A stretch of DNA of 64,000 nt, taken from NCBI RefSeq assembly GCF_000764305.2, contig NW_025935139.1, positions 1 through 64,000 on the forward strand, read 5' to 3'. Positions 1 through 64,000 of the stretch are shown one piece after another. The translations under genes were made by a program, and so were the position numbers. Every line of letters starts with the position of its first letter. Position 1 is the first letter of the stretch. This stretch comes from Hyalella azteca. Its lineage: Eukaryota > Arthropoda > Malacostraca > Amphipoda > Hyalellidae. Under the pieces are notes generated by a model. It made no database searches. It saw only the letters and a program-made list of their open reading frames with translations, and was not told the origin of the DNA.

Positions 1-107
1 GATGGTTTTGGTACCGTTGGATGGGTCAGAATGTCAGCTTAAAGATGAGACTAAAAACCGGAAAAGCCAAAATCTAAAATTTTGACCGACATGCTCCCCT
101 TAATTAA

Positions 108-755
108 GTAGCCCCTAAACGCTCAAAATCATTGCGCAATATTTTCGGGTTGCGCAATATTATTGATTGTCTGGATCATCACGCCCCCAGACTAACAACC
201 AGTTTTGCGTAAACAGTCCCTGCCAGGCTTTCATGAAGTTAACATGTTGAACGAGACTGAATCGTGTTGTATCATAATTAAGTTATCGAAATTCGTGGAA
301 TATAACAGAGAAGGCTCGCAGATAGAGAAAAATAGTCAAATTACTGGTTTTTTGACAGGGAGAAGTTTTTTCGAAAAAGTTACTAGATAGTACATGAACT
401 GAGACTATTTTTGAATTAGTATCTCGCACTGCTCCCCTTCTTCTAAAAATTAGTATTATATTTGCTTTAAAATCCAATGCAGCTTGGTAGAACGCTATAA
501 AGCTCAAAATAGTCCAGGAAAAGTTCATTTCGCCCGCCATGATAAGGACACGAGATTGCCACGACTACTTGCAATGACCGCTAGGGTTGCACTGAGCTAA
601 TATTGCGCAATGTAGCCCCTTGACGACACAATATCTTCCAGTTTGCGTAATATATTTTCAAGATTCTGAAATCACGTAATATATTGTCCAGCCCGTCAAT
701 TTCGCCCCAGATGCTCAACAATATTGCGCAATAATATTGTGCGTCTAGGGGCTAC
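108..755. mobile_element. TTAA-flanked inverted-repeat element, 648 bp
   Basis: The element starts GTAGCCCCTAAACGC and ends in the reverse complement with one or two changes (GCGTCTAGGGGCTAC). TTAA lies directly outside both ends (104-107, 756-759), the target duplication typical of piggyBac-type elements. The inside has several TTGCGCAATATT motifs and no transposase frame. Interior sequence (about 395-660) recurs at 17865-18100 and 23800-24040. Confidence 0.65.
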
Positions 756-3700
756 TTAACAGCGCATGCATTGTTGCGCGGCTGGGATAGACCGCATGCC
801 AGTCGTCGATACTATGTCACAGAAGGTGTTGGTATAGCGTCACCGCTCACGACATAATGCCTCGAAGATGCACCTGCTAAGTCCACCATGCTGCTCTGCA
901 TGCCATTATTCTGCTAAATTGGTGTTTGATTTTCAATGCTAAATAACTGATCAATAACTGCTTCTACAAGCCTCTAATAGTAAAACATATTTAAGTTAAA
1001 GACACCAACAGAAACACCAACCCGCAAGTGCCAGCAGGTGCTTTAATAACTAATTCTACTGGAGTTAGAAAACTTCTTAAAACATTTTGGACAATGAAAT
1101 TCGTGTTGAAGCGAGCTATCAATATGTTTAAATTTTAGTAGGAAAGATGTTAACCATCACGATGCGACGTAAATACTAAGTCAAAATTACCTACATGGAA
1201 TGATTTTAGCTAGTGGACTGGCTAAAATCAAGTTTCGCTGGCTTGCCAAGTAGTGCACAGAGGCAAAGCCCTCGCGCATGTCTGTGCAGTCTTGGCACAA
1301 AGTCGAATCTCGGCCGGTTGTAGCGGCCCGAATTTCTGCCTGTCGTTGTCGCTCTTCTTTCATTCCGACGCATTACTCGAAGCTGAAATTGAACACGAGC
1401 CTTGGTCGGCTCACTTTCGATTTTGCCGCCTGCTTGGATGGGCGTGGCAGGAAGCAGTAATTGGTCGGTTGTCTGGCAAGAAAATACCTTGGGATTTATC
1501 CTCCGACGCTGCCGTCAACCATCGAGCTCGCCAAGCTCCCGCGTATCCACGTTAGCCGCGTTGCTACGCCGCCATTTTTGTATCACACTGGCGCCTCAGC
1601 TTACTCTCGCGTTCCTACTCATTTGGACGTTTTGGTAGCAACGGAGAAAGAAAGAACAAAGCAGAAAGGATTAGGCTGTTGTCAAGAACTCCTTCCTTCA
1701 GTGAGAGACCGATATTTAAGAAAATTGTTGATTAAAAAAATTGTTCGACATTAACGATGTTGATGCCTACGAAGTGCCGGCAAAGTCGTGATGTGCAGAT
1801 TTTGCAAGCCTGCCTCCCGTTTAACACGGTGATTTACTAAGCTATTTGGTGTTTGGTGGTCAACTAATACGCCTTGCAAGAATTCAAGGCATACAAGACG
1901 CTTGAAGCTTACAAACAATTTGTGGATGGATGGGTACAGGCGATGGAGAAACGAAACTTCAACGAATCAAGAAAGGCGATGTACCTGGTAGAGTTAGTTT
2001 GGTAGTACAACTGGACGAAGATAATGATGCTGATGAATGGAAAATGAAATTCCTTTTTACCTTTCTGAAGAGGAAAAGGATAGAATTTTATCAATGCTTA
2101 CCAAGTAACCAGAGTTAGGTCGGCTCACAGTAATACCGATCCCGATATTGGACGCGCTCATGTGACACCTCAGACCACAGAACTGACCAACAAGCAACAA
2201 CACACCAATTCACCAGAAACCTCAACGTTTTGCAAAACCAATTTATATTAAAATTGAAAGGCAATATAAAGAACTCGAAACATTTGATGTTATAGAACAA
2301 AGAGAATAATTTTGATCTTCCAACAAACCAGCAAACTGCAACAACACTATCATCGCTGCAGGATAATGGATCATGACAATGTTATCTGATCTGTAAATAT
2401 TATTAAGTTTTATTCTTACTTATGTAGCTTATCTAGAGGCAAGTAACAGATTTTGCCCCTGGAATATGTATAGTATCGTATCTAATAAATATTCACGGCT
2501 GGTAAACTGATATGCGATACGTATATCAGTACGAGCCATAAACTGATACGATATGCACTGCATTCACGGCTAGTAAACTGAATAAACGCATGCCATTGTA
2601 TAGTTTTCTGTTTAAATGGCAGTAAGAACGACTGGTACATCCTACAACGGTGTAATAGCGTCCCATCTTCAATCAAAAACTTCAAAAAGAGACGATCGCA
2701 GTAGATTTAACACGTAGGCGAAAGCTAGACCCTGCTACAAATATGGCGGCTGATCCCACAATGCATCTGGTGATTCGATGCCGTGACGTCATCCTTTCGA
2801 GCCCGATTCATTAAAACCCAAGTTCTTGAAGTTGTCTACATCGACAACTTCTTTCGTCGTCCATGGACGGCTGCGGTACCGCTTCCGAACCTCTAACTTC
2901 CGAGCTCGAGAACCAGTCTCGAAGACCGTACCGCTTCCGGCGCTGTACGTCGCATGGACTTCGTTCTATATTTGAATATCTGTCTTCCCACTCTGTGAAC
3001 AGTGTAGAAGGAAGCTGAAACTTGTTGGCAACGTTAGACGTTGGATAAGAGTCCCGGCGTAATCTCGGCAAGCACTGCGCTACCCCGCTAGATTCCCACA
3101 CTTTGAATTAATTTGACCTTGCCGATCTCCGATAAACTGTGACTTCCTCTCGGCGATAACACCGGTGACGTACGGATGGGCCCAGCCAAATTTTGTGTTC
3201 TTTATTGTTCAACTTTGCATCTCAGGGGCCATACCTTCAAAACTTGCTAAGTTAACGTAAGTACTTACGCTCTATTTTTTTGTCTATGATTGGAGGATTT
3301 TGCTTGAAAGGCCGTCAATGATTGGCTGATGAACTTACGATCTCTTAACTTTTTTTGAAAGTATAGGCCCAGGTCTGAAAGCTACCTAGGATTACTGAGT
3401 GTACTTCTCATAAGTTTTCTTGTTCATTTATATAGTTTCTTTTAAATAATATACGTGCATTTCATTAATAGTTATCTTTTACAAATAGAAATTTCGATGG
3501 CTGTGTTTATTTACTTGCCATGCTTTCTCACTATCCCGTTGGGGTAGCCTATATGTGTTACCCGCTCTCCCGAAACACGGTGTCCTAGTTTCTTCATACG
3601 GATGGCGACAGTGGTAAGAACACTGATTAAAATATAAAGAAGCCTACATACCGATATTGAATATTTACTATATGAAGAATGAATATGTAACTAGTTCTGT

Positions 3701-4906
3701 TTCTGAGGAGAGAATTTTTACAATTTATATTACACTAGGAGGGGGGGGGGAATTATAGTTTTTCAATTCTTGGTTCAGAGGCGGCCATACATATTGCGCC
3801 GGCGTTTAATGCCCTAAACGCTCATGATGCAAATGCTACTGTGTGCTACTCAAGAGCGATAGAGCTCGCTTAAAAAGTGGACACTTCGTCGATGTCGCGG
3901 CCATGATTCCTGGGCGCTCACTTACAACAACCACGAAACAAACTACTTTTCACTGGGCTGCAGCGCTCGTGCTTAGGTGACCATTCGCAGATAAGACACT
4001 TCTTGGACCAAAGTTCGGTTACGCAAACGGGCAGCCACCGCGCCCACTTATGCCTGCCTGTAAGTCGTTGAGTCTCTTGGCAGCTGTGTTGGAATATCTC
4101 TTGCATTGCCCTCGTGCTGCTGTAAGCAAACTCGCTCCACCGCTGTGTTGTTCCCGAACTCTTGTGGTCGAGCCAAAGTGTCATATTTGCTTTCATCGCT
4201 CAACGTCTCTCAACCACTCTCAACTCCAATCTTAGCTCAAATATTGGCGTAATACTAAAATATTACGTGAAGTAACGAATGTCTCTTCATTATTCAGATT
4301 CAAACGGTTTTTAGTAAAATTTTTAGTGAAAATTCCTCCATCCGAGCCATCCGAGCCAACACTCCCAACGGAAGGCAATATACCTTTCATAACATTCATA
4401 CATTCAATAATATGAGCGTACCATAAAGTGTACGTGTCATCCTGATAAAGTAGATCCATCAAGTTGGAATCAAAATATTTCGTCTGAATTATGTCGCATA
4501 GTGTTTCTTCAATATTCTCTACCGCATTGAATACTCTTCGTTGAAAGAAATTTATACATCATGACTTAAATTGCTCTGCTAGTTGAATGATAATTTCCTG
4601 GAATAGCCATGTTGCACAAGAGAAGTCAATTCTATACTGCCGTAAGTAAGCCTAAATTCCGCTGTGCCTTAGATTTTGTTCAGTGTGTCAAGAAACAGGA
4701 AAATAATGGAAAAGAGATCGATGGCCTCTCGACGTCGTCATAAGTGGCTGGGAATTTCCATTGAAATTGGCTTTTACGCACGCGCTTCGAAAATCCTGTC
4801 AGTCATGGCCGACGTGAATACAATACAGTTTGTCAAGCAGTTTTCCCGAACATTGTAACGACTATGAAACTCCCTAAAATTGTTCCTTTGATCTACGCCA
4901 TTCCAG
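756..4906. other. Stretch without recognised gene
   Basis: Open frames here are short and match nothing I know. It holds repeated bits (ATTCACGGCT with GTAAACTGA at 2491 and 2562), a run of ten G at about 3740, and the small inverted-repeat element at 3225. Upstream exons of the LCCL gene may be here, but I could not identify them. Confidence 0.5.
3225..3370. mobile_element. Short inverted-repeat element (MITE), about 146 bp
   Basis: The ends are GGGGCCATACCTTCAAAA and the reverse complement of it with few changes (TTTTTGAAAGTATAGGCCC). A second copy in inverted orientation lies at 59265-59412, sharing the interior (GATTGGCTGATGAACTTACG or its complement). Confidence 0.6.
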
Positions 4907-5052
4907 AGGTCGCCGGTGTGCCTGGCCGCCCTCCACGCCGGCGCCCTGCAGGCTGGGGAGGACAAAAAGGTCTTCTTCACGCCCCTGGAGGTCACCGAGA
5001 GCTTCGTGGGCACGGTCCGCAATCGCGTCGTCTCGCAAAACAAGGACGTGGA
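4907..5052 (+). CDS. Exon, first visible part of an LCCL-like domain
   Basis: The frame opens after an AG at 4905-4906 and reads RSPVCLAALHAGAL, then a stretch ending FVGTVRNRVVSQNKD. This fits the LCCL family core (cysteine, AA(I/L)HAG, then G-S/T-x-R-N-x-V-x-S). LCCL domains are extracellular modules found in cochlin, Limulus factor C and other secreted or surface proteins; some bind polysaccharide or LPS. A GTGAGT donor at 5053 leaves two bases of a codon, and the next exon supplies the third. The domain's first cysteines must lie in an upstream exon that I do not see in this window, so the gene is truncated at its 5' end here. Local GC is much higher than in the flanks, as expected for an exon. 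The alternative, a chance open frame, is unlikely given the motif and matching phases. Confidence 0.72.
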
Positions 5053-5473
5053 GTGAGTCATAATGTGGATGCACCTGCTGCTGGTTCATCGTTCATGAAA
5101 AATTGTAATATTTAATGCAATTTTTAAATTAATTATGTAACGCACATCACCGGGAACAACAATCGTTGTTCTGAGCTCAGTCCGACGTTTCTTGTCCTTA
5201 AAAGTCTAATTTTGTAACTTGCCTGAAAATCCATGCATATTTACCATTCTAATCTTTAGTGTTGTTATAACCTACGATAAGCTTAGGTATCAACAGATAA
5301 TGCCTCTTTTTTAATATTAAAAAAACTGCGGTAGACCCTACATCGCTACCTGCATGCAATTGAACATCTTAAATTTACTTTGGTTTTCGTTGCTGGTTTC
5401 AATCAGTGTCTCTCATTTGCAAGCAATCCCATGCCAAGTTTGAAGTGAATTTTTCGTTGGATTAATTTCCCAG

Positions 5474-5598
5474 GCCTGGTCAACCTCAACGCGCCTTCTC
5501 CTTCCCTGGCGGTTCCTCAAACTCTTCCTCAGGCGAGGGCGGTATTGAGGGCAAACTTCTGCCCAACGTTAGTGCCGCGCCCTCCCACACAGCCCCAG
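5474..5598 (+). CDS. Exon, end of LCCL-like domain plus Ser/Gly linker
   Basis: The acceptor TTTCCCAG precedes one base that completes the codon left by the exon ending at 5052. The frame reads PGQPQRAFSFPGG, matching the closing aromatic strand of LCCL domains. It continues into a low-complexity linker rich in Ser, Gly and Asn (SSNSSSGEGG) that ends in PSHTAP. The donor GTGAGG at 5599 leaves one base (phase 1), as do almost all later junctions of the ectodomain. The linker looks like a spacer between extracellular modules. Confidence 0.68.
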
Positions 5599-8500
5599 GT
5601 GAGGTCGGCAGGGAGGGCAAAATTTTGGGCAATTACATAAAAACTTAATAGTGCTAAGATTAAACTTCACATCACGTGATTTTTGGACATCGCCAAGAAC
5701 ATTACCGGGCAATCCCACACACCTACATTCAACTTAGTCATGTATTTGCGCCTTTTCTATCTCCAGGAGTCTTTTATATTTCTCATTTTTCTTCCTGGCC
5801 ACTCTGAGCTACCACCTGTTCTTTTCAACAGTTTCCAAGTGTCACGGCAACAACTACAAATTGTGTTAAGTGTTAATTCCCTATCTTCAGATGAGGTCGG
5901 CGGTGTGAGCCAACATTTGTTACATTTTAATGCCGCGTCCTATAACCACGTACCCCCAGCTCAGGTTGTCGGCCAGGATGTACCGATAAAAAAACGTAAT
6001 TTAGAAATTCCCGATCCGACTGTATTTTTTTTATTTGGACACGTGCCTACTGAATCCTTTTTAAAGGATTTCCAAAACAAACAATTTCTTTTGCTGGCGC
6101 GACGCCAACGAAATTAACAAAAACAGTAAATTCTAGCATAAATTTGACTTTAATGTTGCAATTTTTTGTTTACCTGAATTATTCAAATGATGGTGCTAAA
6201 TAAATATTTAATATTCAATTGTAAATAAGTTAAATAGCACAAATCGATTCATGAACAAAATTCAGTACAAACCGATTGATGCTAAAAGGTTCTCCATACT
6301 CTAGTCAACTGACGCATGAGTTCCTACCCTTCCCTTCCCTCCTCATCTGGGTTGACCGGAGGATTTTATTATCGCGTATATTGCGTTGGGTCTGTAGGTT
6401 ATTTCATTTAACCTAATCTTTCGTAAAACCTAATCAATTCAATAACAAATATTTAGTTTCAAATAAAAATTGTGTTCTTGTTCAACTACGTCACTTAAAC
6501 CTGTTTCCATGATAACCTGTTTCCTGTGGATAACCTGTTTTCAGGATAACAGGTCATGATGATGAGAGTTAATTGCATGTTGAGCATTGCAACACTAGCA
6601 AGGGAATGTTACCAACATGCCAGTGTGTTTAAAATATGTGTTGCTTGAGTTAGAACGAGGTAACAATAGTTCTAGCCCATATACATCAATTACACAGTTT
6701 CGTAAGTCACTAACTCATAACTTTAACTCTATTATAAAAATAACGTCAATCCCTCCTGTGAAACTGCTTACAGATAATGGATCCATTTCAGCTTTTTATT
6801 AATCAAAATATCAGGGTAGATGGAAAACTCTAAGCTCCAAAACGTCATCATCTTTAGAGAACAATACGATGATAGTAAATATAATTCTTATTTAACCTCT
6901 GCATGATGTTTCTTGTTGGCATTGCGACTCCTTCAAAAGCGGTCCTGTAGTTGAGACAATAAAGACTTCATTGGAATGAGCCGTTCTTGATCCCATTCAA
7001 TTAATATTGAAAATTAATATTACACTATAAATTTTTGTCGATGAAGAACAGTCAAAACGCAGTGCGGAAACATTATGAACTGGACGGGACCGCTGTCTCT
7101 CATAACAGCGTTCAACTTTGACAAAAGATATCAAGAACATGTGAACATCTTTTTCTTTTGAATCTTTCGTCGAATTAATTAATCCGGCGGAAATATTTTT
7201 TAAACAACAGAGTAAATAATGCAGGAAGTGTAAGAAGATGGAACGTACAATTTACGGCTTTGATTACCCATTCATGGTCATATTTTGTATTTTTGTTTCT
7301 CATCAAGGCCTGAAGTTTAAGCGATGTGGTGCAACCTTTAATTTCTGCAGTTAGTTTCATTCAATGGATTAATACGGGAATTTAAACTATATTTTCCTAA
7401 CATAGTTAGACAACACGTTTACAAACACCTTGGCCGTTGGAAACATTTTATCATTACTGTTTCAAGGATCAAAAAATAAATGAATCCCAACATCGACCTA
7501 TTTTCCTCTTGGACGTGCTCAAAACAAGGTGAAATAGGTTTTAGTGTAGTAGGTTAACAAGAAACCTCTCTGTCGGTAATAAAATATTTATTGTCCTTAT
7601 GTCAAGTTTAGGACTTCCTAGTTCAAAGCCACGCTGATGCACGGCCTCCGTTTCCAAGCCGTCAATAGGCATGTCTTCCCGCCATCATGCAGGGGCCAGA
7701 GGTAACGTTCAAAAGAAAATGTAAAGACCCACAGATACACACCCGACATTACAGTCCTCTGGGTAACAATAAGGTGTAGGAGGAGAAGTGGAAGAGAGAC
7801 TCGTGCTTCAGCTTTCTTGAGACTATAAAAACATATCCTATACAACAGGATTTTTAGTAATAACTGGTCCCTCAAATTGAGGGACCAGTTTCCCGTAGGG
7901 AGGAAGGAGTTTATTGTGCATCTGAATTTGATATTTTTAAGATCTTTTACTATTACGAGACGGAATTTTTTCCATTTACGCGAGTAGAACTGTATCTACA
8001 CTACTTGTCTATACTATTTTATATTTATGCTTGCCTATAATCGTTGAACTCCGGGCTCTTGCAACGTTCTGGTTTCTCTAAATCTAAGTAGATTAGGCTA
8101 TTTGTTTTTTATCATGTGCATTCTGCTCATGAGGAAGTCGTCCTGTTTCGCTCAATGGATTCTCGAAATCTAATCTAGAATCCTTTTCTCCTCAGGTTAA
8201 ATCGTACACACACCTGCGCTAGTTTATTGCTTAGTTTTATGAAAATTTCATCAGCGTTATTCTCACAATACTCAAACCTCCAATCAATTTGGGCGAGTTC
8301 ATTTATATTTGCATCCCAGTCCGTTCCTCAGTGGTGGAATTAAGTTGAGTCCTGCTTTTCCCTCCTGTTTTCGTTCTGGGCTGATTTCCAATTTCAGTTG
8401 TCGTATCCACCATCATCAACTGGCGGTCGGACAGTGAAGTCTCCTCCATCCGAACGTCTACCACCATTCCTAAAGATTATTAGTGAAATATTCCGATACT

Positions 8501-8886
8501 GTATATTGTTGAGGAAATTGCATTTCTTTGTTGGCCGTCGTCCATGCTGACTGAGTAAGTGTCCAAGTTGTCAGGGCATGACCAACGGATACGTGGACTA
8601 TTATAGTTCCCCCACGCGTCTCTGTTATACTGATTCGACTTAAATAAGACTCGGAAGAACACCGTATTGCTTCTGCGCATGGACCTCCGTTAGAAACGAT
8701 TGAGTTCGCGCCACTCTTCTAAATACTTTCCCTTCATCTGGCTCAGTGGCCATAAAACATAATTTGTTTTTTTTAATCATCTTTTCCAAAGTAATATATA
8801 TAATATAATAATAAACTGATTGGAAATGCACACCCAGTATACAAATGCAATGAATTTTGTCTTAACATCGTTGATTTATTTCCCAG
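5599..8886. other. Intron between the LCCL and Ig-like exons
   Basis: About 3.3 kb without a convincing exon. A 435-base open frame (5683-6117) contains a degenerate echo (about 5885-5975) of the linker exon at 5530-5640, possibly a decayed duplicate. A 29-base perfect palindrome lies at 7862-7890. Confidence 0.5.
7862..7890. repeat. Perfect palindrome, 14-bp arms, 1-base spacer
   Basis: AACTGGTCCCTCAA is followed by A and by its exact reverse complement. No longer inverted repeat is seen around it. Confidence 0.85.
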
Positions 8887-9114
8887 ATACTCCCACCCCC
8901 ACTGTGCTGACCGTGACTAAGAGTGTGATCGAGGAATTCACCAGGGAAAATGTCCCTGAAAATGTGACTGTGTATCAACTTCCAGCACCAGCAGAGGCTG
9001 GTGGAGTGACGAAAGCCTTGAAGAACCTGACGCATCAAGACGCTGCCCTTAATGCCTATGAAGTCAAAAACGCCACTGACTCAGTCAAGTATTATGGCAG
9101 ACTCGTCGTGAGAA
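8887..9114 (+). CDS. Exon, Ig-like domain C-terminal part (Tie-like position)
   Basis: A 228-base exon starts after TTTCCCAG (8881-8886) and ends at a GTGAGT donor, phase 1 to phase 1. It encodes about 76 residues with no cysteine. It has alternating hydrophobic strands (TPTVLTVTK, ENVTVYQL), a sequence ALNAYEVKNATD, and an ending KYYGRLVVR. The ending resembles the last strand of the Ig domain that precedes the EGF repeats of Tie receptors, and the next exon is an EGF module of the Tie/laminin type. The Ig assignment rests on this position and strand pattern; no cysteine pair is seen, so another beta-sandwich module is possible. The exon itself is well supported by splice signals, phase and GC content. 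Confidence 0.6.
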
Positions 9115-9859
9115 GTGAGTGATAATTGAAAGCTCGTGGCTACAGACTACAGAACTTTTTACTGTGGAACCTCGCCTTACGTACCAAATATCTTCAAGAG
9201 TATTTGTTTGTAGGGCAGTACGTTTGTAAAGCGAACTTTTTTTCATTTTAAAATTAACGGAAACGACTGTGATCCGTGTCGAGATTCTCCAATAGTCACC
9301 TCTTGTACTTGTACATCGAATTTTCGATAGGGTGAAAAATGTTTATTCATTTTTGGGGCGCCATTATATAGGCATATTTCGGACCTAAGAGAGTGAGTTC
9401 GTACTTTTATTTCGGCCATACTGCCTGACCAAGTCAACAACCCGTATGCTAGCCGCGTGTTTCTTGATGATTTCCAATCATCAATCAATATTGGTGATGT
9501 TTATCACCAATAGAAATCGACACTTGTTATGCCGATCCACGGCTTTTTTGCAATATACGGGTTCGTAAGTTATCACGGTGATATAAACGAAGCACATTTT
9601 TCCGAAATGACGGTTCGAAAAACGTTTTTTTTGTTAGACAGGATCAGGACGTTCATAAGGCGGGGTTCAACTGTATTTTGACCGATATAGATATAAACAT
9701 TGATGTCTCCTTAGCCGCCATAGATTGTTGAATACAGACTCACCACCAGAATGAAAACGTTATGTGATGCTTCACAAGCGGGTAACTCGAGAGTAACCCG
9801 TGAGACTGATTGATGACGAACACAAGCCCACACTTATAATATGCATTGCTATTATGAAA

Positions 9860-10520
9860 TATCACTATCTTTAAACATCATTAGCTCTAGCACAACCCAT
9901 CACTACCATTGCAAAGAATATTCAACTGTCATCACCACCAATAGTCATCACGTGCTCCATCCATCACTAACGTTTGTCATCTCTAAGTCTGGCCATCACT
10001 AGCACCAGTCATCGATATCATTAACCAACGCTAGCACCAGCAGCGTCCTCAGTATCATCACCCATCACTAGCACTATAGTCTCCCCCTTTAAGGACTTCT
10101 CTAGCAACTGTCGCTGGCATCGATCAGCTCTTATATCAGCCACTGGCACCAGTCATCACTGGCACCAGACTTCATTATGACCGGTTGTTTTTTAGCACCA
10201 GTCATCACTAACCCCAGCCATTATTGTTATACGACCCCACTAGTACCGGTCGAAATAGTGAAAGACGTATAGCGCCTGCAGTCACTAGTGTCTGGTATAA
10301 CTTCTGTAGCAAAAGCAATCACCAGCACCACCAGTCAACACTGCCACTAGTTAGCACTATAGCGTCAATCACTGCCACCTGTCATCACTAGCATCAGTCA
10401 AAAAAAGCACTGGTCAAAACTAGCACATTTCATGACTAATAACAGTCATTGCTAACATCAGCTATTGCTGACTACTGATCGTTGGCGCCAGCCATTAGCA
10501 GCACCAGCCAAAACTTTAAC
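9860..10520. repeat. Degenerate minisatellite, ATCACTAGCACCAGTC type
   Basis: Irregular repeats of about 15-20 bases built from CATCACTAGCACCAGTC occur in the intron upstream of the first EGF exon. The same array, with local changes, occurs at 18718-19300 in the duplicated block. Confidence 0.65.
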
Positions 10521-11025
10521 CTTTTCTCGCAACCAACTGGTCGCAGTCACAAAACTCGAATCAAAATTGTTATACAGGATCTATCCGACCTCAGTTCATA
10601 ATTCCGTTCTTCACAACAAGTCGAACTCTTCTGCTTGATCTGACTCTAGAAGATCTTCATATAAATTATTATTCAGTCGCCAATGCTACAAAACGGATTC
10701 ACACTAATTATTTATTATTTTCTTTATTTCATTCAAATCTTCAAGTTTCCCAAAAGTTGACTATCGAATTTATTATTGTCGTTTCAACGTTAAATTTTGC
10801 CATCGTGAAAATCGATTTTGACTCAAAATATGAGCTACGGAAGGTAAACTAGCTGCGAAAACGCGCTGCACTCGAAAATTTAGTGCTCCTAAAAAATATT
10901 GGATCACCGAAATATCTACCTCAAATTATTCTACAAACCCCAAAAATATGTAAATAAATGAAATCTTACAGCTGTCATGAGGCGAGGCTCGTCACCGTCC
11001 TTATAAGTATATACTTTACTTGAAG

Positions 11026-11157
11026 GTTGTCCCAAACATCGCTATGGTATTGGCTGTGCTCAGTGGTGCCCGGACTGCCTCAACACAGGCGAATGTCACC
11101 CTCGCTCCGGAGGCTGTGTCTGTGCCCCTGGCACCCATGGCAACCGTTGCCAGGACT
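11026..11157 (+). CDS. Exon, EGF/laminin-type module, copy 1
   Basis: The 132-base exon, phase 1 to 1, encodes one eight-cysteine EGF-like module starting CPKHRYGIGCAQWC and containing CVCAPGTHGNRC. The RYG-x-x-C and CxCxxGxxGxxC signatures are those of laminin-type EGF repeats and of Tie, MEGF and scavenger-receptor ectodomains. The acceptor is TTGAAG and the donor is GTAAGT at 11158. It joins in frame to the Ig-like exon upstream (giving a Ser codon) and to the EGF exon at 11524. Its duplicate at 19675-19806 appears identical over all 132 bases, although the introns around the two copies differ. Confidence 0.87.
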
Positions 11158-11523
11158 GTAAGTATTGTAACCAAGCGCGTCATTTAATTGTTTGATATTT
11201 GAAAGTTATCTCCTTGAGAGATGATTGAAGGAGATCAATGTAATGGATCTTTCAGTGCTGCCATTGTGCGAGCCATTGCGGACTTCAGGTAGCAGTGCGA
11301 CGCATTCACGAAAAATTCATCATTTGACAATTTAAATGAGGGAGTGAGGAGAAACTAATTTATTGGAATACACAATCTTTATTCAAAATTCTCGGCATTA
11401 AGTATATCGTTTTAATAAATGTATTTGTAAACCCTAGCTTGCAGTGTTGTGAGGCATTGGATCTTCGAAAGCGTTGAGAGGAACCAGCCCTGGATGCAGG
11501 TTTATTGCAAGTCCTTGTTACAG

Positions 11524-11691
11524 ACTGCGGCAGGGGCCGCTACGGTGACGACTGCAGTAAGAACTGCTCTGCTGAGCTCCGGGGCAGGGAACGAGCTGAC
11601 CTTCCCATATGCGACGGGCTGACCGTCTGCACCCACGACCTGCAAGGCTGCTCCTGTCTTCCTGGATTCATGAGACCTTACTGCAACATAG
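11524..11691 (+). CDS. Exon, second EGF module (Tie EGF2-like), copy 1
   Basis: The 168-base exon, phase 1 to 1, follows an acceptor TTGTTACAG. It encodes CGRGRYGDDC, a longer insert with RGRERADLP, then CDGLTVCTHDLQGCSC and LPGFMRPYC. The insert followed by V-C-x-x-D-x-x-G-C-S-C-x-x-G-F is the hallmark of the second EGF module of Tie receptors, so the ectodomain is Tie-like rather than a generic EGF string. The donor is G|GTAATA at 11692. The exon end and donor are duplicated just downstream (see the repeat entry). Confidence 0.85.
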
Positions 11692-11755
11692 GTAATATTA
11701 AAAAGATACTGCAACATAGATAATTACTGCAACATAGGTAATATTAAATATAATA
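11681..11755 (+). repeat. Tandem copies of an exon end with splice donor, copy 1
   Basis: The end of the EGF exon plus donor (TACTGCAACATAG then GTAATATTAAA) is repeated about 45 bases downstream, with an additional partial CTGCAACATAGAT between. The second copy has a full donor. Confidence 0.7.
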
Positions 11756-11929
11756 ATATGTGTTTAAAAATTACCACTTCTTAAAGACAACACTTCTAAA
11801 GAGGCCACTGTCTCTGATGTTACACATATACAATAAATTTCTTATTTCATTTTGTAATACTTAAAAGAATGATTTTGAGTATTCTTTTAATATTAGTTTT
11901 TTTAACTTATCAAAATTTTTTATTCTGTC

Positions 11930-12900
11930 AATTGACGCAGGTGTGCAAAATTTCAGATCGATTTGACAGCTAGAAGTGTGTTAAATATTGATAATAAGAT
12001 TTGTAGCAGACAAACAACAAGAAGTGAAGTTAAAGAGAAAAATGTTATAATTAATATAATATACCTTTAAAAATTACTTTTTAACACGTTGACTCCAAAG
12101 TGGTACATATGCGTACCACGAAATGTATTTCTCCAGGACGTATTGGCACATAATTCAGGTTGCCTAAAATCGGCCAAACCCGAAAACAAAAAAGGCCAAA
12201 AAAGGCCGATAACTCAATATATACTAGTTTATTTGTAGGTTCCGCTATAAAAATTCAATTTATTTTCTTTTTGCAGTATTTAAAATTTAATTAGGAAGTA
12301 ACCCCATCATAAATTTTAGACGGCCAACACAATTGAGAAAAACTAAATCACGGAGTTTGTCCGGAAAAAAATGACCGTCTGGCAACCCAGTTTAAAAACA
12401 GTACAAAAAGTGAAATAATAGTACAAGTTGGAGCAATCGGAGTCAAAGTGTTAAATACAACACTTCTAAAGAAACCAGTCTTTCCAATGTTATAGATGTA
12501 CAATGAATTTCTAATTTTATTTTCGAATATTAAAAAAATTTATTTTTAAAATATTTTAATACAATTTTTTTTTTCAAAATTATTTATTGTCAATTGATTC
12601 ATGCATTGCCTCCAACTTCACACAAGTGTTAAAAATTTCATATCAATTGGACAGGTAAAAGTGTGTCAAATATCAATTATAAGATTTGTAGCTGACAAAA
12701 TTATTTTTTCAGTTTTTTTACTATTGAAAAAAAGTTTATTCTTAAATTATTTATTTTGTCATTTGATTGATGCATTGTCTCCAACTTTACGCACGTGTGC
12801 AAAATTTCAGATCGAAAGGATAAGTAGAAGTGTGTTAAATTTCAATTACAAGATTTGTAGTAGAGAGACAAACAAACAGACAAACAAGAAGTGAAGTTAT
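11930..12900 (+). repeat. Repeated retroelement-like tails
   Basis: Three related stretches (about 11930-12045, 12595-12690, 12775-12900) carry GTGTGCAAAATTTCAGATCG, then AGAAGTGTGTTAAAT, and two of them an AGACAAACAA-rich end. This resembles the 3' tail of a non-LTR retroelement or SINE. No coding domain is seen. Confidence 0.45.
12085..12450. mobile_element. TTAA-flanked inverted-repeat element, 366 bp
   Basis: The ends are CACGTTGACTCC and GGAGTCAAAGTG, inverted with one mismatch. TTAA flanks both sides (12081-12084, 12451-12454). Sequence on its right resembles sequence at 11775-11850. Non-autonomous, piggyBac-type target. Confidence 0.65.
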
Positions 12901-13109
12901 AGAGAAGTGTTGTAAAAAAGCAGATGAATGCAAGTAGCCTTACGCCTGTTAAACATCAAATGCTGCTTCTGAGAGTGGATTCAATCCCCAGCGGTGGCAG
13001 AAAATCGGGTTTTATGATAAACCTTCGCATATTCATGCAGGAAAACATGCCCCTCCAGTGTAGACTCGTGAAGATGGCCCTGCTGTCCCACTTTGGTCAT
13101 TTTTTTATT

Positions 13110-13133
13110 GGGCCTACCAGTATTGGTAGGCCC
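13110..13133. repeat. Perfect hairpin, 10-bp stem, 4-base loop
   Basis: GGGCCTACCA, loop GTAT, TGGTAGGCCC. It lies just after the border of block A in a short GC-rich stretch of unknown origin (13045-13380). Confidence 0.8.
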
Positions 13134-13842
13134 CCGAGAAAGCAATACTCCGGCGCCCCTACCACTCCGAGCTGGATCAGCACCGTTCGTGCTTTTGTAG
13201 GCACCTTGGGTTCTTCATATTCAGGGTGGGGCCCTTCGCAAGCGCGGCTTGTCTCGAGTGTGGGGGAACCATTCCACTCCACTGAGCACTTCTTCGACTG
13301 CCTCTCCTTACAATGGACGTTCCCATGTAACTAGATTTTCTCTGAGACGGCTCCCTAGTGATTTTCACAATCTTTTGCATACGTCGACTGTTATTTTATA
13401 GTGCTTTTTATTTCAATGTTAAGGTCCCTGACCGCTTTAGTATATTACGTCTCACTTGCGTTGATTTGGTCTAATCTCTGATATCGGGAATGAGGACCTG
13501 TTATCGGCACCCGTACGCCATTTGGATTCGGATGAAAAATTGTATTAAATTCACTATAGTTTTAATTTGCCAATAATGTAAATTTCTTACTGGAGTGGTA
13601 ACTAATTTCTACTGATTTCATTTGTTAGGAGTAGTAATGCAACAGTAATATTCTCCTTATCAATATATTCACGATGCATCAAACTGCAGTTTCTTTATTT
13701 TTATTAATGAAGATGCATCTATACAGTATATCCGTGGAATTTTCTCCTGTATGCATATACAGTCTGCGATGTAGCTTCCGAAAAATATTTCAGTTGAACC
13801 AATAAAGATATGAACTAATTCCTCGCGTTATTATTCATCATG

Positions 13843-14247
13843 CCTCGCTATGTCTCTCTAAGTTTCGCCATGTCTTATGTCTCGTCATGTCTCTTTATGT
13901 CTCGCTGTCCTCTTATAACTCGCCATGTCTCCTTGTGTCTTGCTGTCTCCTTATGTCTCGCTATGGCTCCATATGTTTCGCCATGTCTCCTTATGTCTTG
14001 CTATGGCTCCATATGTTTCTCTATGTCTCCTTATGTCTCCTCATGTTTCGATATGTCTCCTTATGTCTCGCTAAGTCTCCATATGACTCCTTATGTCTCG
14101 CTATGTCTTGCTATGTCTCCTTATGTCTTGCTATGTCTCCTAATGTTTCGCTATTTCTCCTTATGTCTCCATATGTCTCCTTATGTCTTGCTATGTCTCG
14201 CTATGTCTCCTTATGTCTCGCTATGTCCTCTTATGTGTGGCTATGTC
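13843..14247. repeat. 10-bp minisatellite, ATGTCTCCTT / ATGTCTCGCT
   Basis: About 40 imperfect units in tandem. Three units equal ten codons, so overlapping long open frames (13840-14259, 13887-14342) arise as an artefact and are not called as genes. Confidence 0.85.
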
Positions 14248-15061
14248 GGATTACAATAGTCTGTATGAAAGAAACTGTAGGAAGCCGTAAAGTACAAAAC
14301 GGGCGTACCGTTTTCGTGCGGGAAACCGTTCCCGTCGTTTAATTTAACGGTAAATAACCGGCCACTGTAACGCCGGTGGGAACGTTTTTTACGGTCGATT
14401 TTCTAACAGTGATATCAGTTTTCGATATTCTGAATATCACGCAACATATTGCGCAAACGCTCAAGATGCCACAAAGACACTCAATTATTAACCACAATAT
14501 TGAGCGTCTAGGCAAGGGACTGCTTAACGTGCATGCATCGCTTAGCAAATTTAATGGTTATTATTTTCATATTGTGCATGGCCTGTTGTTGTTGCCTCGT
14601 TGTGACTGCAAATATTTGCAATTTGAAATTAGATTTGTGTTAATTTACATTGATTTACGATACTTTTATAAAATTGTTTTAATATGAATTTAAAGTAAGT
14701 TTGATAATTTTAAGTGCTATCATTCAACGTGCAATAATGAATATTTCGAGGATTGAATATTAAATATCAATAGTATATCGATTAAAATTCAGCCTAACAG
14801 CGGAATGGGAACATCCCGATAACCCTGAGTGGGAATCATCCTCTGTTGGCCATGGCGATGGAGCGTCTCTACCTCGCGCTGTTTCAGATATCAACTATGA
14901 CTATGGCATGTACTCAGGATGTATACTCGTATATTTATATGTACCAGCACCCAGAATATCGATGTAACGTGCACGTTTTTCGCTGTAAAATGATTATATT
15001 AATTATAAAAACGATCATTAGCTGAATATAATGTACATTTATCGGCATATTAACCCCCTAG

Positions 15062-15206
15062 AGCTCTTCCCTCGTCCTCGCAACTTACCGCGTTTCCGGG
15101 CTGCGCCATCCGTGTCCTGCGACGGCCTCACGTGCACAGTTGCGCCAAAAGCCTGGTCCCCCAGCGCGGACGAAGGCTTTCTGGACTCGGGCACTAATGT
15201 TACAGG
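15062..15206 (+). CDS. Exon, FN3 domain first part, copy 1
   Basis: The exon follows CCCCTAG and encodes ELFPRPRNLPRF, then SVSCDGLTCTV, PKAWSPSADEGFLDSG and TNVTG. This fits strands A to C of a fibronectin type III domain: a proline-rich start, an alternating strand, and the W-x-P-S equivalent of the conserved tryptophan strand. The donor GTAGGT leaves two bases, completed as glycine by the exon at 15833. Relative to its duplicate at 24918 I see one amino-acid change (Ala for Val in the CTV strand) and one silent change. Confidence 0.7.
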
Positions 15207-15289
15207 GTAGGTATCAAATCTAATAAATGAGAATTCAACACTTAATATGTATTTTAACCCTCCACCGCCGTATGACACTCTCCGGGAAC

Positions 15290-15452
15290 GTAACTTTCAT
15301 CTTAAATTATACGTTAACTATTGAGTGTAGCAACCTGAGGACGTTTGTACGCAACAGAGAACATTTAAAAGTAACTTTCAACTTAAATTATACGTAAACT
15401 ATTGAGTGTAGCAACCTGAGGACGTTTGTACGCAACAGAGAACATTTTAAAG
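15290..15452. repeat. Tandem duplication, about 81-bp unit
   Basis: Two nearly identical units starting GTAACTTTCA lie in the intron of the FN3 copy 1. Copy 2 has only one unit (about 25147-25228). Confidence 0.8.
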
Positions 15453-15832
15453 CTATCGTATGTGGCAGCAACCATCAGTGCAAGTCATTTTGCGCTCACT
15501 ATAGAACGTATCAATCCTGGAAAGTAGGCTTGTGACAATATTGCTCCGGTTACCCATGCCAGGCGGTAGAGGGTTAAGAAATCGAAATTGCTACAAAGTT
15601 CTGTAGAGACCTTGGATAGCCTGGTGCAGCTGTTTTTCTTTGACGTATCCTCTTTGCAATCGTAATAAACATCACGTGATAAGAGGGTTTTTGAATTCCA
15701 AATCAATGCATGTTTAGTTGGACCTTCTAGGTATTAGACTTACTATGTTTGCAGCCACAAAGTAACTAAGAAATTTAGTTTATGTAATGTCCCAAGCACG
15801 AACAATCTTTGACCTCATGTTACTGCCACCAG

Positions 15833-15894
15833 GTATCGGCTGCAGGTAAAGAACTTGAGTAGCTCAACGGCTGCATGGGAGACGCAGCTAACAG
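15833..15894 (+). CDS. Exon, FN3 domain middle part, copy 1
   Basis: A 62-base exon between TGCCACCAG and GTGGGT encodes GYRLQVKNLSSSTAAWETQ plus LTG. This is the typical C strand (Y-x-L-x-V) and the turn of an FN3 domain. It appears identical to the duplicate at 25613-25674. The third FN3 exon, present for the second copy at 28530, has no counterpart after this copy. A transcript using it would therefore either have a truncated FN3 or splice onward in phase 1. Confidence 0.68.
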
Positions 15895-16890
15895 GTGGGT
15901 CACTGTGTCAACGTGCTTCTTAGTCGTGGTTAATCAGTTGATTTAACTCAGCAGCAATTATGATAAAATTCCATCATAAACTCTTGAGCCACAAAAATCC
16001 AGTTCAATCAAATCAGAGAAAATTGGCAATAAAAAATACTACCTGACTTGAAAATCGCGCCTCTCAGATGATATATAGGGTGCCTGAGGTTCATCATAGT
16101 ATTATTATTTGCCTGATGAAATGTGTCCAAATAAATAAGCAGCAAAATTTGAGACATTCATATTGCCATCAGCCATTTTTGTTCATTTTAACTTATTATT
16201 TAGCGATGCTTTTATTAGATACTCTGTAACTGGAGAACATTCTCGGAAAGATTAGTCACTTACTAGGCCTCTAGGGCTACTGTCACTTTTTGCCTTCCCA
16301 GCAGGTTTTTTCTGGTTGAATCAACTTTGAAACAACTTCCATTTACGACGTTGGAATCATTTTGAATACTAGTCAAGAATGAGAACTGAAGCAACGTCAT
16401 TCGTGCAGCGTCGTGCTGATTTTACATTTCATCGTTGCAATGATGTGACTAGTCCAACGTTGTTTCGACGTTTAAATTATTTCGTTGAAATCGTGTAGAC
16501 AAAAGGTATGTTCTGCAATTGGATAAACGTCTTCACCCCAACAAAATTCGGGGGACCGCCTAGGCTTCGGCCGAATAGTCACTATAAACTCGGCGCAAAG
16601 TTAATATGGGTCTGCTTGGCCATCCGATCGAAATATGTTTCTCGTCAGAATCTCCTTTCCGACTTTACAGTCCCTTGAGAGTCTTACAATGGTTAACCTA
16701 GCCGAGTCATACCGAGTTAGCAAGCGGTCCAGAAGCTGCCCTTCGAACTCAGAGCTGAAGTGGGCATAGAGAAGCTGATTTACATGCTCCCAGAGTCCTA
16801 AGCGGCCCTAATGCAGGGTCGCTCAAGTCTAACTTTTATTATGGAAAAGAAACGTTGAAATAGTGAAAAAATATGACCAACCTTAATTAA

Positions 16891-17098
16891 ATATATATTC
16901 AGATTTGAAATGCCTAGCTCCTTATCGAACCCGGTGGAAGTCTAGTAGCTACTTCAAACTATCGCCAGTCATGAAAAGATCCGATCAAATGATACGAGTT
17001 TAGATATGTATATGAACAAGGCACGAAAAGGAAAAGAATCGGCGACAGGCCACATCAGGCCTACATTTCAGCGCCGACATCATTATGTTATGTTATGT
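16891..17098 (+). mobile_element. Short interspersed repeat ending in TTATG repeats
   Basis: Shares about 200 bases with 61434-61645 and a 3' part with 31140-31256. Shared motifs are GGTGGAAGTCTAG, TTCAAACTATCG and AGAATCGGCGACAGGCC. Each copy ends near a simple repeat (TTATG, ACTAT or similar). No clear tRNA boxes. The family is unknown to me. Confidence 0.55.
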
Positions 17099-18100
17099 TA
17101 AGGTGCCACTGTAGGGGGATAATAGATGAACTTCCAGTGTATATTGTCAGGGTGTTGCGCGGGGTCTTCCTGTTTTGTTTTAGCGCCAGGCAGCCAGATG
17201 TTGTGGGAATAGAGCCGCGAGTGTTTTATAGGAAAGATAAGGCCATGAAATTCTGTGTCCTGCCTAGTCAGTTGCCTTTTTGCATTTGCAAGTAGGGACT
17301 GCCACAGCACCTGAAAACGTAGAGAAAGTTAGAGTTTTGCGTTCACACCGTTCTGAGACACAGCGCCTCCTCAGTCTTAGATCAATTGTTTACAATGAAT
17401 TTCCAAGAACCGTACCTCATTTGAAGAACAACATACGACAAGCCATTGGCAACATGCCCGTCAATATGCTTCAGCGAGTTGAACGGAACTTCAAGCTTCG
17501 ACTAATTTAATGCATTGACAATGGGGACGTCATTAGTCCATGTTATCTTTAAAACTATGTAATACAAAAATTCTGGTTAGGATTTTTTCAAAATTTTAAT
17601 ATTGTTATATCTTTACTTGTTCTTTTTTTATTGAGCTATCTAATCGGGAAGTTTCCTTGAAATACCCTGCATATAGGTTTTACCTGAAGACAGGCATTCG
17701 ATGACTATGTGAGGGATAAGTAAATTAGACTATTTTAGACTTTACTGTACATTACAGAGCAAAAGACTGTTTTGTTATACGGCTAACACATTCGACCGCG
17801 AGGTCGGAGCAACTCTTGCAACAAGCGCTGTGACAACGTAACACAAAGTTATTAAATGGTAAATGAACTGAGATTACTTTTCAATCAGTATCACGTACTA
17901 ATCCCCTTTTTCGAAAGATTAGTATTAGATATGCTTTGAAATCAAATAAGGCCTAGAGACCACTATAAAGCTCAATAAAGTCCAAAAGTTCATTTCGCCA
18001 GCCACGATGAGGACACGAGATTGCCACAACTTTCTTGAACGACCGCTTTGGATGTACTGAGTGAATGTAGCCCCTAAACGTCACAATATCTATACTGTTA
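17099..18100 (+). mobile_element. DUF4817/mariner-type transposase relic plus TTAA-element piece, copy 1
   Basis: Corresponds to 22866-24040. A short frame keeps the C-terminal transposase signature ending NMLQRVERNFKLRLI; the N-terminal helix-turn-helix part is deleted. From 17865 the sequence matches the interior of the element at 108-755. Confidence 0.6.
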
Positions 18101-18200
18101 GAAAAAACGGGCGAAAAATGTGCAGTACACGTTTGTTTTCGAAGTTCATTAACCGTAATCCGGTCATTCAGGTTATTTACCGTGGTTTGTTGGACTTCAG
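18093..18200. repeat. Inverted-related repeat of 14342-14408
   Basis: ACTGTTAGAAAA and GGTTATTTACCGT here match the reverse complement of 14342-14408 (TAACGGTAAATAACC, TTTTCTAACAGT). Probably ends of a small DNA transposon. Confidence 0.4.
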
Positions 18201-18536
18201 CGGTGGATGGCGCCACAGTCATCGGTCGAGTTAATATCTAGACGCCATCTTGAGTGGAAGACATTGCTCATAAGCTAAATTTATTCAAATTATTATTGTT
18301 GGTTTATACTAATTTTTGTTGTTGGCTGTGATTTTTGTACCAATGACATGGTATCGTGTGTTATTCAATTGAGTTGCTCATGTTTGTTCTCCTATTCTTT
18401 GAGTGTTAATACTTTGAGTTACGTTGGTTCGTTCCACATCAGTCGATTGCTGAACTCTTCTATAGACTAGAGCCAGACAGCGGTCAGTGATGCTTTATAA
18501 TAATAATAATAGCGGTTTCAGCGTTTATAAGGCCTG

Positions 18537-18684
18537 CCCTGTCAAAATTTTCGTGCCGATTAAGGTCGTTTTAGAGGAACTATATTCGGCTTAGGGGTGA
18601 ATCAGGAGCACCCTGTCAAAATTTTCGTGCCGATTAAGGTCGTTTTAGAGGAACTATATTCGGCTTAGGGGTGAATCAGGAGCA
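18537..18684. repeat. Perfect tandem duplication, 74-bp unit
   Basis: Two units starting CCCTGTCAAAATTTTCG and ending GAATCAGGAGCA appear identical. They lie just before duplicated block A copy 2. Confidence 0.9.
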
Positions 18685-19674
18685 AGTCGGCCACGTAGGG
18701 TGTTTTGCTTCTATACAATAGTCATCACGTGCTCCATCCATCACTAACGTTTGCCATCTCTAAGTCTGGCCATCACTAGCACCAGTCATCGATATCATTA
18801 ACCAACGCTACCACCAGCAGCGTCCGAAGTATCATCCTCCATCACTAGCACTGATCTCCACCTTTTACAGACCTCTCTAGCAACTGTCTCTAGCATCAAT
18901 CAGCTCTTATATCAGCCACTGGCACCAGACTGGCACCAGACTTCATTATGACCGGTTGTTTTTTTAGCTCCAGTCATCACTAACGCCAGACATTATTGTT
19001 ATACGACCCCACTAGTACCGGTCGAAATAGTGAAAGGCGTATCTAGCGCCTGCAGTCACTACTCACTCACTAGTGTCTGTTATAACTTCCACAAAGCTTC
19101 TGTAGCAACAGCAATCACCAGCACCAACAGTCAACACTGCCACTAGTTAGCACTGGCGTCAATCATCATTGCCACCTGTCATCACTAGCACCAGTCAAAA
19201 AAAGCACTGGTCAAAACTAACACATTTCATGACAAGTAACAGTCATTGCTACATCAACTATTGCTGACTACTGATGTCGTTGTCGCCAGCCATCAAAAGC
19301 ACCAGCACGCCAGCCAACTTCACGTAAATTAGTATTCAGTTGTCAATGCTACAAAACGGATTTACACTAATTACTTTTTTTTATTTCATTCAAATTTTCA
19401 AGTTTCCCAAAAGTTGACCATCGAATTAATTATTGTCGTTTTAACATTAAATTTTTGCCATGGTGAAAATCGATTTCGACTCGGAATAAGAGCTAAGGAT
19501 GGTAATCTAGATGCGAAAACGCGCTGCACTCGAAAATTTAGAGTTATTGGGCTACCAAAATATCTACCCCCAAATTACTCAACAATCCCCAAAAAGATGT
19601 AAATAAATGAAATTTTACAGCTGTCATGGGGCGAGACTCGTCACCGTTCTTATAAATATATCCTTTACTTGAAG

Positions 19675-19806
19675 GTTGTCCCAAACATCGCTATGGTATT
19701 GGCTGTGCTCAGTGGTGCCCGGACTGCCTCAACACAGGCGAATGTCACCCTCGCTCCGGAGGCTGTGTCTGTGCCCCTGGCACCCATGGCAACCGTTGCC
19801 AGGACT
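19675..19806 (+). CDS. Exon, EGF/laminin-type module, copy 2
   Basis: Duplicate of the exon at 11026 with the same acceptor, length and reading frame, encoding the same eight-cysteine module. The donor is GTGAGT at 19807 instead of GTAAGT; both are strong. The absence of visible coding change next to diverged introns suggests both copies are kept as functional exons, or that gene conversion has homogenised them. Confidence 0.86.
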
Positions 19807-20171
19807 GTGAGTATCGTAACCAAGCGCGTCATTTAATTGTTTGATATTTGAAAGTTATCTCCTTGAGAGATCATTGAAGGAGATCAATGTAACGGAATTT
19901 TCAGCGCTGCCATTGTGCGAGCCATTGCGGACTTCAGTTAGCAGTGCGACGCTTTCACGAAGAATTCAGCATTTGACAGTTGATATGAGGGAGTGAGGAG
20001 AAACTCATTTATTGGAATACACAATCTTTATTCAACATTCTCGGCATTAAGTATCTCGTTTTATAAATTTATTTGTAAACCCTAGCTTGCAGTTTTGTGA
20101 GGCATTGGATCTTCGGAAGCGTTGAGAGGATCCAGCCCTGGATGCTGGTTTAGTGCAAGTCCTTGTTACAG

Positions 20172-20339
20172 ACTGCGGCAGGGGCCGCTACGGTGACGAC
20201 TGCAGTAAGAACTGCTCTGCTGAGCTCCGGGGTAGGGAACGAGCTGACCTTCCCATATGCGACGGGCTGACCGTCTGCACCCACGACCTGCAAGGCTGCT
20301 CCTGTCTTCCTGGATTCATGAGACCTTACTGCAACATAG
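20172..20339 (+). CDS. Exon, second EGF module, copy 2
   Basis: Duplicate of the exon at 11524. I see one silent difference in a glycine codon. The acceptor and donor are conserved, and phase 1 to 1 is retained. The exon end plus donor is followed by further partial copies of itself, one more than in copy 1. It joins in frame to the third EGF exon at 22496, giving a Val codon. Confidence 0.85.
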
Positions 20340-20445
20340 GTAATATTAAAAAGATACTGCAACATAGATACTTACTGCAACATAGGTAATATTAAAAAGA
20401 TAATGCAACATAGATACCTACTGCAACATAGGTAATATTAAAAAT
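20329..20445 (+). repeat. Tandem copies of an exon end with splice donor, copy 2
   Basis: Same structure as at 11681, with three copies of CTGCAACATAG followed by GTAATATTAAA, so the array has grown or shrunk since the block duplicated. Confidence 0.7.
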
Positions 20446-20704
20446 AATAATATGTGTTTAAAAATTAACACTTTTTAAAGACAACACTTCTAAAGAGGCC
20501 AGTGTCCCTGATGTTGCACATATACAATGAATTTCATATTTCATTTTGTAATATTAAAAAGAATGATTTTGAACATTCGTACCGAACGTTAAAAAAATTT
20601 AAATTATTTAAATTATTTATTCTGTCAATCGATTCAAGCATTGTCTCAGACTTTAAGCAAGTGTGCAAAATTTCAGATCGATTCGACAGCTAGAAGTGTG
20701 TTAA

Positions 20705-21450
20705 CCCTATTCGCAACGGGTTGACTGGAAAACGCCCTTATTTTCTTCTACCCGCTGTAAAAAAATAACCACAAATCTGACGGCCTTGTCTGTCGAGATA
20801 CTCTTCAACTGAGACTTATTCTTGGTGTTGAATCAATAATATTTCAGCTTTTTTGATCTATAAAAATAAGGTAAGTCATTTAGCAAGCAACGTATAAACA
20901 TTTCCGCACACCGACGCTTGCCGGCAGCGATCTCCGGAGGTCAGAGGTGCTTGGCAGTGTTCCACGAGCTACGGAGGTGAGAGGTTCAGTGTCTTCGCTC
21001 CCTCTCTTGCAAGTTTATGCGATGGCGAGCAACAAACTGACTGACGATGAGAGAAAAAAGCAGCGTACAGTATCGCTGTACGCTGTAGTAAGCAGCGATG
21101 AAGATGATGATGTCGACTTTATCATCATTGTTGATGATTAAAATCAGTCTCACCGTCGGTAAGAATCACCACCAGAATATCGATCGGCCGCAGTTGTCGT
21201 TCACGTATTCTGACCAGAATTTCGGTCCTTCCGTTCTCGTAATTTTAAAAATAGATTCGAGTTCACAATTGTGCGTTTAAAGACTGCATTTGATAGAAAA
21301 CAATCTATATTAAAGCATGGTAAAATTATCGCGGCGTATGTTAGTGGAACCTAAAAAGTAGTGGCACCTAAAAAGTACTTTGAAAAATTAAGGGCAGAAA
21401 TCGTTGCACCCGTGGTTCTAGCGTAACGCTTCAGCCCGTTGCGAATATCG
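20705..21450 (+). mobile_element. Internally deleted piggyBac-type element, 746 bp
   Basis: The ends CCCTATTCGCAACGGG and CCCGTTGCGAATATCG are inverted with small differences. TTAA lies on both sides (20701-20704, 21451-21454). The first copy of the block has a single TTAA at the same place (11981-11984), an empty site. Inside, a frame at about 21022-21141 reads MASNKLTDDERKK then an acidic SSDEDDDVDF, like the start of piggyBac transposases; the catalytic part is absent. Confidence 0.8.
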
Positions 21451-22495
21451 TTAAATATTTATTGTTATTGTTTTGTAGCAGACAAACAACAAGAAGTGAA
21501 GAGAAATGTTGTAAAAAAGCAGATGAATGCAAGTAGCCCTACGCCTGTTAAACATCAAATGCTGCTTCTGAGAGTGGATTCAATCCCCAGCGGTGGCAGA
21601 AAATCGGGTTTTATGATAAACCTTCGCATATTCATGCAGGAAAACCGTATCGTGCAGCACCGATTTTAATGCATTTCAATAACAATTTTACATAGAGAAC
21701 AATAAATTACTCAAAGAACAATAAAATGCATTTGTACGCTTCCTTGATCGCGTCCATGTTCATTGGAATTAAAACAATGTATAATCAACTCATTTGATTA
21801 TAATTTCAATCAAAGGATATTAGCATGGTCCTGTAGGGTCTTCCAATACTTATATTCATTATTATTTATTATCAGCAATACGAAATATTTTTTCATTTAC
21901 AAATTTTTCAAACAATTTGAAAACCACCCAAACTAGTTTTCAATTTACTTTTTCTTTCATCGTTACCTCACCAGTCACCTTATTTCTTTGTCAATGATCG
22001 GGGTAACTAATTAAATAGCTCATATGATATTCATATAATTTGAAACATTTTAATCTATAACTTACTGCTGATATGTCCGTCTTATTTCTAATACTGTCGC
22101 AACCTGTTATTTCTACAAGTGCAAGTTCCATACTCACGCAAATGTACTTTACACTATAGCGTCTACATCGATTAATTCACGTCTAAGTCCTCTTTGTGTT
22201 CACTTTATTTATAGAAGTTAGGACTTTTCTCCGCTATTATCCTAATGAAATTACGATATTTTATTCACTCTAATGAATCACACGCATTTAAGTCAATCAT
22301 GGACACAAGTAATGTTTCATGCAGACTCGCTATTGCCAATGTTTCATGCAGACATAAATAATATTTATTAAATAAATTATTAAACAACATTTATGCTTGA
22401 TAGAACATTCATAATGTTTCATGCAGACTCGCTCTAGCTGTATCCTTATCCCAGCACAAGTCGCTGAGGTAATCACTAGTTGGGCCCTCACGCAG

Positions 22496-22621
22496 TGTGT
22501 CCGGACGGGTGGTACGGGCCAAGTTGCGCCCTGCGCTGCAACTACTGCGTGGATCGCAACTGTTCTCGTGATGACGGCCGCTGCCTCATCGGCTGCCGCG
22601 ACCCTGCGCTCTGCACTCACG
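22496..22621 (+). CDS. Exon, third EGF module, unique to the second block
   Basis: The 126-base exon, phase 1 to 1, follows CCTCACGCAG and encodes CPDGWYGPSCALRC, then YCVDRNCSRDDGRC and CRDPALCTH, eight cysteines in all. The G-W-Y-G-x-x-C start matches laminin/Tie-type EGF modules. The donor is G|GTTTGT at 22622. No equivalent was found in the first duplicated block, so the second block carries three EGF modules against two. It joins in frame to the FN3 exon at 24918. Confidence 0.75.
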
Positions 22622-22865
22622 GTTTGTATTTGCGATACGCGCCAACCTGAGTAAAGTAGACTCAAGACGCTCAATATTATTGCGCAATATTTTTATTTGT
22701 GCAATAATATTGAGGGCGTAGTAGTATTACTTAGAAATTGTTCAGTATATTCCGAAAAAATTACTTTTCAGTTCAATATATTGCACAATCACGCCTCCAG
22801 ACGTACAACAATATTTTCAGGAGGGAAAGTAGTATGTTCGGGCGGCACTTCGTCGGGAGGCAATA

Positions 22866-24040
22866 ATAAGGTGCCACTGTACGGAAATAATAGTGTGAAC
22901 TTCCAGTGTGTATTGTCAGGGTGATCCACGGATCCAGCTGCCAGATGTTGTGGGAATAGAGCGGCGAGTGTTTTATAGGAAAGACAAGGTCATGAAATTC
23001 TGTGTCCCGCCTAGTCAGTTGCCTTTTTGCATTTGACAAGTGAGCAGCGTGCGTTTGCTGTCGAAGGGCACTTCACTAATGGCCGTTCCATTATCGCTAC
23101 TCGACGAGCATACTGTACTCGGTTCTGTATTCGTCCTTCAGGTCGGGTTTCCTGATCAGAAATCGATTGCTACGTGAGTGAAGACATTTAGGGCAAGTGG
23201 AGGTGTGAATGCAAGAGTGTCTGGAGGTCCTGGGACTGCCGCAGCACCTGAGAACGTAGAGAAAGTTAGAGATTTGCGTTCTCCACACTGTTCTGAGACA
23301 CAGCGCCTCCTCTGTCTTAGACCAATTGTTTACAATGAATGTCCAAGAACCCTACTTCATTTGAAGAACAACATACGCCAAGCCATTGGCAACATGATCG
23401 TCAATATGCTTCAGCGAGTTGAACGGAACTTCAAGCTTCGACTTATTGAATGCATTGACAATGGGGGACGTCATTTGTCCTACGTTATCTTTAAAACTAA
23501 GTGATACAAAAATTCAGGTTCTGAATTTTTCAAAAATTTTACATTAATATATCTTAACATGTTCTTTTTTATTGAGCTATCTAATCAGGAAGCTTCCGTG
23601 AAATGCCCTGCATATAGGTTTTACCTGAAGACAGGCATTCGATGACTATGTGAGGGATAAGTAAATTAGACTATTTTAGACTTTACTGTACATTACAGAG
23701 CAAACGACTTATACGGCTAACACATTCGACCGCGAGGTCGGAGCAACTCTTGCAACAAGCGCTGTGACAACGTAACACAAAGTTATTAAATGGTAAATGA
23801 ACTGAGATTACTTTTCAATCAGTATCACGTACTGCTCTCCTTTTTCGAAAGATTAGTATTATATACGCTTTGAAATCAAATAAGGCCTAGAGACCACTAT
23901 ACTGTAAAGCTCAATAAAGTCCAAAAGTTCACTTCGCCAGCCACGATGAGGACACGAGATTGCCACAACTACCTTGAACGACCGCTTTGGATGTACTGAG
24001 TGAATGTAGCCCTTAAACGTCACAATATCTATCAGTCTTC
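22866..24040 (+). mobile_element. DUF4817/mariner-type transposase relic, copy 2
   Basis: Translation pieces include DQKSIATWVKTFRASG with a shifted frame, then PENVEKVRDL, LKNNIRQAIGN, and NMLQRVERNFKLRLIECIDN followed by GGRHLSYVIF. These match the ends of a common arthropod IS630/Tc1-mariner transposase (N-terminal DUF4817 helix-turn-helix and the C-terminal tail), with the DDE core missing and several frame breaks. Inactive. Confidence 0.7.
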
Positions 24041-24917
24041 GATATTCTGAATACCGCGCAATATATTGCGCAAACGCTCAATACGCCACTTAGACACTCA
24101 ATTATTAACCACAATTTTGAGCGTCTAGGCAAGGGACTGCTTAACGTGCATGCATCGCTTAGCAAATTTATTGGTTATTGTTTTCATATTGTGCATGGCC
24201 TGTTGTTGTTGCCTTGTTGTGACTGCAAATATTTACAATTTGATATTTGATTTGAGTCAATTTACATTGATTTACGATAGTTTTATAACATTGTTTTGAC
24301 ATGAATTTCAAGTAAGTTTGATAATTTTAAGTGCTATCATTCATCGTGCAATAACGAAGAATATTTCGAAGATTGAATATTACGAGTAAATATCAATAGC
24401 ATATCGATTAAAATTCAGCCAACATTGGAATATGAACTTCCCGATAACCCTGAGTGGGAATTTGTTGAATTCTAACGGGAATATTTTCATTAATGCCTTC
24501 GCGATTGCTGAACAATTTTGAATCGTGATGGACTCCAGCTGTCTGAGGAGCAATGGCTCAAGAGCGAACGGTTGATTAAGATGCTTAATCGTTTAGTAGC
24601 ACCTTAAAGCTGGGAGCCTGTCTATTGTCTGATGCTGGTTGTGCGTCTAGAACTGGGAGCACGTCGAGTACTAGGATCACGCCTAGCAAACTCCCATCCT
24701 CTGTTGGCTATGGCGATGGAGCGTCTCTACCTCGTGCTGTTTCAGATATCAACTATGACTATGGCATGTACTCAGGATGTACTCGTATATATGCATGTGC
24801 AAGCACCCAGAATATCGATGTAACGTGCACGTTTTTCGCTGTAAAATGATTGTATTAATTATAAAAACGATCATTTGCTGGATTTAATGTACACTTATCG
24901 GCATATTAACCCCCTAG

Positions 24918-25062
24918 AGCTCTTCCCTCGTCCTCGCAACTTACCGCGTTTCCGGGCTGCGCCATCCGTGTCCTGCGACGGCCTCACGTGCACAGTTGTG
25001 CCAAAAGCCTGGTCCCCCAGCGCGGACGAGGGCTTTCTGGACTCGGGCACTAATGTTACAGG
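24918..25062 (+). CDS. Exon, FN3 domain first part, copy 2
   Basis: Duplicate of the exon at 15062, with the same borders and length (145 bases, phase 1 to 2). It encodes the first strands of an FN3 domain, including the cysteine-bearing strand SVSCDGLTCTVV and the WSPS motif. It joins the exon at 25613 through a glycine codon. Confidence 0.72.
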
Positions 25063-25612
25063 GTAGGTATCAGATCTAACAAATGAGAATTCAACACTTA
25101 ATATGTATTTTAACCCTCCACCGCCGTATGTCACTCTCCAAGAATGTAACTTTCATCTTAAATTATACGTTAACTATTGAGTGTAGCAAACTGAGGACAT
25201 TTGTACGCAACAGAGAACATTTTAAAGCTGTCATTCGTGGCGGCAACACTGCCATCAGTGCAAGTCATTTTGCGCTCACTATAGAACGTATCCATCCTGG
25301 AAAGTAGGCTTGTGACAATAGTGCTCCGGTTACCCGTGCCAGGCGGCAGAGTGTTAAGAAATCGAAATTGCTACAAAGTTCGGTAGAGACCTTGGATAGC
25401 CTGGTGCAGCTGTTTTTCTTTCGCGTATCCTCTTTGCAAGTGTAATAAACATCACATGAGAAGAGAGTTATTGATTGTCAAATCAATGATTGTTAAGTTG
25501 GACCTACTAGGTATTAGACTTACTATGTTTGCAGCCACAAAGTAACTAAGAAATTTAGTTTATGTAATGTCCCAAGCACGAACAATCTTTGACCTCATGT
25601 TACTGCCACCAG

Positions 25613-25674
25613 GTATCGGCTGCAGGTAAAGAACTTGAGTAGCTCAACGGCTGCATGGGAGACGCAGCTAACAG
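25613..25674 (+). CDS. Exon, FN3 domain middle part, copy 2
   Basis: Identical, as far as I can see, to the exon at 15833. It carries YRLQVKN followed by a Ser-rich turn and AAWETQLTG. The donor GTGGGT leaves one base, which with the GG at 28530 makes a glycine codon and continues the FN3 fold. Confidence 0.7.
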
Positions 25675-26186
25675 GTGGGTCACAGTGGAAACGTGCTTCT
25701 TAGTCATGGTGAATCATTTGATTTAACTCAGCAGCAATTATGATAAAATTCCTTCATAAACTCTTAAGCCACAAAAAATCCAGTTCAAACAAATCAGAAA
25801 ATATTGCCAATGAATAATACGGCCTGCCTTAAAATAGACTAACAATCATCGACTTAAGTATCCCCTCAAAAAATTTTCTCTTAAAATTTAATTCACCCCT
25901 TTTTGACATGTTATGAAATTTGCTAAAAAATCGGGCCTCTCAGATGATGTCTAGAGTGCCTCAGGATCATCAAAGTTTTGTTATTTGCCATGAAATGTGT
26001 CAAAATAAATAAGTAGCGAAATTTGAAACATTCATATTACCATCAGCCATTTTTGCTCATTTTAACTTATTAGTTAGCGATGCTTTTATTACTCTGCAAC
26101 TGGAGAATCTTTCTTGATTATTTACCGTCAGCCATTTCTTAAAAGTATTAAAATCACTTGACTGCTTAAATCGCAAGTTTATCAAA

Positions 26187-26310
26187 AATTTAAAAGCAAA
26201 GAAAATAGCCAGAAAATTCACCATTTCTTAAAAAGGAAAACGTTTCGGAGACCAGCTCCATCATCAGTTCAAAACCTAAAAAACAGGTACAAATGATTAG
26301 CAATAAATTC
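26187..26310 (-). mobile_element. Repeat shared with the foldback at 32364
   Basis: Carries TTTAAAAGCAAAGAAAATAG, CGTTTCGGAGACCAGCTCC and ACAGGTACAAATGATTAG, shared with the arms at 32364-32632. A direct repeat (ATTAAAATCACTTGACTGC) lies at 26147 and 26461. The minus strand holds CTGATGA and GAAAC separated by a possible stem. Confidence 0.6.
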
Positions 26311-27037
26311 ACATTGATGCATAAATCGTCAAATGAGAAACAAACAAGAATGAAGCAAACACGGGCATGTCTAAAGAAGTCTTGGCCGACTTTCGGTGAA
26401 GATCACAGTACTTTCTAAAACACTGGCATCCATCTTCACCGTATTTTGATCGTATATAAGTATTAAAATCACTTGACTGCTTAAATAGCAAGTTTATCAA
26501 AAATCTTAAAAGTGTTCTGCTATTAAAAGTGTATCTTAAAAGTGTTCTGCTATTAACAGCACCACCAACTTCCAATGTTTGGTCGCCAGTAACTGGCAGA
26601 TAAACATTCTAGGAAAGATCACTGTCACTTCTTTGGCCTCTAGGGCTACTGTCACTTTCTGCCTCCTTCCAGCAGGCTTTTTCTGGTTGAATCAACTTTG
26701 AAACAACTTACGTTTACGACGTTGGAATCATATAATAATATAGTCTAGAATGAGAATTGAAGCAACGTCATTCGTGCAGCGTCGTGCTGACTTTATATTC
26801 CATCGTTGAAATGATGTTACTAGTCCAACGTTGTTTCAACGTTTAAATTATTTCGTTGAAATCGTGTAGACCATAGGTACGTTCTGCAATTGGATAAACG
26901 TCCTCACCTTAACAAAATTCGGGGACCGCCTAGGCTTCGGCCGAATGGTCACTATACACTCGGCGCAAAGTTAATATGAGACTGCTTGGTCATCCGATCG
27001 AAATATGTTTCTCGTCAGAATCTCCTTTCCGACTTTA

Positions 27038-27234
27038 GGGTACGCACTCAGTGAAAGCAGGTTTGCCCGCGCGGGCAACCTGCTCCCACCTGCCACAAGA
27101 ATGAACATAGGATAATAATGTAAGTGTTCACAGTGAAAACCTGTACGAATAGGCTTCTGTATTCTATGGTTTCAGGTGCCAGCCTGAGCAGGTAACCAGC
27201 ACGCTGGCAACCTGCTTTCACTGTGTGCGTACCC
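27038..27234. mobile_element. Harbinger-like MITE, 197 bp, with empty site in the other copy
   Basis: The terminal inverted repeats start GGGTACGCAC and run about 26 bases with about one mismatch (ending AAAGCAGGTT / AACCTGCTTT). TTA flanks each side (27035-27037, 27235-27237). The duplicated block copy 1 has a single TTA at 16665-16667 and no insert. A 3-bp TTA duplication and GG-starting ends fit PIF/Harbinger elements. Confidence 0.8.
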
Positions 27235-28529
27235 TTACAGTCTATTGAGAGTCTTAAAAGGGTTAACCGAGCCGAGTTAGCAAGCGGTCCAGAGGCTGCC
27301 CTTAGAACTCAGAGCTGAAGTGGGCATAGAGAAGCTGATTAATATGCTCCTCGAGTCCTAGGCGGCCGCAATGCAGGGTCGCCCAAGCCTCTAAATTTTA
27401 TTAGTGAAAAGGAACGCAGATATAGTGAAAATTGATGAACTTTATTAAATATATTTTATCACGAAAATCACATTATTTGAGCATCGTATTACAATGCGCT
27501 ACATTAGATAGGTATATACTATGCTATTCACATTCCTTCAAACCTACGCTGAAAGAACCTCAGCCGGGAGCGGAACCGGGATCTCCAGCTCGCGCGCTAA
27601 ACTTGATCCGACTGGAACACGGTGAACTCGATTTAAAAATGAATTAAAACCTATTTAACTCAACTTTCCACATCGGCCTACATTTTTACATAGGTGGATG
27701 TCATCTGGCAACCGTTTTAAATCGTTGATAGTTATCGCCACAATTACAGATGTAATTCGAATCATTGTTATATAGGCATATCCCGTGCATGTTCACTTAC
27801 CAGTGGTGTTTGCTGTTTAAGTCCATTTTGACGCTAGACGGTTTAATATAAATTAACAGAAAAAAACGTTGGAGAAAGTGGCACAAGATTATAAAATCTA
27901 GGTAAATTTTATTCATAACTTGGTTCTTGAATACTGCCTGTGAAAATATTTGGAAAATTCTTCGGGATTCAGGAAAAGATTGATACTGAACTCGTACCTC
28001 AATCAATAACTATAAGTTATTTCTTATTCGCCACATGTTAAATTGAAGAAAAAGGATGGTGAATTAATTCCGACTGTCATTCCCCCTTGAGATTTTTGAC
28101 TTCGGCTTTTGTTCCAATATTTTGAAATGTTTTTACAATCTACGAGAATAAGTTAACATAACATGTAACATATGGGTACTGCGTAAGTTTTCTCTATTTA
28201 AATCTAGGTCAAAACTTGTCTGCATGAGAGTTTGCAATGAAAAGTATTTATTATAGGTTTTGCTTTCATTAGTTAGCCAATGCAATATGTAATTCTGTGG
28301 AAAATTTTAATATTTTCTGTAAGTAATGTTTCCTCGTATTTTCAGGGTAATTAAGGAGAAAAGCATGACAATCCCTAAATTTATATTATATAGGACTGTG
28401 CATGGTTTGATAGATTTGTGTTGAAGATTGTGTTTTGTTATCAACACCAAATGAAACAGAGAAAACGAAAGGAATTACAACACAATTTTGCTCTCACGGT
28501 CAATGCATTTTGTATTCATTATCTCGCAG

Positions 28530-28664
28530 GGCTTGTCATAAACGTCATCCCCTGTGGGCGGTACGCTGTACGGCTTCTCGTCGATACCACGAACGGTTCA
28601 GCGGACCCTGAGTACAACCTCGGCATCCGGCACACTGAGGTGCAGGTTGCCTGCCCCACCGCAG
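28530..28664 (+). CDS. Exon, FN3 domain last part
   Basis: The acceptor ATCTCGCAG opens a frame reading GLVINVIPCGRYAVRLLVD, then TTNGSADPEYNL and TEVQVACPTA. The segment P-C-G-R-Y-A-V-R-L-L is the F strand of an FN3 domain (usual form L-x-P-x-x-x-Y-x-V-x-V), and the A strand and C strand are in the two previous exons, so the three exons together complete one FN3. The best donor is G|GTGAGT at 28665. This exon end is the first unit of a 57-bp minisatellite, and a second in-frame GTGAGT donor lies 114 bases on at 28779. Use of that site would add 38 residues. Confidence 0.68.
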
Positions 28665-29148
28665 GTGAGTTAGAGTGCGTCATTAGAGAATGTGAGGTGC
28701 AGGCCGCCTGCTTTACTGCAGTAGAGTACGAGCGTGTCATCAGAGAATGCAAGGTGCAGGTTGCCTGCCCCACTGCAGGTGAGTTAGAGTGCGTCATCAG
28801 AGAATGTGAGGTGCAGGCCGCCTGCTTTACTGCGGTAGAGTACGAGCGTGTCATCAGAGAATGTGAGGTGCAGGTTGCCTGCTTCACTGCGGTAGAGTAC
28901 GAGCGTGTCATCAGAGAATGTGAGGTGCAGGTTGCCTGCTTCACTGCGGTAGAGTACGAGCGTGTCATCAGAGAATGTGAGGTGCAGGCCGCCTGCTTTA
29001 CTGCGATAGAGTACGAGCGTGTCATCAGAGAATGTGAGGTGCAGGCCGCCTGCTTTACTGCAGTAGAGTACGAGCGTGTCATCAGAGAATGTGAGGTGCA
29101 GGCCGCCTGCTTTACTGCGGTAGAGTACGAGCGTGTCATCAGAGAATG
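28637..29148 (+). repeat. 57-bp minisatellite spanning an exon end and donor
   Basis: About nine units of GAGGTGCAG...ACTGC...GAGAATGT. The first unit is the end of the FN3 exon with its GTGAGT donor. Units one and three keep GCAGGTGAGT (28664, 28778); the others read GCAGTAGAGT, GCGGTAGAGT or GCGATAGAGT. 57 is a multiple of 3, so a frame stays open across the array to a TGA at 29147. Confidence 0.85.
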
Positions 29149-29149
29149 A

Positions 29150-31667
29150 GTGGTGCATATTCTCTGATGACTTAGAGTAAAGCGATTCTTTTTAGTAAAT
29201 CGGTACTGCCGTCTCGTTGAGGATATCTAGGGTCACAGTTAGCATCCCTACCAAACTTGGACACGAGTGAGCTATGGGAAAGATTAAAGTCTATTCTTAG
29301 CCAAAATAACAGTGAACAAAAAAGTGACATGGGGCAGGATTTCCCCTTTTTTTAATTATCCATTACTCACTTTAAATTAATGGATTATTTTTACGCGCAA
29401 TCTGCCCCAGTCGTGCCACTTAAATAATGGCATTTAGAAGTGCATGCAGCGCTTTAATTAACGGACTATTCTATCAAATTCATCTATTGACTCAAGTTCC
29501 CTTCTTACGCCTTAGCTGGACAACACCATTATTTCATAGTTTAAAAATACTTGAACTACTTCCCCAACTTTCACCCATGTACACGTAACCACCAACCTCA
29601 CACAACCCAACCTATTTACAACGTAAATCTGCACCTGGTCGTCAGGTATTTGAATGAACAAGGCAAGTTGCAGTTATCTCGATGACGGACTACGGTCTGA
29701 CGCAACTCATCCATTCTGAGTCCGCGAACCTTATTCTCTCTGTTTATATCAGGTGTCTGTTTACACCAGGAGTATCTCTTAGTACGATATTTTAGTTACT
29801 TCGACTTCTTCGAAACCCATACTTAGAGATGACATTACAAAAAGAGAAATATAAGTTTAACAAACTAACATAATGCGCTAGTGGACTGCTTTGAGAAGCT
29901 GAATTGGTTTGGTTAATGGAAATGTGTAATCGGCTACGAAACAATTTTTTTATGTGTACTAGACGAATTAATTAATTAATTATATGGGTATCAACCATAC
30001 CTTCAACATGGATTATAGTCAGAAACAAAGTTAAGCTGGCATACGAAAAATTCGTTTGCCATGTTCTCTTGCCCCACAAATGGAGCGCACCGTAAACTTA
30101 GGGGATCACACAATTATGCAATTTAGAGGGAGGAATCCATTTGTTATTAGAACATGTGAGTTAAAGTGCGGCAATATAACTAGGTTGCAGACTGCCGGGA
30201 GAATCAATGTGTTACCCGCATTATTGAAGGCTATTACGTGCGTTCCGCGAGATTAACTGAGACACTAATGTACACCTTCAATATAAGTGATTATGTGTCA
30301 TTTAAGGAAAACAAGAAGCAAAATAATAGCCTCTTAATGTGAGTTAGAGTTTTCTGCCAAGAACTCTGAGAAGCAGATTGACAGTCAGGCAGACGCGCAC
30401 CCTAATGGCAGAGTAGGAAGTCAATAGTTGTACACGCAGGGGTATAGACAGTAAAAGTAATGGACATTTCGCGTTGCAGACGGTGTAAACTACTGAATAC
30501 TGCACGCCATCTATTGTACAAAATATTTTGCAAGCATTACCCATTGCAATTGTTGCGTTAGAAAGAATAGAAGATTTTTTTCCTCGCTAATCAATACGAA
30601 AACGAAGAGAAAAAAGTTTGAAATTAACTTCTTCGCTTCGAACTATTCGGTTATCAGTCTTTAGCAGGTTCTGTATTAAGCTGCAAATAAAACATATCAA
30701 TTGTATCGCAGCCATAGTGAATTTTGACTTCTTTTTAATTTAATTATGACGAGTAATTTTTCAGATATTCAGTTGAAAGTATCCTCATTGGGTACATAAA
30801 TGCCGCCTCCATTGAGCATAGCTCACAATATAGTGAGCACAAATAAAGAAGCATACTTGACAGACGGTGTGCAAAAGAGGGAACACACTCAACTGACTGC
30901 GCACTTAATGGATGGTTCATCCAGTTGACCGTGCAAAGCACTGGTTCAGCGCGCAGAAGACAAAACACTCAATCGGTTCAAACGAAACGACGCACGCAGT
31001 GATTGAGCTTCCATTGTGTTGTGCACACTGTATAAGGTGTGAACAATGGGTAGCGCTCACAGAATATTATAGACTCATGCAGAGTACAGCGTGCGTTCAA
31101 CGGAAATTGTACTCGTCTCTAACTGCACTCGTCCGTTGAAAAGATCTCATCAAAAGGCCAGTCTAGTCAAGAAAAGCACAAGAATCGGCGACAGGCCTAT
31201 CCAGGCCTACTCTTTAATGCCGAAGATACTATACTATACTACTATACTATACTAAGTGAACACATTAGAAAGTTCAAACAGTTGTAAGGATCGCAGTAAT
31301 CACTTTACATGTAAGTTTTCCTTGTAATTCAGTATGCGATATTGGTTCAGTTTCGATCACGTCAGATGTAGCTTACAGCCCGCAATCTGCAAATGTAAGG
31401 TGACAAAACGCATGTTTCAGATAGCTCAGCTTGAGTTTTTGTTCCTGTTAGGCGGAGTTTTGAAACTGTACAACGAAGCCAAACAGAATTGTGGTCTTGC
31501 TTATTTACTTAGATACCGCATGTTTGGCGTACATATAGATGTAAGATTTGATTGATGAATTACGTTTATGAATAAGTTTGGTTTCAGGGTTAATGACTAA
31601 TAGATAATTTATGTTAGACGATGATTATTGATTTACTATTCATTTATAATTCTTGTCGATTGAACAG
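29150..31667. other. Gene-poor stretch between the FN3 and NACHT exons
   Basis: I searched here for an exon coding a membrane-spanning helix and saw none. Short frames (for example 30056-30256, 31334-31555) have no recognised domain. Confidence 0.5.
31140..31256 (+). mobile_element. Short interspersed repeat, 3' part only
   Basis: Carries AGAATCGGCGACAGGCC and an ACTAT simple-repeat tail as in the copy at 16891; the 5' half is missing. Confidence 0.5.
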
Positions 31668-31718
31668 AATCAACTACATTACTGACGACGGGAGCCACTA
31701 CCATCGTNGAGGTGCCAG
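31668..31718 (+). CDS. Possible mini-exon, Thr/Ser-rich linker
   Basis: A 51-base frame between TTGAACAG and G|GTTAAA encodes STTLLTTGATTIVEVP and is phase 1 to 1. It would bridge the FN3 exon ending at 28664 (giving Glu) and the HEPN-NACHT exon at 32678 (giving Asp) without breaking the frame. The composition resembles a short stalk. One base is unresolved (N at 31708), but its codon is Val for any base. The exon is too short to be secure and the donor is only fair. Confidence 0.3.
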
Positions 31719-32363
31719 GTTAAAAACAAGCCTCCTGAATAGTACGGACATGGATTTGTTCATCATTGGCTAAATTCACATGCTATACGTCAAGTTAGAG
31801 TCGACTCCCATTTTTCCGTCGTATTGCAAAGCAAACGTACGCGTGTACATTCATCGACGTCATTTTTAAAGCGGGAGATGGTCATGATTGGCAGCTGCTC
31901 TTTTTAGTCATATTACGCAGATTCGGCCCACCGTGCAATTGACTTCTAAAAGAGGCTGCTAAATAGAAGCCAAATACAGTGCGTTGCCGATCTGCGCCTG
32001 ATTCACCTGCACCATTAACACTGGGGCGACCCTGATTGGAACGAAAACTTTGACTGGGTAACGATTCCTGCTCATGGAATCGTTTTGGGTATAAGTACCC
32101 TATACCACTTAGCGACAAAATTCAATGAAATGTTTTTTTGTTGAAATGTTTGGCCGAGTATCAAAGAATTGAATTCTAATTCACAACGTCAGAAAAAATT
32201 TTTGTATACAAAGAAATAAGTTAAAAAATTTCGAATGGCTTTACCTCAAATCGAGCCACCAATATATTATTCTTTTTTTAAATAAGTTGAAAAAATATTT
32301 TCTGTGCTTTGGTCGGCTATAAGTATTAAGATCACTTGGTTGCTTAAATCGCAATTTTACAAG

Positions 32364-32632
32364 GAATTTAAAAGCAAAGAAAATAGCCAAAAACTTCAAC
32401 ATTTCTTATAAGCAAAAACGTTTCGGAATCCAGCTCCATCGTCAGTTTAAAAGTCAGAACACAGGTACAAATAATTAGTAACCTAAAATTCACATTCGAA
32501 CAATTTACCTAGGTTACTATTCGTTTGTACCTGTGATCTAGGTTTTGAACTGACGATAGAGCTGGACTCCAAAACGTTTTCTCTAATAAGAAATTGTGAA
32601 CTTTTTGGCTATTTTCTTTGCTTTTAAATTTC
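32364..32632. mobile_element. Foldback: two 120-bp inverted arms, short spacer
   Basis: The left arm (32364-32483) and right arm (32511-32632) are reverse complements at roughly 85-90 percent by eye, and both belong to the repeat also seen at 26187. The right arm ends about 45 bases before the acceptor of the HEPN-NACHT exon. Confidence 0.75.
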
Positions 32633-32677
32633 TGGTATTTTCTGTGCAAGATAACATTTTTTTATCCCCAAGCACAG

Positions 32678-34463
32678 ATGGCGATCTTCAAGAAATGGAA
32701 ACGATCCGAAAAAATGTCGAAGGAAGTTGGGAGCTTGCTCCGAAGTACGTCCGGAAGATATTAAACATTGAATGTAGTGATAAGCAAACAAATCACTCGT
32801 ATAAGGAATATGTGCAAATAAAACACAGCAACTTCTCTGAATGTAACTGGAGGAGGTTATGTCCGAACTGGCGATACCGTGAGTTGTTCCAGGACAAAAC
32901 CTCTCCCGATGATATGGATACAACGGAACTCTTTGCTCTGTTCTTTGCACTCTTCCAAACAAAATACGAAGAAAGTGAGTGCAAAGAACTGAAAACTAAA
33001 TTGGAGGCCGTCAAAGACATAAGAAATGAAATAGCGCATGAGCACAGCGCAATTAGAAATCCGTCAAAACTTCCAGAACTGCACAATACGTTGCTGGAAC
33101 TCATTCAAGTGGCAGGAAAATTTTACAAACTCTCAAGGCGTGAGGTAAAGGCGCTGGAATTTGAGTTGCGAAGCGACATAAGCAGGGGATTCTCTCCTAG
33201 TGACATGGAACAGACTTATTTCTCGCACTGCCTTTGTAACGAAGGAAAAGAAAACGTCAGACTTATCTTACAAAATTTCACCAACGATTTAAGCTGCGGC
33301 GTAGGTCATCTCAAACTGTCGGCTGACTTTTACCCACTCAAACTAACGCTACCTCATGAAGATGACAAGAAATATCCTTACACGGAAGTATTCGAATCTG
33401 TAACTAAAGTCGTTGTTGTGTCCGGTGTTGCAGCGGCTGGCAAGACGACGCTACTCAAGAACCTAATCAAACAGTTCTTTGGATTGCAGTGCGAAGTGCC
33501 GGACTACCTACAGAGTTTCGACATTCTTGTTTTCATCGAGTGCAGGGATGACACTAAAAACAAATTGCATCAAGTTTTTCGCGAGCACTTCGGGAATGTT
33601 TACTCAAAAATAGACAAAGAAAATGTTATGCAAACTCTCTCGTATCTTCGCGTCCTGTTCTTGGTCGACGCATTTGACGAGGCCAACGGAAATTCTATGG
33701 CGGTGTTGCGAGAATTGTTTCAAAAGACGTGGCACTCCGAATCACGCATTATTATCACGACTCGTCCAAAAGCAATCGAAGAACTCGAGCAGTTCATTCG
33801 CCAAAGTAGCTTTACTCATTTCAGTATCACTCCTCTCTCAGAGCTGGCAGAGCAGTTGGAGTTTATCCGAGGATGTAAACAAAATCTGACCAATGACCCA
33901 TCTTCCTGTGCAGCGATGCAGGATCGATTCTCCAAACTGAACCCTGAAGTTAGAAATTTGATAACGCTGCCCATTTCTCTACTTCAATTCTGCACCATTT
34001 TTTTGACTTCTCCGAAAATGATAGACAATTGGAACAGCGCAAAAGACTTGTCAAGGGACACGTTGATGCTATACAAGACTGTAATTGAAAGAAAATTGTG
34101 CGACTTGCACGTCCCCGATAGATCAGTTCTGATCAACAAGATTTTCAAGGTAATCGGCAAGTCCGCTTTGAAGTATCTTTCCATGGACAAGATGGCCTTC
34201 TCCAAGGACGAGTTTTTGCTGTTTGAGCGAGAATGCCACGACCAAATGACCGCACACAATGCCGCCATGGCAATTGACTCGAAAGTTTTCCTCTCACTGA
34301 TTTTTACCGTCAAAAGAAATTTTCCTGGAACCACTGGTGCCACGTACTCTTTCAATCATAAATCAATACAGGAAAAATTCGCTGCACTCTTTGTTATCGA
34401 AGAATTGGAGAACGACAAATCTCTCCATGAAATACTAGGCACATCACAGGCGATAAAGACGAG
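32678..34463 (+). CDS. Large exon: HEPN (DZIP3-like) plus NACHT NTPase, NLR-type core
   Basis: This exon encodes about 595 residues. It follows the acceptor CCCCAAGCACAG (phase 1) and ends at a GTGAGA donor (phase 2). Residues about 70-175 form a helical HEPN domain of the DZIP3/hRUL138-like type, with MDTTELFALFFALFQTKY and the RNEIAH motif (33022-33039), which fits the R-x4-6-H ribonuclease motif. Residues about 235-560 are a NACHT domain: Walker A GVAAAGKTTL (33424), Walker B VLFLVDAFDEANG (33652), sensor RIIITTRP, and the winged-helix signature FNHKSIQEKFAALFV near 34350. NACHT proteins are ATP- or GTP-driven switches that oligomerise on sensing a ligand; HEPN is the probable effector. 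All key residues look intact. An open frame continues about 80 bases upstream into repeat DNA from a GTG codon, with no good ATG start. This therefore looks like an internal exon, and upstream exons are required. Confidence 0.9.
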
Positions 34464-35110
34464 GTGAGATTATGACTTCGCGCGACATGCCAGTGGTCAT
34501 ATTAGACAATTAAACCAATCTTTGAACGGTGAAACCTAGATTTATAAAATTCTTTTCAAGTAGACTGTGCAATGTGTTCATGACTTAATTATATTTAAAA
34601 GAATTGCCCATTCAGAGAACCAAAGTCTGGGGCTAATCTTGGAATTATTTCAATACCTAAAGTTACTACGTGCAGCACCCAAGTAAAATTCTCACGAGAG
34701 AGCTGTATTTAATATAGCGCAAAAACTCATTCGTTATATTGAATGGAACTTGAAGCAAAATCGGTTAAGAAAATCTTTGATAAACTTATTTCCTGGAAAT
34801 GCAAAGTTGCTCCTAGTCTCGAAAAACTAAACTGAAATTGGTAGTTCATCTTCTGATAAATAATTGGTTTTAAAATAAGATCTACTCGCATTTCTCCGTA
34901 ACAGAAAATCAAGTTATAGTTTTGTGAACCTACTCAGAGAAGCATATCGATAAATTTTCAATTTCATGTCATTCCCAATATTTTATCTGATTACTTTGAA
35001 ATGCATATACTCCTCTTAATAGCATATGCTTAATCCCCTATTTCGATTTATGCTAGCAACTAAGTTCTATAAATATATCATATGATTAATTTATATTAAT
35101 TCTATTGCAG

Positions 35111-35331
35111 CTTCCTGGATGTATTGCCGTACGTCATGCAGGACCTAAGCAGCAGTCCATTGCTGTTCAAACGCCACTGGCCTGAACTGAGGGAAGTCAT
35201 TACCGAAACTGGGCTCTACAGTTGCGATGACTGGCAAAACTTGCTGCTCCAGGGTCCTGGCCTCATCGAGCTGGCGAAACACGTGGCCAAGATCACGATC
35301 ACAGCGACAGATGAATGGACCGTTCGCTCCG
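35111..35331 (+). CDS. NLR C-terminal module 1, exon i
   Basis: The acceptor TTCTATTGCAG follows a T-rich intron, and the first base completes a serine codon with the NACHT exon. The frame encodes FLDVLPYVMQDLSS, then HWPELREVITETG, DDWQNLLLQGPGLIELAKH and VAKITI. The 221-base length and the pattern W-P-E-L-R ... W-x-x-L-L ... A-K/R-I-T match exon i of module 2 (39804-40024), which also has 221 bases. Mostly helical by composition. I do not recognise the fold; it is not a canonical leucine-rich repeat. The donor is GTGGGT at 35332. Confidence 0.83.
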
Positions 35332-35547
35332 GTGGGTCAGGTTAACGAGTTGGTCATTTGCGACATTTGACTAGGTAGGAGACCGTTGTTAAGATTACTG
35401 CGGATCTTAGTTTTAGATGCTGCATGCCAGAAGTGAGAAGTTCTATAGCAAACCAGATTGGAGATCAGATCTCTCTTTCATTTTCTCACCCATAATTCAA
35501 ATCTCAAATCACATCTCCAAAGGCGTCAATGACCTCTCTGTCTGCAG

Positions 35548-35761
35548 TTTGCAGTTTGGTAGCAGTTTCACTAATGTTGCCCCACGAGCAACCTCGTCTC
35601 ATCAACATCAAATTGCCGCCTGCTGAGCTGGCCGCTGCTGACTCTAGCTGGTCTGGATTGACTAGCCTATACCGAGGACAACTTGAGCTGCACCTCGAGG
35701 ATAGTTCCGTCGCGACACGAGCACCATGTGAAGATCTGCTTGGCTGCCTAAAGGGTTCCAG
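35548..35761 (+). CDS. NLR C-terminal module 1, exon ii, with a GC donor
   Basis: The frame after CTGTCTGCAG encodes SLVAVSLMLPHEQPRL, INIKLPPAEL, WSGLTSL, QLELHLEDSS and CEDLLGCLKGS. It aligns with exon ii of module 2 (LEAVALMLPY, KVKASLEAL, IHLKILDTSP, CDDVLQPLICS). The next exon needs a phase-2 end, which falls at AG|GC (35762), not AG|GT. Canonical GT sites nearby (35755, 35766) are out of phase. This is either a GC-AG intron or a damaged donor. The homology makes the exon itself secure up to about 35759. Confidence 0.72.
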
Positions 35762-36167
35762 GCTAGTGACGCTTCTCTTTTAAGAATTTAATTGATTCAT
35801 GAGCACGTAAATAATAGTCTACTAACGAGAACTCTAGTTACCAGGACAATAGACATTAATTTCATTGACGATTTTTATTTATCAATGAACAGATCTGCTA
35901 GTGCGTAAAATTAGCCAATTTTTAAATCAACTTGAGCTAGCCCTTAGGTATTGGCTCATACAAAAGCGCTTGCAAGAACATTCTGCAGTTAGCAATCATA
36001 TTTTTAGTGTCAGTTACTATGCTGTCATTGCTACGTATGGGTTCTAGTTATTATATTTAATTTATAGGTCATTTCCGTACTGACATTCACCCTTACATTT
36101 ACTAGCTTCTTTACTGACAGTGACACGTGGTGTTGTTAGTTTCTAAAATGACGCTTGCCACGCGCAG

Positions 36168-36319
36168 GTGTCTGCTTACCGAGTTGGTGGGCAGTATCAG
36201 CAGTGCTGCCAGCGTCTCCGCTGTGGCTTCTGTGTCCACGGCGGCCACTACTGAACTTTCCATTTCACTCTCTGCCCCGCTCAACTTGAACGCTCTACAG
36301 GGCAAATATAAGAGTTTGG
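36168..36319 (+). CDS. NLR C-terminal module 1, exon iii
   Basis: The exon follows CACGCGCAG and encodes CLLTELVGSISSAASVSAV, an alanine/serine/threonine-rich stretch, then LSISLSAPLNLNALQGKY. The ending A-P-L-N-L-x-A-L-x-G-K-Y is shared with module 2 at 41252-41400. It is phase 2 to 1, with a GTAGGT donor at 36320. The Ala/Ser run may be a flexible or helical linker between two strand-rich parts. Confidence 0.8.
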
Positions 36320-37560
36320 GTAGGTGCTGACATTTTTTGAGCTTTGTGATCGATACTCTGCCGTTCACCTGAAAAAGCTTTGATGGTTGTTGGGATACCT
36401 TTTAGCTCTAGGTGGGTACTTTGCCTACAGGAGCGCTGCATGAGCAGACTTGGCGCGGTAATCATGCTTCTGTCGTTGGTCGCGACTGGTGGCATGCAGG
36501 CATCAAATCAGACCCGTTTTGGCAGTGGCAAGAATAATGTTTTAACATTTATTAAATTTAATTGTTGTTCAAGCGCTTCCTAATGCCCTTGAATAGAACA
36601 AATAAATAGGTGCATAAAATTTTGCAACGCTTCTGCCCAAACTATGATTTTACTGTACATTTGTATAGTTCCATATCGGTGTAAAACATTACATTAATTA
36701 CAAAAATAGCATCGTCAAGGATTAATCATGAGACGCCACGAACTGCTCAAACGCTCCGGTCGAACTATCCTGAAAGTCGGCGATCGAGCTTCGAACCCAT
36801 TCAAGGACTCCTATGAGATGCGTTGCTGCTTTAACTCACTACGCTTATAGAATTCAGTAGTTGCAGAATTTCCGGGACTTTCATCCGAAATAATTTTAAT
36901 AATATTATAAAATCGATTATTCATATTACTAACCACATAAGGAAACTGATATCATGAAACACAAAGCAATTAGTAATTTAAAACATAAAAATCTTCATAA
37001 TACTCGAATTTTTATTACTTCGAATAAACTACAAAGAACGAACCAGACTGTCGCCAGGCTCCGTCTAAGTGGTCACGCTGTTAACCGACTAGCTCGCACT
37101 GCCACCATGTATGTTGAAGTTGTTTATGAGTCAGATGGGATTCGGCAACATGTCAATTGCTGCCACAGGAATTTCACAGCAACAGGGCAGTGAAATATTT
37201 CAGGTCAAAATGTAGTGTACATGCTTGCAGCCAGCCGCACGGCGGTACTGTATCTGTAGCTCCCAATATATGCCAGAGATTCAAAAGCGTCATTTTGACA
37301 CTGCAGGCTCCTATTGTATCGAATTTATTAGGAATTTTAAGTGGGATTCTTTGCAAGTGCCTAAGCTGAGGTGTGTACAGGTATGCTTCTGAAATTATTT
37401 CGCCAACACCCTATACTGAATCATAAAAAATATTAGGTGAGATCACGTAAGTTCTGAGCGAGTTGTATGGACGTAATGCCAAAATTTTAGGCTTGGGACA
37501 ACTTAATGCAATTTCTTCTGCAGCTCATTAGCATGAGTTTGGTTTTTGTTTCATTCGCAG

Positions 37561-37789
37561 TGGCAAAAATCCGTCCACTGGAAGATTCTTGGGCTTCCGT
37601 GCTCCAGCCAACTCGGTTCTCGCTGCGTCCAGAGAAGCAAGACGATGGTTTCGAGACACGTGAGCCCGATGCTGCTGAGGGGCGTCTGCCTGCCTATCCT
37701 CCGCCGCAACTCTGGGTACTTGACGCCAAGCCCGGCAGCCGCGAGACGATCGCCAGGGCCATTTGCACAATCGCCCCGCACACCAGAAG
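37561..37789 (+). CDS. NLR C-terminal module 1, exon iv
   Basis: After the acceptor TTTCATTCGCAG the frame encodes AKIRPLEDSW, a polar stretch, then RLPAYPPPQLWVLDAKPG and ETIARAICTIAPHTRR. The second half aligns with exon iv of module 2 (LPALPLPVLQVLSPGAG, WEDVAKTVLIYAPRC). The first half is longer here: 229 bases against 148. It is phase 1 to 2; the donor is GTTATT at 37790, which is weak. Confidence 0.75.
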
Positions 37790-38136
37790 GTTATTCAGTC
37801 GACATGAGAATGCCGCATAGGAACTTAAAATACTCTCCTGAACACTTGAGATTGAAAATCCCGAAACATAATATTCAGGTTCTTGTTTCTTCGAATAAGC
37901 TACAATAAACGAACCAGATTGTCGCTAGGCTCCGTCTAAAGTAAACGGTCACCCTGTTAACCGACAAGCTCGCAACGCCTCCATGTTGCATTTGTTCATC
38001 AGGCGACTTTATAATAAAACCTTTTCATTTTTAATAAATAGAAGTTTATGTTTTATTGCATCTACAATAATACGCTATGACAACCAGGTGGTATCATTGA
38101 TGATATTGTGAGGCATATATTTTGTTCCTTTTGCAG

Positions 38137-38262
38137 ACTTGGCAAAATAAGACTGCCAAAATGCGGGCTAGAGGAGGACGAGGTATGGCAGCTGCTGCTG
38201 CAACTGCACAGCGACGGCATCAGAAGCATCGGAGGCGGGCAGACGCGCTTCACAAAGAACGG
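38137..38262 (+). CDS. NLR C-terminal module 1, exon v
   Basis: The frame after TCCTTTTGCAG encodes LGKIRLPKCGLEEDEVWQ, LLLQLHSDGIRSIGGG and QTRFTKNG. It aligns with the exon at 46750 (LGIELCQSALSEEEERLLL, LLHERNIRT). It is phase 2 to 2, with a strong GTAAGT donor at 38263. The intron that follows contains a minisatellite with eleven more donor-like sites. Confidence 0.8.
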
Positions 38263-38930
38263 GTAAGTCTCATAATCTTCAGACCCATTCCTGTTGTTGT
38301 TTTCACATGATCAAGTGAAGCGAATATTAAATCAAGAAATACTTGCGGTATATTTCTACATCGATTACATAAGCAGTGCAACCTCATTTTTTTTACTAAT
38401 ACCGTCGTTCACAATACCTGTGTTGGACGCATGTGTCGATTCATAGAGGCAGGCACGCGTTCTTGAGGGCTTCTCGCGACAAATGCCAGACTTACAATTT
38501 TACTTCCAAGTTATTTATATTCTGTAGAAGAATCGGTAATTTAAACCATAAAAATGTCAATAGAATCCTATTGGCTTGATGGTTATTTCATACATAATTT
38601 TTGGCAATTATTTACAAGTCGACAGTGATAAACGGAATAGGAAATAAAACAAACACCGCTAGAACCTTTTTTAATTCGGATAAATATTGTTAATTAACCA
38701 ATTCTGTACGAATATATGGCAAACCAGTGTTGTTTAAGTAAAAAATCAGTGAGTAAGGCCAGAGAAAAAATATCCTGATGAATTATTATTGAATTCTACA
38801 ATCAATGAAATACTGTGTCAATTATTATTACCAATTAGGTACTAATCTATTTTATACCTTATTTTTGGTTGAACATTAGTTTCATAATACTTCTATTCCC
38901 TGCCACCGAGCAGGGAAGGGCTCGTGGAGC

Positions 38931-39475
38931 TATTTGTGGCAGACGACTTGCCGGACTTTTTCTGGTAAGTGTGGTGTAATCTTGTGGCAGACGACCTGCC
39001 GGACTTTTTCTGGTAAGTGTGGTGTGATCTTGTGGTAGAGGACCCGCCGGACTTTTTCTGGTAAGTGTGGTGTGAACTTGTGGTAGAAGACCTGCCGGAC
39101 TTTTCCTGGTAAGTGTTGTGTGATCTTGTGGCAGACGACCTGCCGGACTTTTTCTGGTAAGTGTGGTGTGATCTTGTGGCAGAGGACCCGCCTGACTTTA
39201 TCTGGTGAGTGTTTTGTGATCTTGTGGCAGACGACTTGCCGGACTTTTTCTGGTAAGTGTGCTGTGATCTTGTGGCAAAGGACCCGCCTGACTTTATCTG
39301 GTAAGTGTTTTGTGATCTTGTGGCAGACGACCTGCCGGACTTTTTCTGGTAAGTGTGGTGTGATCTTGTGGCAGAGGACCCGCCTGACTTTATCTGGTAA
39401 GTGTGGTGTGATCTTGTGGCAGATGACCTGCCTGACTTTTTCGAGTGAGTGTGGCGTGATCTTGACTTTTCTTGC
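38931..39475. repeat. 48-bp minisatellite with donor-like motif in each unit
   Basis: Eleven units of TTGTGGCAGACGACCTGCCG and GACTTTTTCTGGTAAGTGTG type. Nine units contain GTAAGT and two GTGAGT. It lies in the intron between exon v of module 1 and exon i of module 2. Because 48 is a multiple of 3, open frames exist on both strands (for example 38893-39618 minus, with a 16-residue repeat), which I regard as by-products. Confidence 0.85.
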
Positions 39476-39803
39476 TGGGTGTTGGGTGTCCACGAGACGA
39501 GTTTTCTGGGTGTACTAAACTTCAGGTTGCGGTTAAATTCGGGTGAGTCAAATAACTTCCTCGATTCAAGATTCTCAAAATGTCTGCCAAGAGACCATAG
39601 AGTATGCGTGTCGTTCATATTGGGGTTAATTCAGTATAAAGTGTTATTTCCAGACCTGTTTATGCGCGTAATATTTCGGTAGTAAGACATTTTGAAATAC
39701 TTTGAACCTTTGACTGTACTTTACTTTATGTTTTGGCACAATAAACATATTATGAGTTAAGCCTCTACAATTGGAGTGAGTGTCCAGACGACTTTATTCG
39801 CAG

Positions 39804-40024
39804 GACTGCGAGTGCCGTGCAGCAAGTCATCGCTCAGCTACAGTCCCGGGACGCCGGGGACTTCGAGGCCCAGTGGCCGGAACTGAGGAGGGCGATGGAG
39901 GAAGCGGGCGCCTCAGCGCGGCACTGGTGGGAGGTGCTGCTGAGCCGTCCTCACGAGCCCGCGCTCGCCGAGTTCGCTGCTCGAATAACTCGGAAGGAAG
40001 ACGAGCAGTTCATTATCCAGAGCA
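39804..40024 (+). CDS. NLR C-terminal module 2, exon i
   Basis: The exon opens after TTTATTCGCAG, phase 2, and encodes QQVIAQLQSRDAGDFEAQ, WPELRRAMEEAG, HWWEVLLSRPHEPALAEF and AARITRKEDE. Length and key positions equal those of exon i in module 1. The exon is GC-rich against an AT-rich intron. The donor is GTGAGT at 40025. It marks the start of a second C-terminal unit, which shows that the module is a repeat. Confidence 0.84.
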
Positions 40025-40180
40025 GTGAGTGTCATGCGTCCATTGACCCTGAAGTGTATTTTTTTTGTTTTGTATGCAAAACATGCAAGGGATTTGCTGA
40101 ATAGGTAGGTGATTATGCTGGGAGTTCATGTACGTTCATATATTCGATTCATTCATTATTTGCCAAGTTGTCTTTTGCAG

Positions 40181-40385
40181 GACGGGACCTGGAAGCGGTT
40201 GCACTGATGTTGCCTTACGCGGAAGACACGCTCGTCAAGGTGAAGGCTTCGTTGGAAGCTTTGAGAAGCCCAGCTTGGAAACAGGTTTTAAAGCATCATA
40301 CCGGAGGAATCCATCTGAAAATTCTGGACACGAGCCCTGATTTTACACCATGTGATGATGTTCTGCAGCCTCTAATCTGCAGCAG
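40181..40385 (+). CDS. NLR C-terminal module 2, exon ii
   Basis: After GTCTTTTGCAG the frame reads RDLEAVALMLPYAEDTLV, KVKASLEALRSPAW, GGIHLKILDTSP and CDDVLQPLICS. It is homologous to 35548-35761 in module 1. The donor AG|GTGAAT is canonical, unlike the GC at the same point in module 1. It is phase 1 to 2. Confidence 0.84.
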
Positions 40386-41251
40386 GTGAATCATACGTCT
40401 TACAATATTATTTGCTCGGGCTGCGTTCTCGAAACGATTATAGCTTCGATAGGTCGGTGTTCAAGTTACTAGCTTGTGATATCTCTGAATAACATTCGAG
40501 CTTCTACTAGCATTCAATTTCACGAGTCATTCGAAATATACTGAAAATATTTTCCGTATCTGATTTTGTAACGAGCCTTGGCATGACACGCAACGAGTCA
40601 CTTTTCCTTATTTATATGTTATTTTTCAAAACATGTTAGTGTATTTAGAGAAGGGTATTGAAAATAAGTTTGATTCGTGAGCGTATCCTCAATACAAATC
40701 GTATTGGATATTATCTGTCTCTGAAAATTAAATTGATTCTTAACGACATTACGAGGCCGAGCTAAACGAGGGTTGAGTTAAATTTTTTTAATGAATTGTT
40801 TTTCAATTCAAGAAGTAGAAGCTGAACTAGCGATTTGAAAAGTAGCATTTAATGTTATTTAAAATGTTATATATTTCAGATATCGAAACAGGGTATGAGT
40901 GGTTCTTTGTTTCATGGAAATTTAAATGGGTCTTTCTCTGACTAACGATAGAAAACTTAACATTCTAATACTACCATTCTTTAAAAAGAATTGTTCGAAG
41001 ATCATCAGGAATCCACAAGTAACCGAGGCAGGTGTTGTCTGTAAATATTTTACATTCAGTATATTCTCCTTCCAAATTGCGGCAATACATCAAGAGCAAG
41101 AACTTGTGAAATGAATTCATTCGCGAAATATCATGAAATGGGTAACTGACTCTTCTAAATTGAAAGTTCTGTCTCGTATAAACATGCCATAAATAATTCC
41201 TGCTCATTTAGTAATTAGTTCCAACTCTCATACATTCTTAACTTCCTGCAG

Positions 41252-41400
41252 TTCCGAGCTCAAAAGTTTCCAGGGGCACATCAGGACGGATGCAGGCATC
41301 GCGGCGCTAGCTTCAGCGGCCGCGGCTTCAGCGTCCATACACATCAGGGTCGAGGCGCCGCTCAACCTCAGCGCACTGCACGGGAAATACGCTGAACTGC
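41252..41400 (+). CDS. NLR C-terminal module 2, exon iii
   Basis: The exon follows ACTTCCTGCAG and encodes SELKSFQGHIRTDAG, an alanine/serine run, then HIRVEAPLNLSALHGKYAEL. It shares the APLNLxALxGKY ending with module 1. It is phase 2 to 1, with a strong GTAAGT donor at 41401. Confidence 0.84.
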
Positions 41401-43953
41401 GTAAGTATTCTCAGTGGGAGCAGCCAGTACGCATCACATGTATTGATGTGTTAGTAGAACAGCCTGGAATTTCAAATACCCGCCCACCGTAAGCGTCACT
41501 CATATGCATCTTCTTTTCCGTGTATGGTAAATATTATAATCATGAGTTCATCTCAAATGGATTCTAAGATTACATTGTTCGAAACGCCTTTGGATTCAAA
41601 AATCTAAGTAACTCGCTGCTCCTACGGCTTCATACCATTTATGCTTCGCACTCCAGTTTTTTCTCTTCATTATATTCGTTTCGTTATCGCATTGATGCCA
41701 TTTGCTTATTGGAGTCCCTCAATTGGGGGAAAGTAAGATCTTGTCGTTTCATGCCTAAAATGTCAGACTAGTTCCTGTTATCAGAATGGCTTCATGACTC
41801 GGGGGCGCAGCGCAGGCCGCAAATCTTACTCGTAAATAAGCACTGGAGCCAACGCCCAATTTCATCACTCATTAACTTTACTTAGCTTCGTAGCTAGAAG
41901 CCGCAGACAAACGACACACTGCCGAAAGATAATTGTGCAATAGGTCGTCAGCTAATGCTTAATTAAGCATGCTCGCTCATAAGCAGGCTACTTTCTACTT
42001 TGAATATGCACTCTTTATCCGGCTGCACCTACTCCGGCCTAACCTCTTCTGGCCTAACCCATTCACGCTGTCCCGGCTAACAACTTTCTTGCAGCCAATG
42101 ACTGCCTCTACCAGCACACTTGGACCGCATTTCTAACTACCTGCAGCCTATGAGGTTAGGTTAAGTCCTTTTATGTTTTTTTTTTGGGTGGCGTTTAGCA
42201 TGCTCCCCCGTGACTCACGCTGCTCTATACTGTCGGCAAAGAATTTTGCTAATAAGCCGGTTGAGCACTAGCGTTTCTTCTAAGCAACTCGCAGCTGTTA
42301 CATGACTTCATCTGAAAGTAATTTTAAATATAGCAACAAAAGCTCTAACCGAGATTTGTACATGAATTTCATTGGTGTTATTTGCTGCAGATCAACGTTA
42401 CCGAAATTTTATCTGCCAATGATAAACGGAAGTGCGAAACGTTGGTTTTGATTCCTGCCATTGCAGTTTATTTACGTCACAGTGAGAATGAAAAAGTGTG
42501 ACCGTATCTATAGGGCTACGAACTTCATTTTATTTTTGGCAGCTTGGGCATGCACCCATGTATATAAATGCATGGTCAAAGTTTAACAGTCGGTCCAAAC
42601 GCTACGTTTTGACCTGCGCATACGTAAGACGGAATGAAAAGGTTGCAAATTTTTGAAGTGTCTAGAAGGTGCCGATATATTTGTACATATGTATATATCG
42701 CACATTTTTGAGTGATATCGTCATGGAGGAGGTACTAATGTGGTCAATGTTGGCATTGTGTCTTCCTAAAAAGAGAAGATGGGAACGTTTCAGAAGTACC
42801 CAGCATTCAAGGCGGTTGCGGTAATGGCTCCTCAAAAGGCAGCTTTCAAAATTTATTATTTAATTACTTCATTATTGCGCATACGCTATACGATAGTCGA
42901 TTGGACTGAGGCGAGAAAGTCGTTGTTCAGTCCAATCGCTGTCATTATTGCTTCAAACCAACGATTGTGCGGATCTAATACTTGGAATAATTTCCTTCCA
43001 TTAGAGAAATCTTGTGATTTTTCCTGATTTTAAGTGGTGCAAATGTGATTTCATTTTGTTAAGTTCTTTAAAATTGCTTATTCGCGCTTCAGTGTTTGCT
43101 CGTTTAAAAATAATCTTACTGGCTTTACGCCTTAAGTTGAGCCCTTTGGGGTTTTGCCGTTGACCTTCTCTATTAACTAATTAAGCTTCAAGCTTTACAG
43201 CTTGTTTACCTTCGCATGTTTGCATGCCCATAACTGTAACCCCTGTCACCTTTAAATACGAGCAAACGCATCTTATACTATTTTCCCTTTTTTCATTCTT
43301 TCTAATTGTTCTTTTTGTGAGAACTCTTGCTGTGTTTTCTTTCTTTGTAAACAAATAGGTACGTCCTCAGTTGATGATTTATTCTGATTTAGTGCGCTAT
43401 TTTGGAATATTTTGAGACATAGATTGAATTAATTACTGGATATTATTTTAACTGATCTTTTTAAAAACTATCAGATAAGAATCCTTGCACTTCGATTTGA
43501 CATCTCCAATCTTGTATTCCGGCGCAGCTTGTTTTCCCCTTTAAATAATCCTTTGAAATAGTTTCTCGTTTCACGGTGAGATTTGAGAGAGAACTTTAAT
43601 CATGATTTTGTGACTCTTCCCTTTGATATTGTTATACACTACCAACAAATTTTGTACCTATATTGGAGTACTTTCAAAGATATTTTCAAAGTGCTTATGA
43701 ATTAATACTAGAATTCGGAAAACGGTGCAACCGTTGACATGCGCCAACTTGTCTGCACAGTTTAAGGAGATCCATGCTTTCCAGCGCAGTTATCGCTGCA
43801 ACTGTAACGTCTTCCAGACGGAATCAAAACTGCGCAGTCTTCCATTTATCCATTCCATTCCAACTGCACAGTTCATCCATTTCTCTCGCACACAGTGAAC
43901 TTATGTTGTGAAATATAGATTGAAAAAGTAATTTAATTCCATATTCCCAACAG
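41401..43953. other. Intron within module 2
   Basis: About 2.5 kb between exons iii and iv with no recognised domain; a frame at 42779-43027 has no recognisable motif. Confidence 0.5.
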
Positions 43954-44101
43954 GCGTTTGCACGCCCGTACTTGACACGGCTGTTGCAGCAGCGCCTCTA
44001 CCTGCGCTGCCTCTTCCTGTGCTGCAGGTTCTCAGCCCCGGTGCTGGCACCTGGGAGGACGTGGCCAAGACGGTGCTGATCTATGCACCAAGATGCAAGA
44101 A
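43954..44101 (+). CDS. NLR C-terminal module 2, exon iv
   Basis: After CCCAACAG the frame encodes VCTPVLDTAVAAAPLPAL, PLPVLQVLSPGAGTWEDV and AKTVLIYAPRCKK. It corresponds to the second half of exon iv in module 1. It is phase 1 to 2, with a GTCAGT donor at 44102. The following intron (about 2.6 kb) contains decayed pieces of another NACHT gene. Confidence 0.8.
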
Positions 44102-44255
44102 GTCAGTCACATAATTATAATTCATTATTAAGTAAACATTGACTTCAGTATAGAAAAATTGTCTATTATACATACGGATGGAATAAAAGTTTCCTTAGTC
44201 ACTGTTCATGAGAGAAAACTTTATAACATTCAGACTTTTATCACACTGACTGAAG

Positions 44256-44520
44256 TTGTTTCGAAAATGCTTGGTAGAGGAATGCAGCAAAGACCAACAA
44301 AAGCAGCTGAATGCGGGTCGTGAGAACGACTATTATTTCATTTTCGCTTCTGCCAGTGTAACTTACCCTGGAGCGAGCCAATTTTTGGCCGCGCTATTCG
44401 TTGTTAGCAGCCGCACTTCTCTGAACATGACCGATGATAAGAAGTATTTGACACGTCTTCCTTTGGACGTCTGGTTTCTTAATCACTATCTGGATTCAAC
44501 TCTGAACTGTTATCATTGAC
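44256..44520 (+). pseudogene. NACHT winged-helix relic in an intron
   Basis: The frame contains GASQFLAALFVVSSRTSLNM followed by TDDKKYL. It matches the NACHT-associated signature (here SIQEKFAALFVIEELEND in the intact exon), and the segment before it weakly resembles the residues preceding that point. No Walker motifs or flanking NACHT sequence are present. I read it as a decayed remnant of a paralogous NACHT gene or a partial duplication. Confidence 0.55.
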
Positions 44521-45109
44521 TAGGTGTTAGACTGATTGCCATTTTTCCACTTGTACCGTCGCATATCATCACTGTATAAGGTCTTCATGATCATTCCCTT
44601 TATGAATATATTTTGAGTCCGTTGCAAGCTTGTAATTTGTTCATTTCCAACCACGTATGTTCGGGCCCGCTGGCAGAAACCTTTAACTGCCAAGGTCGCG
44701 TATTCGTCCCGCTACGTATTTGTTCGGCTTGACGCGGCATATATATGATGGATAACCAGTTTCTGTAGTTTGAGATTCTGTGAATTTAAATTAGCACTAA
44801 AGGTTACATAAACTGTAGAAGATTTCTCCGCGTTAAAAGTTAGTGTCAGAATGTCATTGTTAACCTTGAATGGCCAGGAGACATATTTAACGACTTGCTG
44901 CTTGAAGCATTGTCTTGAGGCAAGCGCACGACCATAGCCAGAGATGCCGCAAATTAGACTTCGTCATTTTACACTTTTCCGTCATATTGCAATTTTTTAT
45001 TGAAAAGACAACGATCTGTGATGTTTTCTTACTCTAATAGAATAGAAAATCCTTCACAAATTGCAGTGCAAGTTGTCACATTCAATCTTTATGGCTAATT
45101 GTCTTCCAG

Positions 45110-45300
45110 CGTTAATACTGGTCGTGCGCCAAATACATTAAATGTCGCTATTTCAGAAGCAAATTCTTATTGGAGCTCGCTGCTGCGCGTGAGTCATTAC
45201 GACAAAGCGATTCATACGAATGCTCGGATACTTTCGTCTAATGGCCCAGAACAACATGTACTTAATATTTATGGTTATTTTTCAAAAGAAAAAGATGTTG
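45110..45300 (+). pseudogene. Possible relic of a module exon i
   Basis: After GTCTTCCAG an open frame contains NVAISEANSYWSSLL and NARIL. It loosely follows the exon i pattern (V-I-T-E-x-G ... W-x-x-L-L ... A-K-I). It lies directly after the NACHT relic at 44256, in the order expected for a paralogous gene. The similarity is weak. Confidence 0.3.
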
Positions 45301-46092
45301 CACCTGCGTTTTTCCCCGTATACCGGGAGCCGGTGACAAATGCGTGCCAAACATACTAACCCTTGCTCTCGCCCGCGAGCTCTCCATTGTAGAGTTACCT
45401 TGTAGCGCCCTAGCTGCCTGGGCAGTTGTAAATGAGACTCCAAACCTCTGAGAAGTAACTCCTGTATCTACCATCGATGATGAGCCTGGTATTGGATAGA
45501 GTAAAACTGGATATTCCTCATCGGACAGTTCTAAATTTTATAAAAAGATGAGCAGCCCGCCGAGCGCGGAAACTGAACTTTCCAATTCCGTTGGTTAGGG
45601 TAGCGAGTGATCGACGCCGAAGTTAGTTTAGTGCGAGTTATCCTCATTCAAGGGTCAGATGATGAGCAGGCATGAAACTCTGAACAAATGCGTAACGGCC
45701 CTTGACGAGCCCTCCGGCAGGGTTATCCCGGAAAATCTGCCTGATGAAGTGGCCAACATCGCGATGAATACTTAAGCTCTTCCCACCATAAATTTGAGCT
45801 GTCAAGGAAACGAAATCAATTCGATTAAAATAATTTGTCCGAAATTAATTCGATTGAAAAGTGGTACGCCAACGTATTTCAATGTATTGTAACTAAAATA
45901 TAATTAAATATAGTAGATCATTCTTAAAGGCCAAACGCAACTGATAGCTGTAAATTAACAATATTGTCGTGTTCATGTCCGAGGAAAGTCAGTCATATTA
46001 ATCAAATGAAATTGTGTTAATATAATTGCCTGATCTATACCTGCTATCTATTTTTGTGTTGCATTTGACGCCGGAGGATATTGCAGCATCTT

Positions 46093-46215
46093 GGGGCGGA
46101 CCAAATTTTGGCCGCTCTTTTAGTTGTAAGCAACCGCACATCTCCCAACGTGACGGAAGATGATAATTATACGGAAGCATCTTCATTGGAACGTAGGGTT
46201 CATTATTCAGAAGTT
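46093..46215 (+). pseudogene. Second NACHT winged-helix relic
   Basis: The frame reads GADQILAALLVVSNRTSPNV and TEDDNY, a diverged duplicate of the relic at 44256 (GASQFLAALFVVSSRTSLNM). Sequence after each relic is also related (about 44640-44830 and 46430-46590, sharing the motifs TTCGGGCC and GCTAAAGGTTA). A segment of about 0.5 kb has therefore been duplicated here about 1.8 kb apart. Confidence 0.5.
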
Positions 46216-46749
46216 TAGCTCAGATATTAACTGTCAGGATTAGTTGGCACTGTATATGGGGCCTGCTTTTCAACCGTAATGTAGTCTGTTCGCCAATCAT
46301 AGTTTCAAACATGACCCCTGTTGTACCGTGAGCGTTCTTGTTGTTGGCCACGAATTTATCCTCGACTTTGGTTGCAATCCCATTAACATCTGAAGGCAGG
46401 AAATATATTCAGTCCCCTTACACTTTTTTAGTTTATTCGTCATCCTAGTGTGTTTCGGGCCAGCCGACAGAGACCCTCAAGTAATATAAATGTAGCCTAT
46501 ACGTCCCGCAACAACGGGTGCAGTTGCGTGCTAAAGGTTATGATTCTGGCGTTGTGAATTTTTTCAGGTTCGATAAGATGAACTCGAATCCTAATTTTCC
46601 TTTCAGGCCGCATTTTGCTGGTTAAAAATATCCGACTTTCCCTAATTATATTTTTCGCCGCAGAGAGTTTTTGATTTTCATTCCTTTTCGGCATTTAGTG
46701 TGTTGTTCTAGTATCACATTATTAACATTCATTTTATTTCTGATCATAG

Positions 46750-46897
46750 GTTTTTGGGAATTGAACTTTGCCAGTCCGCGCTAAGCGAGGAGGAGGAGCG
46801 ACTGCTGCTGATGCTGCTACACGAGAGGAACATCAGGACGAACGATGCAGGCGCCACTCGCACCGAGCCCCATGGGTATGGATGGAGGAATGCATAA
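46750..46897 (+). CDS. NLR C-terminal module 2, exon v, probably the last exon
   Basis: The frame after GATCATAG encodes FLGIELCQSALSEEEERLL, LMLLHERNIRTND and ATRTEP. It aligns with exon v of module 1. A GT at 46876 (GTATGG, weak) would be the equivalent donor, but the frame also runs to a TAA at 46895-46897 with an ATTAAA about 30 bases later. I found no third module downstream, so I favour a terminal exon with the stop used. If the GT is a real donor, the gene continues beyond what I can recognise. Confidence 0.7.
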
Positions 46898-47949
46898 CTT
46901 ATTTTCACCCATTACATGTTATCATTAAAATTTATCATATGACGGATTTAAATATTTTACTCTTTGTTTTACCACTACATTCCCTTCGAAAATGGACAAG
47001 TAATCCTATAAGGGGTGATTTACCCAAGTTTGGAAAATTCTGGCATTATATATAGGAGTTCAGGTTTTGCAGAGTTTAAAAGGTTTTATTCAAAGGTGGG
47101 GTGGAAGTCTCACCAACCTAGAACTATACTCTTGGAAACAAATTTCAGGTTGTGGACATATCTTTCAAAGATAACGATGGGACAACGATGTCACACTCAT
47201 TTTGCCTGCCGTCGAATCTCGTATAATTCCGCTGAATAATTTTATGCGTTGAAGAACGGGCAACCCTACAAGTATTTTCTCTAAAACTTACCATTTTAAT
47301 GTCCATTGAACGCATTCTTCTTTCATTTGGTTTCAGGATATTTTTATCGTGGGCAGATACGTACTTAAATTTACTTAAATATCATATTAGTCACTCATAA
47401 TCCAGGGCATTTATTCTGATTCATTTCATTTACTCTTAGAATTTTAAATTGTTCCATACTTCTTAACATTTTAGACAATCACCAATTGTCGACATCACCA
47501 AACTCTCAAAAGTATACATATTTGCGGGAAATTTTAGGCCATTACTTCTACACGAAGATTTCATATTTACTGTATTAAGCGGTATGATTGTCTTTCATAA
47601 AAACATACAGAATTTAGCACCTAAGCAAGTGCGCAAGTGCGTTCATTGATCCACTTTTGATTCAATAGTCGGAGAAAACGTAAAGCAAAGTGGCCAGAAA
47701 TAGGAGAAAGAAAATAAAGTAACAGATGGAGATGAAAAAAAATGTATAACTGGGTTCCCAATTGGTTGAGAGGTTGAGATTGCGTCTGATGAGAATAAGG
47801 CGGCGGGGAATAAGAGTGCGAGACTTAATATGAATTCATTATTCACACAACTTCCATTTTTCAGTGGTATGTTGATAGGTGAGGATGATGCGGGATCCCT
47901 CTATTCACATACTAGCTTTTTCCGTGCAGCATATATTTTGTAGATTTAA
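46898..47949. other. Region after the last NACHT exon, nothing recognised
   Basis: AT-rich, with an ATTAAA close to the presumed stop codon as a possible polyadenylation signal. No exon seen. Confidence 0.4.
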
Positions 47950-49049
47950 GGGGACCGCCCTAGCTAAAATTTGAAGACTTTGAGTTTTTCTGTTTCTTAT
48001 CTCATCTTAAAGGTTGTTTTCTTGCGCATCGAACGGTATAAGTATCGTCCCTGTACGTCGAAAAATGACTTTGTGACAGCTCCTCAAAGGGAGGCGGGTT
48101 TTAGGTCCCTTAACAAAACTCTACGAGGATAAATGACGCGCTGGTCACTCCACAAAGGAAGGCCTGGCATTAAGCAGCCAATCAAGGCACTAAAGTGGGC
48201 ATAGTCTTGTTTGAAAGAGCACTTTCTTACGCATCGATTGGTGGTACACCCATCTTTGTACCTCCATTTTTTACTGCACCACGCCCCATAAAACGGGGGG
48301 TGGGGGGAGGTGGGGGCGGCCTTAAGTAATTCCGAAGGCACTAATTATGGGGCGTGACTACTAAAACTGCGAGCTGAAGCCAAACCTCTCAGTGCCCATC
48401 ATGACAGCGACGTGAAAGGTGTGCAGCCAGTTGCTCCATACCTTCTTGAATGGTTTAAGGCTAAGTTACGGTATCTTGGCTGCGTTGCGACTCTTTTATG
48501 TCTATTTAAGTGCCGCGCGGGCAGTCTTTTGGCCGTGCTGAAAACCTCATACTGCTCTCACGGCAAATCTATCTCCTCCTACAGTTTTCAAGCTACAGCA
48601 ATGAGACATATACCATTCGATTCGTAAAGACCAGGCCTATCGACTCTAACATCACTTTTTTGAATTTCGGTCTGGTTCGTTTTTTATATGGGGGAGAAGG
48701 GAGGGGAGGGGTGAAAAGTGAGAAAAAATGGGAAAAAGAGAAAAAAACGCAATAAAAAAAACTAGATGGCAAATGAAAAAAGTGATGTTAGAGTCAATAG
48801 ATATGGTCTTTACGAATCGATTGATACGTGTCTGAGTCTCGATGTTGTAGGATGATATTTGTGGGAGGAGATAGATTTTCTAAAGTACCCCTTTTTAGCC
48901 GTTTTCTATGAGTTTCACGTTTTCTATCAATTTTTTTCGAAAAATTCATAGGAGCAAAATGTTTTTTTTTTACATTTTACGTATGTATGTGAAGTTTCAT
49001 GACAATCGGATAATAACTGTAGAAGTTTTCGTATGCTAGGGCGGTCCCC
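47950..49049. mobile_element. TTAA-flanked inverted-repeat element, 1100 bp
   Basis: The ends are GGGGACCGCCCTAGC and its exact reverse complement. TTAA flanks both (47946-47949, 49050-49053). The interior shares a segment with the element at 62573 (AAGCTACAGCAATGAGACAT, ATACCATTCGAT, a G-rich run, then GTGAAAA). No transposase frame. Confidence 0.8.
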
Positions 49050-49053
49050 TTAA

Positions 49054-52000
49054 AAATATCAGAGATGATCAGGTGCGACGTAGGAGCTGCGAGTCACTCG
49101 AGGCTACAGGGGCTGGATGTTGAAAACCGTTGTAGAATTTGATTTCCTAGCGTAATCAATGATAGTAGGACGGCCATTCGGTAGATAAGTTTATCTCTAC
49201 ACAATTTAACTGAAGCCAATTGATGTTTCCAGGAGAGTGGTTCCCAGGATGGTAACGTACACGCCGCTGTGTAGCCAACAGAACTTTTTCGAGAGATATA
49301 GCGCTGAGAAACCTCGAATTTTTTATAGGAAGGAAAGCTTCTTTGGGAGAAAGGTTCTTTATTAGACAAAGCTCGATTTAAGTGCAGTTATTGTGAGCGA
49401 TAGAAAACTTTGGTATAAGAAAATGTAGTTTTGATTGGGTTTGAGAGGGGATAACTAAGGCAGCGATGTGTAAAGCTTATCCGTTGAGGTCTTAGGCAGA
49501 AATATTTTGGTGTTGACGCTTTGGATTTGGATTGCACTTGATAGATTGAGCTTTGGAAGGAGACGTTTTTATTCAGAGAGGCTTTCGTGTAAGCATTTTG
49601 GGACTCTGACAGGCTTCCACAAGAATGTTACGAGGCTGTGTGAGGCATTTGCAGCGACGCTTTTTAGGAGGGTGAGTAATCTGACTAAAGGGCGCGGTGG
49701 CGTAGGGAATCAGACTGTACGCAGGATGTTCTGTTTTTCATTTGTGTCTTGCGGGTATCGAAATTGCTCAAATAGCTTGCATTTTCTGTCTACAGGGCAC
49801 ACAAAAGGCGACTCCGCCTCTGCGAAGATCCTCCCGCAACCTACTCACCATGACACACACCCAATGAACGGGAGTGTGCGAAGTAGTTGGGGCTCAAGCC
49901 TGCCTGCCTTGCCATGAGACAGTTCTCGGTTATTAATGAAAAAAAATGTTGTCCACACAGCCATGTAGTCACGATTGTTCGTTCTTATTTTGCTTGGAAT
50001 GGAAGAGGTCAAGGTACGAGAGTGAACTTTGTGAGGCGCGAGGTAAGAAGTAACGAACATTCTGATCCTAAGTACAACGAATCGCGTTATTACCATATTT
50101 TTGAGTTTTTCAACTGTTACCTAAAATCAGAAAAATTACAGCACGACATTACATTTTAAAAGATGGGAGAGTATGGAAGCATTCAGAGAACGGTGTTATT
50201 ATTTATGTTGTCCTTGTATTGGGCTAATATTATCGCCTTCAAGTGTAACTAGTTATTTATGCGAACTTGGATTGTTTTTAGTGCACGTTTAGAATAAGAA
50301 AAAGAAAAATTGGATGAGGTAACCAGATATGAGACAAATTAACTAACAATTTAAGAGGGGACAAAAAATTGCGCTTGGCTATAAAATTTAGCAAACGTAA
50401 ATTAAGCTAGGTGATTCTTGCGCTTAATTTTTTGGGTATCTCGAATTTGGTAATTAGTTTGCTTCCTCCCTAGGTTTAGTGTGATGATAAAAAGAGAAAC
50501 TTTTAATCATCATTAGCCGGAAGGTTTCAATTGTAGAATTGAATTTGTAAAGGCTTGTTTCGCACATTTAACTGACATGGTGATATTGAAAATTTAATCT
50601 AAAATATTTATTATATTAATTTACATTTGAACCATATATTAATTGATATTTAAAACGCCAATGAATGTTCTAAAACCACATACGCTTGTTAAGTGTAAAC
50701 CCTCTTAATTAGCATTTTTCGTTGCCGTTCCCAGCTCATGCGTGCTGTCGTCTTGGCCGTGAGGGTTTTTCAGATGTCAGATGCTGTCAGCTCCATAGCA
50801 GTTGAGTTCAAACAAAGTTCTAATATCCTCATCGTAGTAGAGTTGTAGCAAAGGTTTGCTACTATATTTCTTAGAAAATTAACCTTGTCAATGTTTTTAT
50901 GTATTTCGAGCAGTGTGTTTTGTATATAACGTGCATTTTATGCTTCTTTTGAATGTACAGATAATTTTAGAATACATTTAATTTGTTCACATTGTTTTTT
51001 ATATCCTGATGGTAGTGACTATGTCATGTATGTCGATGATATCGATGGTGATGCTAATTGTCAGGGAAATCCATCTGAAATGGCAACAGCGCCACGTCAT
51101 CATAGCTAATTACTAGCCGCAGGTCTCCGCTGTTGTTAATTGTCTCTTCAGAACTCGTGGGAGGTGGTCGGCGCTCTGATAGTCTTCCGCCTTCGGTAAG
51201 TCAGACTTGCGATTCCTGTTAGTTTACCTGCCTTGAGCAGCATTGTCCATATCTGCAGTTAGACGGTCACACTGTACGGTAAAATATTTAGTCTCTCGTA
51301 ATCCCTCGGCTCCTCTTATCATGCCTTCCATGTAAGCCCGAATGTTCCAGACCGGCGATTGTTGACCCATGCCTTCTTAACAGATAGACCCACTGACTGG
51401 CCACCAGAGGGCTACTCATCCACGAGTAAACGTACCGGCTCCTCATCTTCATCATCCTCCTACCTGGCGCTCTGGCTCTGGAGTTACCTTGCCTGCTTCA
51501 CGGAGCCTTGCCTGCTTCACGGAGCCTTGCCTGCTTCACGGAGCCTTGCCTGCTTCACGGAGCCTTACCTGCATCTGGGCCTTCATTTAGATTACCAAAT
51601 ATTAAGTATATGTCTAAGAGTCTGTCGCGTTTCTATCACCTCCCTTGGCAAGGTTTGGTTGGGTTAGAGTGGCTGTGGACCCAATTGGCTGGACTAACTC
51701 AGGGACCGTAATTTGGGATCTTCCAAGCTTCACTTGGATCTCTGGAGTGAGTCCTGATTCCTTTACACTAATCTTGATTGCAAGGTGCTGATCTACTCAA
51801 GGCATTGAAATATGGATTGTCATTTCATTAATTACTTAGTGTTAACAAGTTGATCAATGGTCTTAGCAGCGATTCATACCTTGTATGTTTGGTTCGTATT
51901 TAAGTCATTTGCCTCGTTATTCAGGCGGGTAAGGGGGTTGAGTGCAGCTATAGTGATGGCCTGCGAGCGCCGGCGAGCAGAATGAGAAATATGGATAAAT

Positions 52001-53700
52001 AATGTTAATTTTAATATTAGGATGGATATATTTCAACTCACCATATTGTATTACTAAAGTACTTAAGTAAGCCACAAAATGGCGAACCACTCTTCTCCTC
52101 GCTGTCGCAAGCTTTGAGCTCGCGAGGCGCTTGATGCGGCGCGGAAAGGTCAACATGGCCGCCCCTCCAGAGCCCTCGCGTTCATCGCTGGGCTCCTGTC
52201 ATCAAGGGCTCCTTTTCTCGCGTCCCGTCGCTTGAATAATGTCAATCGAATCTACGTTTGATATATTTTAACTGGCGTTGTTATATTATAATATTGTTAC
52301 TACCCACCTATCATATTATTTTAATGTTATTCCCATATGATAACAGCAGTGATATTTCCACCGAAAATACAGCGAGCATTTCTCGGCTGAGATTACTATA
52401 TAGATGTCCGTTCTGACTCGTAACTGTGCACCTCAACATGCAAATTTGCTTTCAACAAATAAGAGCTGTTAAGGCTTGTAGTCAAAATGCAGCGAAGTCT
52501 GAGAGCGAGGTTTTCGCGACCATCGTGTAAAATCCTTGATCTGCCCAAAGCTCGGCCAGTCGCTACCCTCGAGCTTGTACTCTTTGTAATATGATATCCT
52601 AGCCACAGACCCTTCTTCGCGGCAACTGGTCGCTTTCAGGTGGCCAAGGAATGGCCAACGCTCGGCTATAACTTATTGGATAGGCCGACCACTGGCCACG
52701 TATTATTCTCCGCCCCTCATTGACTTCGCCTTTACCATGCCACCCGTTGTGAACTGACAGCTGAGTAATTTACGACGTCTCTTTCCCCTCAAACATTGCA
52801 CAACGTCTCCATTTCAGCAGCTAGTATGCGGGATTTTCCCTCCGCTTATCAGCAGACTCGATCATAAATATTTTTGGTAGAAAATATCTATAACAAGGAA
52901 GCTGATCAAGGAATGCCGAATATATACCATTCAATTGACAATAAAAATTACAACCCGTTTATATCTCGAAAAAAGTGTAAAAGTCGCAGACTTGATGAAC
53001 AATAATATTCAAAGTTTCTTGAAATTTTCTCTCGGTAAAACTCTTTTAATACAAAGTTTACATATTTTTTGTTACTGGCCGACGCTTATAAATAAATAGC
53101 TGGGTAAGTATGGAAAAATCCATATCGCCATCTCATTTGCGAGTGGAGTAAAGTCTATCCTAATTAGTGAAGAAACGCTTAGGGAAGAGCCGAGCCTGTT
53201 CGAAGCCTCTCGGCTTTCAATCAGGGCCTTAATACAAACTTGAAGGCGTAAAATTCATCTCTCTAGCTGTATGCGCCGTGTTCCGCGGAGACAGCAGCGT
53301 TTACCTGTTGCTGTACTGACTGCTGCAAGCGTGGTTCCATTTCAAGGAGGGGCAAATTGAGTTAGCTCGTTGGCAGGCTCCCAAGAAACATCAATGTAAT
53401 GAACCATAATAATTCGCATAATTTGAATTGTATCTCGATATTTGATTTGTAGAAAAACTCATATCTTAGCAACATAACAATCAACTCGTATTTAAATTTT
53501 GGTACAAACGTGTTTAATGAACAGAAACGGTTGTCGCTTCACAATTAAAAGCATGCGATCCAAGATAACTTTATTTCATGGAAATTGTGAAAAATTTCAT
53601 AAGACCAATTAATTTTTGATCACCAAAGTAGATATCCATTTCCGTCTACAATTAAGTGCTAAAGGTCGCATAAGCCAATAGTACTTCTTCGTTGTAATGC
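49054..53700. other. Long stretch without recognised gene
   Basis: Open frames such as 49507-49917 show no known motif. A 19-bp repeat (CTTGCCTGCTTCACGGAGC, about four units) lies at 51489-51567. An exon-like piece between TCTCTTCAG and GTAAGT at 51152-51195 has no usable link to the NACHT gene. Confidence 0.4.
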
Positions 53701-56700
53701 TTGAACCTAAATTTCCTCCCGCCCGGAAAAGAAATATTCCTTAAATTGCACGCCCTGCCACCTTATTTCACTTACAACCTTTTGCTTGCAACATATAGTT
53801 CGGTTATTTGTTAACATGATCAAGCAGACCTGGTAGCATATCGCCTGCATGGTGCCACGAACAAAATTAATTCTTGTGCGTGTGATCACAAGATCGTGCC
53901 ATGCTCTTCTGATGCCACAATTGGGGATAATTGTGCGTACGAAGAATAACTCCTTGTACAGATCGGCTAATGTCATATAAATCGGCACTAAATAATGTAT
54001 TTTCTTTTCTGCGAGCAATGACGTCAAATGACTTTGAAACACAATTGTTTCACGCAGTACCAGATATATTGTTGTGAAATGTAATTTGGTGACATTTTTC
54101 ATTAAATACTCTGCTAGGAGAAACATTCCCTATTCTATGAAAAATTCCCTATTTAGTGAAATGTCCCTATATAGCGAGGTATAACCTTTTTCGGTGAAAT
54201 ATTCCCTACTTGGAGAAACATTCTCTATTCGCTGAAATACTGTATTCCCTATTTGGTAAAATGACCCTATTTAGCGAGGTATAACCTTTTTCGGTGAAAT
54301 ATTCTCTATTGGGTGAAATTCCATTTGAGTAAGGTGTTTGACGATTGACTGTAAGATATTCGACGAAACATTCCACAATTTGGCATTTTTGAATTGACTC
54401 ATTGAGGCGAAATTATTTAAAAAATGAAGTCGTAGTTATCAAAATACGAATTATTTGAAGTCGTGAAGCGCTAATAATTAAACTATTCGAAAATCATTGA
54501 TGATACTCAAAATATTTTTATTTTCCTTATGTTCTACTTTTGTTGCACGGGAATATATATCGCATTGCAATAGCGCTGTAAAATGGGCACAATCTTTCTT
54601 AGGCCTTATGAATTGCAATAATTTGTTAATTGCAATAATTCGGCGGGTTGTCGTAGTCGATCAAAAAACTGGGGTGTGAGAAAACTGAAGTTCTCGCTTG
54701 TCTGCTTTATGACAGCTGGCTAGTTCGGTTGTATTTTGAATCTTATTGCGACTCTTTCGAAATTCCAACTATGAATATTTATTTCACTTGGCATTTTTTC
54801 TATGAATATCGAATTCCACCATTTGTTGCAGTTGATTTTTTGCCGCAATGAAAATACTTTCAGGTCGAAAATTGTATTGAATTTCTCTGTAAATAACAGA
54901 AAATATTCACTCATCAAAGGAATAAGTACGCATGAAACTGATTTAAGAGGTCTGCATTTTGCAATCATAACAAAATACTAAATTCCAAACACTGTTTTTT
55001 TAAGGAGGAAAAATCAACGATTTATCACATTATTCTAATAAATTCTCCTGCTTAAACTGCCAAAAAATCCGAATAATTTTGTTTATAGCGAATACCTTTA
55101 TTTCTGGTGAATTGAAGATTCTTAAGTGTTCATGAGCGAGGGACAAAGAAATTAAAAATTTATTTTATCTGCTGTAAAATAAAAATGAATTGAAGCTGCT
55201 TCCCTGACCACGGGCTGTACTATCAAAAATTATCGCGGTTATAAATTATTGAGGGATAGATTAGAATTATATCACTTATCTGTGGCTTCGAGATAGCGCA
55301 CACCTGCCATGGGCCATTAATTAATCCGAAATTAGTTGGAATTATACATGCATTGCTGGAAAGAATCTATCATCGAATGAAAGATGACATTTTACTCGAT
55401 ATTCAGTTTTTAATTATTACCTGAAACTCAAATTGAACTCCTCGTACGATTTGGAAGTAAAGTTTTATTAAATATTTTCTAATACAACTTACTCGTCCTA
55501 AATTTAAGTGAAATTTTATATTATTTATTCATCATCTGCCTCCTCATTTCAAAGCCCTACTATTTCCCCCTACTGGTAGCCCTACTATTTCCTACGCTGA
55601 AAATATTATTGTCATGTCCAGACATCAATCTTTGAATTAAAAAAAATTACGTATATATCACTTTTTCAAGAAATGAAAATAGCAATCAAAAATAATTTTC
55701 ACCGCAGTCGACAATAGTTACCATGGTAGGGGTCATTATTCAGGGATGAAATGGATTTATTTAAATTAAGTTCCCTTAATATGACTATGATGCTAGATCG
55801 CTAGTGTGGACGCGGAGCACAGGGTTGGAGCGCCATGAACTTGTCTGTAGTAAAAATTCGGAGTTAAAAAATTTAAAATTCAATCATTTATCTGAATTTA
55901 CATTTTAATTTGCTCCGAAATCATTTATTTGTATTTTTAAAAGCGTTTCCGCATCTACTTCACTGATATTCAGTACCTCAGTTTTGTTTAGAATAAATTT
56001 TCCTCAATAGTTTTAGATATTAAGAGGCATGCACAGTACAGCTTTCCATTTGCTAAAACATCTTCTATCATGAAAACAGTCATTTCAATATGATTTCTGC
56101 AGAAACAGAGATTTAAATTTAGCCTAAAGTATTTTTACATTATTTTCATCAGTACTTTGACCAAATAGTGAACTAAATACCTATGAATTGTCTTAAAAAT
56201 TATTCCAAAAATGAACCTGGGGTTCATTTGCATCTAATTGTTTCAATTAATAAATAATGATGATACATTTACAAATTAATTCATCTGTATTAAGGATTTT
56301 AATTTTTGGGCAAGTTAATCCCAGTCGATTGCTCCACATTGCAGTTCTCTTTCATTGCAAATATGAAACTGAAATATGATATATAATATTTCATATGATA
56401 ATATGAATATGATATAATATGATATATTTCATATTTCATATGATAAATATGAAATATGAAAATACAAATTTACAAAAAATACAAATTACAAATTTCATAT
56501 TGGTCGCAAAAAAGGACTTAATTATAGTTATTATAAAGGTGAGTGAATGTACACATATTCACAATGAAAATAAGGGTATATGAAATGAAATTTGAAATGA
56601 ATAGGATTCGAACACATCACATTATACACTTCAACACTGAACAGAACATTTAAAATTTTTTATTAATGTCGTTAAAAATGGACCTTTAAACGTGAAAAGA

Positions 56701-59264
56701 CAGTTGGCATTTTTATATGGTCATATGATTTCTTCGTCAGACTTCGTAAAAATGATTTATGCTACTTGTGCCTGATTTTAGTGGAATGGTTTTTATGCTA
56801 AAAGTTACACACCGCCTAGTGTTGTTCTTCTATCAAAATTCGAAAGCGACGATCACGCCATCAACTGCTCACACGCAAGGGATTTTCGACATACCATGTA
56901 AATTTGTATTTTTTAAATCTGATTTTTTTTTGTCGGAGCCCTTAAATGATTGACACCAATTAATATGTTTGGGTAAAGAGTTGGATTTCAAGTGTAGTAT
57001 CAATCTGAAATATATGTTTCTGACACGATTCTCGAGGCAAAAATGCAGACTCCAGCATGATAGAATGAAATGATTGCTGGAGCTGCAGGTATTTTCATAA
57101 AAAATGACACTAATGCACGACCAAATTAATTATTATTCTTATGGTAACACACGTAAACAGTTGTTATTTTTAGCTCTTGACACTCAACAAGCTACTTCAC
57201 CAATCTGTTCATAGGGGTTTGGTTAGGCGAAGTTATATTATGATGTTAGGATAAGTACGGTTACGCGAGGTTAGGCTAGATTAGGATTACGAAAGTTTAT
57301 TTCAGCAATTTCATATGCATACCATTACCACTACTGCACAATTACGAGAGCACCATGATAGGTTTTAGTGTGTATTGTTTCAAAGTTATCGTGGCAGTAA
57401 GCGAAAGGAAAAATGTCTGTAATGAAACAAATAAAAACGGGTGACTAATTATTGGTTCAGCCACCACGGGAGCCTCACGTTGAGGAGTCCAAACAGCCGC
57501 TCCCACACAGGTGCACTGCGACAGAGGCAGCGGTCAAGCCTGACTGCCGTTGTGGTCTTGTGGAGTGCATATCTATATATGTGCTGCGGGCAGGTGTAGA
57601 GATTCTTGATATCGCAGCAGAGCAGGTTACTTCTCGAATTAAAATTAATGTAGTTAGTCATTTTCTACTGAAATGGAGAAGATTTTACCTGGGTATGTAG
57701 ATATTGAAATTAAAAACAGTGTAGATATGTAGCTTCGGATTAAAGTGCGAATGAGTGTAGCAGAGGATATTTAAATTAAAGTGTGGGAGAGTGTGGCTTT
57801 ATAACTTACGACTAAAATTACAAAGAGTGTAACTGTGCAGCTCTGAGTTGGAGTGTGTATGAGTATAGCTGTTCCGCTTTAAATTAAAGTGTGTGGGAGT
57901 GTAGCCATGCAGCTTTGATTTAAATTATGTAAGAGAGAAGCCGCGTAGCTTTGAATTAAATTGAGATTCGATGCAGCTCAGCGAGTTGTAATTGCAAAGA
58001 AAGTATAATTCGAAACATGAAAACATTACAATTAAGAACATCAATTCATATCTACACTTGACCACGTTTTTGCAGATATTTAATAATTTTTAAATGGCAA
58101 TCCCTGGACACGGTTGCCATGTTAGTTGCTCCTGCCTTCCGTATATTATTTTACTGCTATTGTCTCATTTACTCATGAGATGATCACAACGCATACCAAG
58201 TTACTATGATAGTTTATTGTAGTAGGAGAATATTACTTATTAACATTAATGACACTGAGTCAAAACGAGGAACGCTCTGGGACGCAATAGTGCGGATAAA
58301 TATCGTGCGAACTACACATTGTAGCGAGCCTGCAGTGGTTTACGAACTGATATTCATCATTTATTTTACTAAGTTTTCTGAATGCCATAACGATGCGTTT
58401 CCGCTTGTTTTTAGATTCTTTCTTGGCTTAAATTAATGGACGCACCTACAGAAATCGACACGTTTTGCATTCCGCGACGCGTAACCAGGGTTTACTGAGA
58501 GTCGTTTTTAAAACGAATTTTCCTCATTTGATCTTTGTTATTTCGATTGAAATAAGTTCTCTTATGAGTTATAAGAGAACTTATATAAGTTATTTCGATT
58601 GAAATAAGTTCTCTCATGTTCCATTCCCAAACTCCCCTCTATCCGCCGCGAACAATTGACTCATGTCAACTGTCTAATAGCTCTTCTTACATAGGCCCAT
58701 CGATGACATTATGTTAAAGGAGTTATGCTTAAGAAAGGAGCGGTGGGACTGGAGTGGATGTCTCACCTGACAGGTCTCGAGCAAAGTGAAAATGACAAAG
58801 TAGATCAGCTTCCAACTGAATGAATGAGAGTAGGTCATTATCTTCGTACTGAGAAAATGAGAGCAGATCATATCAACATCATGTTAAGGAGATGAGACTA
58901 TGAGATACTAGCTTAATTCGAACTAGTACAATGTTTGGATAAATTAGCTAACAACACAGGGTGCAATTGCAATATGCTTACTACTTAACCTAGGTCGAGC
59001 AACACACTTGCTTCAATCTGTCTGCTTCATAGCCCCTCCCAATTATGTTGTCATGCGATTTTACAAACCATTCACAGACAATGTAAAGCATTTATTAGCG
59101 CATGTTAACAAATGATGGTGCGCCGAAACAACGTTCTGAGCGATACACTTGCGCCCGAGATTTTTATATGATCACATTAAGTGGAAAACTTTGTTTGAGG
59201 ACATGTCTCCCATTAGTGTAGTTACTTTACAATTGTGAGTACATTTCATTTGAAAAGAAGTACA
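53701..59264. other. Long stretch without recognised gene
   Basis: A minus-strand frame (53707-54126, 139 codons) has no known motif. A roughly 110-bp tandem duplication built on ATTCCCTAT and TTTTTCGGTGAAATATTC lies at 54120-54320. AT-rich inverted pieces lie at 56375-56470. GTTAGG-like motifs occur at 57215-57290. A repeated ATTTCGATTGAAATAAGTTC lies at 58540 and 58590. Confidence 0.4.
57690..57985. repeat. Degenerate tandem repeat, about 45-bp unit
   Basis: About six diverged units containing ATTAAAGTGTG, GAGTGTAGC and GCAGCTTTGA. Old array. Confidence 0.55.
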
Positions 59265-59412
59265 GGGCCTATACTTTCAAAAAAAGTTAAAAGATCGTAA
59301 GTTCATCAGCCAATCATTGACAGCCTTTGAAGCAAAATCCACCAATCTTAGACAAGAATATAGAGCGTAAATTTTTACGTTCACTTAGCGAGTTTTGAAA
59401 GTATATGACCCC
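59265..59412. mobile_element. Short inverted-repeat element, inverted copy of 3225-3370
   Basis: The ends are GGGCCTATACTTTCAAAA and TTTTGAAAGTATATGACCCC. The interior matches the copy at 3225 in the opposite orientation. Confidence 0.6.
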
Positions 59413-59596
59413 TGGTGCGTATAATTTTTGTGTATAATATAAGCTGAAAAATGTGCGTTGTAAATGCCTTAAAAAATGACAATGCGTTAAAATATAATCA
59501 TTTGTGTGTAATTCTAAATAATATAATCGTTTAAGACTTATAGTGATCCCTAATCCCCAAAAATTTTTCGAAAATTTGTATGACAACTTTTTGGAG

Positions 59597-60475
59597 GTGA
59601 CGCTGTAGCACCAATATGTTGCGTTAATGAGAACATGACGGTGATGCTGTAACATTAATATGTTGTGTTAATGAGAACATGGCGGTGGCAATGTAGCATT
59701 AATATGTTGTGTTAATGAGAACACGGCGGTGGCGCTGTAGCATTAACATGTTGTGTTAACGAGAAGATGACGGTAACGCTGTAACGTTAATATGTTGTGT
59801 TAATGAGAACATGGCGGTGCCGCTGTAGCATTAACATGTTGTGTTAATGAGAAGATGACGGCGACGCTGTAACGTTAATATGTTGTGTTAATTAGAACAC
59901 GGCGGTGACGCTGTAGCATTAATATGTTGTGTTAATGAGAACATGACGGCGACGCTGTACCATTAATATGTTGTGTTAATGAGAACATGACGAAGACGCT
60001 GTGGCATTAATATATTGTGTTAATGAGAACACGACGGGGACACTGTAGCATTAATATGTTGTGTTAATGAGAACATGGCGGTGACGCTGTAGCATTAATA
60101 TGTTGTGTTAATGAGAACATGACGGTGACGCTGTAGCATTAATATGTTGTGTTAATGAGAACATGACGGCGACGCTGTAGCATTAATATGTTGTGTTAAT
60201 GAGAACACGACGGTGACGCTGTAGCATTAATATGTTGTGTTAATGAGAACATGGCGGTGACGCTGTAGCATTAATATGTTGTGTTAATGAGAACATGACG
60301 AAGACGCTGTGGCATTAATATATTGTGTTAATGAGAACACGACGGTGACGCTGTAGCATTAATATGTTGTGTTAATGAGAACATGAAGGTGACGCTGTAG
60401 CATTAATATGCTGTGTTAATGAGAACATGAAGGTGACGCTGTAGCATTAATATGCTGTGTTAATGAGAACGTGCT
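59597..60475. repeat. 44-bp minisatellite, about 20 units
   Basis: Unit GTGACGCTGTAGCATTAATA plus TGTTGTGTTAATGAGAACAT plus GACG. Units differ mainly at the GCG/GTG/AAG positions (higher-order variants appear twice, for example GAAGACGCTGTGGCATTAATATAT). Ends sharply near 60475. Confidence 0.9.
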
Positions 60476-60837
60476 ATAATCGCTGAAATAACCGCGTCAA
60501 AAACATTATTTTCAATCAACACTCTACGTGGGCTCTGTTTTTAACCTCATTGTAACTCATATTGGGCATGCAATTGTCAGCCTTACATCGGAACTGGTGA
60601 GATATTCGGCGTACTCGGTCAATGGGAGGATACGACTGCACATACGCAGAAAGATTATTTTGTAACAAAACGCTTACTAAAGTGAAACCAAAGCCAATGA
60701 AGTTATGTTAACTATTGTTTCCATTCTGAAGGTTTGTTGGTAGACAAAAATGATGTTCAAGGAAATTCATATCAACAAATGTTGAAGTTGAGAATAATGG
60801 TATGGCTAACAATAATAGTTCTTAATCATAATAATCA

Positions 60838-61010
60838 CAAAATAGCGAAAACGCAAATTATTTTTCTCAAACTTTTAGAGAAAATAATGCTTTTTAAGTA
60901 AATTGGTTATGTATTTTTAATAATAATTTTAATATTTTTAACACGTAAAATAGCCAAAACTCACATTATTTTAGCTCAAAATTTTAGAGAAAATAATGTC
61001 ATTTTTGAGT
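60838..61010. repeat. Two direct repeats of about 65 bp
   Basis: AAAATAGC with AAAAC and TTTTAGAGAAAATAATG occur twice about 110 bases apart. Confidence 0.6.
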
Positions 61011-61107
61011 AAATTGACTATGATTATTTCTACTTCAACTGCACATTTGAGCAGTTGAGGTAGCTCCATGTAGAAGGCACTCTTTGCTTGCAAGGCGCGA
61101 GGTTCGT

Positions 61108-61240
61108 TAAGGTGCATGTACACGGGGACAATACAGGCGGCAAGTAGATTTGGTAAATGACGGCCGCTTGGTGACTATCCGGCAAGTAAGCTCAAGGTGC
61201 CTGTACACGGGGACAGTACTGGCGGCCAGTTCATCAGCCG
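61108..61240. repeat. Direct repeat of about 36 bp, 86 bases apart
   Basis: AAGGTGC(A/C)TGTACACGGGGACA followed by a TAC-GGCGGC ending, at 61109 and 61195. Confidence 0.7.
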
Positions 61241-61433
61241 CTTGAACTGTAGATGTTACTGGCTTCGTGTATAGGGGTTCAGCCGCTTCAGTGGCATCTG
61301 CCGACATTTGCTCAAGACGCGGCCGAGAAATGACAACGACGACAACACTCTCTTCGCTGGAGATGGCAGTGGAACAGCCTCCCTGGCTGTATCGTTGGCG
61401 ATCCGAGTATGAACACGTTGAAAAGCTATGGAA

Positions 61434-61645
61434 AATATATGTTCAGAGTTGAAATTTCTAGCACCATATTGAACCTGGTGGAAGTCTAGCAGCTGTTTCA
61501 AACTATCGTCAGGTTTGAACAGATCCGGTCAAAGGACAAGTTCTTAGATCTCTTGTGAAGAAGTCACGTAAAGTAATAGAATCGGCGACAGGCCACATCA
61601 GGTTATTCTTCAGCGCTGACTGTACTAGTGTACTATGTTAGGATT
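61434..61645 (+). mobile_element. Short interspersed repeat, full-length copy
   Basis: Aligns with 16891-17098 over its whole length with moderate divergence. The tail is GTACTAGTGTACTATG. Confidence 0.55.
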
Positions 61646-62572
61646 CGTTATTAACCAACATCGTAGCCCTAGACGCCTCCCAGCGCTGGGTGGCAAAAAT
61701 ATCAGCAACGACAAAGGCTATACTGTTCGTGAAGACTACATGGACGTTGCATCATATAAATGACTACTGAAGACTTTGGCAGGTAAAGACCCGTTACAGA
61801 CCATTGTATCCCAGACTGAACTATTCTCACCCCTTCACCCGCCGTCACACACTATTGCGCAGCTCAGTTCTGTATCATGACTACGAGCACATAATAAAAG
61901 GTTGCGAGTTTGTCGATGTATTCAACGCAAACTCACCCTGAAATTAACAAAAATCTAGTCATTATTAAACAGGCATTACCTGCTTGATGTCTTATTCTAG
62001 CTCACCAGATGTAGTAAAAATTTTTAGTGCGATAATTAGTGCAAGTATCCAATAAGATTTCTTCAGTACAAAAGAGCCATGAACACTTCTTACATATTAT
62101 TATTCAATAAAAAGAATGACATCCGCATTTCAAGTGATTAATAAAAGTAAAAGCTGACCGGCGAATGTCATGAAGGTTTGAATTTTTGTGAGGAGAAAAA
62201 AACAGGGTGTAAAATAATCGAGTACCTTTTAGGATTAATTTCTCGGGTTCAATTTCCTAAAATACTCAAGATATTTAAATATATTCCTGCCGCGGCTTAA
62301 GAGCATAGGAATATACTGTGATATAATCATCAATATTTTGTTGATGATCATTCCTGCTACCAATAATTAAACGATCTAAGCGGTTGTGAAAGTAAACGCT
62401 ATCAGACCTTTGCTGAAATAATAATCATTAGCGAAACAAATATCCTATTTAGGTTTGCAAGTAACAGGCTGAGGTTGACAAAATTACACCGAAATCTTTC
62501 GTACAGTTTTATTCTGTAATTTATATTATGTATGTATCATGCTGGTTTTTAAATAATATTTAATACTATTAA

Positions 62573-63778
62573 GGGGACCGGCTACCGTAAAAATCGGAAA
62601 TTTTGGCTTTACCGTTTTCTTGACTCATTTTGTAGCTGCAAAAAAGACGCGTCTAACGCAGTTTACCGCATGTCTGTGCGTGCTATAATTTTTGCGTAAG
62701 ACAATTTTAAAAATATATATATGAACATTTTTTAATAATATGTACAAAGATTTATTTGAATTAAATCTGTATATATAGATCATTACTCTCGTTAATTACC
62801 AAGTGTTTGCACTCGTTTGAAAGCTACAAACGAGACGCGTTCAACAAAGCTACTACCTACCATAGATGTACATGCAATACTTTTTTGTGTAATGCAGTCT
62901 TGAACTTTTATAAAATCATCATTTTATATCATTATTTACAAATAAATGGTATTTATATGTCATTATTTAGGTTAATTGCAAAGTGTTTGCACTCGTTTGA
63001 AAGCTGCAAACAAGACGCGTTTAACAAAGCTACTACCATGGATGTTCATTCAATATCTTTTTGCGTAATGCAGTTGTAAAGTTATGTAAATTGAATATTT
63101 TATATATATATTTATATATAAAAAGTCCCATTTTTAGCCTATTATTCACGTTAAATTGAACACAAATAGGTCTAAAGACGCGTGCTGGTACCTTGAATGC
63201 AAATAATTGGCAATGGGAAAGCTTGGGCTACATTTTCAAGACTTTTTAGGCATATTCTTCTGTTCTCAATGAATTTTACTTTATTTGGCTCCCCTGAACA
63301 ATTTAAAAATCCAAAAAACGCCATCTTAAAAAAATTATAACTACAACAGTTATCAAGCTACGGCAATGAGAGACATACCATTCGATTTGTAAAAACAATA
63401 CCTAGCGACTCTAGAAGCCTTTTTTTAATATGTGCATGGTTTGACTTATATATGGGAGGGGGGTAAAAATGTGAAAAAATTGGAAAAACGCGAAAAAAAA
63501 CGATGAGGAAAATAAAAAATCAGGGTTCTACAGTCGCTAGATATTGTTGTTACGAATCGAATGATATGTGTCTCGACATTGTAGCATGTGATTTGCAAAA
63601 GTTATAAACTTTTTTAGAGTACCCCTTATTTGCCGTTTTCTATTAATTCCACGTTTTCTTTCATTTTTTTAATTTAAATGAACAAAAAGGTCTTAGATTT
63701 CTGTTTTACATATGTGTACCAAGTTTCAAAACGATCCGTCTGTAAACAAAAAGTTTTGTTGGAGGGTAGCCGGTCCCC
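62573..63778. mobile_element. TTAA-flanked inverted-repeat element, 1206 bp
   Basis: The ends are GGGGACCGGCTACC and its exact reverse complement. TTAA flanks both (62569-62572, 63779-63782). It holds internal direct repeats of about 180-bp period (GTTTGCACTCGTTTGAAAGC at 62805 and 62985) and a segment shared with the element at 47950. Same family, different subfamily. Confidence 0.8.
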
Positions 63779-63811
63779 TTAAGTAAAATCTAAAGGCTTT
63801 ATCTATAAATG

Positions 63812-63975
63812 TAGCGGTAGCGCTGTAGCGGCAAAACCTCGTATCGCTACTTAATTATGTAGCGGGCGCTACCGCTACCGCTACATTGCCTTAAATGTAG
63901 AGCCGCTACCGCTAACGCTACTGAAAATGTAGCGGCCGCTAGTAGCGGCCGCTACATGTAGCGCGCTACTGCCCA
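63812..63975. repeat. GC-rich palindromic cluster of GTAGCGG / CCGCTAC
   Basis: Many copies of GTAGCGG in both orientations, including a near-perfect palindrome GTAGCGGCCGCTAGTAGCGG with CCGCTAC, in otherwise AT-rich DNA. Likely part of a DNA transposon or a foldback satellite. Confidence 0.6.
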
Positions 63976-64000
63976 CCTCTGCCTATCTAGGAGATTCTAG

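What the first reader, a model, noticed from the sequence alone, without database searches (positions are those of the whole stretch)
4907..46897. Candidate receptor-NLR fusion: LCCL/Ig/EGF/FN3 exons in frame with HEPN-NACHT and repeated C-terminal modules
Every junction from the LCCL exons through the EGF and FN3 exons to the HEPN-NACHT exon is phase-compatible on the same strand (mostly phase 1). The NACHT exon has no good start codon and begins at an acceptor in phase 1, so it needs upstream coding exons. The nearest recognisable ones are the FN3 exons, also ending in phase 1. NACHT proteins are normally cytosolic, and a Tie-like ectodomain joined to HEPN-NACHT would be a new receptor layout. 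Seen: exons, phases, motifs. Known: HEPN, NACHT, LCCL and Tie-EGF families. Inferred: that they are one gene.
Basis: partly seen in the sequence, partly recalled or inferred. Interest (0 to 1): 0.92.

Follow-up and report, generated by a model that had tools for sequence, protein, structure and literature searches.

The report
Tie-like membrane receptors fused to NLRs
In the small crustacean Hyalella azteca, a few genes seem to join the outer half of a blood-vessel-type cell-surface receptor to an immune sensor normally found free inside cells; the copy in this window belongs to that family but its membrane-crossing part is cut short in the assembly.

Summary
The window is from the amphipod Hyalella azteca. 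LCCL, Ig-end, Tie-like EGF and FN3-like exons lie on the + strand upstream of an intact HEPN-NACHT exon. RefSeq's model of this locus (P0006) keeps only the right half, from Met 32695 to 49850. A paralogue (P0005, contig C3554) is one RefSeq protein: FN3-like part, transmembrane helix, basic juxtamembrane segment, HEPN-NACHT, C-terminal repeats. Four loci (C3554, C183, C4460, C1864) carry FN3c, TM, juxtamembrane and HEPN exons in order on one strand; phases fit at the three read as DNA. Of 103 HEPN-NACHT matches in the genome, five form the closest clade (79-100% to P0005; others at most 47%), and only those five lie on contigs where the ectodomain was found. Their HEPN exon has no upstream start codon in 4 of 4 read; 18 of 18 other loci examined have one. 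So the fusion idea holds for the family, though no transcript was seen. For the window copy it is unproven: only the start of the TM exon is recognisable, the window's single N (31708) lies in it, and the juxtamembrane exon was not found. Closest published analogue found: sea-cucumber AjNLRC4 (Ig-TM-NACHT). New variant of a known kind.

The parts
4907..5053 (+). second half of LCCL domain
   Evidence: Pfam LCCL E 0.0042, below cut-off for this fragment; 69% to P0004
8887..9114 (+). exon for the end of the Ig-like region (P0004 residues 265-329 aligned, 43%)
11026..11157 (+). Tie-like EGF1, copy A, phase 1-1
11524..11691 (+). Tie-like EGF2, copy A, phase 1-1
15073..15207 (+). FN3a, copy A (matched range)
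15833..15894 (+). FN3b, copy A
19675..19806 (+). Tie-like EGF1, copy B
20172..20339 (+). Tie-like EGF2, copy B
   Evidence: 1 difference of 168 from copy A
22492..22617 (+). Tie-like EGF3
24929..25063 (+). FN3a, copy B (matched range)
   Evidence: 2 of 135 differ from copy A
25613..25674 (+). FN3b, copy B
   Evidence: 0 of 62 differ from copy A
28530..28664 (+). FN3c, the last FN3-like part before the membrane in the paralogues, phase 1-1
   Evidence: (64% to P0005)
31668..31718 (+). start of the stalk/TM exon (phase 1 acceptor); homology to paralogous TM exons ends at 31682; the window's only N at 31708
32678..34461 (+). HEPN-NACHT exon, phase 1 acceptor, no Met upstream of METI (32695)
35109..35331 (+). 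C-terminal module A1
35547..35762 (+). C-terminal module B1
36166..36318 (+). C-terminal module C1
37560..37793 (+). C-terminal module D1
38135..38262 (+). C-terminal module E1
38914..38965 (+). short C-terminal exon, start of a 48-bp tandem array
39804..40024 (+). C-terminal module A2
40181..40385 (+). C-terminal module B2
41250..41399 (+). C-terminal module C2
43956..44102 (+). C-terminal module D2
46748..46876 (+). C-terminal module E2 (matched range)
49797..49850 (+). last coding exon of P0006

Best explanation
The window holds one member of a small Hyalella azteca family in which a Tie-like extracellular region (LCCL, Ig, three EGF, FN3-like) is joined through a Ser/Thr/Pro-rich stalk, one transmembrane helix and a short basic juxtamembrane exon to a cytoplasmic HEPN-NACHT-repeat NLR. 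Shown: order and strand of FN3c, TM, JM and HEPN exons at four loci, fitting phases at three of them, one RefSeq protein spanning the FN3-like part to HEPN-NACHT, absence of an upstream Met in the HEPN exon of four family loci, and constraint on the HEPN-NACHT exon. Inferred: the basic residues after the helix place the NLR inside the cell; ligand binding or clustering outside drives NACHT oligomerisation, which brings HEPN domains together and activates RNA cleavage. The window's copy has an intact HEPN-NACHT exon, but its membrane-crossing exons were not found, either because of an assembly fault at the N at 31708 or because of true decay.
For: P0005 is one annotated protein with FN3-like part, TM and HEPN-NACHT; its contig length, 59762, equals C3554. 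Exons in order at C3554, C183, C4460, C1864 (places only for TM, JM, HEPN). Junctions read as DNA or its translation at C3554, C183 and C4460: TM exon ends phase 2, JM exon runs phase 2 to phase 1, HEPN exon starts phase 1. Of 103 HEPN-NACHT matches, the 5 closest are on contigs with ectodomain matches and the other 98 are not (Fisher 1.1e-8). No Met upstream of METI in 4 of 4 family HEPN exons read; a Met in 18 of 18 other loci examined. dN/dS 0.17-0.25 over 590 codons, 6 pairs. NLR fold (NLRP3, NOD2, NLRC4) for paralogue P0008. Tie2 best PDB match for P0004.
Against: No transcript was seen. RefSeq's model of the window locus (P0006) starts at METI with no upstream exons. No single locus shows every part in these searches: C3554 lacks detected LCCL-C and Ig, C183 lacks detected LCCL, C4460 lacks LCCL-C and the 112-230 exon of the query, C1864 shows only HEPN query residues 1-135 and no NACHT match (one search scored 95 of 128 candidates, 103 of 201). 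C1028 has ectodomain, TM and a JM-like exon but no HEPN-NACHT match. P0005 starts inside FN3a, so no annotated protein seen covers the whole ectodomain. The five loci share ancestry, so the Fisher value counts what may be one event five times. The FN3 label for the membrane-nearest part is weak.
Confidence: 0.83

Rival explanations
1. Two separate neighbouring genes: a Tie-like receptor and a cytosolic HEPN-NACHT NLR that were duplicated together; P0005 is a chimeric gene prediction.
For: P0006 is annotated alone with a usable Met; Hyalella has many HEPN-NACHT genes without the ectodomain (102 NACHT matches; 98 of 103).
Against: A juxtamembrane exon lies about 1.0-1.3 kb before the HEPN exon at C3554, C183, C4460, C1864 and C1564, with a GTAAGT donor at the four read (all but C1864), and ends in the phase the HEPN exon needs at C3554, C183 and C4460; the HEPN exon has no upstream Met in 4 of 4 family loci read, unlike 18 of 18 others.
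Confidence: 0.12
2. The window copy is a decayed fusion: the receptor half is a relic and the NLR half is now expressed alone from METI.
For: TM core and JM exon not found, ectodomain exons partly duplicated and partly absent; a foldback repeat lies just upstream of the HEPN acceptor (32318-32496 and 32514-32637); RefSeq model is NLR only.
Against: The break lies by the only N in 64 kb, which suggests an assembly fault; acceptor and phase at 32678 are kept.
Confidence: 0.45
3. The window copy is a complete fused gene and the assembly dropped the TM and JM exons near the N.
For: Stalk repeats in the TM exons of paralogues are hard to assemble; N near the break; HEPN-NACHT exon constrained.
Against: LCCL-N and the 112-230 exon are also not found here, and the locus has doubled EGF and FN3 exons.
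Confidence: 0.4

Closest known systems
AjNLRC4, sea cucumber Apostichopus japonicus (PMC8699970; abstract and passages seen)
   Same: extracellular Ig domains, transmembrane segment and intracellular NACHT in one protein; reported at the cell membrane, with oligomerisation on binding bacteria
   Different: two TM segments, Ig domains only outside, no LRR or CARD, no HEPN in the passages seen; echinoderm. Here LCCL, Tie-type EGF and FN3-like parts outside, one TM, HEPN and C-terminal repeats
AjNLR-new, sea cucumber (PMC13133943; abstract and passages seen)
   Same: Ig, TM and NACHT in one membrane protein
   Different: reported with NACHT outside and Ig inside; the basic segment after the helix suggests the opposite here
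HEPN-NACHT fusions of the DZIP3/hRUL138 and CXorf38 families in animals (PMC3710099; passages seen)
   Same: HEPN with Rx4-6H motif next to NACHT, LRR in some
   Different: no extracellular or transmembrane part in the passages seen; membership in either HEPN family was not tested
Tie2/TEK angiopoietin receptor
   Same: Ig-EGF1-3 stretch in one alignment (P0004 294-473 to TEK 152-325, E 4.8e-30)
   Different: LCCL at the N-terminus; HEPN-NACHT and no kinase in P0005
Hyalella stand-alone HEPN-NACHT NLRs (P0001, P0007-P0010)
   Same: HEPN-NACHT body (with C-terminal repeats in P0007-P0010), 39-48% identical to P0006
   Different: models start a few residues before HEPN; own start in the HEPN exon where read (P0001, L023)

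Membership tests
NACHT NLR | NACHT NTPase domain with Walker motifs | tested here: met
   PF05729 E 5.5e-15, above cut-off; invariant G244, A248-G249-K250, T252, D325, D328-E329
NACHT NLR | NLR fold of NACHT plus C-terminal repeats | tested here: met
   AF2 model of paralogue P0008 (pLDDT 71.7) best matches NLRP3, NOD2, NLRC4, E down to 6e-17; the last third of the model has low confidence, so the C-terminal repeats are only partly tested
HEPN | Rx4-6H motif | tested here: met
   R110 and H115 invariant in A4 (11 sequences), N111 nearly so
HEPN | HEPN helical fold | tested here: inconclusive
HEPN | RNase activity | not testable with these tools
   needs protein
Tie receptor | Ig-EGF3 followed by FN3 | tested here: inconclusive
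   Ig-EGF3 of P0004 matches Tie2 and window exons match P0004, but the part next to EGF3 has only an FN3-like Pfam hit below cut-off, E 0.034
Tie receptor | tyrosine kinase domain | tested here: not met
   no kinase hit in P0005 at E<=1; PF07714 gave 146 matches in the genome (134 of 456 candidates scored), none on the 23 contigs with any match to the ectodomain or TM-HEPN queries
membrane NLR (AjNLRC4 type) | ectodomain, TM and NACHT in one protein | tested here: met
   P0005 as annotated, from FN3a on; not shown for the window copy
membrane NLR (AjNLRC4 type) | plasma membrane location | not testable with these tools
   needs cells

The most novel reading that the evidence does not exclude
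An amphipod lineage turned a Tie-like surface receptor into a membrane-anchored NLR: an outside ligand clusters the receptor and thereby triggers a HEPN RNase-bearing NACHT assembly directly at the membrane, without cytosolic sensing.
Probability: 0.45. Interest if true: 0.9.

Novelty: new variant of a known kind. Interest (0 to 1): 0.76.

Why it matters
NLRs are usually cytosolic. A Tie-type ectodomain followed by HEPN-NACHT instead of a kinase would give an arthropod receptor that links an extracellular signal to an NLR-type assembly and a predicted RNase. It would be a further membrane-NLR design besides the sea-cucumber Ig-TM-NACHT receptors; my searches showed no report of it in crustaceans. 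It can be tested by RT-PCR across one exon junction.

Tried and rejected
Reading the window's hydrophobic stretch 32602-32664 as its TM exon was rejected: it lies largely in a foldback repeat. Stop-as-X frame scans with Pfam found only half an LCCL (E 0.0042), a weak laminin-EGF (E 0.13) and a TIG hit at E 3.7. Of 20 NACHT loci fetched with up to about 9 kb upstream, 0 showed ectodomain or TM matches at E 0.1; they were chosen by Pfam score, not kinship. One search covers 18 of those 20; L015 and L021 had no HEPN match. The nearest upstream Met there is within 35 residues in 17 and at 148 in one; that these are the true starts is not shown. FN3c dN/dS over 38 codons gave 0.30-4.64 in 21 pairs, too few codons to claim more than a hint of faster change than in HEPN-NACHT. 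PDB by sequence for the HEPN-NACHT exon gave one weak hit, NLRC4. Foldseek found no significant match for the HEPN model. Sequence searches for the FN3-like part gave only weak hits. Literature searches: open-licence papers only; apart from the passages named in Closest known systems I saw listings and abstract starts.
Full report
What the window is. P0006 (RefSeq LOC108666490, Hyalella azteca) matches the window's right half exon by exon, at 100% apart from the edges of some matched stretches, from Met 32695 to 49850. The window is the start of contig C1301 of a 519 Mb assembly, so nothing upstream of base 1 can be seen.

Left half. The exons match P0004 (LOC125179286): LCCL second half, end of the Ig region, EGF1-3 and an FN3-like part in three exons. 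P0004 best matches the Tie2/TEK ectodomain over Ig-EGF3 (E 4.8e-30) and carries Pfam LCCL and, further on, fn3. EGF1, EGF2, FN3a and FN3b are doubled in blocks of 80-96% identity; exon copies differ at 1 of 168 (EGF2), 2 of 135 (FN3a) and 0 of 62 bases (FN3b), while the EGF1 pair was not in register in that count. This may be a real duplication or two haplotypes in one contig.

Right half. The exon encodes a helical HEPN-like domain with an invariant R-x4-H motif and a NACHT domain. A model of paralogue P0008 matches NLRP3, NOD2 and NLRC4. HEPN rests on the motif and on weak but agreeing matches.

The fusion. P0005 (LOC108669644, contig C3554) reads FN3-like part, GVVVLAVVVVALLGILWLRRKK, HEPN-NACHT, repeats. 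In the genome its parts are separate exons: FN3a, b, c, TM, JM, HEPN-NACHT, all on one strand. C183 has FN3c to HEPN within 6.1 kb, C4460 within about 12.5 kb, and C1864 has FN3c 25004, TM 26778, JM 32853, HEPN 34154. The TM exon ends in phase 2, the JM exon runs from phase 2 to phase 1, and the HEPN exon starts in phase 1 at C3554, C183 and C4460.

Denominator. A search with P0005 HEPN-NACHT gave 103 matches (103 of 201 candidates scored): C3554 100%, C4460 85%, C1301 83%, C183 82%, C1864 79% (HEPN part only); the other 98 are at most 47%. The five lie on contigs with ectodomain matches and the other 98 do not. The contig list used there has 23 entries; four of them (C4111, C3051, C1307, C1899) are weak EGF-only matches and C1564 entered by its HEPN start. 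In 18 of 18 other loci examined the HEPN exon has an upstream in-frame Met; in the four family exons read there is none before METI. METI itself is also present in some stand-alone paralogues, so it does not decide the start. The five loci share ancestry, so these counts may reflect one event.

The window copy. Between 28664 and 32678 no TM helix or JM exon was found. However 31630-31682 matches the acceptor and first 15 exon bases of the TM exon at C1028 and C4835 at 85-87%, the intron before it (31435-31626) matches C1028 at 71%, and 32101-32183 matches the intron between JM and HEPN of C3554 and C1564, with a shorter match to C183. The window's single N is at 31708. So what is missing is the TM core, the JM exon and intron sequence. 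Whether the animal lacks it or the assembly does cannot be told here.

Mechanism. Inferred only: outside ligand or clustering, NACHT oligomerisation, HEPN domains brought together, RNA cleavage. That NACHT could link HEPN to a defensive response with RNA degradation is proposed in PMC3710099 (passages); bringing HEPN domains together by oligomerisation is my inference. Receptor oligomerisation on binding bacteria was reported for AjNLRC4 (PMC8699970, passages). The basic JM segment suggests that the NLR faces the cytosol. HEPN-NACHT dN/dS is 0.17-0.25 and the FN3c exon's is higher in all 6 pairs of the same four loci, from 38 codons, which would suit a variable outside and a conserved inside.

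Origin. The ectodomain-TM module also occurs without a HEPN-NACHT match (C1028; TM with an EGF exon on the other strand at C4835), and none of the 23 contigs has a kinase match. One branch of this receptor family probably gained an NLR tail; this is inference.

Noticed in passing
28636-29157: 57-bp tandem array made of the FN3c exon end plus its splice donor, open in frame; similar repeats follow FN3c at C1864 and C1170. It could offer repeated donor sites or add 19-residue repeats.
   Followed up: partly
38934-39464: 48-bp tandem array again built from an exon end plus its donor (VADDLPDFFW|GTAAGT).
   Followed up: no
9939-17078 and 18716-27457: Large diverged duplicate blocks with near-identical exons and shuffled order; possible haplotype merge.
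   Followed up: partly
G000 (519 Mb): At least 102 NACHT matches over the Pfam cut-off: a large NLR expansion in this amphipod.
   Followed up: partly
L045 (C1564:23421-26483): Partial family member: JM exon and HEPN start, then loss of similarity and a later C-terminal repeat fragment; looks like a relic.
   Followed up: no
59596-60470: 44-bp tandem array of about 20 copies.
   Followed up: no
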